A DNA stretch of 64,000 nucleotides from Vitis vinifera (Eukaryota; Streptophyta; Magnoliopsida; Vitales; Vitaceae). Where the stretch lies: positions 4,993,501 through 5,057,500 of the forward strand of contig NC_081810.1 of the NCBI RefSeq assembly GCF_030704535.1. The letters run 5' to 3'. The position numbers and the translations under genes were made by a program. The notes under the pieces are model-generated. The model was not told where the DNA came from, searched no databases, and saw only the letters and a list, made by a program, of their open reading frames with translations. Below are positions 1 to 64,000 of this stretch, one piece after another (the first letter of the stretch is position 1; the number at the start of each line of letters is the position of its first letter).

Positions 1-2
1 GA

Positions 3-2012
3 TTGAGACATTACATGACCGAGTATTCCGTGCACTTGATATCCCGTCTAGATCCTTTGAGATATTTGTTTGATAGGCCCGCTCTGGTTGGTCGCCTTAT
101 GAGATGGCTGGTACTTCTTACTGAGTTTGACATCCATTATGTCACTCAGAAGTCCATTAGAGGGAGTATTGTCGCAGATCATCTAGCATCATTACCAGTT
201 TCCGATGGCCGAGCCATTGATGATGACTTTCCAGACGAGGATGTCGCTGCTGTGACTAGTCTGTCGGGTTGGCGCATGTACTTTGATGGTGCAGCTAACC
301 ATTCTGGATATGGGATAGGCGTCTTGTTGATATCCCCTCATGGTGATCACATTCCCAGATCTGTTCGTTTGGCATTCTCGGATCGACATCCTGCCACGAA
401 CAACATTGTTGAGTATGAGGCTTGTATCTTGGGGTTAGAGACGGCCTTTGAGCTCGGGATTAGACAGATGGAGGTGTTTGGTGACTCCAATCTGGTATTG
501 AGACAGATTCAGGGTGAGTGGAAGACTAGAGATGTGAAGCTTAAGCCTTATCATGCATATTTGGAGCTACTGGTTGGGAGATTTGATGATTTGAGATATA
601 CCCATCTGCCTAGAGCGCAGAACCAGTTTGTTGATGCTTTAGCTACTCTAGCTTCCATGATCGATATTCCAGTTGACGCCACTGTTCGACCTTTGTTGAT
701 CGAGTCGAGATCTGCTCCTGCTTACTGTTGCTTGATCGATGATGTAGAGCCTGATGATGGTTTGCCATGGTATCACGACATATATCACTTTTTGAGACTT
801 GGCGTATATCCTGAGGCCGCCACGGTCAAGGATAAGAGAGCATTGAGACAGTTGGCCACTCGATTCGTGATTTGCGGTGAGACATTGTATAGACGATCGC
901 CTGATGGGATGCTACTATTATGTTTGGACCGCACCTCTGCCGATCGGGTGATGAGAGAGGTTCATGCGGGAGTCTGCGGACCACATATGGGAGGACATAT
1001 GTTGGCTCGTAAGATCATGAGGACAGGATACTTCTGGTTGACCATGGAGACAGATTGCTGCCAGTTTGTTCAGAGGTGTCCCGAGTGTCAGATACACGGA
1101 GATCTCATTCACGTGCCGCCCTCCGAGCTGCACGCACTGACTTCACCATGGCCATTTTCCGTCTGGGGTATTGATATCATCGGGAAGATTTCACCGAAAT
1201 CTTCCAGTGGTCATGAGTTTATCCTGGTTGCCATCGATTACTTCACCAAGTGGGTGGAGGCCGCTTCGTATGCGAGATTGACATCGTCTGGAGTTGCTAG
1301 TTTCATCAGATCACACATTATCTGTCGCTATGGAGTCCCTCATGAGTTGATTTCAGATAGAGGAGTACATTTCAGAGCAGAGGTTGACACCTTAGTACAG
1401 AGATACAGCATCCGGCATCATAGATCGTCTGCGTACAGGCCGCAGACGAATGGGGCAGTAGAGGCCGCGAATAAGAATATCAAGAGGATATTACGGAGGA
1501 TGGTCGAGACTTCTCGGGATTGGTCAGAGAAGCTCCCATTTGCATTGTGGGCTTATCGGACTTCTTTTCGCACCTCTACAGGCGCCACACCCTACTCCTT
1601 GGTATATGGCATGGAGGCGATGCTACCCGTTGAGATTGAGATGGGTTCGTTGAGAGTAGCACTAGAGCAGCAGATTCCCGAGGCAGATTGGGCTCAGGCT
1701 CGATTTGATCAGCTCAATCTCCTAGATGAGAGGAGATTGAGAGCAGCAGACCATGTTCATGCATATCAGAGGAAGATGGCCCGCGCTTTCAAAAAGCGGG
1801 TCAAGCCCAGATCATTACGGATAGGTGACTTGGTTCTGAAAGTCATCAGGGGATTGATCAGAGATCCTAGAGGGAAGTTCAGACCCAATTGGAGCGGACC
1901 TTATTTCATCAGGGAGTTGACCCCAGAGGGCGCTGCATGGTTGATGGATTTAGATGGAAACCGATTCTCAGAGCCAACCAATGTGGATCAGCTAAAGAGG
2001 TACTATGTTTGA
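3..2012 (+). CDS. Retrotransposon pol polyprotein, C-terminal part: RNase H tail, archaeal-type RNase H, integrase
   Basis: The frame is open from the window edge (the first codon, TTG, is internal) to TGA at 2010-2012. Residues 1-66 are the tail of the gypsy RNase H (LDPLRYLFDRPALVGRL, then a VADHLA motif). Residues 90-220 are a second, archaeal-type RNase H with acidic residues D95 (YFDGA), E137/E139, D161 (GDSN) and D211. The integrase follows: zinc-binding HHCC (H321, H328/H332, C359, C362), then a DDE core with D391, D452 and E487 (35 residues between the last two). A KFRPNWSGPYF chromodomain-like or GPY/F module lies near residue 630. No stop or frameshift interrupts the 669 residues, so insertion may be fairly recent. 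The product would cut the RNA of RNA-DNA hybrids and insert element cDNA into the genome. Confidence 0.93.
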   Translation: MRHYMTEYSVHLISRLDPLRYLFDRPALVGRLMRWLVLLTEFDIHYVTQKSIRGSIVADHLASLPVSDGRAIDDDFPDEDVAAVTSLSGWRMYFDGAANHSGYGIGVLLISPHGDHIPRSVRLAFSDRHPATNNIVEYEACILGLETAFELGIRQMEVFGDSNLVLRQIQGEWKTRDVKLKPYHAYLELLVGRFDDLRYTHLPRAQNQFVDALATLASMIDIPVDATVRPLLIESRSAPAYCCLIDDVEPDDGLPWYHDIYHFLRLGVYPEAATVKDKRALRQLATRFVICGETLYRRSPDGMLLLCLDRTSADRVMREVHAGVCGPHMGGHMLARKIMRTGYFWLTMETDCCQFVQRCPECQIHGDLIHVPPSELHALTSPWPFSVWGIDIIGKISPKSSSGHEFILVAIDYFTKWVEAASYARLTSSGVASFIRSHIICRYGVPHELISDRGVHFRAEVDTLVQRYSIRHHRSSAYRPQTNGAVEAANKNIKRILRRMVETSRDWSEKLPFALWAYRTSFRTSTGATPYSLVYGMEAMLPVEIEMGSLRVALEQQIPEADWAQARFDQLNLLDERRLRAADHVHAYQRKMARAFKKRVKPRSLRIGDLVLKVIRGLIRDPRGKFRPNWSGPYFIRELTPEGAAWLMDLDGNRFSEPTNVDQLKRYYV

Positions 2013-2573
2013 GACCATGGTCGTAGGATGGGTGGCCATCATTTCGGTTAGCCGTTACCTTGTTATTCCTTTGTGATACATAGTCCGTTGCTAGCCCATT
2101 GAGCCTCGCATGCGCATTATAGCCTTTCTTTCTTATCGCCTTGCTCACATTTTCACACCGGGATAGGGGCCCCTTTAATGTATGCATGCATTGTTTGGTA
2201 GTTTCATGAGCCTTGGACCTAGGGGCATGTTTTTCTCATCATCTTTTCCTATCACTGCACCTCTGCATTTTCATCTCATCTTAATGGTTGTGTTATTCAT
2301 CTCTTCTTTTTGTTTTATCCTATCTACTATTTGTTTGTCTCATATTCTCTCCACCCTGAGTGGTGAGCCTCCTCAGTTCATCACATGGAGGATAGTCACA
2401 TCATTTCCATCATCTATCTCACGGACACTGGTTTAGAGATCCTTGGTTTGAGAAGGTCATCTCGTCAGAGAGAGTTTGTTTGTTACCTTATCACTTGGGG
2501 GTGTGTCCATTTGTTATTGATATCATCTTTGGGGTTCATTTGTTCACGTTCAGGGTACGCGTATTTGTATATA

Positions 2574-2621
<48 letters not shown>

Positions 2622-3480
2622 AAAATCAAATAAAAAAAAAAAAAAAAATCATCATTATTATTATTATTAGCACATGTGTGTATGTGCATAGTGTTCTCGA
2701 TCATTGGGTATGTATATTGATGTCTGGGGGTCATTTTTATCGAGTATGTTCGTTATTGGGAGTTCGTATGTGAGCTCTCTGAGATCCCATGTTATTTGTA
2801 TTGCTTCGTCATATCTATTTGTGAGAGAGATGAGTGACCTTCTCCTTAGGACTCCGAGTCATTGTCCTTCCCATCATTACATTCATTATTGATGTGACTT
2901 CACTTCATGTTTGATCTGAGTTGATCACTACCTTTCTTCACATATCCATTGCTTCGCTGTCGTTTTTATCGTTGCTTGTGATTCATCTCATTCCCTTCGC
3001 ATCTTATTCTCCCCTTACAGCGACCCATCTCGGGTTCGATACTTCGCATCATCATTACACATATCACTACCAATTCATTTTGCTTCATCTGTTTCCTTAT
3101 CGATATCATGTTCACGTTAGGCATTCTCAGGTCCATGGCTCATGGGGTTCACCATACATGTTGCATTTCATATATATGAGGGCACGAGTTTTGATCATTG
3201 GGTATTTGAGCCTAGTTTCCTTTCATTTCTATCACCCTATCACCTTGGCCTACGTTACGTCCCGTGTCTTAAGACCACCCTGAGGCCATGGGATCAGATG
3301 TCGTCTTCGGCAGCCTCTACTTGGACAGGTGATTGAGATCTGGCTGATGTTTAGATATCGCCATGCTTCTTCTTCTGGGAGCCGCCTCTTTGATGTGTAG
3401 GTCTGATTCAGTTGTGTTCGGATTACCAGGATCGTGGGTTTGATGATGATTGATTTGGTGTCACCTGATTTTTGACCTAT
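2013..3480 (+). other. Non-coding region of the element after pol
   Basis: No convincing coding frame; only short chance frames are present. The stretch is CT/T-rich and links the pol stop to the first tandem-repeat block. It contains a long A tract described separately. Confidence 0.6.
2577..2670 (+). repeat. Poly(A) tract followed by (ATT)n microsatellite
   Basis: A run of more than 40 A residues, a short CAAAATCAAAT interruption, another A run, then ATT repeats. It lies inside the retrotransposon 3' region and could be internal slippage or the tail of a small nested insertion; no flanking duplication is obvious. Confidence 0.85.
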
Positions 3481-3489
3481 CATACCTCT

Positions 3490-4990
3490 GGTGCCACACT
3501 GGGGCATATCCCATTTCATTTGGAGGTTTATGGATCCTCACTCTGCACGATCATTATCACTTACTGGATGCTCACTGAGACGTGGACATGGTCGTTACCT
3601 TACGGAGCCCCTGAGATCCATCCAGCTAGTTCCGCACTTCTCGACGCTTGGATGCCACCATGCCTCTCTATCTGGGAGGTCATCTTGGATATATGTGCAT
3701 GATTCAGTTATGGATTCGGATGACCGGTATTACATGTTCGACGATAGATGACTTCATGTCGTGTTGTTCTTCGGGCCTATCGCGCACCTGATGCCATACT
3801 GGGGCATGTTTTCCGCTTCAGATGAGATTTACGGATCTTCGCGGAGGTCACGTGCTCGACGATAGACGATTTCATGACACTTGTTCTTTTGACCTGTCGT
3901 GCACTCGATGCTCATACTGGGGCATATTTTCCGTTTTAGATGAGGTTTATGGATCTTCACTTATGTCGTATGATCGATGATAGATGATTTTATGTCGCCC
4001 GATTTTCGGACCTGTCGCGCACCTGAGGCCATACTGGGGCATATTCCGTTTCGGAGGATCTTTATGGATCTTCGCAGAGGTCACATGTTCGAGGATAGAT
4101 GATTCCATGCTATCTGATCTCCGACTTATCATACATTTCGATGCCATACAGGGGCATATTTCGGTTCGGATGAGATTTATAGATCATGAGGGAGTCGCGT
4201 GCTTATCCTTATTTGGCGAGATGTATGCAGAGATGATGATATATTCGCTATCCTCACGATGATTCCTTAGTGGAGCCTATCGAGAGCCCCCTAGCCAGGC
4301 ATGGATGACCTGAGCTCATCTGATTTTTCGACGTATTACATTCTCGATGCCACACTGGGGCATATTCCCCATCTTGATCGAGGTTTATAGATCCCCACTG
4401 GTTTACATGATCATCCACAGTTATGAGATACACGCCAGGTCGATGTTTGATTTCATTTTGTCCGGCTACTCCGAGGAGCCTCTCTTGAGTCATTCAGCTA
4501 GATTCATACCCTTTGATATAGTTGTGATCCTTGGACGGAGTTGTCTTTGGTGCCTGGATTTCCCGCGTCATCATTCCAGAGGGGTACATATCAGATCCGT
4601 TATGCGTCCCATTGGTGTTATTCTCGGGTTATCAGGACAGATCGGGTACATCTGACGCCATACTGGGGCATATTTCCCTCATTTAGCCATGGAGGCGATC
4701 GCTCTCTCACATATCCGTTACAGTTTCCATCACTCGGCTGAGATATATTGTATTCGCCTCACTGACCATTATTCCTGAGCTTTTCATCGATATGAGCTCT
4801 CAGCGGAGCGTCGTTCGAGACTCGTAGAGTCCCTTTCAGCCATTTCCAGCGGATTGAGATTTGCAGTGGCATGCCACACTGGGGTATACCCCCGTCTTTG
4901 AGTACATCGGCTGTTTTGCACATCTTTCTCACTACTCAGTCCATTTCTTGATCTTTGCGGGTCATCATACTGGAGCATACCCCCTTTAAC
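3490..4990 (+). repeat. Tandem-repeat block A: degenerate units with core ACTGGGGCATATTTCC
   Basis: A core close to GATGCCATACTGGGGCATAT recurs near 3497, 3796, 3915, 4031, 4147, 4352, 4657, 4871 and (as ACTGGAGCAT) 4968. Where the array is regular the spacing is about 115-120 bp; elsewhere it is roughly double or triple, as if units were lost or diverged. Between cores come similar phrases such as GAGRTTTATGGATCTTC and GATAGATGATTTCATG. No protein is encoded. Confidence 0.8.
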
Positions 4991-5452
4991 ATTTTTCTAT
5001 TGGGGCAACCCCCCACTATCATTTACGTTTGGGGCATCCCCCTACTGTCATTTTCGTTTGGGGCATCCCCCCACTGTCATTTACGTTTGGGGCAACCCCC
5101 CACTGTCATTTACGTTTGGGGCATCCCCCTACTGTCATTTTCGTTTGGGGCATCCCCCCACTATCATCTTTGTTCAGGGCATTCCCCGTTCTCGTCACTT
5201 TGTTTAGGGCATCCCCCTACTTTAGGTTTGTTTAGGGCATCCTCCTATCTTTACTTTGTTTAGGGCATCCCCCCACTGTCATTTACGTTTGGGGCATCCC
5301 CCCACTGTCATTTTCGTTTGGGGCCTCCCCCCACTGTCATTTTCATTTGGGGCATCCCCCCACTGTCATTTTCGTTTGGGGCAGCCCCCTACTTTCATCT
5401 TGTTTAAGAGGTATTTCCAGTTTGTTTAGGGCATTCCCCTTTATTTCAGTTT
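4988..5452 (+). repeat. Tandem-repeat block B: about 15 units of 29-30 bp
   Basis: The unit is approximately TTTGGGGCATCCCCCCACTG plus TCATTTACG or TCATTTTCG. About fifteen GGGC-CCCC cores can be counted. The GGGGCATCCCC core is itself a small inverted repeat. Open frames across it exist only because the unit lacks stop codons. Confidence 0.92.
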
Positions 5453-5453
5453 A

Positions 5454-5562
5454 TCACCACCATGGATCTTCATCCTTGGGCTTTCAGTTATTTCACCACC
5501 ATAGATTGGCATCTGGGCATTTATATCATATCACCACCGTAGGTCTTCACCTATGGGCCTTT
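5454..5562 (+). repeat. Short block of about three units with core CACCACCATGGATCTTCATC
   Basis: CACCACCATGGATCTTCATC, CACCACCATAGATTGGCATC and CACCACCGTAGGTCTTCACC occur about 36-40 bp apart, each followed by a TGGGC phrase. This small array sits between the 30-bp block and the long GTTCAGAGCC array. Confidence 0.65.
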
Positions 5563-5609
5563 TAGTTTAGTGTTTAGGTTTAGTTTTTTTTGGGTTTGGC
5601 TTCCAGAGC

Positions 5610-7330
5610 TGTTATTTTCTCAGTTTGGTGTTTAGAGTCAGTCTCGACGTTCAAGGTCACATTCTCAGTTTCGGCGTTCAGAGCCATCATCACTTCCTCA
5701 GTTTGACGTTCAGAGCCGCATTCCCTGTTCCGGCGTTTAGAGCCATCATTATCGTTTCTCAGTTTCGGCGTTCAGAGCCATTATTGCTCAAATTGACATT
5801 CAGAGTCGTATTCTCGTTCGGCGTTCAAAGCCATTACATCGTTCGTTCCGACGTTCGGAGCCATGTTTTGCTTCGTTTGGCGTTCAGAGCCATCATCGCT
5901 TTCCAGTTTTGGCGTTCAAAGCCATTGTCGCTTCTCAGTTTTGGCGTTCAGAGCCATCACTATTTTCAGTTTTGGCGTTCAAAGCCATTGTCGCTTCTCA
6001 GTTTTGGCGTTCAGAGCCATCACTATTTTCAGTTTTGGCGTTCAAAGCCATTGTCGCTTCTCAGTTTTAGCGTTCAGAGCCATCACTATTTTCAGTTTTG
6101 GCGTTCAAAGCCATTGTCGCTTCTCAGTTTTGGCGTTCAGAGCCATCACTATTTTCAGTTTTGGCGTTCAAAGCCATTGTCGCTTCTCAGTTTTGGCTTT
6201 CAGAGCCATCACTATTTTCAGTTTGGCATTCAGAGCCTTTATCGCTTTTCAGTTTGGCATTCAGAGCCTTTATCGTTTTTTAGTTTCGGCGTTCAGAGCC
6301 ATTATTGTCGCTTTTCAGTTCGGCGTTCAGAGCCATCATCGGTTTTCAGATCGACGTTCAGAGTCATCATCATCACTTCTCAGTTTCGACGTTCAGAGCC
6401 ATCATCGGTTTTCAGATCGACATTCAGAGTCGCATCCTCGGTTTCGGCGTTCAGAGTCGTTACCACTGTTTTCAGTTTGGCGTTCAGAGCCATCATCACT
6501 TTTTAGTTTCGGCGTTCAGAGCCATCGTCGGTTTTCAGATCGATATTCAGAGTCGCATCCTCGGTTTGACGTTCAGGGTCATCATCATCACTTCTCAGTT
6601 TGACGTTCAGAGTCATCATCATCACTTCTCAGTTTCGGCGTTCAGAGCCGTCATCGGTTTTCAGATCGACATTCAGAGTCACATTTTCAGTCTCGGCATT
6701 CAGAGCCATCGTCACTCCTCAGTTTGACATTCAGAGTCACATTCCTGGTTTCGGCGTTCAGAGCCATCATTATCGTTTCTCAGTTTCGATGTTCAGAGTC
6801 ATTATTACTCCTCAGTTTGACATTTAGAGTCGTATTCTCGTTCGTCGTTCAGAGACATTACGTCATTTCTTCCGGCGTTCAAAGCCATGTTTCGCTTCGT
6901 TCGGCGTTCAGAGCTATGTTTCGCTTCATTCGGTGTTCAGAGCCATCATCGCATCTTTGTTCGGCGTTCAGAGCCACCACTCATCAGTATTAGTGTTCAG
7001 AGCTATCCTCGTCGTATTTTCAGTTTCGGCGTTCAGAGCCATCATCGGTTTTCAGATCGACATTCAGAGTCGCATTTTCAGTTTCGATGTTCAGAGCCAT
7101 CATCGCTTTTCAGTTTTGGCGTTCAGAGTCATCACTATTTTCAGTTTTGGCGTTCAGAGTCATCACTATTTTCAGTTTTGGCGTTCAGAGCCATCATCGC
7201 TTTTCAGTTTTGGTGTTCAGAGCCATCACTATTTTCGGTTTGGCGTTCAGAGCCATCATCATTATTTTCAGTGTGGCGTTCAGAGCCATCATCGCTTCTC
7301 AGTTTTGGCATTCATAGCCATCACTATTTT
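5610..7330 (+). repeat. Tandem-repeat block C: 31-32-bp unit (GGCGTTCAGAGCCATCATC), with 63-bp dimers
   Basis: Dozens of units read approximately CAGTTTCGGCGTTCAGAGCC followed by ATCATCGCTTTT. Between about 5905 and 6215 a 63-bp dimer is repeated about five times almost perfectly: one half contains TTCAAAGCCATTGTCGC and the other TTCAGAGCCATCACTA. Because 63 is a multiple of three and the unit lacks stops, frames of up to 293 codons stay open here. Their translations are simple repetition (FRSEPSSLFS-like) and I do not treat them as genes. Confidence 0.93.
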
Positions 7331-7334
7331 CGAT

Positions 7335-7978
7335 TTAGGCTTCCAGAGCCATCACTATCATCTTGTTTAGGCTTCCAGTGCCACCGTCATCTTGCTTAGG
7401 CTTCCAGAGCCATTACCGTCATCTTGCTTAGGCTTCCAGAGCCATCACCGTCATCTTGTTTAGGCTTCCAGAGCCATTACTGTCATCTTGCTTAGGCTTC
7501 CAGTGCCACCGTCATCTTGCTTAGGCTTCCAGTGCCACCGTCATCTTGTTTAGGCTTCTAGAGCCATTACCGTCATCTTGCTTAGGCTTCCAGAGCCATT
7601 ACCGTCATCTTGCTTAGGCTTCCAGTGCCATTTCCGTCATCTTGTTTAGGCTTCCAGAGCCATCACTGTCATCTTGTTTAGGCTTCCAGAGCCATTACTG
7701 TCATCTTGCTTAGGCTTCCAGAGCCATCACCGTCATCTTGTTTAGGCTTCCAGAGCCATTACTGTCATCTTGCTTAGGCTTCCAGAGCCATTACTGTCAT
7801 CTTGCTTAAGCTTCCAGAGCCATTACCGTCATCTTGCTTAGGCTTCCAGAGCCATTACCGTCATCTTGCTTAGGCTTCCAGTGCCATTTCCGTCATCTTG
7901 TTTAGGCTTCCAGAGCCATCATTGTCGTCTTGTTTAGGCTTCCAGAGCCATCACTGTCGTCTTGTTTAGGCTTCCAGA
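7335..7978 (+). repeat. Tandem-repeat block D: about 20 units of 29-32 bp (TTAGGCTTCCAGAGCCATTA)
   Basis: The unit is about TTGCTTAGGCTTCCAGAGCC followed by ATTACCGTCATC. Variants with CCAGTGCCACCG are about 3 bp shorter. The CCAGAGCC phrase echoes TTCAGAGCC of the preceding block, so the two arrays probably share an ancestor. Confidence 0.92.
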
Positions 7979-8215
7979 GCTGTTATTTTCTAGTTTAGCT
8001 TTTAGAGTTAGTTTTTGGTTTGGCTTCTAGAGCTGTTATTTTCTAGTTTAGCTTTTAGAGTTAGTTTTTGGTTGGCTTCCAGAGCTGTTATTTTCTAGTT
8101 TAGTTTTTAGAGTTTATTTTCTAGTTTAGCTTTTAGAGTTGTTTTTTGGTTGGCTTCCAGAGCTGTTATTTCCTAGTTTAGCTTTTAGAGTTAGTTTTTG
8201 ATTTGGCTTCCAAAG
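7979..8215 (+). repeat. Tandem-repeat block E: about four to five units of about 53 bp
   Basis: Units contain GCTGTTATTTTCTAGTTTAG, then CTTTTAGAGTTAG, then TTTTTGGTTTGGCTTCCAGA. The GGCTTCCAGA phrase again links this block to block D. After about 8230 the sequence becomes single-copy up to the polypurine tract. Confidence 0.85.
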
Positions 8216-8693
8216 CCATCGTTTTTCTTAGTTTAGCGTTTAGGGTCAGTCCCGTCATTTAGAATCACTGCTCCTAGCGTTCATATTCACTGGCATTGCG
8301 CATCTTACCTTCATGGTTTTGCATTCTTCCTCGGTTTTCCCTCACCTCGTTACCCTGTGCTTATCGCCTATTCATCTCGTAGTCCACATAGGGCAGTCTC
8401 CTTTAGAAGCATTCTTGTTTGTACTCCAGGGTGGTTCGACCGTTACTCATCTTTGACATTGATATCTTGAGTCACCTGTAGAGACGTCTTAGAGGGAGTC
8501 TGGGTCCTCGGTGCAACCTTAGAGGCGTTTTGAGATGCGCTTTTCTTTTAGGGTTAGTGTCTTTGTGTCCATGTTTCCCTAGTGTCCCTGTGGGGGTCTC
8601 TTTGGGTCTTCGGTAGAGTTCACTTCATTACACTCATTATTCACACTTTCTTTTCACTTCAGTGTTCGTATTCCTTACACTCGTGAACTTTAC

Positions 8694-8709
8694 CGAAGAG
8701 GGGCATATT
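8694..8709 (+). promoter_or_regulatory. Polypurine tract before the 3' LTR
   Basis: CGAAGAGGGGCATATT lies directly before the TG that opens the LTR. Its purine core GAAGAGGGG and position fit the plus-strand primer site used in reverse transcription of gypsy elements. Confidence 0.75.
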
Positions 8710-8740
8710 TGTAGACCCCCATTTGGGGAGCTTAGTTTTT

Positions 8741-8747
8741 TATATAG
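8741..8747 (+). promoter_or_regulatory. Possible LTR TATA box
   Basis: TATATAG lies 31 bp inside the LTR and could drive transcription of the element starting near 8770. The position is plausible but untested. Confidence 0.4.
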
Positions 8748-9318
8748 CATTAGAGGAGCTGGCAGCACCCGGGAGGTGTGGGGGGGGACCTCTCTCCATG
8801 CGTGGGACCAGCTGCAAGAGACAGAAACGCCATGCTTGCTGAGCGGAGGAATAGTAGGGCAAGTAGAAGCTTGCCAAAGAAGATAGAAACAGGAGACATC
8901 CGAATAAAAAGGTAGAGGTTTTCTGAAGAGAGAGGGGGGAGCTTGGGGAGGAGAGCATGGTGGCTAGAGAGTGACGAGCAACTTGAGGAAAAGAGGAATG
9001 GCAAGCGAGCTGTCGGAGCTGGAGAAGGAAGGTGGTGTCTGAAGGAAGGAAGTCTACCCGAGGGCTTTTTCAGGTAAGTTTACGGGATACTCCTCTTGTT
9101 CATTTTCACTTCCTCTACTCTTCATCGTCTGTTTTTGCTACTCGAGCATCATTAGTTTAGGTGTTTATGGATCGAGTTTTGGCTGAATATGAGCTTGTTT
9201 TCATGTTTGCTCTGCTTTGGTTGTCTCACCCGTTTTAGACCCGTCGAGTGCAGCATGAAATGGGGCCTGGATAATAGATTGCTTATTTTGTTTTTAGCAT
9301 GCTCTGCTTTCCGAGCCC

Positions 9319-9339
9319 CCCCCCCCCCCCCCCCCCTCT
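9319..9339 (+). repeat. Poly(C) run
   Basis: About 21 consecutive C residues inside the LTR, just left of the captured AIM24 fragment. A similar run occurs near 46580-46601. Such runs are slippage-prone, so exact lengths are unreliable. Confidence 0.85.
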
Positions 9340-9385
9340 TCTTGCTTTTGGAAAAATACCTACCATTGTTTTTCTAAACTATCAG

Positions 9386-9715
9386 GAAGCTTTAAAATGT
9401 TTTAGTTCTGAATGGTTTCTAAATGTGACACCTTATCGAATATTGGGTGGTGAAGCTCAGATGGTTCAGATAATGCTGAAACCACAAGAAAAGATTATTG
9501 CAAAACCTGGTTCCACGTGCTACATGTCTGGGTCCACTCAAATGGAGAATGTTTATATCTCCAAAAATGTAGTAGGTATGTGGCAGTGGGCTTTCGGCAA
9601 GGCTACGACAAGTGTAGTTCTTCTCAATCAAGGTTCAGGTGATGGCTTTGTTGGAACTGTTGCACCATCTCTTGCAAAAATCTTCCCGATTGATTCGGCA
9701 ATGTTTGACGGGAAG
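9386..9715 (+). pseudogene. AIM24-family (DUF124) gene fragment captured in the LTR
   Basis: From about 9404 the frame reads like the N-terminal part of plant mitochondrial AIM24 proteins: TPYRILGGEAQMVQIML, then PQEKIIAKPGS, CYMSGS, GMWQWAFGK, DGFVGTVAPSLAKIFPID and MFDGK. Similarity stops there; a full plant AIM24 continues for well over 100 residues. Downstream the frame runs into unrelated sequence and an A tract at 9763-9788. There is no credible start codon or transit peptide in frame, although ATCAG at 9381-9385 could be the old splice acceptor. The frame has no stop, so capture may be fairly recent. It is probably not a functional gene; it could appear in chimeric element transcripts. 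Confidence 0.75.
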
Positions 9716-12674
9716 AGAGCTGCGAGACTTTTTTTTGAGAGAGAAAAATCTGGTGACTCATGGAAAAAAAAAAAAAAAAAAAAAAAAACGAGTAGGGGGA
9801 TATTTTCTTTTTGAAGAAAAGAAAAGCTGAAGAGGTGGGAGTTTGGAGAGCTTGCATTTTGAATTGCACAGCTTTATTTTTGGGCAGTAGGTGTGGACGA
9901 GTGGGGCAGGTTTCAATGGCGTTTTTGATTTTGGATGGAAGGGAAATGATGGTTGATGAGTGTAAGTGGAGTTTCCAGGAAGAAAACTTTAAAGAATCGG
10001 TTTATGGAGCCTTTTTGTTTTCCATTTGTTTATTCCTTATGTTGAGTGCCTGTACACGTTATGGTTTTCTTTTATTTGTTTATTCCTCATGTTGAGTGCC
10101 TGTGCACATTATAGTTCTAAGGCCATGTTTATTTTATTTCATTTTATTACTTTACTAGTTTCCTTCAACTTTTGATGCGAAAAATTTCATTTTTAAAATT
10201 TTAATCTTAAAATAATACACCCAAAAAAATTAAAAAAAAAAAAAAAACTCCAGTTTTAATTTAATTTCTCAAAGTTACAATTTTAATTTAATTTTTCAAA
10301 AACTCTCATTTTTAAAGATTTAGTTTTCGAAACTTTAACTTTCCAATCTTTAATTATTTTCAAATTTTATTTTATTTTTTTAAAAAAATTCAATCTTTAA
10401 ATAATCTTCCAAATTCTGAGTCCCTAATTTAATCTCCAATTTTAAAAATTCCACTATTTGTTCATTTATTTATTTTTTTAAAATCTCATCATTAAGTGTT
10501 TATTCAAAATTCTGATTTCTAAATTTAAATTCTAATTTCCGAAATTCCAATTTTCACATCAATTTATTTAATCATTATTATTCTATTTATTTACTTATTT
10601 GTTTATTTTTAAAATTCAATCTTTAAATAACTCTTCAAAATTCTTTTTTTTTTTTTTTAAACTTAACTTCCAAAATTCTCATTCTTAAATTTAATTCCCA
10701 AGACTCCAATTATCAGATAATCTTCGGGACTTCAATTTTCAAATAAATTTCAAAAATCTAGTTTTCACTCGAACAGTTTTAATTCCACTTTGGTTTTCAA
10801 ATAATCTTTTTTTTTCTCTTAATTTTATATAAGCATGAATGTCATTTTCATAATTTCGGAACAATGGAATTTGTGAGATTAATTCATGCAAGATTAATCG
10901 GGCTTTGGTGGGGGGCCTCACATACTTGATCTTATGATCTATGGATTGATTTGATTGATTGACTTGGTTATCATACATGATTTATTTATTCCACTCTATG
11001 ACATGCATGTGATTATTCTGTGTTTAATTGCTAACATTCGCTTTCATTGAAGTAAATCGGTTCATCACTCAGGTACATTCTTTGCCTCTCCTTCATTCAA
11101 TTATTTTGTTTTGAGTAATATTCATTTGGTATCACGCTCGATTAATCAATTGTCATGATTGCTTCATTTTATTAGTAGAGACCCACTTTAGGGACTTAGA
11201 GGGGTGCTACGGTCCTTACCGTACCTTCCTGATAAGTAACCTGACCCCCGAACTCAATCCGGTTTTTCACAGACCACCTTTTCCAAAGTAAGGAGTCACA
11301 CTTAGGGTTTTTCTTTCTTATTTTGTTTACCCTTTAAAAATAAAACAAAAATAAGTGGCGACTCCAAGTCATTTTCAAATAATCAACAAAAAATCAATTT
11401 TTCAAATCAAAATCGAGCTCGCCATCGAGTGGGAAACGCATGAGCTGAAATGCGGGGTCCACAGATGCCCAATCAATTGAATCACCTACCTATCAATTGA
11501 TACACTTAAATAATATTTACATAAATATAATTATATATGGTCACACGTTATAGAAAAAAAGCTAACAAATTAAATAGACTGTCGGCAACTCGGCGTTGGA
11601 GTGTTCTTCTTCTTCATTGTTTCTCTCCTGCGATGGTGAAAGCGTGGAAGATTGGGACACTGGTGATATTTTTCTATTTTTTGGATTTCCTTTAATTGAA
11701 AAATGAAAATTAAATAAAAACTCTAGCTGATGACACTGATAAGCAAATAAAGGTCTGTTTGGTACTTAAAAACAGTTATGTTATTAAGAACATTAAATTC
11801 TTAAATTTTTGACATAAAATTATCCTTTTAGAATTCTTTTTAAAAACAATTTTCAATATTATTTTTAATAAACTATATAATAAAGTCCACTGATAAGAAT
11901 AATAATAAAAATAAAGCCTAAAGGGTCCACACGCCAAATCATTTGGGCAACTATAAAGGCATGCATGCAAATAAAGAAGGGGTGGGGACGTGGGGTCGGA
12001 TTACTTGCCTGACATTTAATGAAATTAACACTGGCCAGGAAAATTGGTTCCTGGGGATGCATTTATGGGGGTTGTTTGGTGGTTTCTGTATGAGTGATTT
12101 AATTCTTTAACGTTCATCTATGGTAGGTGGGTATGGGGTCTAATTACAGGAGCTCTTTTTTTGGCCTTTCCAACCTTCTTACGTACTTACTATACTTAAT
12201 TTGAAAATGACATCTTTTAACATTTTTAGCATTCAGCTCTTCTGCTTTATTGTTTTCACGAAAATACTTTATGTAAAAGTACTTCTAAACTACTTAAAAT
12301 AAGGACATTCAAATTATGTTCACAATAATATTACTTTTTTTTTTCTTTTTCAGACATATAAGCACATATGTAAATTGGGTTTTTTTTATAAAAAAAAATT
12401 AAAATATATTCACATAATTAAATTATTGTGTTCTTACGTATAATATAAAGTTTTTAATCCATATTTATATTTTTAATTATTTTTCAAAATATTAAAAGAA
12501 AATCGTCTAAAAATAGTTCAAAATTTCTTTTTAACACATTATTTTTAGAATAATTTTTTGTAAAATTGTTTTTAGTCCAAAATTTGTTAGGGTAGACTTT
12601 TTTTTTTTCCAATTTTTTTTTCCATTATCTTTTGTTTATAAAGAAAAATTGGTATTTATTGGGGGATATTACCA

Positions 12675-13460
12675 TTTGAGAGAGAGAGAGAGAGAGAGGG
12701 CGACTAAAGGATAACTCTCTTCTAATATATGGCATGAGGGTTAGGCTATAAAGAGCGTGGGGTTAGACTTTAAATCTCATTCATGTGAGAGAGAGAGAGA
12801 GAGAGAAGGACTTAATTGGGCTTAATCTATCCTTCAGGGAGAGGGAGACCTAATTTAATTATTATCATTTGAACAGTAGTTTTTTTAAAAATTAATAAGT
12901 CATGTGAGGGTTGGCTATAAATAATGTGGGGTTAGACTCTAAATCTAATAGAGAGATTTAATTGGTGTTTGTTTTTTAGTTGAATAGAAAAACTCAAATA
13001 TTTTTTTTTTTCTATTCAACTAAAAGTACCTTATTAATATTAACCAATATAAGTAAGTGAACTTATTATCGATAAGTTTAGTTTAATTATGTTAGTAGAT
13101 ATCAATGAGTTACTTTTAGTTAAATAGAAAAAGTCAAATATTTTGATTTTTTTATTTAATAAAAAAAAAACATCATCTTAATTTAACATTTAGAAGAGAG
13201 AAAGAGATTGGGACCTAGTATAATTATTATCATTGGAGCATTATTGTTGTCTAAAATTAATAAGACATGTGGAGTTGCTTTGGCTCTAAATCTCATTCAT
13301 TCATTCATTCATGGGAGAGAGGGAGAGATTGAGAGAGAGGGAGGGGGGTGGGGACAGGAGGTACTGGAGTTTTCCTTTAGAAGAGAAAAAGAGGATTTAG
13401 TTATTACCATTATCATTTGAGAAGTAATATTATTTAAAATTAATAAGGCATATAGGAGAA
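12675..13460 (+). repeat. Degenerate direct repeats with GA microsatellites
   Basis: Three to four copies of a 150-250-bp module can be followed. Each has a GAGAGAGAGA run, a GACCTA(A/G)TWTAATTATTATC phrase, TTAAAATTAATAAGNCATG and GGTTAGACTYTAAATCTCAT. GA runs lie near 12678, 12786 and 13314. The 217-bp MITE at 12961-13177 interrupts the array. Confidence 0.65.
12961..13177. mobile_element. Tourist-like (PIF/Harbinger) MITE, 217 bp
   Basis: Imperfect terminal inverted repeats ATTGGTGTTTGTTTTTTAG and, from the other end, GATGATGTTTTTTTTTTA are flanked by TTA on both sides (12958-12960 and 13178-13180). The 3-bp TTA duplication and the G-TGTTTG-type end fit PIF/Harbinger MITEs. No coding capacity. 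Confidence 0.6.
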
Positions 13461-14626
13461 AGTGAAATTGGACCATAAGAACTCGTTTAATAATGATTTT
13501 ATGAAGTATTTATAATACTTAAAAATTTAAATTATTTAAAAATTAAAAATATTAAAAATATTTTTTAAAATCATTATCATATTACTCTAAATCTCATTCA
13601 TAAAGTCCAGTTGGATGGTTGCGTTCGAACTCTTCTAATTCATGAATATGCCCATTATTGGCATGGGCTCAAATGCTTTAAATGAGGGTAAGGGATATGA
13701 TGAATTTTGATAAGCCCAAGTGGCACGAAGGGATATATATTGAAATTCTTCTAAAGATAATATTACTAAAAAAGGAATGATTTAAAATATAAATACAAAA
13801 ACGACACTTTCCACCATTAGTTTGATTGTATTTATATGTTATATTAAACTCATTTTTTTTAAAAAAAAAACGAGTTCATTTTTTATGATAAATTTTTTTT
13901 TTGTATTAAATTTATATGTTACCATAATTTTAGAATTATTTTAAAATTTTCTTTTAAAAAAGGATTATAATTGTCCAAAAAAAAAAAAAAACCCCCTCCT
14001 TAAATTTGGTTGACTTTATGGTTGAATACCATTTTCTTTCCATGGATAAAACCAATAAAAATTTCAAATTTCAATGAATAATGCTAATTCAATCTTAGTC
14101 TTTCCCTTTCATACTCAACTTGTGTCAAAATAATGTTGATATGATAAATTGTGGTCAGCAAACCCAACCTACCCCAGATCCTTGGGCCCTCTCATCATTT
14201 ATGCAATATTCTGTTTTTTCTATAGATAATCAGCCAAACACCCTTATGAATTCTATAGGAATTTTCTGATAAAAACAAAATATAAATATTATTAATTTTG
14301 AATATAAATATAGAAGCTACATATATATATATACAAAAGGGGAAGTAGAAGCTGCTACTGCTTCTTTTTTTTTTTTTTTCAAATGAGACAAGCAAATATA
14401 TATCAATCTTAAGAAAACAATTAAAAAAAAAAAGGGAAAAGTGATAGCCCTCCGATAGGATGTCAGATTTGTTGATCATCTATTGGATGGAAGCATATGC
14501 ATCTTATTTGGCTAATGAATCCACAGAGGGGATTCAACAATGACAGCTTACAGTTGCATTAAATATTTAACACAGTTGCGGGGACTACTCTCACAGATAA
14601 ATCACAAACAATATAGGTTATGGGGA

Positions 14627-14645
14627 TGATGATGATGATGATGAT
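14627..14645 (+). repeat. (GAT)n microsatellite
   Basis: About six GAT units immediately downstream of the KCS stop codon, probably within its 3' untranslated region. Confidence 0.85.
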
Positions 14646-14653
14646 TAACCTTT

Positions 14654-16066
14654 TCACCGAAGTTTCAAGGCCTTTGCTTCATCTATCTCTTTCATTTTCT
14701 CTTCAAAGGTGTTTTCATCTGCCTGATTGATCCAACCGTACTTCTCCATAAACGGGTTGGATAGGCTTTCAGGTGGGTAGCTGTCAATGCAGTCCTTCCA
14801 AACATTTCCGCCATCTAAATCCCTCGCCACCTCCCACATACAACTGTTGCACTTGAACCCTGCTCCGAAGCTGATCATTAGAACTCTATCTCCCTTTTTC
14901 AGCCTCTTCTTTTCGTCCATGTACGCCAAAACATACCAGAGGCTACTAGCAGATGTGTTCCCGAATCGATGAAGGGTCATCCTTGCAGGCTCCAGATCAT
15001 ACTCAGTCAGCTCGAGGCTTTTCCCGATGCCATCAATGACCGCCTTTCCGCCGGTGTGGATACAAAAATGGTCCACGCCGGTTTTAAAGTTGATGACCAC
15101 TTTCCCACCACCCTTGGAGTTTTGGTACATTTTTCGAACGAGTGAGGCTACCATGTAGCGGAGAAGTTCCCGTACGGGCAATATCTTAGGGGATATCACC
15201 CTAAGGTTGTCGATGAAAGCCCTTGTCGCAGCCTTCGGGAGGCTCTTGTTGAGAAAGAACCCCAGCCGCCCCTGGTCATCTTCCTTCTGTATGCAACACC
15301 CAAATGATTCATCTTTGGCACCGTGGTGTGTGCGGACAAGGCACCTCAGTTTCAGCATGGCTCGGTGCCGTAGGGCTCTTTTGTTGGTCAAAAGCACTGC
15401 GCATCCACCCGAACGGAACAGGCAGTTGGAGAGGATCATTGATCTGTCATTGCCGGTGTACCAATTGGGGCTTAATGACTCCGAAGTCACAACAAGAGCG
15501 TACATATTCTTGTAGGATTTGAAGAGGTTTTGGACAATGTTGATTGATATTAGACTCGCGCTGCACCCCATTCCCGTGAGATTGAAGGCTTTGATGTTTT
15601 CCCTCATCTTGTAACGGTTAATTATCCTGCCAGCCAAAGAAGGAGCCGTTGTGATCATTGATACATTCACAACAAGCGCATCAATCTCCGAAGGAGACAC
15701 TCCAACTCTGTCCAATAGTTTCTCAATGCTATCATTAAAGAACTCATCCATCTCCGAGATGCCATCTAGAACAGAAGGATGTGTTTCGTTGCCGGAAAAC
15801 ACATTTCTCGGGCCATAGGTTTCTTCCCCGATGCCGGAGTTAACAATAGCCTTCAAGAGGAACTTGTACTCCTGGAGACCCAAGCTCTTGTTTCTCCTGA
15901 TCATGTCGCCGCAAAACTCAGTGCTTAGCTTTCTATCGTCGGTTGGCTTGTAACACTGATAATCTAATATGTAACACTCTTGGTCTCTCTTCCCATCAAT
16001 GAACTTCCATAGGAGGAAGAAGAGGTAGAAGACAGGGAGAAGAAACAAATACACCATAGCCTCCAT
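14654..16066 (-). CDS. 3-ketoacyl-CoA synthase, KCS12-like
   Basis: A single-exon gene of 470 residues. The enzyme condenses malonyl-CoA with a long-chain acyl-CoA, the first and rate-limiting step of very-long-chain fatty acid elongation for cuticular wax, suberin and sphingolipids, on the ER. Residues 4-22 form a hydrophobic membrane anchor (family members often have two). The FAE1/CUT1 condensing domain holds the expected catalytic triad: C168 in [15 protein letters not shown]337 in [14 protein letters not shown] and N370 in [14 protein letters not shown]366 is also conserved. Length is slightly short for the family (about 480-510) because the N-terminal end is compact, as in Arabidopsis KCS12, which it resembles along its whole length ([29 protein letters not shown]). 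The first ATG is used and directly precedes the membrane segment. It neighbours an EXO70H gene, as do KCS12 and KCS3 in Arabidopsis. Subgroup assignment is from memory. Confidence 0.95.
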
Positions 16067-16184
16067 TATAGAGAGAAAGTCACGGAGAAAAGGGCGAAAA
16101 GAGGGAAAAAGAGAGACGAGAGAGAAAAAGAGGGACTGATACTTTGTTAAGCACTTTGTTAGATGGGAGGATTTAAATCAAACA

Positions 16185-16190
16185 CTTATA
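16185..16190 (-). promoter_or_regulatory. Possible TATA box of the KCS gene
   Basis: TATAAG on the minus strand, about 120 bp upstream of the ATG. Between them lies a purine-rich (CT-rich on the coding strand) leader. A weak match. Confidence 0.35.
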
Positions 16191-19100
16191 GCAAAGTATG
16201 TATGAGTTGAACATGCATGTGAGTATGGTTAAAAACATGTCCATCGCTCAACTTCCACCAACTCATGATGACCCAATTCGTGACTTTCGTATTGATTTTT
16301 ATTAGTCATCACCGCTCACATATTAGGTGTGTGACCAAAACCAAGTCCAACTCCCTAACTAAATCAATAGTTCTTGCGTGCCACACAGTATATCAATATC
16401 CGCACTTTCCTTCATAACCAAGTCTCCCTTCACAGCCACCATCCACCATCCACCACGATTATTTTTCATTTCTTCTTCTTAAGAAAAAAAAAAAAAGATT
16501 AAATTAATTAACATTCCAAAAGAGAAATTAGCAAGTCAAAACCAGCTAGAGGGATCAAACTCTTTATGGCCAACAGTTAGTGGCTTACCGGAAGGGGTTA
16601 CCAACATTTAAGATTTATAACAGTGGTAGATAGAAGATCGTATAAGTGGGGGGAATAGTAACAGTAGTAGTATGACATGAGATGGACCTTAGCAAAGGTT
16701 ACGTTGGAAGGCCACTGGAAGACCATCAAAAACCAGTCCATGTGAACACATTTATGAGGTAACAGACTTGGGAGGGCCAAGAGAGCCCAGTAATCCAAAG
16801 CCACCTAAGCAAAACAAGTTGGGGGTAAAAAGATTCAAAAAAATTTCCATGTCTGAGACTCTGATGAAGGAAAATGGTAATTCTTTTCTTTTTTTGGCTA
16901 GTTGCGCTTTTAAGGACATAGTCTGCTAAAAGGGTAACTCAGTACAGTTCTTTTATAACAACTTTGATAAATGCGTTGTTTTTGGGTGCAGATTGAATTA
17001 GGATAGGGTGCATGATCAAGGCCGGACAGCTAATTTAGGGCCCCATGTGTGTCAGGTGTGGCCTCCATCAGAAATCAAGGGTGAAGTACCCCAGCCCTCG
17101 AACATATTTGGGTCACAACAATCAAGTCACATGGGTTGATTAGATTTGAATTGCGTTGAGCAAGAAAAGATTTTGGACCGACCAAGGGAACAGCGGATTT
17201 GTAATGTAGGTTAGCACCGTGGCATAACGAATTATTGGAGGGGCGTGCATTAATGAATAAACATGCAAATGATAAGGTAACATTTAGAGCCCACACAAGT
17301 AGTTGAGACTCTAAATTTGATTGGTGGGTTGTCTCCACTCCTTGACAGCTTGTTTGATAGAAATATGTTTAGTTTTCAACACCATATATTGAATTGTGCA
17401 TTAATGCAACTAAGTCTAACAGTAGTGTTAACCTTTTTAGGGCTGTTTGATACACGACAGTACGAAATGACAATCAATATTTTGTTTTTATTCATATTTT
17501 TAGGCAAATAAAAATGAATTTAATGATTATATTTTTTTTAAAAATGAACTTAGGAATTCAATATTGAAATGATTATTTATTTTCATTCTAATATTTGGTG
17601 ATAACAAGATCAGGAATAAAAAAAAAAAAAATTGATAATAATAACCTTACACATAATTTAAAATAAATAAATTTTGGGAGTTTTTTTGTTATGAAATAAT
17701 AAAACTAAATATATATACTCAATACATAAAAAATTAACATAAAAAAATCATACAACCCTAATATACAAATATTTAATTATTCTTTTTATAAAAAAATGAA
17801 TAATTTGTCATATTTAAGCCGGGGTAAAATTATATTTTACCAAAAAAGAGAAAAATATATTTATTATAATATTTAAATTCTCAAAGTTACCAAATATTTA
17901 TTATAATATTTGAATGAAATCCAAGGATAAAATTGTAATTTTATATTATTTTATATTGTCTTCCAAGATGAATGAGTCAAATATCACCTATTTGTGATAA
18001 AATTCAAATCCGACTTATTAGTGAGATTCGATTTTTATATAAATAATTTTTTTATTATTTTCCTACTTTTATAAAATTGATCCAAATATGAGATCTCTAT
18101 TCTTAATCCCCATTCTCAACGCCAAAACACCCCCTTAGTGTTACATTTTTTTTTTGGGAGTTTTCAACCCATATAATTTATTTTATATTAAAAATCCTTT
18201 AAATATATTTTATAGGCATCAACGTGGCCAGAAATTTTCTTTAGATAATAAAACTACAACTTTTTTTTTTTATCAAAATGAGCAAAACAAATAGTTAATG
18301 ACTGGTGTTTTAAGCTAAAGTTTGAAAATATACTTGATGATTACAATTTTAAGTTTAAGTTTAAAATCCCAGTTGAGTTGACTACTATGATTTTAGGATT
18401 TTGAAATTTTTGAAAGAATATTAAAACTATGTTTAGTTTTTGGAAAGTATTAAAAAAAAGACAAAAAAATGTTAAAAAAAATAATATTTTCATGTTCGGT
18501 TTTTAACATGAAAAATAAGAAAAAAATTAAATATAATTAAAATTAGTTAAAATTTTATATATTTTTAAATTATTTAATTTTTATATAAAAAAGAAAAAAG
18601 AAAAATAAATGAAATGAATTTGAAATAACATATAAAATAATTTATTAATTTTAAATCTATTTTTTTTCACTTTTTCTTTCCCTTATATTTTTCCATGTAC
18701 TTTTTCGGAACCAAACAGAACCTAAAAAAATAACAATGTTGAATTAAAAATTAAAACTATAGTTATTGACTATGATTTCAGACTTATTTACGTATAATTC
18801 AAGACCATAATCACCGATTATAGTTTTTGAACTTTTTTTTTTGTAAGGTTGAGTTTTTTCTTTTAGAACGTTTTGTTTTATTTTATTTGAAAATATTTTA
18901 GTTTATTTTTTAAAAAACAAAATATAAATTATCAATTTATTATATTGATTAAGATTTATGTGGTTACTAAATTTATGCCACTGTCAAACATTGGCATGCA
19001 CAACTAGGTGCATGATGACATGGAGCCCTACCACCATCCACTCAATCTCAACACATAGACGAGGAAATAGCACACATGAAAAAAAAATAAAATAAATAAA

Positions 19101-19198
19101 AAATAAAAAATAGGCCGGTTAGGTGAACAGAATAATTGAGGTCTTTGAAGGATGAGAGGTAAAGCCATGGTTAAGTTATTGAAGTATGGAGACCTAAA
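16191..19198. other. Intergenic region, no gene seen
   Basis: Mostly AT-rich with many homopolymers from 17.5 kb onward. Short frames near 16.6-17.5 kb have no recognisable family signature. A possible small transposon lies near 18430-18722. Confidence 0.65.
18430..18722. mobile_element. Possible small non-autonomous transposon
   Basis: GTTTAGTTTTTGGAAAGTA at the left and, reading inward from the right, GTTTGGTTCCGAAAAAGTA form an imperfect inverted repeat about 290 bp apart. The TCTGTTTGG-type end is common in plant hAT-like MITEs. I could not define a target duplication. Confidence 0.3.
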
Positions 19199-19259
19199 GA
19201 CGGACTTTTCTGGTAATTTAAAAAAATTATTCTTAAATTGTTATAATAAAAGAAGTTAT

Positions 19260-19298
<39 letters not shown>

Positions 19299-20577
19299 TA
19301 GTTTTTGCCACCTAGGAGAGAGGGTGAACATATAATTTTTTTTATAACCAAAATCGTCTTTTCAAAAGACGATTTTATTTCCATTTAAAAAATAAATAAA
19401 AATTTAAAAGAGAAATCGTTTTTTGAAGAGACGAGTTACCATGAAAAAAAATAAATTTTTTTTAAAAAAAAATAATATTTTTTTAAAAAAAATCCAAAAA
19501 AAAAGAAATCCTCTAGTCACATTAAAAAAAATTAATATTTTTTTAAAAAAATTCCCAAATTATAAATATAAAAAAAATATTATTTTTTTTCATGGGAACT
19601 CATCTTAGATGAGTTCCCTTGAGGCTTTTTTTTTTTTTTTTTTTTTTTTGGGAATTTTTTTTAAAAAAAAAAATTTCATGGAAACTCGTCTTTTTTTGTT
19701 TTTTTTTTTTTTTTTTAATTTGGGATTTTTTTTTAAAAAATATTAATTTTCTTTTCATGGGAAAGAGACGAGTTCCCTTGAGGTTTTTTTTTAGTTTGGG
19801 ATTTTTTTTATTAAAAAAAATATTATTTTTTTTCTTGGGAACTCTTGAATATACGAGTTCCCTTTAGGGTTATTTTATTTTATTTTTTAAATTTGGGATT
19901 TATATATATATATCTTTTTTTTTTTCTAATTTGAGATTTTTTTTTTCATGGGAACTCGTCTCTTCAGGTTTTTTTTTCTTTTTTTTAATTTGGGATTTTT
20001 TTAAAAAAAATATATATTATTTTTTTTCATAGTAACTCGTTTTTTTTTATTTATAATTTCATGGGAACTCGTCTCTTCAAGAGACGAGTACCCTTGAGGC
20101 TTTGTATTATTTATTTATTTATTTATTTATTTTTATTTTTTAATTTGAGATTTTTTTTTTCATGGGTACTCGTCTTTTCAAAAGACGAGTTCCCTTGAGG
20201 TTTTTTTTTCTTTTATTTTTTTTAATTTGGGATTTTTTTAAAAAAATATTATTTTTTTTCATGGAAACTCGTCTCTTGAAGAGATAAGTTCCCTTGATGA
20301 ATTTTTTTTTTTTATTTGGGACTTTTTAAAAAAAAATATTATTTTTTTTATGGGAATTCGTCTGTTCAAAAGACGATTTCCCTTTTGAATTTTTATTTAT
20401 TTTTTAAATGAAAATAAAATCGTATTTTGAAAAGACGATTTTGATTAAAAAAAAAATTTATCCGTTCACTCTCTCTCTTAGGTGATAAAAACTATCATAT
20501 ATTTATAATAACTTCTTCTACTATAATAATTTAAGAATAATTTTTTAAAATTACCGTACTATCGAGAAAAGTCCGCC
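19199..20577. mobile_element. 1.4-kb foldback element with an array of short hairpins
   Basis: The outer ends are inverted repeats: GACGGACTTTTCTGGTAATT at the left and, reading inward from the right, GGCGGACTTTTC and a similar continuation. The match persists for roughly 240 bp (TTATTCTTAAATT, GAAGAAGTTATTA, TAGTTTTT-CACCTA-GAGAG, AAAATCGTCTTTTCAAAA). Inside, about a dozen copies of a palindrome like ACTCGTCTCTTCAAGAGACG recur, commonly with CATGGGA before and TTCCCTTGAGG after and separated by T/A-rich spacers. Cores lie near 19355, 19415, 19597, 19765, 19842, 19950, 20075, 20167, 20266, 20358 and 20418. There is no coding capacity. A possible target duplication is AGACC on both sides, a few bases out. 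Confidence 0.75.
19263..19297 (+). repeat. (AT)n microsatellite inside the left arm of the foldback element
   Basis: About 16-17 AT units. The right arm has only a short TATCATATATTTATAA equivalent, so the run expanded after the arms formed. Confidence 0.85.
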
Positions 20578-23500
20578 AAAAGACCGTGAGCTTCAAGGAA
20601 TGAAGCTAGGGTTTGATGTTACGGTGAGTCTTATCCTAAAGATTTGAATGCAAGTGGAGTTCAAGTGCTACAAAGACAACTCGTGAGTTGTGGGATGAAG
20701 TCAACTCGTGAGTTTTAAGATGAGAATTGACCTGGCGGTCTGTTGTCATCTCAATGGAAGACCAAAGGAAAGGTTAGGTGAAATAATAAATAAGTCATAA
20801 GATTGCATTCTCTTCTCACTTACGTCAGTAGGTTTGGGTTGGAAGTAGTCTTCAGTCTTCAGAAGACCTAATTTCATTTGGTTGCAAGTCCTATTCCCGT
20901 GCTCCTTCCACGAAAGCACTTGTAGAGCCTGCAACTGGGAACTGGGAACTGGGAATTGCTTCAAAAAACCTTTTTCTAGATGGAGAAACAGAAAGTAGCT
21001 TTCTGAAAACTTGTTCAAAAAATAGGGTATTTTGTGAGATGATATTTTAATTATTTTTGGTTATTTCTATTTGATTTTTGAGGATTATTTTAAAATATAA
21101 TTTAAAAAATATGGGAAATGATTGAAAATAAAACATTATAGAAAAAATTTATTTTTTAAAAATATTTGAAAACATAAAAAATAATTAAAATAGAGAATGT
21201 TTTCAAGTTCTTAAATGGGCTTTTACTTTAGAAAACACCATTAAATTGTTTTTAAAAACCATTCTCAAAATCTATTTTTTTTAAACGATTTTTGAAAACA
21301 TCCTGAAACATACACTTTTTTTTTTTTTTTTTACTTTCTTCTTTATTTTCTTTTTGGTGGTTCACATTTTTTAAAAAACAATTCTTAATGTTTAAAAACC
21401 GTTATTAAAACCATTAATTCTAAGTGTTTTTTTTTAAAAAATAAAATCATGCGTTAGAATTTAAATAAAAAATATTTTTTCAACCTATTTTTTATTAACA
21501 TACTTTACATGTATATATAATGCAATAGTTGTCAACCTATTTTCATATTTTTAATTGTTTTTAAAAAAATTATTAAAGTAAAAACATCTTAAATTTCATT
21601 CTAAAGAATCATTAAGAGTACAACTTGAGCAGGTTGACATGGTAATGGTTAACCGGAGTCCAACCTGAATTAAAAAACAATCAATCCAAACTCAACTCAA
21701 CGTGACCTCTAACTCAAGATATTCAACTCAAACCCAACTCAACCTAATTTTTTAAAACTTGGGTTGAACTTGGGTTTGTAGAGTTAAATTCGGATAGATT
21801 GGGTTAAACTCGAGTTGATTGAGTTAAACTTGAATTAGTTGGGTTGATTGGATTATATGATTCAAAATCCATATATGCTGATTTTGAAAAAACTTTTTTT
21901 TTTTTTTTATGTATATATTTATACTAAGATTTAAATAATAAATAATACAAATTTTAAGATAACAATAAAAAATTAAAATAAAGTTATATGTATTTTTAAA
22001 AAAATAAAAAAAAATGTATGTTATAAAAATAAAAATAAAGTTATATATCTTTTTAAAGAAATGGACAAGTATATCATACAATTTTAATTTAATATTTTTT
22101 GTTTAAAATCCATATTCATTAATAAATTAACATTATAAATATTATAAAAATATTAAATTGGGTTGAAGTTATAAGCTCAAGTTGTTCTAACTACGACTTG
22201 GATCCAATCCAAATTGAATTCGGGTTAAAGAAATTTAATCCAAGTGCAATCTAAATAATAAAAATGTTTGCCTAAATATGCTCAAACATTGAGTTGGGTC
22301 GGACCAACCCATCCAACTTACACGCTTAAAATTCATTATGTTTCCAAACCATTATTTTCTCCCAAACATAAACAACTAGAAATTATTTTTAAAAACAATT
22401 ATAAACAAGCTTTTAATATCTTGAATCATTTAATTCTTCCAGTAATGTTTGGGATGGATATACATAATGTCCATGTCAAGAGTCTCTAAATGTAACATTA
22501 GTGGTTGATATGATGATGTCATAATTAAACAAGCTAATTATTATTGTTTGAATTAAATTGATAAATTATAAAAATAGTTGATGCACTGAATGAGTTATTT
22601 GACTCAAATTATTAGTCAACCAGTGCATAATTTTGTCAATTAATAGGGTTTGACTAATCACATCATTACAGTCATGATGGAATTAAATTTAGACCTCACC
22701 AACTTTTAGATTTTGGCTTCATTTTCCAGCTCTAACTGGCCAGGCCCTCTGCAACCACCTCAATCACTCTTCCTGCTGCTTTGCTTGACCCATCGGAAAC
22801 AAAGGATTTTTTTCTTTCTTTCTATTATTCCTTGCTAGAAACAAGATAAATTTATATAGTCCACACTCAGATACCAAAAGAAATTCATAGAATGTAGTTG
22901 GTTTGGACATATTTTATTTTTATTTTTATTTTTAAAATTAGAGAAAAAAAAAAGAATTTTTAGAGATTTATATTATAAAAAATAATGATGTTAGAAACGG
23001 TTTAAAATTGGTTGGGGTATCCAAAAAATCTTTGTTTATTATCTTAGATTTTAAAATTTTTATATAATGTAAATATATGTCCTCAAAATCAAAAACTGTT
23101 TTTTTAGTTATTTTCTATTATTTTTACTTGTTTTTTTAAAAACTATTTAAAAAAATAATTATACAATGATTAAAAATAAAATATTAGATATAAAAATTAT
23201 TTTGAAAACATATTTAAAAATAATTAAAAACTGGTTAAAAACATTTTAAATTTTCAAAGAGATTTTTGTTATATAAAACATAAAATAACAATTTTTAAAA
23301 ATTATTTTTTATAATTATTTTGGAAAACAGTTAACAAACAGACTATATTTTTTTTTGTAGAAGATGTTTTACTTCTATATAAAAGTTTATATTAAAGAGC
23401 TATGAAAATCTAAAGTTTTTAAAGATATTTTTAAATATATTTATGTATAAGCTTTTGACATAAATCGATTAACCATATCTATATTGATAATTGTACTGTA

Positions 23501-26500
23501 GAAAATATTATAAAAACAAAAAACAAATTCAGAAATATCTAATGTTTTCTCAGTATTTATATCTACATCATGTCCTCCACTGTTTCGTGTTCTTTGTCAT
23601 GACCAAGTATATTGATATAAATACTTCTTATAATTTTTCTTATTTCAAATCACGAAATATTCAAATATGGTGTGAAGTAAGGTATTAGTATATATATAAA
23701 TAATACGAAATTAAATTAACCAAGATAATTAAATGTGCATTTATGTCAAAAACTATTGCTAATCAACGTCTCCATGTTTTGGTTGCAAAGTTATACTCTA
23801 AAGCTATGGCCTAATAGCGAAAGAACAACGATGAATTTAATAATGAAATATCAACAAAAACTATAAGATTAAATAAGATAATTAACCTAATCCAATGCTA
23901 TGATGATGACAAAACCAAAAAATAACAACCCAATTTGATGGATGTATATGGCAATATGAAAGTAGATACTAAAATTAATAGGATAAAGTCATATGCATAA
24001 CCTTAAACACTCTTTCCTTTATTTCTAGCTACTTTTATTATATAAATCTTTAAATATAAGATAATTAATGAATTTGAAACCATTTTATTAGTTTTTGAGT
24101 TTGATTAGATTAAGTTGGTAATTTTGTTATAGATTTTTTTTAGGTATATTTAATTGAAGATTGAAGATTGCTTTAAACTCATTTGATGATAATATGGGTA
24201 AATATACGAGGTTACAAAAAGAGTAATGACTTAAACATGGATTTTGAGAAATTAAAAATTAAGTGCTTTTTAACCTAATTAAAAATTGGATTTCGGGTCA
24301 AACACTCAAGCATTGTCATTAGATGTTCAAATACTAGAAATCAAGCACTTAAGGGATGCACTCAAACATAAAAAGCGTTTAAACCCACTTATACAATGCT
24401 CAAATGTTCATAGACCGAATTGTCATATTCATAGATTGCAAATTTTTCTATTTATCTATATTTTGGCAAATTCATTTTGAAAAATTGAGATTTTGGGAAT
24501 GGTTCAAAGTCCACTAGGGTTTTACCCATATAAATATATCATAGAATTTCAGTTTCTCTTTGATGTACAAAAATCTCAAGTCATTATACTTTGCATCCAT
24601 TCCTAACTCTCAAAATTAGTTCGTGTTTTATTCTTGGGTCTGTGATCAAAGAGAATTGTATACCCTAAAGGTATTGAAGAGCCTACTAAGGACCAAGGCC
24701 ATGTCACATCGTGAATGTGAGGTCAAGTGTAGGTACTAGGATTTACGTCTTAGGAGTAAACCTAATTAATTCTTCATAGACTCATAGTTGGTGAATTTTA
24801 TTTTATTTATTTATTTTATTTTATCTGAAACAAAATATATGTAATAATAGATAGTTGGTGAATTATAACTATATGGTTTTTGACTCATGGTTTTTATGAA
24901 AGCTTTATTAGTAATTTTCTACATAAATCATTTGTGTGTGTCTGCAATTAGATTCTTGATTTATTGATTAGCTGTCCAATCAATTAAAGAATTCTTACAA
25001 TATAAAATATTGGAATTTTTGGGTTAACCGAATAAAAAGGCTACATATTCACCCCTTCTAGGTAGTTGTACTATTAAAATCATAAACTTCCACATTTATA
25101 TTTAGCTTCTTATGTTATAAATATATGCTAATATAATATCATTAATGTGTACTAAAAAATATTGAAAACTAAAAATTTATTTTTAATATTCATATGTGAA
25201 ATTAGTATAGAAGGAAAAAAAGAAAAGAAAGGTGAATTAGGGCCTACCCGAATTGAAGTGGTGTGACATATTTTCCTTTGGCTGACGCTAATTATATTTG
25301 TCACTTCCCAAAACCCATTATAAGGGCATGATAGTTATTTCATGCCTCAAGCACAGAGGCTTAAAGTGGAAATGATACAAATATTTATCTTGTAACTAAA
25401 AATTACTAATTATTAAATTTTTGTTTAGAGTAGTAAAACAAAAATTCTAAAATCTTCAAATCTCAATTTTAAAATTAACATAGCAACTAAAATATTATTA
25501 TATGAACAATTTCAAACTTAAAGAATAGCTAACATTAATCAAATGCTAATATTTAAACAAAGTCTAAAAAAAGTGTTTAACTAAATGTCTTAATAATACA
25601 AAATTCTCATCCTAACCGTCACTTCTTGTTCGAATTAAGAGTGTTTGAAAAACATCGTCAATGAAAGGGAATGAGTTCAAAGCCTAATAAGAAATATTAA
25701 TATAGTTTCATGAATCAAATATTTTCAATCATATTTGCAAATAGGAGATATATGGTATAATCATTTTCAAAAATAAATAAAAAAAGGTTCAAACGTGATA
25801 TATTTTAAATTTGGGTCAAAATCAATTATATTTCCTACCATGAAAATGTAAAAGTCAACTATTATATTTCATTAACAATCGTCAAAAAGTCAATAAATAT
25901 ATCTCGTTGATAAGGGTCAAATAAATCATAGTTAAATACTTTGTTTTATTTATTCAAACTTATGAAAGCATAATATCTCCACATGTTCTGTTATAAACAA
26001 AAGAAAGTTCTAATATATTTTTTCATGTAAAAATATATTTGATCAATGCATAAAAGCAAACATTTACACATTTCAAATAACAAATAAAAAAAAATTATAT
26101 TCATTTACAAAATTTGTATTCATTTCCCTTACCTCCAAGTAGTCCTCAAGAACCTTGATAAAATGAATCATGAGGAAACAACTCCTCACCTAACATAAGA
26201 AAAACAACCATTAATATTAACTACTTATCTAAAATTATACGTTTGTCAATCTTAAAAATTTTAGGTATTCAAATTAATATTTCTAATTATGAAATATAAT
26301 TTAATTAATCTATTCCTTATTAAAGTAAAATTAATAAATTTCTATATTTTTTTCAAATTAATTCTAAGAACACATCACTAATTTAATTAAATTACAATTT
26401 TATTTCACTAATTGAATTCTATCTTGTTTATTACTTAACATCTACCATTATTTTTATTATTAAACTAATAACTAACATACTTCCCCATTTTCAATACCTT

Positions 26501-26985
26501 ACATCCCCATTTTCAACATCTTAAAGGTATTATAAATGCTTTCTTTATCCTCCCTTTTTTTTACTTTCCATCAAAAAGTATAAAAATCACCAAACTTTTT
26601 TTTTTTTTTTTTGTAAATTTCATTACTTACATTTATTCATTTGAGAATTCGAATTTTCCTTATTTTCATCAATAAAATAACCTACATTTATAAATTTTCA
26701 ATATTTTGATCTAAAAATCAAATAAACCAACCCTATCCTACATGGAATTCTTCCAAAGATAGATTTTTTTTTTTTTCTTTTTTAAGATTCAAAATGAATT
26801 AACAAATCTAAAATAATAATTTAAATATTAAATCTTACCGAAAAAACCTGGATTTCAAAACCCTAAACCTTCAGCCTTATATTCTTCAATTCTATGTGTA
26901 AAAAGGTTTCGGTTTAGGAAAGATAAATACAAAGTGATCTTTTTACCCTTATTAAATTTAATTAATAAATAAGTTAATGTCTAAT
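20578..26985. other. Long AT-rich intergenic region, no gene seen
   Basis: I find no frame with a recognisable domain. Content is A/T homopolymers, short low-complexity frames and relics of small repeats. Around 24.3-24.7 kb there is a slightly more GC-balanced stretch that still gives no recognisable protein. Confidence 0.65.
21640..22330. repeat. CAACTCAA / TTGGGTTGA repeat region
   Basis: Many near-copies of AACTCAACTCAAC and AACCCAACTCAACC (21660-21755) are followed by their complements, GGGTTGAACTTGGGTT and TTGGGTTGATTGG (21760-21850), with more near 22155-22320. This fits a degenerate foldback-type repeat common in plant genomes; boundaries are unclear. Confidence 0.4.
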
Positions 26986-26988
26986 TTA

Positions 26989-27266
26989 GGTGGTGTTTGT
27001 TTTTTTACTTAATTCTAAATAGAACCTTAATACTTAATAGTATTAAATATTAGGTTGTTTGTTTTTGTAGTATTTTATTTCTATTAAGTATTAAAAAGTA
27101 AAAAAAAAATCATTGTGTTATTTTTTCTATTTAGAAAAAGCCACATATTTTGGCTTTTTCTATTTAGTAAAAAGTTTATAATAAGTCATGAAAAAGTAAA
27201 AAACAAACAACCTAAATTCTAAAACTAAATGGTTTTCAGCAAAAAGCCAAAAAAACAAACACCACC
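26989..27266. mobile_element. Tourist-like (PIF/Harbinger) MITE, copy 1, 278 bp
   Basis: The 18-bp terminal inverted repeat GGTGGTGTTTGTTTTTTT is perfect at both ends, and TTA flanks each side (26986-26988, 27267-27269). The interior contains TTAATAGTATTAAATATTAG and CTATTTAGTAAAAAGTTTAT. A second copy of exactly the same length lies at 37966-38243. No coding capacity. Confidence 0.9.
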
Positions 27267-27577
27267 TTACTGTTTACCCTTAAAACTTAATTTGGGAGTT
27301 GCCTTGGCTCCAGTGCGACACCCATGACTTGTGAGTTATCACTTCATAATTGGCAAAGCTACCAAAGTCATGAATGGTGCGTCTCCACACACCAATAGAG
27401 TGAGTTGTATGCACATGACAATGTTTTTTTGTCATGGAATTACGTGCATGATGTGTCCATGTATCATCAAAACTGTTGTTTTCATATTTTTGTTAGGTTT
27501 CTTTTATCATAAGTATGGCTAGTTTTGCAGCTATGTGAAAAGGAATTCATGATGCATGCATACATATAAAGAATAGT

Positions 27578-27624
27578 GGTGGAGGTGGGGGTGGTGGGGG
27601 TGGGGGTGGCCGTGGCCGTGGCGG
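27578..27624 (+). other. G-rich tract with G-quadruplex potential
   Basis: The strand reads GGTGGAGGTGGGGGTGGTGG, then GGGTGGGGGTGG, then GGCCGTGG repeats. At least three GGGGG runs with 1-4-base loops, plus a further G run, satisfy the usual G-quadruplex pattern in an otherwise AT-rich region. Confidence 0.7.
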
Positions 27625-27807
27625 CATTGAATATATGATAGAATAAAAATCAAGCAACCATCATGTCGGTGGAGATGGCCGGAAACAAAGGTATGATTCA
27701 AATTATCCTTGAATTTTATAAAATATATTTGGCTTTATTCACTCATCATAATTTCACATTTTAATTTAGAAGTTTTGCAAATCTCCTCAGCTCACATTCT
27801 ATATTTT

Positions 27808-27873
27808 TTCTATCAAGGAATAATTGTTCGATCGCAAATATTCTATCAAGGAATAATTGTTCGATCGCAAATA
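27808..27873 (+). repeat. 33-bp perfect tandem duplication
   Basis: A unit containing TTCTATCAAGGAATAATTGT and TCGATCGCAAATA is present twice, head to tail, with no mismatch visible. Confidence 0.9.
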
Positions 27874-30610
27874 AAAAAAATAGAGAATAAACTCATAAAC
27901 TCGATATCTTGTAATAAAACTCATGCTTGATAGAATTATTAAATTGAGAATAGAAAATAAAGTGGTTTCATTAACAATTCATTGATATCATAATAACCTT
28001 GAATTTTTAATGAAATATAAGTTGCAAGAAAATATAAAAAGTTGTAAATCAAAATAATATTGTCAACTTAATCTAATTAGACTAAAAAATTAACAATATC
28101 GTTTTTTTAGTGATTTTGTGACAAAACATAGTGTTTACCAATCGTTCACAATCATTCAATGTTATTTGTCCTAACCAAACAACTTCAATACCAATATTCA
28201 ATGATCACAAGACGAAGAGAGCATACATAGAGCAATAGACATGCAAGGAAGAAGCAAACAATAGTAGATAAATCAAACGAGTTCAAGATACAACTATATA
28301 ACAATCACAACATAAACATATAAATATCCCAACACATCCAAAACATATCCGAACTGAATACATCCAAAAGTAACAATAGACGATGGCTATATCAAAACAT
28401 AAAGGTTATCCTAAAATATCTAGGTGTCATGGTGTGGAGGCAAAAGTGGAATATTATTGGAACTCGAGCTAGGTTGGGATGCTATCAAGGCACAACTAGA
28501 GTTCAAGACTTGGTCGATCAAGCCAAGACAACCATCCATGTGCTGTGAACAATCATATAGCCCATCAAGTCGCCCCTAGAAACAAGCTTGAAGACCATTC
28601 ATACGAGCATTGATGTGAAGGTGCATGTAATAGATGGAGGCTAACACATGATTCACCGAAGAACAATCAAACGAGGGCGGTAGATCAACAGCAACTCATG
28701 AAGTGCTAGTGTGTTGCCCTTTACTCGATAGTCCCAATCTCATCCTCCTCATCAATACGAGGGGCAACACTAGCTCCACGAGTGTGGTTGACATGCTTGG
28801 ACAACCAACTCTTGTCAATTGTATCAGCCTTACTGCTTGGAATGGAATGAACCTCCTTCCTATGCTATATAGCCCATTTGGATAAACAACAATTGTGTTT
28901 TGGACTCGGTTGGATTCAAAAATTAAGCTTTGGTCCGTATAAGTTGCATAATGAATGAGAAGGATATAAAATATGAATAAACCAATATACTCTTTAAAAC
29001 TATTTTTTTATCACAATATTTGTCAGACTTTTTTATTTTAATTTTTTTTAATAATTATTCTGAAAATTTATTATTTTTTGAAAACTAATTTTTTTTAAAA
29101 TATATTCTAAAAATATGTCATTTAAAAAAAATAAATTTGACATATTTTTAGTTATTTTTTATATAAACAATTTAAAATATATATTTTCCAAAATGTTTGA
29201 TTTTTAAATAATAATAATAAAAAAAAATTTATTTTTTTTTAGAAAATGGTGTATTTTTTTTCAAATCACTAAATTATATTAAATTTTATTAAGGTTTACA
29301 AAAGGAAAAAAATTTAAATTAATGTTTTATACTTTCTTTTTTTTTTTTTCATAGTCAACCAAGGTCATTTTTAAAAAAATAAAAAATTCATATATTTCTT
29401 TTAAAATTTCACACTTCCTATGGGTTTTGGGTTTAAATGGTGAATCTATATGGATCAAAGCTTAATTTTTGAACCCAATTGGTCCAAAACACAATTGTCC
29501 TTTGGTTAAATATAACAATAGATGTATATCAGCCTTACTAGAAATATGGGCTCATAAGCACTTGGGCTTGTAGGCCATTTTTAAATCTTTTGGGCCCCAA
29601 AGTCATTGCAGACCTGGGCCTGTATATTTTGATGGCAAAGGCTAATAGCCTAATACGCTCTTCTTCTTTCTCACACACCTTGAGGCAGAGTAACCAGACT
29701 TTCTTGTTTGTCATTCAACACTAGGGAAAAATCACTGCAAGGTATATGCATGGATTTGCCCTCCATTTCTTAATGTGAATAAATAGTAATACAGAAGATG
29801 GGGAAAATTTAGGTTGATCCTGGACTTGGCCTCTAATCAACTTCTAAAATCAGTGCTTACGAACATGGAACTGGGCAGAAAGACATTAGTATTAGTCGAA
29901 ATCAAATCGAGTTTCTAGTAATTTGAAAAAAAAAATAAAAATTTGCTATTTCAATTTTATGTGACACAATATACAACAGAAATCGATAAGATTCAACACG
30001 ACATTGAGTGTAATATATATCTTGTATTATTCTATAACCAAACCTTATCCCTTGCCAAGACAGACGGTACATGCTACATAATCCTCATCTATTTTCATCA
30101 GAGCCACGTGTCATAACATTTGATTTTTCTGCTACGAATTGTTGCCGATCAGGTGGGCCTCATACACAATCCATCTCGTTGCTTGTCGAGTTGGTTCACC
30201 AATCTGCCAAAATTGGTATTGTGCTTAAAGGTGGTTACCATACAATTAATAGTCATAAAAGTTATTAAATTTATCCCAATTTATTGGAATTTAGAAGATT
30301 TCAATGATTGAGACTCACCAAATTTTTGGTTGTAGAGTCGGGCGAAGCAGGGCATGCATCTTCCGTCTATTCTACTGCTCATCGTGCTTGCCCTTTCTTT
30401 ATTATTGCTTTGGACAAAGAATATTAACCCAAGAAATATTGGGAAAATTTTTTAGATGCCCCTCGTTTGAAACTACATGGAAGGATACAATCATACAAAT
30501 AAATGAATCACAAGCATGCTCTTTGGCAGTTGTCACCAAATTATCTACTGTTAAAAAGATAAATTAATCAACAACTCTTTTGATCGGAACTTACGAATTA
30601 TAAAACATGT

Positions 30611-30623
30611 GACGTGTCACGTG
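30611..30623 (+). promoter_or_regulatory. ABRE/G-box-like palindrome
   Basis: GACGTGTCACGTG contains an ABRE-like ACGTGTC and a perfect G-box CACGTG. It lies about 660 bp beyond the EXO70H stop codon, so its target, if any, is unclear. Confidence 0.35.
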
Positions 30624-31286
30624 CTTCACATGGTCAAGGGCAGGCAAGCGCGAGGGAGTTAGTTAATGATATCCGGTATCAGATTTTTTTTTTCCTAATC
30701 TTTCGGTACGGGCTGAGTCGCGTGGTCAAAGCTTGATTTTCCCGATTTGCCGGTCAGTCTTTCGGCCATTTTTGGAATTTTGGGACTCCAACTTGGTGAA
30801 AGAGGAGATTTTATCCACTTGGATAAGTATGCTCTCATTACATATATTAGCTATTTAGAAAAATAGAACATTAAAACAAAATTTTCATAAATCAATTATT
30901 TTAATTATTTATTTTTAAATTCTATTTAATTTATTATTAAAGACACAAAAATCATGAGTTATTTGTAAAATCCAACTAGTTATGGTGAAAAAGATTTTTA
31001 GATACTTGATTCAGACATAACAACAGTACGATGCCGAGATATTGCTCTATGTACACAGCAAAGAGAGAACAGATTTTGATATAAAAAAATGAAAGAATTT
31101 TTCTTTTGTATATAATTCTATACTCGCTCATCAGGCATACATCCGTGTTTGTGATTATTCTATAACTTTATATCCACAAAAAGACAACACCATCGTACCA
31201 AAGGACAATATAGCATCATAGGGCGGCAGGCTGAACCGCCAAAACAACGTCAACCGGGCCTATCGTTTCAATGGGACCTTCACAGT

Positions 31287-33170
31287 TCACCCACGCGAAA
31301 GCGACGATGGAGAAGAAGACGACGACGACGACGTGCTACCGGAAACCCCGGTACCGTAAAACAGATCTGACAAGTAATTTCCCATATCGTCTGGTGCAAA
31401 TCTCACCACTGACTCCGAACCCGGTTCCCTCCTCAACCTGGCCCGGTTCTTCTCGTAAAAGGCTCTATACGTCGGTTCTAGTTTCTTAGCAATAGAGAGT
31501 TTGATTTCTTCTTGAAGCTTGTTATCTGGTACGACCCACGATGTTTGCTTCCGGTACACTTCTTCAAAGGCGGAATTAAATTTCTTGAAGCATTCTTTCG
31601 CTTTCTCTGGCGAGATGTCAGCCGATGGATTCTCCGGCAGTGATGAGAACACTTTGCTCCAACCCATGCGTTCGTAGTTGGATGCGTACTGTTTCACCTT
31701 AATTTCGTGTTTTGCGATCCAGTCATCTCCGAGGAGGTATCGGATATTGGAGGTACGGACTTTGGTGGTAACGTACTGGAGATTGTTAGCGAGGAAGATG
31801 TATGAGAGAGAGACGTCCTTGTAGAGCTTGGCCCTGCCATCGAGTTTGCAGAGAAGCACAAGCACGAGCCAGGCTAGGCGCAAGGAAATCGCCGATGTTG
31901 GATCATCGTCGGACTTCGGGTTCTCAAAGTAAGATTCTGGCATCGATGATTGTACTGTTAGCGGCCATTCGGCGACAATGACAGAGAGAACTCCGCTGTA
32001 GTCGGAGAGGAATGAGACGTAATTCATGACGTATCGTGTCAGAGGATGAACTCCGCCGCCGCGGATTGGCGTTTTGGATGAATCCTTCTGAATCGCCGCT
32101 TCGAAGTCCGATAGCATTGTTCTGACGGCTTCACCGAGCCTGATGAGAGCACTGGTTGCTTGTGATAGCACGGCGGAGGTTGACTCAAATGAAAATATCG
32201 AGTCGATTTCAGGCCAGAGATCAGAGATGGATTCATAGAGATCAAGTATTCTGAACATTTTCTCGGGCGTTTTCTTGCATCTGGCAACATGTTCTGGGAA
32301 TCCAAACAGAGAGAGCGCACCTTCCTTTGTAATCTCCGAGAAACACGACTCTCTGATGGAATCAGATGCAGAGAAAACACGATCACAGAGAATTCGCTCC
32401 CCGTAGAAGAGAGTTTTCACCGCAGCCTTGACAGCATTCAACCAATGCCTAATTTTGTTTTCGATCAACTCCCAGTCCATCTTCTGAATCTGCGAATAAC
32501 TCAATCTCTCGACTCCAAGATGATACAGGCTTTCATCGACAATCGACTTGCGCACAAGTTTGTAAATCTTCACACACTCCTTACCATAACCAGAAGAAAT
32601 CATACAATCCGCGATGGCCTTGAGATCCGCCATCGCCAACTCCGATTCCCTCTCCACTCCAGAAACGGACTCAATGGAGGCTCCGAACTCCTCCTCCGAC
32701 GCACGGTCGTCTTCAAAGTCGGAGATGCTCGACCTCGCAGATACATGCGAGGAGACGGACTCGGGGTCCAAGTACTCCCGACTGGAAGAGAGAATCTGGT
32801 AGAACTCCTTCTCGAGTCTCTTCATGGCGAGCTGCATGAGGTTCTGAGATCGGATGAGCTTCTCTGAAGTGGAATCATGGTTGACGAAGAAGTGCATAGC
32901 GCGTTGCAAATCCGCAACAGCGCTTAAGAACTGCTTGGCTTCGCTGCGGCTGGAATGAAAGAGGGAGGTGAAATTGGCGAAGGAGGACTCGTCGGAGTAC
33001 CACTTGGAGATGACTGATTGAGCGTTATCGATGTTCTCGTCCATCATGGACTCATGAAGCGGGGAGGAAGGCGCACGCGAGGGTGAAGATTGGTGCGAGG
33101 ATGAAGGCGAAGAAGCCTTGAAGAAGATAGTCCTCATCCCTTTTCTAGGCATGTAAAGTGAAATCCTCAA
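31287..33170 (-). CDS. Exocyst complex component EXO70, EXO70H clade
   Basis: A single-exon gene of 627 residues. EXO70 subunits tether secretory vesicles to the plasma membrane through phosphoinositide binding; the H clade is plant-specific and includes members linked to defence, trichomes and polar secretion. Visible family signatures are MQLAMKRLEKEFYQILSS near residue 112, DLKAIADCMISSGYGKECV near 187, the core IQKMDWELIENKIRHWLNA, GERILCDRVF, DLYESISDLWPEIDSIF, GGGVHPLTRYVMNYVSFLSD, the SYIFLANNLQYV helix, and the C-terminal VRFAPDDMGNYLSDLF. A Ser-rich tail (residues 610-625) follows. The first ATG gives MRISLYMPRKGMRTIFF; residue 7 or 12 may be the true start, since related proteins begin near MPRKGMR or MR-FF. 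Absence of introns is typical of the H clade. The closest Arabidopsis relatives from memory are EXO70H5-H8. Confidence 0.95.
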   Translation of the reverse strand: MRISLYMPRKGMRTIFFKASSPSSSHQSSPSRAPSSPLHESMMDENIDNAQSVISKWYSDESSFANFTSLFHSSRSEAKQFLSAVADLQRAMHFFVNHDSTSEKLIRSQNLMQLAMKRLEKEFYQILSSSREYLDPESVSSHVSARSSISDFEDDRASEEEFGASIESVSGVERESELAMADLKAIADCMISSGYGKECVKIYKLVRKSIVDESLYHLGVERLSYSQIQKMDWELIENKIRHWLNAVKAAVKTLFYGERILCDRVFSASDSIRESCFSEITKEGALSLFGFPEHVARCKKTPEKMFRILDLYESISDLWPEIDSIFSFESTSAVLSQATSALIRLGEAVRTMLSDFEAAIQKDSSKTPIRGGGVHPLTRYVMNYVSFLSDYSGVLSVIVAEWPLTVQSSMPESYFENPKSDDDPTSAISLRLAWLVLVLLCKLDGRAKLYKDVSLSYIFLANNLQYVTTKVRTSNIRYLLGDDWIAKHEIKVKQYASNYERMGWSKVFSSLPENPSADISPEKAKECFKKFNSAFEEVYRKQTSWVVPDNKLQEEIKLSIAKKLEPTYRAFYEKNRARLRREPGSESVVRFAPDDMGNYLSDLFYGTGVSGSTSSSSSSSPSSLSRG

Positions 33171-33270
33171 ATGAGAATAGTTTTGAATACGCAGCGAGAG
33201 AGAGGGGAGAAGCGCAAGATGTTAGTTTCGTTTGGTGTGAAACAGATGAGGAGAGCGAGTGGAGACGGGG

Positions 33271-33278
33271 TATTTATA
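33271..33278 (-). promoter_or_regulatory. TATA box of the EXO70H gene
   Basis: TATAAATA on the minus strand, about 100 bp upstream of the first ATG, predicting a leader of roughly 70 nt. Confidence 0.65.
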
Positions 33279-36200
33279 GAGGAAGTGGAGCGAGGGACAT
33301 GTGGTGAAAAGAAAGGAGAGCTTAGATAGTTGTACCCAACAGGTTGACAAAAGTAGTGTCGACGCGGTTTAATCCCTTTTCAGATTGTGTGAATGGAAAT
33401 TAAGTAAATTGAATTTCAGATTGAATGTATGAAATTCCCATTTGCTAATTATGCTGAATCCAAGAATTCTTCCTATTAATTCCCTAGTTAACACGCAACG
33501 CAAGCTGTTCATATGACATAAAATTAATAATGCCCACATAAAACATCCACAATCTCAAAATTTCCAACCTCTCATTTGCTCTTTATGCACTGTCGTTTTC
33601 TTCCGATTAGAAATTATTAATTTATGTTATTTTGTAGACTTGGTAAAGTTCGACCACAATATATACCTTAATTACACCCACTGTTTTGAAGATTTCTCTT
33701 TTAGCCTCTATATAAGATTGATTTCGTGCCTCCAGCCCACTATTAATTTATATACTGTTTGACTATCTCTTAACAGAGTGCTGGTTGCCACAGAGCTCTC
33801 AGTATGAGACTCCTTCTCACATGCCTTTAGACCGTTTCTGGTTCATAAGTAAAAGGAGTTCTAAAATGAAGGAGTTCAACGGCTTTCACTTCAAACTTCC
33901 TTAATATGAGAAAGGACAAAGTCATTCTAGAGCGGAGTCAAATTCAATAATTTAATCATTTGAATTTTGATTTCATTTAATAGTGAGCTTCCTAATTATT
34001 AGAAGTTAGGTTTTCCTTTTTAAATCTTTCATATAAAATTATTATTAGAGTTTTGTGACCAAATTCTATTTGATCCTGTTTAATAGCTTGTAGTGTGATA
34101 TATATAGTGAAATTATAAAAATTATTATTACAGTTTTATATAAAAAAATGGGTTACTTTTCAAATAAAAATAATATACAAAAGGTTAAATTCATAAATAT
34201 AAGAATTATTTCATCATTTTAACCCATTAATTAAAAAATAATAATAAAATAAAGACCCAATTATCAGCCGGTAGAAGTACGTCACGCTAAAGCACCTTTC
34301 TTTCCGTAAATGATTACCTTGAAACACCCAAGCAGGTCCTTCCCATAAGCATGAGGTAAGGCAGCACGTTAGGCATAATCAGGTGAAATGTAAGGGATGA
34401 TGTGGTTTTCCCCCTTAATTATTATTTAAATTTTTATATCCTAACGTAAAAAATTCATCACATGAAACAGAGACTTTGTCATGAGCCCATGAAAGGAAGC
34501 CTTCTAATTTTAAATTCTGCCACGATCGTTGTTGTTACAACTTTTATGTTGTCTAAGATTCCACCATTGACGAAGCCAATCAAATTTTAATAATCATCCC
34601 AATATGTATAGTTTTTGATGTTTGGACCTCTCCATTTGTCTATAGTTGTTGGAGGCATTGGCACAACCCAACCAAATCAATATTCCATGCTTTTGCATTC
34701 CCTTTAGTATAAGAAATGTTTTTAAAAAATTAGGAGTGGTAAAAAATTGGAAAATATTTTTACAATATTAAAAAATTATTTGTAATGTGATTTTAAGTGA
34801 TTCTGTTAAAAGTAATCAAACTATTTTGATTTTTTTTCTATTGAACATATTCCGTAAAAAAAATAAAAATCAAAGGTCACTTTAGTCTCGTGATATAATT
34901 GATAACAAAAATATTCATTGGGTGTACTATTTTCTATTGGAATTTAACTTTTGCATAATCGAAAAGCATAAATATTCATTGAACATGTTTAAACTTTTAA
35001 ATCAACTTTATAAGAGAATTTGAAAGTTCTTTATAAATTAAAAAATTATATGTTTTAAAAAATTAAAAAATCAAATTTATTATTTTATGAAATGTGATAC
35101 TTCTAAAAATACTTTAAAAAAACATAATTTCATTAAAAAAATAATAATCAAATGAAGTTTAATATCGTGATTGATGTGATATAATTGACAATAAAATCAT
35201 CCATTGAATGCATGGCTTATTGTTTTTTTAATTTAACTTTTGTATATTTGAAAAACACAAGTATTCATTGAAATGCTAAACTTTTAGATTAACTTTATAA
35301 GAATTTGAAAGTTATTTTTAAATTAAAAAAATCATATGTTTTAAAAAATATTTTTAAAAAATTAAAAAATCAAATGTATCACTCTCTGAAGTGTGATTAT
35401 TCTAAAAACACTTATAAAAATAAAAGACACATTTTCATTAAAAGAACATAGTCAAATGGACTTTTAATGTCGTGATATATGTGATATAATCAATAACAAA
35501 AAATCATCCCTCGAATGCATCACTTTTCTTTTCAAATTTAACTTTTGTATATTATGTAATTGTTGAACAAGTCTAAAACTTTTCGATCAATTTTATAAAA
35601 ATAAGTAAAAAAATATTCAAAATAATAAAACAACAAAGAAGATACACGTAGTTAGGACAGTTCTAAAATCTTATGATTAAAAATTGAAACATGTAAAGAA
35701 CACGACATCTCCAACTTTGGACACCAATAATTCTAACTAATAATAATTAATTCAAAGTTGTCCCCTTTTTTCAATTGACTCCTATGTTAGAAAATAGTTC
35801 TTATGGACAATTATTTCCTAATATCACTTAATCCACAATTCGTGGGATGCTTTGTTTTGTCCTCCCCTAATATTTTAATCAGTTGACTAAGTCAACTAAC
35901 TTCTCCCTGGATGCTATTTAATCACCAATGACGTGTCACGTCTCTCTTTCTTAATTGCTTCCTGAATTTTCCAATTGATAACACTCCATTATTGCTAAAG
36001 AGTAAACTCCAAGAATGAGAACCGAATCATGGATGACGCACATCGATATTCTCCTTCCCTTCCACGTTTTTTTTAGAGATATGAAAAAGGTACACGCTTT
36101 ACATTTGTTTGGCCAATTAACTTGTAAAATTAAATTTTTTAATTTTTTTATTAAATTTAAAGCAACTTTTAGCTTGATTTAAAAAATAATGGTTATAAAA

Positions 36201-37965
36201 AATGATATTTTCTTAATCATTTTTTAAAACCAAAATCTAATATTTTCACTTGTATACAATGATATCAATAATAAAAAATTATTTGTGTCAAAGAAATTTA
36301 TGTACTGTAGTTCAATCGAAATAACTTTCGATTACTATTGAACGTAGAATGGATTGATCTTATTAATTTTTGATAATTTATGAATGGATTGATGTTATTA
36401 ATTTTATGGATATATTTGATTATATATATATTTTTTTATATTAAAGGTATTTGTCAATGATGAGATTGGTCAAACTCTATTAGTAAACTTTGGTAAAAAT
36501 AAAAATAAATTACATAAAAATTGAGATTTTTTAATAATCAGGAGGTTAACGACATTGCTAGAATCAATCACATCATGGCTTGTGTTAGCAACTACCTTCA
36601 TATTTGACCAAATGAAGGGAGATGCTTTGCAAATTTCCTCTGCCGCCTCTCTCTCTCTCTTATCATTTTCTCAACTTTCTAAAAGGGCGGAAAGCCTTTT
36701 CCATTATAAGAAGCTACAAAAAACACCAACTTTGAAAATATGAGCTCAATTTTTTTCAAATTACATGGTCATTTTCAAGTCGATACAAAGGCTATTCAGG
36801 ATTACTTGACTTCAAAAAGCAATAGCAGTAAAAAATTTCGGCGTTGATCCCAAGTTACTTAGTACTTAGTGTTGGAAAGGAATGAACGTCAATAAAGTAG
36901 CCTCTTCGTACCTCTCCTCGGACAAAAATTTTAAAAAGTGACGTCTCGTGCTGCCGCCTCTTCATAGTTCGTGCATCTCTTCGGACAAGAATACAAACCT
37001 TTCATGCTATATTAACACAAAGGTTTTAGTAAATACCATCGGTTTTGGATCTAAATAAGTTCTCAAAACATAATATACTCGTTGTATCCTATAAAATTGC
37101 GATATCAGTAAGACAAATATTTCTTACGGGTCAAACAAGTTTTCATACTAGGATTAGAGATCGACTTTGATACTATTTATTAAGACCCACTTTTAATTAT
37201 ATAAATATTGTCAGCTTTTAACTTAAAAGAGTTTTCAAAACTTTAAAACGCATTTATAAAATTAAAAAGAGTTTATACTTATATGATGTCAAGAATTTTT
37301 TTCAACTTTATACGATATGGGATGTCATATATCTTACTTGGAAAAGTGCAAAAAAAATTGAATTATGAATACCTATTATATATGTTATATTTTTAATTAT
37401 TTAAAAAGAATGTTTTGGTTTGAAAATTTTGAAAGTTGATTTTATGGATTCGATATATTTAATTTTCTTATCTTTTAACTGATCAAAATAATAGATTTAT
37501 ATATAATTGTTTAATATTTAATGATTTTTTTTATATAATTTAGTGTTTTTAAATTATGATTAAATTAATTTTTAAATGCATCCATTATATTTTAGGTTAA
37601 AAAACATGCGTATATTTTTTGAATTTAGTTTTAAATTTTAAGTTTAGAATTAACTTATATCCACTTAATCATTTAAATCGATTTTAATCAAACTTGGTTT
37701 AATTCAATTTTTCCATCAAAAAAGGTCAATTCGATTTTGATTCAAGTGTAAATTAACCATATCGATTGAATAAAATTTTCTTCTAAAAACCACCTTAGTC
37801 ATACTTTTTTGTGTTTTGAGTACCATATATGAGGCCTTATGATACAACCTTAATCTCATTCTTTTATACTTTGTTTTATCTCATATATCTTTGTTTTTGT
37901 ACCGTTTTCTTCTTTTTATTTATTGATTTATATTTCATCATACATTTTAGACAATTTAAAATTAA
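33279..37965. other. EXO70H upstream region and AT-rich intergenic DNA, no gene seen
   Basis: No recognisable coding frame. Notable content is a tandem repeat of about 300 bp (34.87-35.62 kb), an inverted W-box pair AGTTGACTAAGTCAACT at 35881-35897, and GACGTGTCACGTC at 35930-35942. Confidence 0.6.
34870..35620 (+). repeat. AT-rich tandem repeat, about 2.5 units of about 290-305 bp
   Basis: Phrases recur in the same order at about 34885, 35165 and 35465: CGTGAT-GTGATATAAT, AACAAAAATCATCCNTNGAATGCAT, TTTAACTTTTGTATAT, ACTTTATAAGAATTTGAAAG, ATCATATGTTTTAAAAAAT, GAAGTGTGATNNTTCTAAAAA and CATTTTCATTAAAA. The last copy is incomplete. Confidence 0.7.
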
Positions 37966-38243
37966 GGGGATATTTGTTTTTTTACTTAATTTTAAATAGA
38001 ACCTTAACACTTAATAGTGTTAAATATTATGTTGTTTGTTTTTGTAGTATTTTATTTCTATTAAGTATTAAATGTGTAAAGAAAAATCAATATGTTATTT
38101 TTTCTATTTAGAAAAAATTATATATTTTGGTTTTTCTATTTAGTAAAAAGTTTATAATAAGTCGTGAAAAAGTAGAAAAACAAACAATCTAAATTCTGAA
38201 AATAAATTGCTTTCGGTAAAAGGTAAAAAAAAAAAACATCCTC
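37966..38243. mobile_element. Tourist-like (PIF/Harbinger) MITE, copy 2, 278 bp
   Basis: Same family and same length as the element at 26989-27266, in the same orientation. The interior is nearly collinear (TTTTTTTACTTAATT, AATAGAACCTTAA, GTTGTTTGTTTTTGTAGTAT, TTTAGTAAAAAGTTTATAAT). The ends have diverged to GGGGATATTTG and, from the right, GAGGATGTTTT. TAA flanks both sides (37963-37965 and 38244-38246). Confidence 0.88.
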
Positions 38244-38246
38244 TAA

Positions 38247-40782
38247 ATACGATAAATGCTAATTCTATCCTTCAGGTTTCCTTCTCTCTCTATTTATATA
38301 CTAAGATAAGTAAAAATATTAAGAGATGAGTTATAAATAGATGCCATTAAGGCACAAGAATTCAAAAGAATATAATTGGAATAAAAACAAATTGAATAAA
38401 ATGATTGGGAGTGATTTTAGTAAACGTGTTTAGTTAAGAAAGCGTTTTTGTAAAAACAAAATAAGTGTATAATAAAATTTAAAAGATATTTTTTAAAACT
38501 TGAAAATTTAATTATATAATTAAAAAAATCACTTATAATGTTTCTTACTAAAATTTAAAATATTTCCGGAGAAATTCTAATTCCGCCCGTCCAAAATTCC
38601 AAAATTTCGGGTATAAATTCGTTAATAAGTAAATCTGCTTTTGCAATTGCATTGATATCGTGGGGCATGAGCAGTTCACGGTGTTCGACCAGCCGAGGAA
38701 CCGCGTTGTTTATGGGGTACCAACCTAAATCTAAATGTGGGGAAGTTTCTAGGAACACGTGGCTTAATTAGAAGCTCTCTCCCTCCAGGAAGCTTCCAAG
38801 TTCACGTCACATGTAAGTCAAGGCGCATTTCATGTATTCAGACTTCATACCCTGGGTCCTGGGAGAAGCTAAGCTAAGCCAAACACAAATGTTTCTTCTG
38901 CAATTAATGAGGATGGTGACATGGCAAATAACGCTTCATCTTATGTCAGTCCATCTGTTTTTATCTAAAATTCAACAGCGAGGTTAGGCGGTGTGGGGCA
39001 ACCGGAAACCGGTAGCTCTGGTTTCAGCAAAAAGGACTGACTAAATTCAGTGTATTTGGCGATTTCGTACTCGACTTTACAAGCGGCACAAAAAATCCCA
39101 ATTCGACGTATAGCGATGCCGATGAAATTCAGTGTATTTGAAATGTCGCTTATGATCGTGAAGTCTTTTGTTCACGTGTGGAAGTTGGTCTCCAAGCTTC
39201 ATGCCCAGTTTCAGTCAAGCCGCAGCCATGTGGCTCGAAATAATGTAACTCAAATTTAGTGAAAATTTTGTTAGAGGAATGTGTAGACGAGTCAAGATTT
39301 GGTGAGTTGAAAAGTTTGACCTCTTTTATATCATGAATTATTGCATCAAATTTACGGACGCAGGTTTCAATTCAAATATTTCTGAATGCTCTCGAATAGT
39401 TTCGGTCCAGTTCCTTTCAAGGTTTTACGAAGCTAGCTAGATATAAGCATCAAATAGAATCTAATTCTATTAACAAATATCGGTCACTCCAAGCAAGCAT
39501 AATACAATACACAAGCAGGCATTTTAGAGATTCTAAGTGCATACACGGCCATGGCTGAACGGGTCTTCTCCGGACATTGCCAGCTTGTGGCATTGTGAAT
39601 TTCCCCCTTGACGCCACCCATGAACTGTGGGCCCATCGAAATTATACCTGGGGCATCATCTGCCAACTGTAAAATTGAAACAACAGTCTCCTTTTTGACT
39701 CAGAAAACCATCAAATCCTCCATGCTTGCGCTTTCAAATCAAGTGGCCTGCAGCCTCTTTCGCCATTGCCTTTGTCCACTTCCAAGTTTTTGCTACATAT
39801 GTTGTAATACACCCATGCAAGTATTTACATTCATATGCTGTTAAGAAGACTAGGTAGCATTGGCTTGGGCATTACACTATTGGACTTATTTAGGTAGCAT
39901 TGGCTCCACAAAAGGAAGAGGCTGATCGGTCTTTTCTCTCTTTCGGTGGGGTTTGTAGTTCCCGTGGGCGACAAAAGCAAGAATTGGGCAGCGAGTAGGA
40001 ATCATCCTCAAGCTTATAAGCGAGTGCCCACAGCATTGCTAGTAATGAAAGCGGCCTTGACTCCTGACATAAAATAACACCACATTTGGCCCTACTACAA
40101 GATACCACAGCTGCCCCAAATATGGGACCTTCCAAATTGGCGACGACTTGGGGATCATCTATTCTTGTTATCGTTAATGAAAGCGATGGTCGGTCATAGA
40201 CAAATGCAAACCTCAGGCTCCATACGTTTCTCACAATAGTCTATTCAAAGAATATTGTCAGCAGGCTCAAAGCACATTTCCAAATCGATTGCATTTATTG
40301 TGCAGCATCCAAGCAACCTTCCCGGTCTTTGCCCTCGATTAGTATTATTAGTATAAGTTTATGCTTTGGATGCATTTACATAGAAAGGCGTTTTGAATAA
40401 TTAAATGAACAGTGGGAGAGAAACCAACCTAAAAAATTTGGAAATTTGTTTTTGAATCAAACACTAGTCGGGGTATGCTTTTAGAAAAATATCACATGAC
40501 TTGAGGAGATGCAAGCAATTGATATCAAGGAGAATGGTATTAGTGTCTTAACAGAGCAAATTCCTCGAAACTGCCTCAGCCAAACCATGAAACTAGGAAA
40601 TTTCAGCACTAGGAAGTAAAATTCAACTTACAGAAGTTCGTTCTTTCATGATGTTCAAACTAAGATAGGGAGAGACGGTAACTAAAGATTCAAGGGCAAA
40701 AAATCTCAAACAATATCCTTGTATTGGAATTTAGAGAGTTAAAAGACACCAAGATGTCGTCCATAACTGTGTAAATCCACGC
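38247..40782. other. Intergenic region downstream of RPL35, no gene assigned
   Basis: Base composition is more balanced than elsewhere, and a 114-codon minus-strand frame (39890-40234) is open. Its translation contains GAAVVSCSRAKCGVIL and LLAMLWALAYKLED, faintly like an RNase H-type fold from a transposon, but catalytic residues are not evident. I do not call a gene. Other frames near 39.5-39.8 kb are equally unsupported. Confidence 0.45.
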
Positions 40783-43700
40783 TTACACCTTAATGGCATA
40801 CTTCCTCATGGGATAATACATCTCCTTCTTTTTCTCTCGTTCAGTCTTCAAAGATGCCTGCATATTTGAACAGGAAATAAGCAGATCAGTTTTTAAAGAT
40901 GCCCATGTGTACAACATGAATTAAGCAAGGCACTTAACACAAGTGTGATGGAATGAATTAAGACATGCACAATAATAAATGATAACAAGAAGTTCAGCAA
41001 ACTGGTCTTTTACTAAACAATGAGACCCAGTAGCCCATGGACCCATCGGCAAGCTAGCCAAATTAGGGCCAACCTGAAGCCCAGGCCTCCTTCCTCAGTC
41101 CTCATCACTCCCTTTCTTTTTCTTTTTTCATCCCCTCATCTCTTCAAACACCTTTGCCCCCTGATATTTTTAACTCTCTCATCTCTTCTCTTCTCTCTTC
41201 TCCCCGGCATCCCCATATTTTCCCACCTAGTCCTGCTGAGTCTCAGTTTGTCTTTTTATGTGTGTTAGGCTCAAGCCCAAAGGCCATCCAACCCATTTTT
41301 AAACCTCTGGTTCTAAACTTTGCCAATGATTATATAAAATATCAATTTGTCTTATACATGAATTCCATAATCAGAAACCTCACTCACCAGATACAAACGG
41401 CTTTCTGAAAGAATCATGTGGTCCATGTCAGAATAGAAAATTAATGTGAATTAAGGAAATTTAGTGGTCAAAAGGGGGAAAACAAACTTTAGATATCCCT
41501 TTTTTGAGCTTCCACATGTTTACACAGACTGAGCATACCGTTGGTTGCATCTCCTCTCTTAGTTAGGTGGGCCTATTTACAGGTATTTCTAATTTGTCAA
41601 CAGAAAAATATATATCACACACAATATATCATTCACAACCCTAGTGTAGAGAGAACAACTGAGACCTCAAAAGACAGCAATACTGGTCTCAAACAAGAGG
41701 AATTGGGAGGGGGTGAGGTGGATATGGGCTTAACTATGCAGTTTATGACACTCTTGCCCAAGGTGGTTACTGTCAGAACTTTGAACATTTGCACTCATGC
41801 TGTCGAAAACTCTTTAGTGCTTGACCAGACAATGGTCCTTGTAATCACATTGATGACAAACAAAAAGATAATGATGCATCTATATCAATGAGATCTTAGG
41901 CGTTGTTTGGTTATAGAGTGAAGTATGAAAAACATAATACCTCATAAACATTACAGAGATCAAATTCTTAAACAATAGTCAAATTTACAGGAAATGATAT
42001 TTAATAAATGTAAATCCACATTTTAAATCATCCATACAGAAATTCATCCATAATCTAGTAGAGCTCAGCCTCTTGAGTAAGATTCTTAAAAAAAGAGAAA
42101 AAATGGAAAGAGTTGTTGGCAAGGGCAGTGCAGTATTGGCAACAACAATAGTGGGACCTCTGCCTTTAGAAGGGTTGGCATTGGTTAAGTGCCCCTGTCA
42201 GTGGCATTGGCAACAGCAACAAATATAATGTGTGGAAGGAAGCTGACAATTATAGTGGTGTTAGTATACCTATCAAAAAAAAAAAAAATTATAGTGGTGT
42301 TAGTAGTGGATTGATTTGGTGTTGAACAGTATATGGTGAGAGTAGTGGTGGCGACAGTGGCCACTGGCCTCACATTGGCAGTGATCCAGTGTCTGCTGCA
42401 GCAACAGTGCAGCACAAGGGTCAATAAAAATGGTAATGGCTACACAATGGGGTAGTGAAAACAAAAGCTACAACGTCTTTAGCACTTAGAACAATGTTGG
42501 TGATAGAAATAGAGAGGCATCAATGATAAAGGTGAAACTAGTGACTGCACAAAGCAACAATTGTTATGGTAATGGTGGCCTTGGCAGTGTTTACAAACAT
42601 AGAGAAACTCAACCTAGGAATACATGTGCCTAAATTTACATGCAAGTGACAAGAAGTGAATTTAGTAGGCCATATTTTATAATTTGTAAAACTAAAGGCC
42701 CTCACTTATAAAATCCTGGATACCCAATATAATTTGGAGATTTCATTTTGGAAAATGCAGTCCATGATAACCAAACACAAATTTTCATTAAAAAAATGCA
42801 TGTCAACTATCATACAACTTCATTTTGCAAAACAAAAACACCCAGAGCCCCATCTTAGGGAAAACCCTATTAATTTGACCTAATAAGATAGATAGCTTGA
42901 ACACAAAGTAGCTGCACATTTTTAGATCAGATTTGGCATTCACAACTATCATCTTAAGCGTAAAAGTATCATGTTATGGTGGTCACCGCTGGCCTTGTGC
43001 TGCAATGACCTCTACACTACTGCCCTGTCATAGCTGAAAAATCATTGGCTTCATTCTAACGTGCAACCTGCCTGTTGAAATGGTGCTTCTCAAGAAACCA
43101 ATAAAATGGGGTATGTAGAGACCAATTCGATTCTGGATACCACCTAGGAAAGATGGTTTAACTCAATTGAAATCTTGCCCATCTAAAGAGTTTTCATCAT
43201 CAAGTTGATATATTTTCATTCAAATCTTTGATTTCAAAATAACAACCTTGTATGCTGAATTTACCCATTTCTTCAATCATCATAGTTTACATTTTATATT
43301 ATTACTTTCCCAAGATAGGGCTTCGGAATGAGACTATCCAAAACTCAAAAGTTCAAAATCTAGCCAGTAACAACATGATATTGAGCAGTCCAAACGGGCA
43401 ACAAAATGTTCTTTCCAAAAATTACAAGCAAGGGATGATTCAGAAATAAACTAAAGCAATCACTAAGCCTTCACGTAGGAAATTTAAAGCATATAACATG
43501 GCAGTTAAAATCATCCATCATTAGTAACCTAATCATTGCTCAAACATACATGGATGAAATGTGAACGCTAGTCATTCAATAACAGAAACAGAAAATGCTT
43601 GAGAGTATAGAAGTGCACCTGATGCTTAGTAAGGCGTTTCCTGATAGCTCTGGTCTTCTTAGTACGCAAATCCAGAGGCAGGAACTTCTTCTTCTTGTAA

Positions 43701-44310
43701 GCTTCCCTCAAAGCAGCCTTCTGCTTCTGGGAAATCACTGTCAACACCTGCGCAATCGACAGCCTCACCACCTTTCTGCACCCACACAGAAAACAGCATT
43801 AAAATCAATCACCGTAATAGCATATTTGTATTTTCAGACCCAATCACTCTATCATTAGTTTCAAAGAAAACCCAAGAAAGACAATTTTACAAATCCCATT
43901 TTATCGACTCTCACTTACCAATTTCTTTTCCTTTCCAGATTCTCTCAGCAACCAAACAGTTTAGTCAATTTGATAAACACATATAAATATAAAACAGAGA
44001 GAAAGTAGTACATCTTAGAAAGCTTGTTGGGAGCACCACCAGTGACCTTGGCGACTCGGAGAAGAGCGAGCTCTGCTTTCAGCTCCTTCAATTGGGCCAA
44101 CAGATCGGCCTTAGGCTTACCTCTCAGCTCGTGAACCTTGATCCTCGCTTTTCAGTCCACAATTTCAGTACCAACAAAAGAAAGGAAAAAAAAAAAAAAA
44201 ACTTCAGATCGATTGAGAGAATGGAAGCATGAACCAAATGCGGAGATTCAAGAGAAAAAAAAAATGAAAAATGATATTGCTCTTGTTGTTGTTGCTTTCT
44301 TCTTACCCAT
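40783..44310 (-). CDS. RPL35: 60S (large-subunit) ribosomal protein L35, uL29 family
   Basis: Four exons with canonical GT-AG junctions give a 123-residue protein, the exact family length: 44307-44310 (ATGG only), 44012-44147, 43619-43775 and 40783-40857. The first two begin [12 protein letters not shown] and [20 protein letters not shown], the third [20 protein letters not shown] with a [11 protein letters not shown] basic patch, and the last ends [18 protein letters not shown]. uL29 sits at the peptide exit tunnel and helps dock SRP and nascent-chain factors. The intron right after ATGG is common in plant ribosomal protein genes. The last intron is 2761 bp, long for such a gene, and contains no recognised gene. 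Phases agree at all junctions. Confidence 0.96.
40858..43618 (-). other. RPL35 intron 3 (2761 bp)
   Basis: No coding content recognised in either direction. Small frames (for example 41020-41408 plus and 42185-42424 minus) are low-complexity. The stretch 42110-42600 is rich in GTGGCA/GGCAACA-type motifs, a mild simple-sequence bias. The intron length may reflect old insertions that can no longer be delimited. Confidence 0.7.
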
Positions 44311-44410
44311 GTGTGTGTCTTCGTGATCCGCAACGGCGTCCTTCTCTCACTCTGGTACACACTGCCAAAACCCTAGCCCTAGACCATTGTTTAATACCAC
44401 TCCGTCTCCA

Positions 44411-44490
44411 AAACCCTAATTCACATTGCACCGGGATGAAAGTTGGGCGGGTTGACCCGACCCAAATCGACCAGACTCAGAGCTTGGGCC
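44411..44490 (-). promoter_or_regulatory. RPL35 promoter: telo-box and site II motifs
   Basis: AAACCCTAA at 44411-44419 is a telo-box about 100 bp upstream of the ATG, and a second AAAACCCTAG lies at about 44368-44377. TGGGCG at 44444-44449 and TGGGCC at 44485-44490 match site II (TGGGCY-type). Telo-boxes with site II elements are an established signature of plant ribosomal-protein promoters, giving coordinated expression in dividing cells. Confidence 0.7.
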
Positions 44491-44929
44491 GCTCATCAAT
44501 TTAAAATTAACTTAAAACTTACAAAAAAAGAGATTGGGTTATGAGCCTTGACAATAGAGTCGCCAAATTTTGGGCTTTCATTAGTGAGCTTTGAGGGCTG
44601 GCCCAAACCAAATTAAACTCTGTAGAGCTAAATATTTTATTTGAAATTTTATTGTTTTCTTGTTTTTAATTTTTAGTGTTTTCTTATGAGAACCTCAAGT
44701 GCTTTTATAAAACACTCTGAAGTGTTTTTAAAATTTTTTCCAGAAGTCTAAAAAATCTACTTTCCTAACACTTTCAACAGGTTATTGGGCCTCTGATCTG
44801 GTTGCTGAATGGGTTTCTGTGGATCCAAGTTTTCCGAAGTCTGAACTGGTGGAGAGGTTTGTTCTCGTTTATAGGACATTGATTGCCAATTCATACTTGA
44901 TTACCACTTCCAAAGGAACAACACTCTCT

Positions 44930-45330
44930 TCCAAATGTCTCCATGGGTGATGCCTTTCTTGGTCAAGAATGCCCTTCTTAATTGGTATGGTGCCTTTGTA
45001 ACGAAGAAAAGGAAGAAGGCATGGAAAATAGCTATTTTGTGATTATTTTAAACCCTATGAAAAGAGAGAAGTTGAAAATATTTTGAAGATTATGATTTGA
45101 CGGATCAAATTATTTTATGGTTTTTTATGTACATACTTGTGGAATGAGTCGAGACACACTTAGAATTTAGTTCATTGTCTTTATTTGATTCTATTGATTG
45201 ATTGGGTTGTAAGTGAAATTATGCTATTTTTTTTTTGTGTACTCCTCTTCTATTTGTAGTCTTGGTGTCTTGTATAAATTGTTTTTACTTTTGTGTCTTT
45301 TTTAGATACTAAAAGGATATATGAAATACT
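44930..45330 (+). mobile_element. 5'-truncated LINE (non-LTR) tail
   Basis: The frame 44938-45042 reads SPWVMPFLVKNALLNWYGAF, then VTKKRKKAWKIAIL, then stop. This resembles the C-terminal zinc-finger/RVT-associated end of plant L1-type LINEs (LLSWNGSFVGKKRKKAWK-type). The following 250 bp contain phrases of LINE 3' ends such as CTTCTATTTGTAGTCTTGG and GTGTCTTGTATAAATTG. It is a dead fragment on the upstream side of RPL35. Confidence 0.6.
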
Positions 45331-48300
45331 CATAATTGGTTGTTAAATGAAATCAACACACAATTGATTCTGAGTATGTCCGTGGAACTCTTAACGCAAC
45401 CAGTAGATGATCCACTAAACAGAAAAACGCAAAGAGGAGAGTTGCTAGGAGTCCCAAGACCCCTTAGCTTCATATTCTCAGCTCTTCTTGATGATGACCC
45501 CAAAATGGTTTTTCAGTAATGTTCTACATTTAGATAGCAGTAGGGCACCCATCTATAACCACTCTCTAATCTCTACGATCAACATATATATCCATCACAA
45601 TTCACAAATATCCTCAGTTTCTTATGATCACAACCCAAAATCCTCCACCAACTGTCCTTCCTGAAACCAAAAGAAGGTCATCCTTGTCCTCGTCCTTGTC
45701 CTCGTCGTGTTCCAACGACTTCTTTACTACAGTCCATGATGTCAACATGGGGACATCTGGGTCACAGGCCATGGCCTTCAGCAAAGCAAAAGGGGGCCTC
45801 AACCCCACCACCTTGTAAAAATAACCTTTTTTCTGTGGCCTTATCTCGGCGCATCCTGTGTTATCATAGGTTTATAATTGCGCCATCTTGTCATAAAAAG
45901 CATACCATACCAGCTCCACTGCCAAATGATCCCCACAATACAGGTAGCAAAACATTGAATGGCACGCTTGCATGCTTTTCCCAAACATTGATGGAGACTG
46001 ATACATACAACCTAGATAATATCTGGGCTTTGAGGGAATCCTATGAAAAATATATGGAATGGCTCCTATGTCATTCTGTATGAACACTACTGATCAATTA
46101 GAAAAGGGGGTTTCCAGATGGTGTGAAGAAACTTGATTAAGCTAAATAGTTCTCTCACTTTTCAGCAGCTGGATCATATGGGTAGTTGCCCAATCCCATC
46201 TGGCCTGCAGCCCCAGCCACCGCATTGACTGTCAGCTTCAACCTCTGAAAAAGAAGTCATGTTCATAGCACATGATAATTCCTTTGGAAATTGCCAGGTT
46301 TCCATGAGAGCTGTCTGTGTCCGTTAGGGAAAAAAAAAAAAACAGAACATGGGAAAAAAAAAATCCATAAAATTATCAACCACAAATGGCATTAAGTAAT
46401 GAACAGAGAAAATTAAGGACTGTGTCCTTGGCAGGGATAGATGCAAACAACATATGCTAACAGAGACATTGAGAAATGTGTAGCTGATGAGCTTAGTTTA
46501 AAAATTAGAAAAGAAGAAGAAAGAAAAAAGGGAACCCAGAAAAGAGGAGGTAAATTAATAATAAATAAGATACCCTTAATCCCCCCCCCCCCCCCCCCCC
46601 CGCCAATGGCAGCCCCACATCTTTAATCGCGTGATTATAAAACAAATGATTTGAAGGAGACCCACACAACATTATGAATTGTTTTAGGGAATGGATAAAA
46701 GAGAGAAGGATATTTGAAAAAGATAGACACAAACAATGTGAGAGAGGCACTACACTAATGGTGTGAAGGGATAAAAAGTAAACAAAGACAGAATTAATGT
46801 CAAATAAACATATGACATATGGATTTGGTAATTATGATTGGGTGGTAAGAGATGGAATTAAAGGTAATGGAGAGTCCTGGTCTTTATGCTGCTAATTTTT
46901 CTTTAATTAGGATTTTGAATATGGGGCCATCCTTTTTTTCCCATGGCAGGTTCACCCACATGCATCTAAGGACAGAAAACTACCTGGTACTGAATCATCA
47001 TGCAAGGCAGCTAATAGAGACTACTAATGAGTGTGCTTTTGATTTCAACTTTGAACATCAATTGTGTTCCAAGAATAAATTAAACATCCTTCATGTGCTT
47101 ATGATTATGTGCCTGAGAGTGAACAACTTCTATCCTTGATAATTAAGTTTTGCAGGACTCCTTTTCAGAAATTTCGGGGACCATGGCATCATGAAGACGA
47201 GGAAAATAAGGATGTCCAAATCCATTATTTGGCATGTAGACCCTATATAGATACTGGTTCTAGTTCCTCTTGTTAACCCTTTATGGATTAATATTGTAAA
47301 TCTCATCTGCATGAAAGTCCAATTCTTATCGACTCTCCTCAATTTAGCATCACAAAACAGTTCAAACCTTCACAAGACTCAACATGTGATGAGTTGTGAG
47401 GGCCAGCTCTGAAGTGAACCAACTGATGCTTAATTGGTAGGAAAGTTAAAGATGATAAATAAGACAGAACCATGTGTTTTACTTCTATCTGTTACTGGCT
47501 TTAGTTTAAGATTGTGTTTGTCTCATCTTAATCTTTATTTTTAAGAACAAATTGTTTAAGGTCCGAATATCATCATAATTTGTCGTCATTTTACTGATCG
47601 AATTTAGCATGTAAACAATTGCGGACTTTTTGACTTTTGCTTTGTCTAGTCCGGTTCTAATCCTGGAATTTGGGTCCACTTTCTCAATTCTTCAAGAACT
47701 TGTTTGAACTCTTCTACATGTTATACTAGAATTCAATTCAATACCCAATAAAGTAGACATAAACTAAAGCTTTTGTACATTTTTTTTTATGAGAATTACC
47801 AGTATTTTATCATGAATTATTAAAGGAAGAAGTTAATAAACTCTCAGCAGTTGCCCGTCTTTTAAGTTTGAATACAGAGGAAACTAAAGTGTTTGGAAGG
47901 AAGAGATGTTTGGCCTAGCCCAATTAGAAGAAACTTACCCCTAAAATAGGACATTTTTTAATTAACAAATGCTGACATCCTAGCAGAAGAATAATAGAGA
48001 TCAACAATCACAATGGAGAGGGAACTAACAACCATGACTAATATTTATGAAAGCATAGGCCAAGGTGGGGTAGTCCCAGTTTAAGAGTCCATGGAAACTG
48101 TATTTGCTTCACGCTCTCTCATTGAATTTGTTCTTTTTCTTCCTTCACATTGCTGGATTTCTGGTGCCAAAGAGACTGCAGAACTTGAATCTTTGTCAAC
48201 TTCAAAAACAGATTACTTCACATACTCCAAAGTGTCCATCTACCATATGTGTGTGTTTACTGTTATTTAATTTATCAAACAATGATGTGTTAATAATAAG

Positions 48301-48500
48301 ATTGGTTATAGGTTTGAAAGCTGCCCCATATGCTATTAGTAGTGGTAGTAATCATAACACCCCAACAAGATGAACACAACTTGTTCACCCAAAACATAAA
48401 CAAATAAAAGTCCAGCACAACTTTGAAGGTTAGGATCGATCATATCCCTCCAAAGTTTCATTATTCATTTGTTCCTGTAGGACCTTGCAGCTGCTTTTTC
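45331..48500. other. Region between RPL35 and the NaKR gene; one orphan exon, otherwise nothing assigned
   Basis: I see no complete gene. A possible terminal exon lies at 46155-46244, and a second short minus-strand frame with plausible composition at about 47150-47265. A poly(C) run is at 46580-46601. Other frames lack family signatures. Confidence 0.5.
46155..46244 (-). CDS. Possible last exon of an unrecognised minus-strand gene
   Basis: A clean acceptor (TGACTTCTTTTTCAG) is followed in phase by RLKLTVNAVAGAAGQMGLGN, then YPYDPAAEK and TGA. Codon composition looks coding and the acceptor is strong, but I could not link upstream exons with confidence and do not recognise the protein. It could be the 3' end of a small gene or a relic. 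Confidence 0.35.
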   Translation of the reverse strand, partial: RLKLTVNAVAGAAGQMGLGNYPYDPAAEK

Positions 48501-48501
48501 T

Positions 48502-48532
<31 letters not shown>

Positions 48533-48534
48533 GT

Positions 48535-48591
<57 letters not shown>
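48501..48591 (+). repeat. (CT)n microsatellite upstream of the NaKR gene
   Basis: Mixed CTCTGTCTCTGT then about 22 CT units, ending about 135 bp before the NaKR start codon. CT stretches in plant core promoters and leaders are often Y-patch-like; this one is unusually long. Confidence 0.85.
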
Positions 48592-48725
48592 ATCCATCAA
48601 GTTTAAAAGAAGATTAGTTGGCCTCATACGAAAGATCATTCTCCAACGCTCCACCTTTCTACATATCAAATTCAGCTTCACTAAGCCAGTGATTCTATCT
48701 AAGTTATTCCCATATTCTGCCAAAC

Positions 48726-49814
48726 ATGAAAGGAGTGGATCTCTTCTGTGCTTCTCCAGCTTCTACAGCCATATGTTCAAGCATGGATCAGCGCTCCATG
48801 GTCCGCCGCGGCACCAGGCCCATCAACCACCATAATCCTTATCTCAGTGATAGGCGAAGAAGCCGGCCACTTGCGCCTGTCCCATGTTCATCTCGGTTAC
48901 CCATCAGTCCTACGCTTCACCATCACAAGAGTAGAAAGAGTTCTGCTAAGCAAACTGATCTCAGGAGGAAGAGCTCTGCTGACAAAAATGATCTAACCAG
49001 CCCTCCTGGTTCCTCCAGATATCTTCTAAGTGACACACCTTTCTTCAACTTGTTACCGGACTCTGATCGTGTCTCAGCATTGGTTCCTACACAAACTGCA
49101 AGGCCACTGGTTCCTACACAAACTACAAGGCCACTGGTTCCTACACAAACTACAAGGCCACTGGTTCCTACAAAAACTGCAAGGCCTCGGCGCCTGAACT
49201 CGAATGATTCTCCTGCCTTAGTATCATCTTCATCTGCTCGTTCCCACGACCAGGTTCTTTTTGTTCCCCCACATCAAATTGAAGGTTTTTTTTTTTTTTT
49301 TGCAAGAAATTTCATGCGTATTATAATTGTTATTATCATTTGGTTTTGCAGGTGGTGGTTTTGTGGGTATCATTGCATTGCAAGGGGTGCGAAGGAAAGC
49401 TGAGAAAACACATATCCAAAATGGAAGGTAAGTTTAGTACACAGAAAAGTATGCTTTACAACTCAATCTTCCAAAATTTCTTGTGGAAATCCGTGAGAAT
49501 TACTCTTCTTTTCATTTAAACATGAATTATGAGATGTCTATATCCTTTTTCTACGAAAAGAAACCAAGTCGGTTTCATGAGTTGTCCTCCAATTCTTAAG
49601 CACTACAATTCAAAGAAACATTGTTCCATTTTCCACAGGCGTGACATCATTCAGTATAGATTTGGCCACAAAGAAAGTGACTGTAATTGGAGACGTGACC
49701 CCCTTAGGAGTGCTTGCAAGCGTGTCGAGGGTGAAGAATGCACAACTCTGGCCATCTCCAACATCTTCCTCATCGCCATTGTCATCCTCGGCCATGACTA
49801 GCCTCACTTACTGA
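48726..49814 (+). CDS. NaKR-type heavy-metal-associated (HMA) domain protein
   Basis: Three exons (48726-49253, 49352-49427, 49639-49814) with GT-AG junctions give 259 residues. The N-terminal end MKGVDLFCASPASTAICSSM matches the conserved start of Arabidopsis NaKR1 (SODIUM POTASSIUM ROOT DEFECTIVE 1) and relatives. A long Ser/Arg/Pro-rich linker follows, with SSRYLLSDTPFFNLLPDS and SSSARSHDQ near the end. The C-terminal HMA fold starts VVVLWVSLHCKGCEGKLRKH, with metal-binding CxxC in HCKGCEGK, then EGVTSFSIDLATKKVTV. NaKR1 is a phloem protein needed for Na/K handling and long-distance FT movement; whether this paralog shares that role is inference. The first intron follows the family position just before VVVL. 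The linker carries a 27-bp minisatellite. Confidence 0.92.
49077..49184 (+). repeat. In-frame 27-bp minisatellite in the NaKR coding sequence
   Basis: Four head-to-tail copies of a unit encoding PLVPTQTTR (first copy ALVPTQTAR, last PLVPTKTAR). The middle two copies are identical at the DNA level as far as I can see. Confidence 0.92.
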
Positions 49815-52800
49815 TTGCTGGAACCAAGCTCTTAGATTTTTTTTTTTCTTTCTTTTAATTGAACTAGCTTGAAGTACTAGCAGGTGTGCATGAATGTTTA
49901 GCTGATGCTATATCGCAGACAACATCAAATTTGTAATGTAAATGTAAAACCTTATCATGGGTTCTGAACCATAATCTTTTGTTGTTCAAAAGAAAAAGTG
50001 TTTGTTTGGTTATATTTCTCTTGTGATCTCTGCTCATCACTTCTTGGAACAAGTAATGGTGTCTTTCTAAATATTCCCCTTCTCTTTCAAATTTAAAATC
50101 CCTGCTTGGGCTGGCATCTCCAAACATATGTCTTCTAGTTTACTACTTCCCATTTAATATACACACGGTTGAGGAGAGCATGTGATTCAGATTGTACTGT
50201 GATCATATATGCACAAAAAACCAGGTCACAGAGTCAGAGACCCTTGTTGTAAAAGCTTAAATCATAGCTATGGAGAATGACTTAATGACATATTATCATA
50301 TATCCTCCTTATGGAATACCATGAAAATTATAATGATCTCCAAAGCAGAGCACCATGGGCATGTGAGTGATACAGTACTTTGACTGGTGTACTAGTAAGA
50401 ATATGATAGCACATAAACATCATGACAATGTGCAGAGAGTGGGGAATGCATGCGACACTCAATAGCATGTAAGGATGTGGTGCTTCTTCTTTTTCTTTTT
50501 AATTTCCTTCTGGATGTGTCCATGGAAGTGGTGAGCTGTTCTTCTCTTTGGGGTTTTGAATTTGGAGTGTAATGATGCTACCTTCTCTTTTGGAGATATG
50601 CTGTCTAGTGCCCTACAAACTCTAAAATCACACATCTCGACTCAAGAGTTTTCACATAAACTCAGTAAATGAAAATAAATATCAATAAGATTCAAACTCA
50701 GCTATGAATTATTGATCAATATTATAGGATTATAATCTTATGGATTGAAAAAATGGGAATGGATAAAGAAAAATATGGGAGGAGACTAAAACCAATCTTC
50801 CAATTTCCACAGAAGAAGCCAAACAAATAAAAAAAAATCTCTTATCTTGGGATGTAGAAATCCTCCTACCAGTCCCAACCTTGGTGGAATTCCTTCCACC
50901 CACCATGAACAAAAATGATGACACCAAGGAATACTTTTGGTTGCAAGTCTCTTTCAAAATTTCCAATGGTGGGCCTGTCTGTTTCCTTTCTAGTTTGGCT
51001 TTTGGGACTTTCCAAGTTCTCTTAACTAACTTATAGGACAAAATAGACTTTGGAATACCAATGGATGTAGAAGCAGCTTTAAAAAGAAAAAAAAAACTAA
51101 ATCAATAAGATTTGATTTGATTTTCTTTTCTCCTTTGTTTCCCTTGTTTTCCTTGAGATGTTTTCGTGGCTTTAATTTTCTTTGACTAAATCTTGGTCGG
51201 CTGGAAAAGAAAATATTGGAAAAAAAAGTTGAAATGGAAGCACCCATCAAGGGATTATATAATGTTTATGGGAGACATATTCGATAATTTAGAGCGGCGC
51301 ACCATCAATGGCCATGGATTTGGGGTTTGAAAACCATCTTTTTCCTTGGTAAGTGGAGGTGTTTGGATGCAGTGATATGATATGGGAATTTATTTCTCAC
51401 CCAAACACATGATTGCAGATTCAAGAATTGATAGATATGTTTTACTATGCAACCAAACAGGGTAGCAAGAAAGTTGAAAATGACAGAGATGAGGATGAGG
51501 AGAGGGACCAAAACCTAAAATGTTAGAATCGTATCCATAATTTTGCTTTTGGGTCATGTCCTTTTTTGAGACATGGCTCCATATTTCATGTTGGGTATGG
51601 TTGAAACTTTAAATGGTATAATTTCCACATGATTAGCTTATCTATGAAAGCTGCTATAAAAGATCAAAACCTAGGCTTTGTTAAAGACTTGGTATAGCCC
51701 GCCCTTCATATCATTGCAGATGCACATGAACAGATACAGCATTACAGGACCCATAGCTGTTTTATTTTAATGGAAAAGGTAACATCGAGTTTGATGAAAG
51801 GAGGAAAAGTTCTCCATCCCTGTCATGATCAACTGATCATTCATCAGTGAAGCACTTTGTCTTTCCCACAAACTATTGGCTTTCTTGGAGAAAAATGGGA
51901 AGGAATGGAAAAGGATATCAAGCCCTCCTTTTTTTTTTTTTTTTTGTGGTCCAAAGATAGTAGAAAACAATAATAAAAATTAGAGAAAAATTTGTATCTG
52001 AACTTTCTCATTTCTCCCACAATGTTGATTGTAGGCACCTTGTCTATGACATATTGGCATATGGGAAAACATTCAGAGACTTGGATGAGGCAAAATTGCT
52101 ATGGCTGCCAGGTACTAGCTTGGTGGTGACTTGGGCAAAACTCAAGTATGAGATTTTATTCTATTGAGATTATGTTTTCAAAGTGGATGCATTAAAAGGG
52201 AGGTAGAATATTTTTTGAGATTTTCTATAATTAAAAAAAAGAATTCATCATGCTTATGGTAGTACTTATGTTATCTCCTCCTAACAAAATGGAAAAGGCT
52301 TACAAAAAACTCTTTTAAGGAGAGGGGAGTAACATGCCCCAAAGGTGATGATTGAACGTAAGTGACACAACTATGCTATTCTAAAACCTCTTTGTGACAA
52401 TGAATATTGCTAGCACACAACTATGGACCTAATGTCACCATGGTACATCCTATGCGCTCAACGTCTTGCAGTGTGGTTGTGGCGCATGGCACAGGTTGGG
52501 TATGTTTTTAGATGGAAAGAATTAGCAATGTTGGCATATATAGACAAACAATGCAAAAGATATGGATTATGGGTTGAGAAGAATACTCTACACACATATA
52601 TTATGTCATAGCAAGAATGGGAGCTAAGAGAACCTTGATACACATTAGATAGCTTATTGTCATGGACTGTTTGTTTGGTGTCCGTGACTGTAGTGAAGGT
52701 GTTGATCCAGATTAGTTTGTTGATTGGTTTGAGCTGAATGTAATGGGAATCACTCCAGGGAAAGGGAGTATATGTGATGTTGGAATGCTTTTTCAGAGTT

Positions 52801-54654
52801 TAGGCAGGTCGACCCGATTAAGTTTTGGGACCTTATCGCTAGTCAAAGACTTGACAATGAAGAAGTGCTTGATCATCTCCTACACAAATTGGTCGGGAGC
52901 TGAAGTCGTTCCCTTGATGAGTCCATGGCAGGACGAAACCAATCAATATAGTGACATTGAAATGCATGGCGTGCAGGTTGAGCCCCTTTGATTCTTGCCC
53001 ATGGGGTCGCTGCATAGGTCGTGCCACTGCGTTGGAACTCTAGGTCCGTGACATTATGCCATCAATGGGTTGAATGGCACATATAAGCTCAATGTTAGCC
53101 CATTGACTTCAAGCATGCGACATCGAGGCCTCATGAGATAACACATTGGCCTCATGAGTGACCTATGATAATGACAAGGTGACACAAAAACACAATGCCT
53201 TGTACAATGCGTGGTGAGCCATGGGCATAATGTCATGGTCCATTACATTAAGATGATATTGGAAGAGGCACAATGATGCAGCAGTATTGAGACTGACTCA
53301 GATAAGATATCTGATGGTAGGCACAAGGGTCTGATGCCTTGTGCGTGGAGATGAGGAGTCATGGGTGCAATGCCCTGGCTCGTTACTACACCAAGAAGAC
53401 AAATGCATGAGCAGGTTGCATTGGTGTAGATGCAAGGGAAACACACAAGCATGCTGGTTGGCATGCTCAAGAAGCTTGCAGTAAATTGCCTAGACATGCT
53501 ATATCAAGCTGGTATGTGGATTGATGCAAGAGGTAGCAACATAAGGAGTTGAAATGGGTAAGGAATGGGCCGAAGACATATGAAATTTTCAAAGTTGGAT
53601 TCAAAGTGTGATTGTAATTTGAATTTGAGTAGGAGTTCAAATTCTTATTGTAATGGTAAAGAGGGTCAAGAAAAGTGACATGATCTAGAGAGTAGATTAT
53701 TGAGCATAACTACAAGTGGCTTAAGTAAGGACATATGTAATTGCTATGATGATGGCATGAGTAGGAGAATGAATGATAGGTAGTAATGACAGAGGCCATG
53801 GACCGGGAAACTACCCAGAATATGTGTGATATGAATGGACTAATTCAGGAAACTTGGATGTATATACATAACGTGCATTACCAAGCCTTCTATGCATGAA
53901 TTTATGAAAGAGAATTAAGGAAGTTTTACTCAGAGAAGTCTTTGACCATTTCTTATAACTATTTTGGGAGAACTAATATAAGTAGGGGCTTTTCCCCGGA
54001 AAATGTTGTGTTGCTTGTGTACTTTTCTTTATTTCTTTATCTCATGGAGCCTGAAGATGACTGACTTTAGATCTCATGAAAATATTGGGGTAAAGTTTGC
54101 GCCACTGACACGAATTATATAGACATTACATCTGGAAACAGCAAAAGGTTAAACCATTTTTAAAATTTAATGCATGGAGATGAGCTCAAGCAGGGTGAAC
54201 CTGACCAGTGTGCAAAGCTTTGTTCAATACAAGAATATTCTGTGGAGGAACAAAACCTGACATGCCCACAGTACAATTTGAACAGGCCCTGTTGATACCC
54301 ACCCAGCAAATATGGGTTGCCATGGGCTAATGTATTTATGCATCTCTTGGCCTCTTACCTAAAGATTGTATGGTACCATGCTGAATTGGCCTTTTCTCTT
54401 AAAGTACCCTTCAAGTTTATCATATAGTTTGGCAGCCCATTTCATTTCAATGTCACAGTTAGCGGCTATGGGCCTTCTAAATATTCAATACCATATTTCA
54501 CATAATATTAAAAAGGAACCCCAGCCACTCCACCATGGGGTTCATAATGAAAAGAGCTTGGCTGTCCAAACCAAACGCACCCATACCTTACAAATTAACA
54601 ATTCCATCATCTGCTCCACTGTTGTTCAACTCACCCTTCCAATATGTACATGTG
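49815..54654. other. Region between NaKR and the first dirigent gene, no gene assigned
   Basis: No recognisable protein. Between about 52.4 and 54.1 kb the sequence is less AT-rich and has the texture of a degenerate LTR element (for example AACTAATATAAGTAGGGGCT near 53971, possibly an LTR promoter), but I found no domain, primer site or paired LTR. Confidence 0.5.
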
Positions 54655-54662
54655 TATATATA
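54655..54662 (+). promoter_or_regulatory. TATA box of the first dirigent gene
   Basis: TATATATA about 50 bp upstream of the ATG, implying a leader of only about 20-25 nt. Confidence 0.7.
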
Positions 54663-54711
54663 GGGACACTGAAACTCATCTTCATCCATCCCCTCTCTTG
54701 ACTAAGCTCAA

Positions 54712-55665
54712 ATGGCAAAACATATCTTACTCACATCCAGAGCACTCAAGGCCACACTCCACCTCTTGCTCCTAGCCATTGCCCTTAGATGTGTCCATGC
54801 AGCTCGAATCCTCACCGAAGAGGATGCAGACCCTCCAGTCATGGTGCCTGCACCTGAAGCACCTGACATGGCTCCAGTGGCAGGCCCTGCTGCCACCATA
54901 CCAACCGCTGCAAGCCCCTTGACAACCACTACTAGCGCGACCGTGGCTGATGAACATCCACCCTTGTCATTCTTCATGCATGACATACTAGGCGGGTCCA
55001 ATCCTACCACAAGGGTTGAGGCCGGGATCATTGCCAATACGCAAATCAATGGCTTGCCTTTCACTAAAACAAATGGTGGGGTCTTCCCTATGAATGGTGG
55101 TGTTCCTCTTGTCACAGCCAATGGCGTCATCAACAACAATGGCATTATGAACAACAACAATCTCCCATTCCTGGCTGGACTCAATGGCGCATCCACCAGC
55201 ACTGTGGTACAAAACAATGGTAACAACAATGTAGTCACCAATGGAGACACACTTCCATTTGTGACACCTGGCCAGCTCCCAGCCGGAGCCACTCTTCAGA
55301 AGCTGATGTTTGGGACTATTACAGTGATCGATGATGAACTCACAGAAGGACACGAGATCGGTTCCTCAGTTGTTGGGAGAGCACAGGGATTCTATTTAGC
55401 TAGCTCATTAGATGGGAGCAGCCAAACAATGGCATTCACAGCATTGTTTCATGAGGGTGATCATCATGAAGAGGACACACTCAGTTTCTTTGGGGTACAT
55501 CGCACGGCTGCACCAGAGTCTCAGATTGCCATTGTTGGGGGGACTGGAAAATACGAGAATGCAAACGGATATGCCTCAATTCAGACACTTCATCCAACCG
55601 ACCAGCACACAACTGATGGCGTTGAGACACTTCTTCATGTCAGTGTCTTCATCTCTGATCAGTGA
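54712..55665 (+). CDS. Dirigent protein, ESB1/DIR10-like (long N-terminal type)
   Basis: A single exon encodes 317 residues. A signal peptide (residues 1-31, cleavage near CVHA-ARI) is followed by a Pro/Ala/acidic region (35-80), LSFFMHDILGGSNPTTRVEA at 86-105, an Asn/Gly-rich insert (110-195, runs of NNN), then the rest of the dirigent fold: LQKLMFGTITVIDDELTEGH, VGRAQGFYLASSLDGSSQTM, FFGVHRTA and IAIVGGTGKYENANGYASI. Dirigent proteins steer stereoselective coupling of phenoxy radicals; the ESB1 group acts in the root endodermis to organise lignin in the Casparian strip. The insert between the two halves of the domain is characteristic of this group. A near neighbour of the same type lies downstream in opposite orientation. 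Confidence 0.93.
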   Translation: MAKHILLTSRALKATLHLLLLAIALRCVHAARILTEEDADPPVMVPAPEAPDMAPVAGPAATIPTAASPLTTTTSATVADEHPPLSFFMHDILGGSNPTTRVEAGIIANTQINGLPFTKTNGGVFPMNGGVPLVTANGVINNNGIMNNNNLPFLAGLNGASTSTVVQNNGNNNVVTNGDTLPFVTPGQLPAGATLQKLMFGTITVIDDELTEGHEIGSSVVGRAQGFYLASSLDGSSQTMAFTALFHEGDHHEEDTLSFFGVHRTAAPESQIAIVGGTGKYENANGYASIQTLHPTDQHTTDGVETLLHVSVFISDQ

Positions 55666-57000
55666 TCACTAGCTGGCTCTACCAGTGCCATCGTAGCATG
55701 GAACCAAGCTTGTGTGTGCAGTTTCTTTGAATGTGAAAGTTTCTATGACTGAATGAAAAAATGAAGTCTTTTAAGCCTCTATAATTAGTGTGATCAGTGA
55801 ACCATGACCATGCAAAGAAGAGCATTTCAATTTCTGAAATCACCCATGACCATCAATACTACCTTATAGATCTTGAACTCCGACAGTCCAAGAAAATTGT
55901 ATGACAATGCTCTTATGCTGGATCACCCGACTGCATATTGAACGCTTAAGCACATTTCTGAGACCACTATCCCGTGAATTTGGTAATCAAACAATCGAAC
56001 CAAGCATAAGAAAGTTCCCTTAAAGGCACAATAGTCAAGAATTTAATGGAACTACGGACACCAGCAGAGGACCAAATAGAAAGAAAAAGAGTACTCAAAC
56101 GAACTTATATAGTTTGGAATTATGGGCAAACTGAATCTAGTCTTACTGTATACTGTGGAAGGCCACATTTAAATTGGTCCACCCAGGAATCAGAATAACT
56201 TGAACTTTTCTGTTCTTCATTTAAATTTTTGAGCCAAAATTCCAAAATCAAAGGCAATATCTTCTCTGACTGTAGAGTCATTTTTACTTTTCATTTGTCG
56301 GTAAAGTTTTCGTCTTTCTCATCTCTCGGGGTCATTCCAACAAGGAATTCAAAAAATAACTTCTAAGTTGTAGATCCCAATCTTAATAATAAAATTTTCG
56401 GAGTTCTTTTTTTTTTTCTTTGGCCTGTCTCTTCCAAATTCATGATGGAAACTATTTCAAGTCTAAGAAACTACTCTCAATTTAACTCCGAAGGGTGGCT
56501 AAATTCAAATTCAGCTCTCTTCTCTTGATCCTTTGGAGAGTGGAAACAAGAACTAGGAACAGGGCTGAGATAAGAGAGAACTCTTGACTTCTTTCCTAAT
56601 ATTGAAACTTGAACGTTAATGTAGTTCCAATTTCTTAGAGACTGAGGTAAATTCAAACAACAAGTAGATGATTTTTTCTCCGTTATTTTAGGAAGAGGAA
56701 TGAGGAGTCAGAAAGGGGAGGATATCTAAATCAAGAACATTATTTCTACTGCTGCCTACTTATTCCATGATAAGGACCAAACCAGTTCCTATATCTAATA
56801 ATATGGGATGTGATTATTTTATATTAAAAATATTAATAATAATGTAGTTGTTATCTTCATTTCAGAATCTCACAAAAATTCATTAGACTGAGTTGCAGTT
56901 TCCAGAAGGATTAATAAAGATGCAAGTTTAGGTAGTAGGAAAAGCACAAGGTATTCTCTTATAAAAATGTTCTACACAACAGCCATGCTTAATCCACGCA
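55666..57000. other. Spacer between the two convergent dirigent genes
   Basis: No coding frame of note; AT-rich, presumably the two 3' ends and their untranslated regions. Confidence 0.7.
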
Positions 57001-57909
57001 CTAATGGGCAAGATACACAATAATCTGGAGCAAGGTCTCTGTTCCATCGGTATTATGCTGATTGGCACCTGGAATGGTCTTAACCGTGGCATAGCCCTCT
57101 GCATTTACGTACTTTCCGGTGCCACCCATGATGGCAAGCTGGGATTCAGAGAGCAGTTCGATGAACACCAAAGAAGCTGAGGCTACTGGCATAGCCATCG
57201 CTCTCAAACATGGCTGTGAAAGCCATGGTCTGGCTGCTCCCGTCTTCAGAACTTGCTACATAGAAACCTTGTGCCTTACCGACCAAACCTGACCCGCGAT
57301 CATGTCCTTCGGTTAGCTCATCATCAATAACTGTCATTGTCCCAAACATAAGCTTCTGAAGGTTAGTCCCAGCAGGGAACTGACCCCCATTGAAGACAGG
57401 AAGACCAGAGCCTCCATTGATCACGTTGTTTCCATTGTTTTGAATCACATTAGCTGTGTTTCCACTAAGGCCTGTTAGGAAGGGAATATTATTGTTGTTG
57501 ATGAGTGCACTGTTGCCGTTATTGAGGGGAACACCATTTTTGACTGGAAGTACCGCACCATTAGGCTTGGCAAAGGGGACTTGGCCATTGACCGCTGGAT
57601 TAGTTACAATTCCAGTCACGGCCCCAGCTGAGGGGTTTGATCCACCAAGAATGTCATGCATGAAGAATGACAACGTATGGTGGAGGTCGGTATTGGTAAC
57701 TGTGGTACTGGTGGCTGCAGCCGGGGCTGTAGCCACAGAAGTGACACTGGATACAGGCGTTTCAACTAGATCAGATGCCTCAGGCGCTACGGGGTAACAG
57801 GTGCTTCCTCATCAAGGATTCGAGCAGAGATGGCACAAGGGATGGCGAGGGCTAGGAAGAGGAAAGATATGGCCTTAAATGGAGCAGAAATGAGCATATG
57901 GTTTGCCAT
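57001..57909 (-). CDS. Dirigent protein, ESB1/DIR10-like, second copy with two frameshifts
   Basis: The full family layout is present on the minus strand but in three reading-frame segments. From ATG at 57909 the frame gives signal peptide MANHMLISAPFKAISFLFLA to ARILDEEAPVTP, then hits a stop; one base seems missing near 57790-57795, because the expected VAPEASDLVETP continues in another frame. The middle segment holds LSFFMHDILGGSNPSAGAVT, an Asn/Gly-rich insert, LQKLMFGTMTVIDDELTEGH and SFFGVHRTAL. Near 57148-57153, a CTCT run appears two bases short (or one long), and SESQLAIMGGTGKYVNAEGY to LLQIIVYLAH and TAG continue in a third frame. Everything else is intact, so either these are sequencing errors or a very recent pseudogene. 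It resembles ESB1 more than the first copy does in the FESDGYASSLSFFG region. Confidence 0.8.
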
Positions 57910-58788
57910 GAGGCTGGGAGGACCAAAAGCCCTGAAGGGTATCTAATGATTGGATAAGGTTTGCTTTGGTGACAATGGGTTAAGATAAGTTGAGCATATA
58001 TAGAGCATATTTTAGAACCAAAACTAGAATGATTAAATGGAGTAGATGAGATGGAGTAGGTACTTAAGTATCCCCACCGGTGTATTGGTTAGAACTCAGA
58101 AACCTAAGCCATTGTCTTCTCAATATCAACTGGGTAAGAGGAATACTCAAAATTTAAGATGCCAAAATTGATACATCCTGAAAAACCACTGCTTCGGAAC
58201 TCAATGTCTTGGAATATCACTTCAGTGCCTGGAGGACAAGATGGCACACTCTTGATTCAGCAGTTTCTAGACTCCACAACTATGTTTGCACGAGGGGTAG
58301 ATCATTCCCCAGGACCACTCGCACACATTTTTTGCAACTTCTCGTCTTCATCTGTGTGTATCCAACAATTTGAGTCTACAGTAGGAGTTCAAAACTGCCA
58401 TGAGTTGTCACCATCATTCTTCTTGCCACTAATCTGAACGTCCTGTGACAAGGATACCAAGTTTAGTAAATTACCTCGGCTATGCAGGGTTCTAGAACAG
58501 TCAAAACTAGTCGTTTTATAATCTTTGTGGTATTTTGTTTCTAAGAAACTTCAAATAAAAAAAGCAACATACCCACTTGCGTGTGAAAATTTGTGCCATT
58601 ATCCCCTTGATAAAAATTTGTCCAAGGATTTAACAGCCACTGCAATCTGGTAACATCATGCCTGGTTCAGTGGCAACGACTTCATTGAATTTAGTATTCT
58701 GAAAATTAGAATATTGAGATTCAGTAATCCCTCAAAAGTTACAAAATATCAGAATGATCTTCAAGCTTCTGCATCTCTTCCTCTAGAC
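57910..58788. other. Upstream region of the second dirigent gene and downstream region of the PPR gene
   Basis: Besides the dirigent TATA box I see nothing assignable. A 92-codon plus-strand frame (58159-58437) has no recognisable motif. Confidence 0.65.
57996..58002 (-). promoter_or_regulatory. TATA box of the second dirigent gene
   Basis: TATATAT on the minus strand, about 87 bp upstream of the ATG. An intact promoter argues mildly against long-standing pseudogene status. Confidence 0.6.
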
Positions 58789-60294
58789 CTATCCGTAGGC
58801 AGAGACCAGTTCCCTTACAAGCCCCCCTGCACCTCTGTCTCCAGGACAGGCATCCTTAACCAAAGCCTCCCAAGCCTCCAAATGAAATCTCATCTTCCTT
58901 TTCTCCATCTCCTCCAAAACAAAGCATGCACCATCAATCTTCCCATTCTTCAATAATCCCACAACCAAATCACAAAATGATTCTAAACGTGGGCAATGGC
59001 CACACATTAACATTGCACTCAAAACCTTCAAGCCTCCCTCAAAATCCTCAACCTGGCAAAAACCATCAACCATCATCCGATATGTGGCTGCGTTTGGTTC
59101 ACAACCTCCAACCTGCATTTCAACTAAGACTTTATAAGCCTCCAGAGCTCTACCTTCTTTACACAAATGATTTATCAATATATTATACGTCACAACATCT
59201 GGTTTAAACCGCCTTCTCTTCATCTCAAGAAGCAAAGTTTTTGAGTCATCAATCCTACCCCTCCTTCCAAGATCACTCATCAAAACCCCAAAATTTAAAA
59301 GGCGTGGTTTGCATCCCTGATAGTCCATATCAAACATCATCTTCTTAGCTTCCTTGTACTTGCCTAAAGAGCACAAACCTTCCATCAACAGTGCATATGT
59401 AACAGCATTCGGGCGGTGCCTTTTCTGAATCATGTCCTCAAGCAAACCCATAGCCCCATCCAAATCACCCTTTCCACACAAAAACCCAATTAGACTGTTA
59501 AAAGTCACAACAGTGGGCTTAACTTCTTTGTCAATCATTTCCTCAAACACTTGCCACGCTTTATCCCACTCCCCCTTTCCAAGCCATCCTTTTATTATTA
59601 TATTAAATGAAATTGAATTCCTCCGAAAGCCCATTTTTGTTGAGCGATCAAATATGCCAATTGCATCCAGAAATCGATCATTCTCAACAAGTACATTAAG
59701 AAGGGTATTGAAAGACACTAATGTTCGGTGGCAATTGAAAGAAGGCATTCTCTGAAACAGTTCAACGGCCTTTTCAGGCATTTGGGATTTCCCATAATGC
59801 TGAATCAATGCAATGAAAAGCGTCTCTCTACATCGAATGTTAATATTCTGTAAGTAATCAAGAAGGGTTTCAACAGCTTCGAAATTGCGAGAACGAGCGA
59901 GTTTGTATACGAGGGCAGAGTAGGAGGGATAGTCGTGTTTGAAGCCCATTTGTTGGTATTGATTGAAGAGAGACAAGGCGTCATCTGGGTCTTGCACGGA
60001 TTTCAGATCGGCGAGGAAAGGAATGCGTTTGCGAAGCCTTGAGGTGGATCTATGAGGTGGCTCACGGCGAGATTCGGTGGTGGGTCTTCTGGGGCGAAAA
60101 GTGTGGTATTGTTGAGAAGGTTTGTATTCAATAAAATGGCGAAATAGGCGTGGCAGTGTGTGATTAATTGCTTTTGTTCGTGAGTGGAACATGGAAACAG
60201 CAGAAGAAGATAGGTTCCTGGTCGGAGGGAAAGATGAAGAATTTCTCAGAGTTTGTTCGGTTAGTGAGAAAATCCTTGAAGGCCGCGTGGACAT
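58789..60294 (-). CDS. P-class pentatricopeptide repeat protein, At1g07740-like
   Basis: A single exon of 501 residues. The N-terminal 60-90 residues are rich in Ser and Arg with few acids, as in a mitochondrial targeting peptide. From about residue 120 to 470 there are roughly ten 35-residue PPR motifs, for example NSISFNIIIKGWLGKGEWDK (226), TVVTFNSLIGFLCGKGDLDG (261), NAVTYALLMEGLCSLGKYKE (296), DVVTYNILINHLCKEGRALE (366) and NAATYRMMVDGFCQVEDFEG (401). No E or DYW domain follows, so it is P-class, expected to bind organellar RNA for processing, splicing or stability. Residues FLADLKSVQDPDDALSLFNQ and KHDYPSYSALVYKLARSRNF resemble At1g07740 from memory. It lies just downstream of RAD51D on the same strand; the Arabidopsis genes are also neighbours. 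Confidence 0.94.
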   Translation of the reverse strand: MSTRPSRIFSLTEQTLRNSSSFPPTRNLSSSAVSMFHSRTKAINHTLPRLFRHFIEYKPSQQYHTFRPRRPTTESRREPPHRSTSRLRKRIPFLADLKSVQDPDDALSLFNQYQQMGFKHDYPSYSALVYKLARSRNFEAVETLLDYLQNINIRCRETLFIALIQHYGKSQMPEKAVELFQRMPSFNCHRTLVSFNTLLNVLVENDRFLDAIGIFDRSTKMGFRRNSISFNIIIKGWLGKGEWDKAWQVFEEMIDKEVKPTVVTFNSLIGFLCGKGDLDGAMGLLEDMIQKRHRPNAVTYALLMEGLCSLGKYKEAKKMMFDMDYQGCKPRLLNFGVLMSDLGRRGRIDDSKTLLLEMKRRRFKPDVVTYNILINHLCKEGRALEAYKVLVEMQVGGCEPNAATYRMMVDGFCQVEDFEGGLKVLSAMLMCGHCPRLESFCDLVVGLLKNGKIDGACFVLEEMEKRKMRFHLEAWEALVKDACPGDRGAGGLVRELVSAYG

Positions 60295-61106
60295 ATCTGT
60301 TTTAGCCTCTGAAGTCCCGGCTGGGAAAAGGAGAAAAAGAAACTAGTAGGAAAACTTGAAGAAAGGGTTTAAATTAATAAATTATATTTATATACAATTT
60401 TTAAATTGATTTAATTTATTTTAATTTTTCATAAAAAAAAATACAATTTAAAATTTTAATTATTTTAAATTATATTTAATTTTTGTTCATATTTTATTAA
60501 AAAAAAAAAAACCAACATAATAAAATATTTTTTAATTTTTTTCTGAAATCAAACATTAATATAGTATTTCTCAAAAATGGGCACCTAATTTTATGACAAT
60601 TTCTAATTAGCTTTCAAATTTCGTTTTAACCATCTCTTCTCTGGGTTTGCTTTGAAGAGAAAATAAAAAAACTACAAGAGAAGAAAGAGAAAATTTGGCA
60701 AGCACCAGTTTGTTTGTCTGAGATTAGAAGAATGAAACAGGAATTTTGGTTTAGATCCATACTCAAATCCATTTTAACCCATCAAATATTTCTGAAAAAA
60801 ATTCAAAATTCTATTTTTGTAAATATTACACTTCTATTTTATTACTATTTGATTATATGTTTTAACATCAATTAATCATTTTGTACTCATACTTCAAGGC
60901 CTTTTTTAAGCCAGGACAAACACAAACATAAAATCATTGTCATAGTCAGGCCTCTGGTAACAAGCAAAAGAGAGGTTCTCCTTCGTAATTGCAATATTCA
61001 AAAGTTATGGTACAAAAACACACCCAATTCCTTGTAACATAGTTTGACTCTTTGGTGTCTTTTCCTCTCCAACCTCCAATGTGGTACAAATCAAAAATAT
61101 AATTAG
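60295..61106. other. Spacer between the PPR gene and the RAD51D 3' end
   Basis: About 0.8 kb with an AT-rich stretch at 60.37-60.60 kb. No coding content seen; it should hold the PPR promoter and RAD51D 3' untranslated region. Confidence 0.65.
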
Positions 61107-63115
61107 TCAAATCATAAACCTAGCAGCCCTGCCAGAAGCCTGAGAAAGGAAAAACAAGAATAAAAATAAATGGCGTCCTCAAAGTCTATTGACAGAAGAG
61201 GGCACTGTGAGAATTTGGTGCCCAAAAACACAAAGAGTACATTAGATGTGTTTTAGGTAAGAATCATGAGGGTTAAAAGATGAATCCAACAAAGATGATG
61301 ATAAATTTAATGGACCAAATGATCTATACTTCAAAAAGACGAGGAAAAAGAGAGGGAGCATACCATGTATGAGTGTTTCAGAATGGACATGTGGCAGATG
61401 CTGCTCCCTGGGTCACGGGAGAGCAAAAGCCGCACATGTGGAATGCTCTTCCAACTCTCTCCAAGAGCTGGTTTAAGGATGCCTCCCTCTCCACCCACCA
61501 TGTGATTAGTCACCTTGAGCCAATGTATCATAATGGTAATTATTTTAAGGATGGAAACTTTGATGATCGGCTATATCATTTGCAAAACCAATAAATTATA
61601 ATGAAAAATGATGGTTATTGGGTAAATGTAAGGAAAGCATATCTGAAAATAAATATATAATAGCTCTGTTGTGTTGGACAAGTGCTAAACAAATAGTAGA
61701 TATATCATTTTCAAGGGTATAAGAGTGGATGAAAGCCATAAATTGGAGCCTTAAAATAAGTCATCTTATTAGTGAAGATAAACTTGTGATATTAGATAGC
61801 TTAAAACATTGGCACCTGATAACACTGTTGATATCAACAAAACATTCCTACTCCTTTTTATCAGATTATGAATATGAATCAACTAATAAAAGTGGAAGAA
61901 ATGGGGAGAGTGCAGGAGTGCAAGTTTTTTGTGTAACATGCTTTATTAGATTACTGCATTGCTGAATTAATACAAAGAATCAAGAAAGCTGAGGAGTCCC
62001 AGCTGTCAAGAAGATATAATTGTAATTTCAAGTACACAACTTACAACTACTGCAAGATTATGCTCATGTGCTAACTTCTTTAGAAGAAATCCAGCAGAAA
62101 TCATCAAAGCACGTCCTGCATTCACCCATCAGACATGAACCAATCAATATTTGCATGCATGAGTTGTACATGACATTTGAGAAACACAAACAATGACGAT
62201 GGGCTTGATTATCTAGCTGCTAGGTAAAAAACACCTTTTATATTTTCACTAATTCAAGAACATAATAGAATGCCATTTCCAGGGAAGATTCAAGAATAGA
62301 ATATTCAGAAACAATAGCAAACAACTTTTAGTACAATTCGATGAACAATGTGGGTACAACTATGAATTATGGAATTACTTTTACAACTATGATCATCATT
62401 GCAGTGATGTTTGAACTCATGACAGTTCTTTTGAACTAAAGAAAAATTGCAATTAATTAATTACTTAACTATGCCTGATTAAATCATATAGCCTTTATTA
62501 AAGTAGCCACAGCCTTTACTGGAGAATATCCTAATCATCCTAACTGAAACTGCCTGCACAACACCAAACACGCCCCCTCCCTTCCTGTTACCACACGACC
62601 ACACTCCCCCACACCCAAACCCAGAAAAATTCATATTGCACCATTTGTTTGTCAAAATAACAAAACCCAATTGACTTACATGCCCGACGAGGAAACCCAG
62701 TCAGGGAACACAATATTTAGTATAATAGAAGGGTTTTTCTAGTAAATTTTTTAATTTTTTTTTTTTTGAAGAAAATGTAATTCCCCAATATACCAGGAAA
62801 CTGGGATATATTATAATCCTTACCATGTGAACCACTGCCTCCAAGGATTGGGGTAATCAGCGATGATATTGAATCAACAATAAGCAACCTCACCTGATCA
62901 GCTCCTGTCTGCACCTGAACCAGTTCTCATACATTCAGTAACATGGAACTGAAAAAACTCAATGAAAATATACCAGCCAGACTGCTCCATTTAAATTAAA
63001 CCTGAGATCTCAAGCTGTACTCTAGCTGATGTACCACATCCAACATTGCAAAGATATCAAACACTGAATGGCACAATATTTGGCTCATTACTTTTTCAAG
63101 AATATTCTGTTTGAC
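61107..63115 (-). CDS. RAD51D: DNA repair protein RAD51 homolog 4 (RAD51D), C-terminal half
   Basis: Five exons with GT-AG junctions and consistent phase give 152 residues and a stop: 63002-63115 ([18 protein letters not shown]), 62824-62914 ([20 protein letters not shown]), 62045-62115 ([20 protein letters not shown]), 61364-61513 ([35 protein letters not shown]) and 61107-61139 ([13 protein letters not shown]). The Walker B strand LLIVDSISS and the loop [17 protein letters not shown] fit plant RAD51D closely. RAD51D is a RAD51 paralog of the BCDX2 complex that helps load RAD51 in homologous recombination and, in Arabidopsis, affects defence-gene expression. The Walker A exon and N-terminal domain are not visible between 63116 and 64000 and must lie to the right. 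No disabling change is seen. Confidence 0.93.
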
Positions 63116-64000
63116 CTGACATAAAGATTAACAAGGAAAACATTAGAGTTAACATTTAGTAATAAGAATGATGAATAGATCTACTTTACAATGCAGGGCT
63201 TGGCCTAAGTAAAGGTTCTTTAGGAAAACTTTGCAGAGCACACATTTTGTAATATATGACAAATAGACTCCTCTAAAATACGGAATTGAAGATAGATGCC
63301 ACATCATACCTCTGATAATTAAAGGAAAGAGAGAGGGGAGGGAGGTAGAGAGCCTGAATTCAGTTTGATAGGATAATCAGGTGGCTTCCAGCAAAAACGT
63401 TCCAAAACAACATTCCTTCATCATCAAATATCCTTTCTGGTACTCTGATTTGATCTGATTATATTAAGTTTTTTTTCTAACAGCAATTGAGGATATACAT
63501 AAGCATGTTTACAAGCATATGGAAAGAAACCGGAACGCAACTCAACTGAAGAAGGTTTTATCCTATAAATAACAGAGTTAGTTGCATTCAAAAAAAAAAA
63601 ATCCCCATCACTGCAGAGAGTATAATATTTTTTTTCTTTTTCAATTGGCAAAGACAAATGTATTAAAAGAAGTGCCTAACAAAAGAGGGGGGTGCAACCC
63701 AAGTACACAAGAAGTATGCAAAAGGCACTAGAAGGCAAAAGGAACAGCATAGTGTATAATATAATAAGTTTAAGTGTACGACAAAATCAGACTACAACCA
63801 GAACAGATCACACTGCATCCTCAACTGATCAATTAGTTATTGGATCAGTTAGACTGGAATAATTTTCAAATTGGATTCACCATGATTCTAGCCATTTTCA
63901 GATCTAATTCAAACCAACTGGTCTACTAGAATTGATGATGAAAATTGTAATGCAGTAAATATCCACAACATGCCTACAACAGAGATGATATAACTGACCT
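63116..64000 (-). other. RAD51D intron, continuing past the window
   Basis: No exon with RAD51D similarity could be found here, so this appears to be intron. It contains a LINE-tail-like stretch and the frame 63424-63657, which I regard as chance. Confidence 0.55.
63625..63745 (-). mobile_element. Possible LINE 3' end within the RAD51D intron
   Basis: On the minus strand the sequence reads CATACTTCTTGTGTACTTGG, then GTTGCACCCCCC, GGCACTTCTTTTAATACATT and an A-rich end. These phrases resemble 3' tails of grapevine L1-type LINEs. Only about 120 bp are present and no coding part is visible. Confidence 0.45.

Follow-up and report, generated by a model that had tools for sequence, protein, structure and literature searches.

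A grape gene neighbourhood on contig C6 is probably one copy of a gamma-triplicated block with Arabidopsis descendants in three segment pairs

A stretch of 64,000 nucleotides of Vitis vinifera DNA (C6:4993501-5057500, hereafter the window, whose numbering is used unless a contig is named) raises the question of whether it is an unfragmented ancestral block uniting three Arabidopsis segments, as a preliminary description had proposed, or one copy among several. The window carries genes for KCS, EXO70H, RPL35, NaKR, two dirigents, PPR and RAD51D, and these eight genes and their order are as first described (Table 1). Pfam agrees with the families given for all eight, and RAD51D is recognized also by PDB chain matches, the best of which are to chains named RAD51 homolog 4 (5.1e-24), which we take to be RAD51D, with RAD51 homolog 3 matching more weakly (8.9e-05). 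The sub-type letters of EXO70H, NaKR and the ESB1-like dirigent come from names and neighbourhood, as Pfam resolves the family level alone; by that reasoning the EXO70 gene may be of the H type. Its true start may be an inner ATG.

Table 1. Features of the window and its flanks (window numbering unless stated)
Feature	Position	Strand	Structure and evidence
Ankyrin B gene	C6:4953.8-4956.2 kb		37 kb left of the window
Probable terminal part of a Ty3-type retrotransposon polyprotein	3-2012	+	open frame; RNase H-like and integrase zinc-binding Pfam domains
Satellite-like array	5625-7400		short related units; similar sequence near C8:14916000
AIM24 domain, perhaps a partial or broken gene	9299-9811	+	PF01987 1.1e-11; 86/205 profile positions
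KCS (3-ketoacyl-CoA synthase)	14654-16066	-	single open exon, 470 aa; PF08392 3.5e-116
EXO70	31287-33170	-	single open exon, 627 aa counted from TTG; Exo70_C 5.7e-129
RPL35 (uL29-type ribosomal protein)	44310-40786	-	four exons, intact 123-aa protein, large last intron
NaKR-type HMA-domain protein	48726-49814	+	three exons, 259 aa; HMA 8.7e-13
Dirigent DIR1	54712-55665	+	intact, 317 aa; dirigent Pfam 3.3e-34
Dirigent DIR2	about 57004-57943	-	open frame broken at about 57790-57808 and about 57149-57153; dirigent Pfam 1.5e-21
PPR protein	58789-60294	-	one exon, 501 aa
RAD51D, 3' part	61107-64000	-	3' exons 61.1-63.1 kb; last exon read by eye
RAD51D, 5' exons with Walker A stretch	~63.9 kb to ATG near 66.33 kb	-	read by eye
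Laccase-type multicopper oxidase exon	5785-6834 (right-flank stretch L048 numbering)	+	right of RAD51D
Cupin gene	8328-9870 (right-flank stretch L048 numbering)	-	right of RAD51D

The end of the block had been placed at 63115, a coordinate that cuts a gene, because RAD51D reaches about 2.3 kb past the window and its 5' exons lie mostly outside. The flanking ankyrin gene, laccase exon and cupin gene indicate that the block continues beyond the window; the cupin gene presumably corresponds in position to At1g07750/At2g28680. Coding-looking fragments at 38.5-40.2 kb were set aside, the two that were scanned being without a Pfam family, and neither Rfam nor a tRNA scan gave a hit in the window.

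The frame of DIR2 is broken twice, and the gene is either a recent pseudogene or the product of an assembly error. The corresponding C13 gene is unbroken and shares 81% identity across 190 aligned positions, and DIR1 is 67.5% identical to its own C13 counterpart. Likeness is 74% between DIR2 of C6 and DIR2 of C13, compared with 58% between DIR1 and DIR2 of C6, and the DIR1/DIR2 split seems to predate the triplication discussed below. In cotton, DIR25- and DIR9-type genes are given as adjacent in the accessible part of one study (PMC6826536). Dirigent names were consequently rejected as a marker of the individual copies, given both the early split and the cotton genes lying side by side. Dirigents were searched genome-wide by family only, and two more genes with long open frames, at C5:11506034-11508846, stand outside the assignment to the C6, C13 and C8 copies.

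The closest relatives of the window genes lie at two further loci. Across the 495.6-Mb assembly (21 contigs), KCS is closest to C13:2221320 (65%) and C13:2202337 (59%), the other listed matches reaching 51% at most, while EXO70H is closest to C13:2229414 (64%) and C8:14927418 (60%), with other long matches at 39% or below. RPL35 matches two loci genome-wide, the window and C13:2240691-2242188, and the sole other locus that matches NaKR beyond the HMA domain too is C8:14883133-14884643. PPR is without a close relative genome-wide, its next best match by score being 34% identical, and the single-copy RAD51D has genome-wide matches at its own locus only.

The 100 kb around each partner locus was read with protein searches, which replaced nucleotide and tblastx comparisons between the window and the C13 and C8 loci, in which numerous short matches and repeats (5.6-8.9 kb and 19-20.6 kb) had come up. 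The C13 copy contains, in order, ankyrin A, two KCS genes, pectate lyase, EXO70H, RPL35, SF3B3/SAP130 and three dirigents. At C13:2.19-2.28 Mb, KCS, EXO70H, RPL35, DIR1 and DIR2 are shared with the window, and order and orientation are kept in all five; by hand calculation, the chance of this order and these strands for five genes is 2/(5! x 2^5), or about 1/1900 if the arrangement were random. The C8 copy contains NaKR, EXO70H, pectate lyase, ankyrin A and ankyrin B, of which NaKR, EXO70H and ankyrin B (C8:14.88-14.96 Mb) are shared with C6 in inverted order with consistent orientations (3/3), ankyrin B being 67-79% identical by exon to the gene in the C6 left flank.

Pectate lyase and ankyrin A have long matches of at least 70% on C13 and C8 in the genome-wide searches and, for pectate lyase, nowhere else. 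Short fragments of 61-91% identity elsewhere count against the triplication proposed below (pectate lyase on C10; ankyrin A on C3, C15, C7 and at C6:23.56 Mb). The genome-wide search detected no such pectate lyase in the window or elsewhere on C6; ankyrin A was likewise not found in the window region, the genome-wide search giving one 40-residue ankyrin fragment on C6, 18 Mb away, and the fetched stretches of the C6 region contain no SF3B3. At C13:2225970-2226828, pieces of pectate lyase are separated by stops, and this gene is either broken or intron-split.

KCS, EXO70, PPR and dirigent genes each have many members in this genome, and such families might have become clustered by chance or repeated tandem spread, without any common ancestral block. 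We give this explanation almost no weight. The two nearest KCS relatives, the best EXO70H match and the single further RPL35 locus all fall within 40 kb on C13, so the clustering is not a matter of chance; the nearest relatives lie in two other loci with order and orientation kept, and a crude calculation, in which places are assumed uniform and independent, puts the presence of three more best relatives within a single 80-kb stretch at 4e-12. The content, order and orientation of the genes and their relatives within the genome are direct observations, and together they place three collinear segments in one genome, with the nearest relatives of the marker queries (KCS, EXO70H, RPL35, NaKR, pectate lyase and ankyrin A) in the partner segments, as expected of a gamma triplet.

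Their age we infer. Nei-Gojobori Ks for 17 gene pairs, 14 of them between copies, is 0.91-2.95 in 16 and infinite in one, values that are old but near saturation and too saturated for dating. The Arabidopsis lineage has undergone two further duplications, beta and alpha. The window very probably represents the C6 member of a gamma-triplicated neighbourhood whose Arabidopsis descendants lie in three segment pairs. The core-eudicot gamma hexaploidy would have triplicated the neighbourhood into the C6, C13 and C8 copies, each of which would then have lost different genes; after beta and alpha, the C6-type copy would have given rise to At1g07/At2g28, the C13-type copy to At3g55/At2g39 and the C8-type copy to At3g09/At5g02. 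Vitis chromosomes 6, 8 and 13 are described as gamma homeologues in the accessible part of an earlier study (PMC3219971).

The window region is the fullest of the three copies. Among 12 families counted, C6 holds 9, C13 7 and C8 5, a count that leans towards C6, with C13 and C8 read across 100 kb each, and that leaves out the laccase of C6, a VARLMGL-motif gene of C13 and a fatty-acid desaturase of C8, each seen in one copy. Among the copies read, PPR, RAD51D and cupin are seen on C6 alone and SF3B3 on C13 alone; judging from Arabidopsis, all four would have been in the block before gamma. The window is thus not the unfragmented ancestor it had been taken for, being one copy of three in a region that holds 9 of the 12 families.

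Comparison with Arabidopsis was made by locus names and neighbourhood, most of the names coming from papers and some from general background, and the segment-to-copy orthology is what we infer from them. Among the background entries, we take At1g07740 to be a PPR gene, At3g09500 to be RPL35, At3g09550 and At1g07710 to be ankyrin genes and At1g07750 and At2g28680 to be cupin genes; PPR and the cupins presumably add to the likeness of At1g07/At2g28 to C6. We know of no RPL35 at At1g07/At2g28 and of no dirigent, PPR or RAD51D, all of them window genes, at At3g09/At5g02.

The Arabidopsis names first proposed recur in the accessible parts of the papers (KCS3, KCS12, EXO70H5, EXO70H6, EXO70H8, ESB1, At1g07730, At1g07745, At5g02600 and At5g02610), in which At2g28660 is HMP18, an HMA protein, At1g07745 is RAD51D by list position, and KCS3 and KCS12 have been published as a pair of paralogues (PMC9928185). 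Collinearity of the window with At1g07/At2g28 stands by locus names, RAD51D included: as far as these sources go, KCS, EXO70H, HMA, dirigent and RAD51D follow the same order by locus number, although in Arabidopsis the genes are divided between the two members. The list of three segments was, however, incomplete, as the same families are also found at At3g55, At2g39 and At3g09. The accessible sources place AtPLL2 at At3g55140, EXO70H1 at At3g55150, RPL35 at At3g55170 and SAP130a/b at At3g55200/55220, with EXO70H2 at At2g39380 and RPL35 at At2g39390; they further place EXO70H4/H3 at At3g09520/09530 and the pectate lyase AtPLL1 at At3g09540, and name an ankyrin gene at At5g02620, the number after RPL35 (At5g02610). 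One Setaria dirigent is listed there as collinear with At2g28670, At2g39430 and At3g55230, and also with At1g65870 (PMC10548141).

According to the same partial sources, At3g55/At2g39 resembles C13 in having pectate lyase, EXO70H, RPL35, SAP130 and dirigent in C13 order, but lists no KCS, which C13 has. At3g09/At5g02 resembles C8 in NaKR, EXO70H, pectate lyase and ankyrin, with RPL35 in addition, and differs from the window in that no KCS is listed. A grape gene named after At5g02620 in one such source is on chromosome 19 and was uninformative, and a literature search yielded no usable phylogeny of grape EXO70H genes.

A presence-absence table of 11 families, coded by hand from locus names with several entries and absences supplied from general background, gives these likenesses a number; for Arabidopsis, published lists cover the absences of KCS and EXO70, and most other absences are without one. 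The favoured pairing has 4 mismatches in total, compared with 10 to 18 for the five other pairings in both codings. At1g07 and At2g28 together have 1 mismatch with C6 (8 families when the names come from papers, 10 when background names are used), and At3g55 and At2g39 have 2/11 with C13. The ankyrin family of C6 was coded unknown, and entering ankyrin B shifts any pairing by at most 1 mismatch.

The remaining segment, At5g02600-02610, had been counted with the other two as truly corresponding to the window, which would make it a beta-level duplicate from the same gamma copy. RPL35 and NaKR are neighbours in the window as they are there, RPL35 was not found on C8, and one grape locus is in general expected to correspond to up to four Arabidopsis segments. 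However, the window does not fit the segment better than C8 does: for At3g09 and At5g02, 6 of the 10 families compared are mismatched against the window and 1 of 11 against C8. In the surroundings of At3g09/At5g02, pectate lyase and ankyrin lie near EXO70H and RPL35, whereas C6 yielded no such pectate lyase and its ankyrin gene is more than 50 kb from KCS. We therefore consider true orthology of this segment to the window unlikely; At5g02600-02610 is most likely out-paralogous to it and belongs with the C8 copy, and as the descendant of a C8-type copy would resemble the window only through their common pre-gamma ancestor.

Some observations fit the pairing less well. RPL35 is found in At5g02 (and presumably in At3g09) and in grape on C6 and C13 only, so pairing with C8 needs a loss in grape. 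Beta should have given two segment pairs per copy, yet one each was found, and EXO70H7 (At5g59730), NAKR2 (At2g37390) and At3g53530 have no place in the scheme. The accessible part of one study describes NAKR1 and NAKR2 as co-linear paralogues (PMC6109787). Apart from these points, RAD51B (At2g28560) and RAD51D (At1g07745), named by their list positions, are each found close to a member of the At2g28/At1g07 pair, which is probably a coincidence.

If the pairing holds, NaKR1 or RPL35D, given to window genes by neighbourhood, would be wrong orthology calls, and At2g28660 would be the better positional counterpart for the window HMA gene. A comparison with Arabidopsis from a single locus can in this way mix orthologous and out-paralogous segments. 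Several of the families have roles in barriers or walls: KCS in long-chain lipids, ESB1-type dirigents in the Casparian strip, EXO70H in wall secretion and NaKR in ion handling. That they have stayed linked in all three gamma copies and in six segments of Arabidopsis might be owed to common regulation as well as to slow decay, in which case the neighbourhood would join cell-wall and diffusion-barrier genes for a reason; we consider this very improbable.

Whole-genome triplication, followed by more duplication on the Arabidopsis side and by complementary loss, is a process that is already well known, and the locus illustrates on a small scale how genes are lost from three gamma copies in a complementary way. 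The gamma blocks reported previously, as far as the accessible part of that study describes them, likewise comprise three homologous segments on the same three Vitis chromosome numbers (PMC3219971). They differ in that the study used Amborella contig 431, and their likeness to the window block is one of chromosome numbers.
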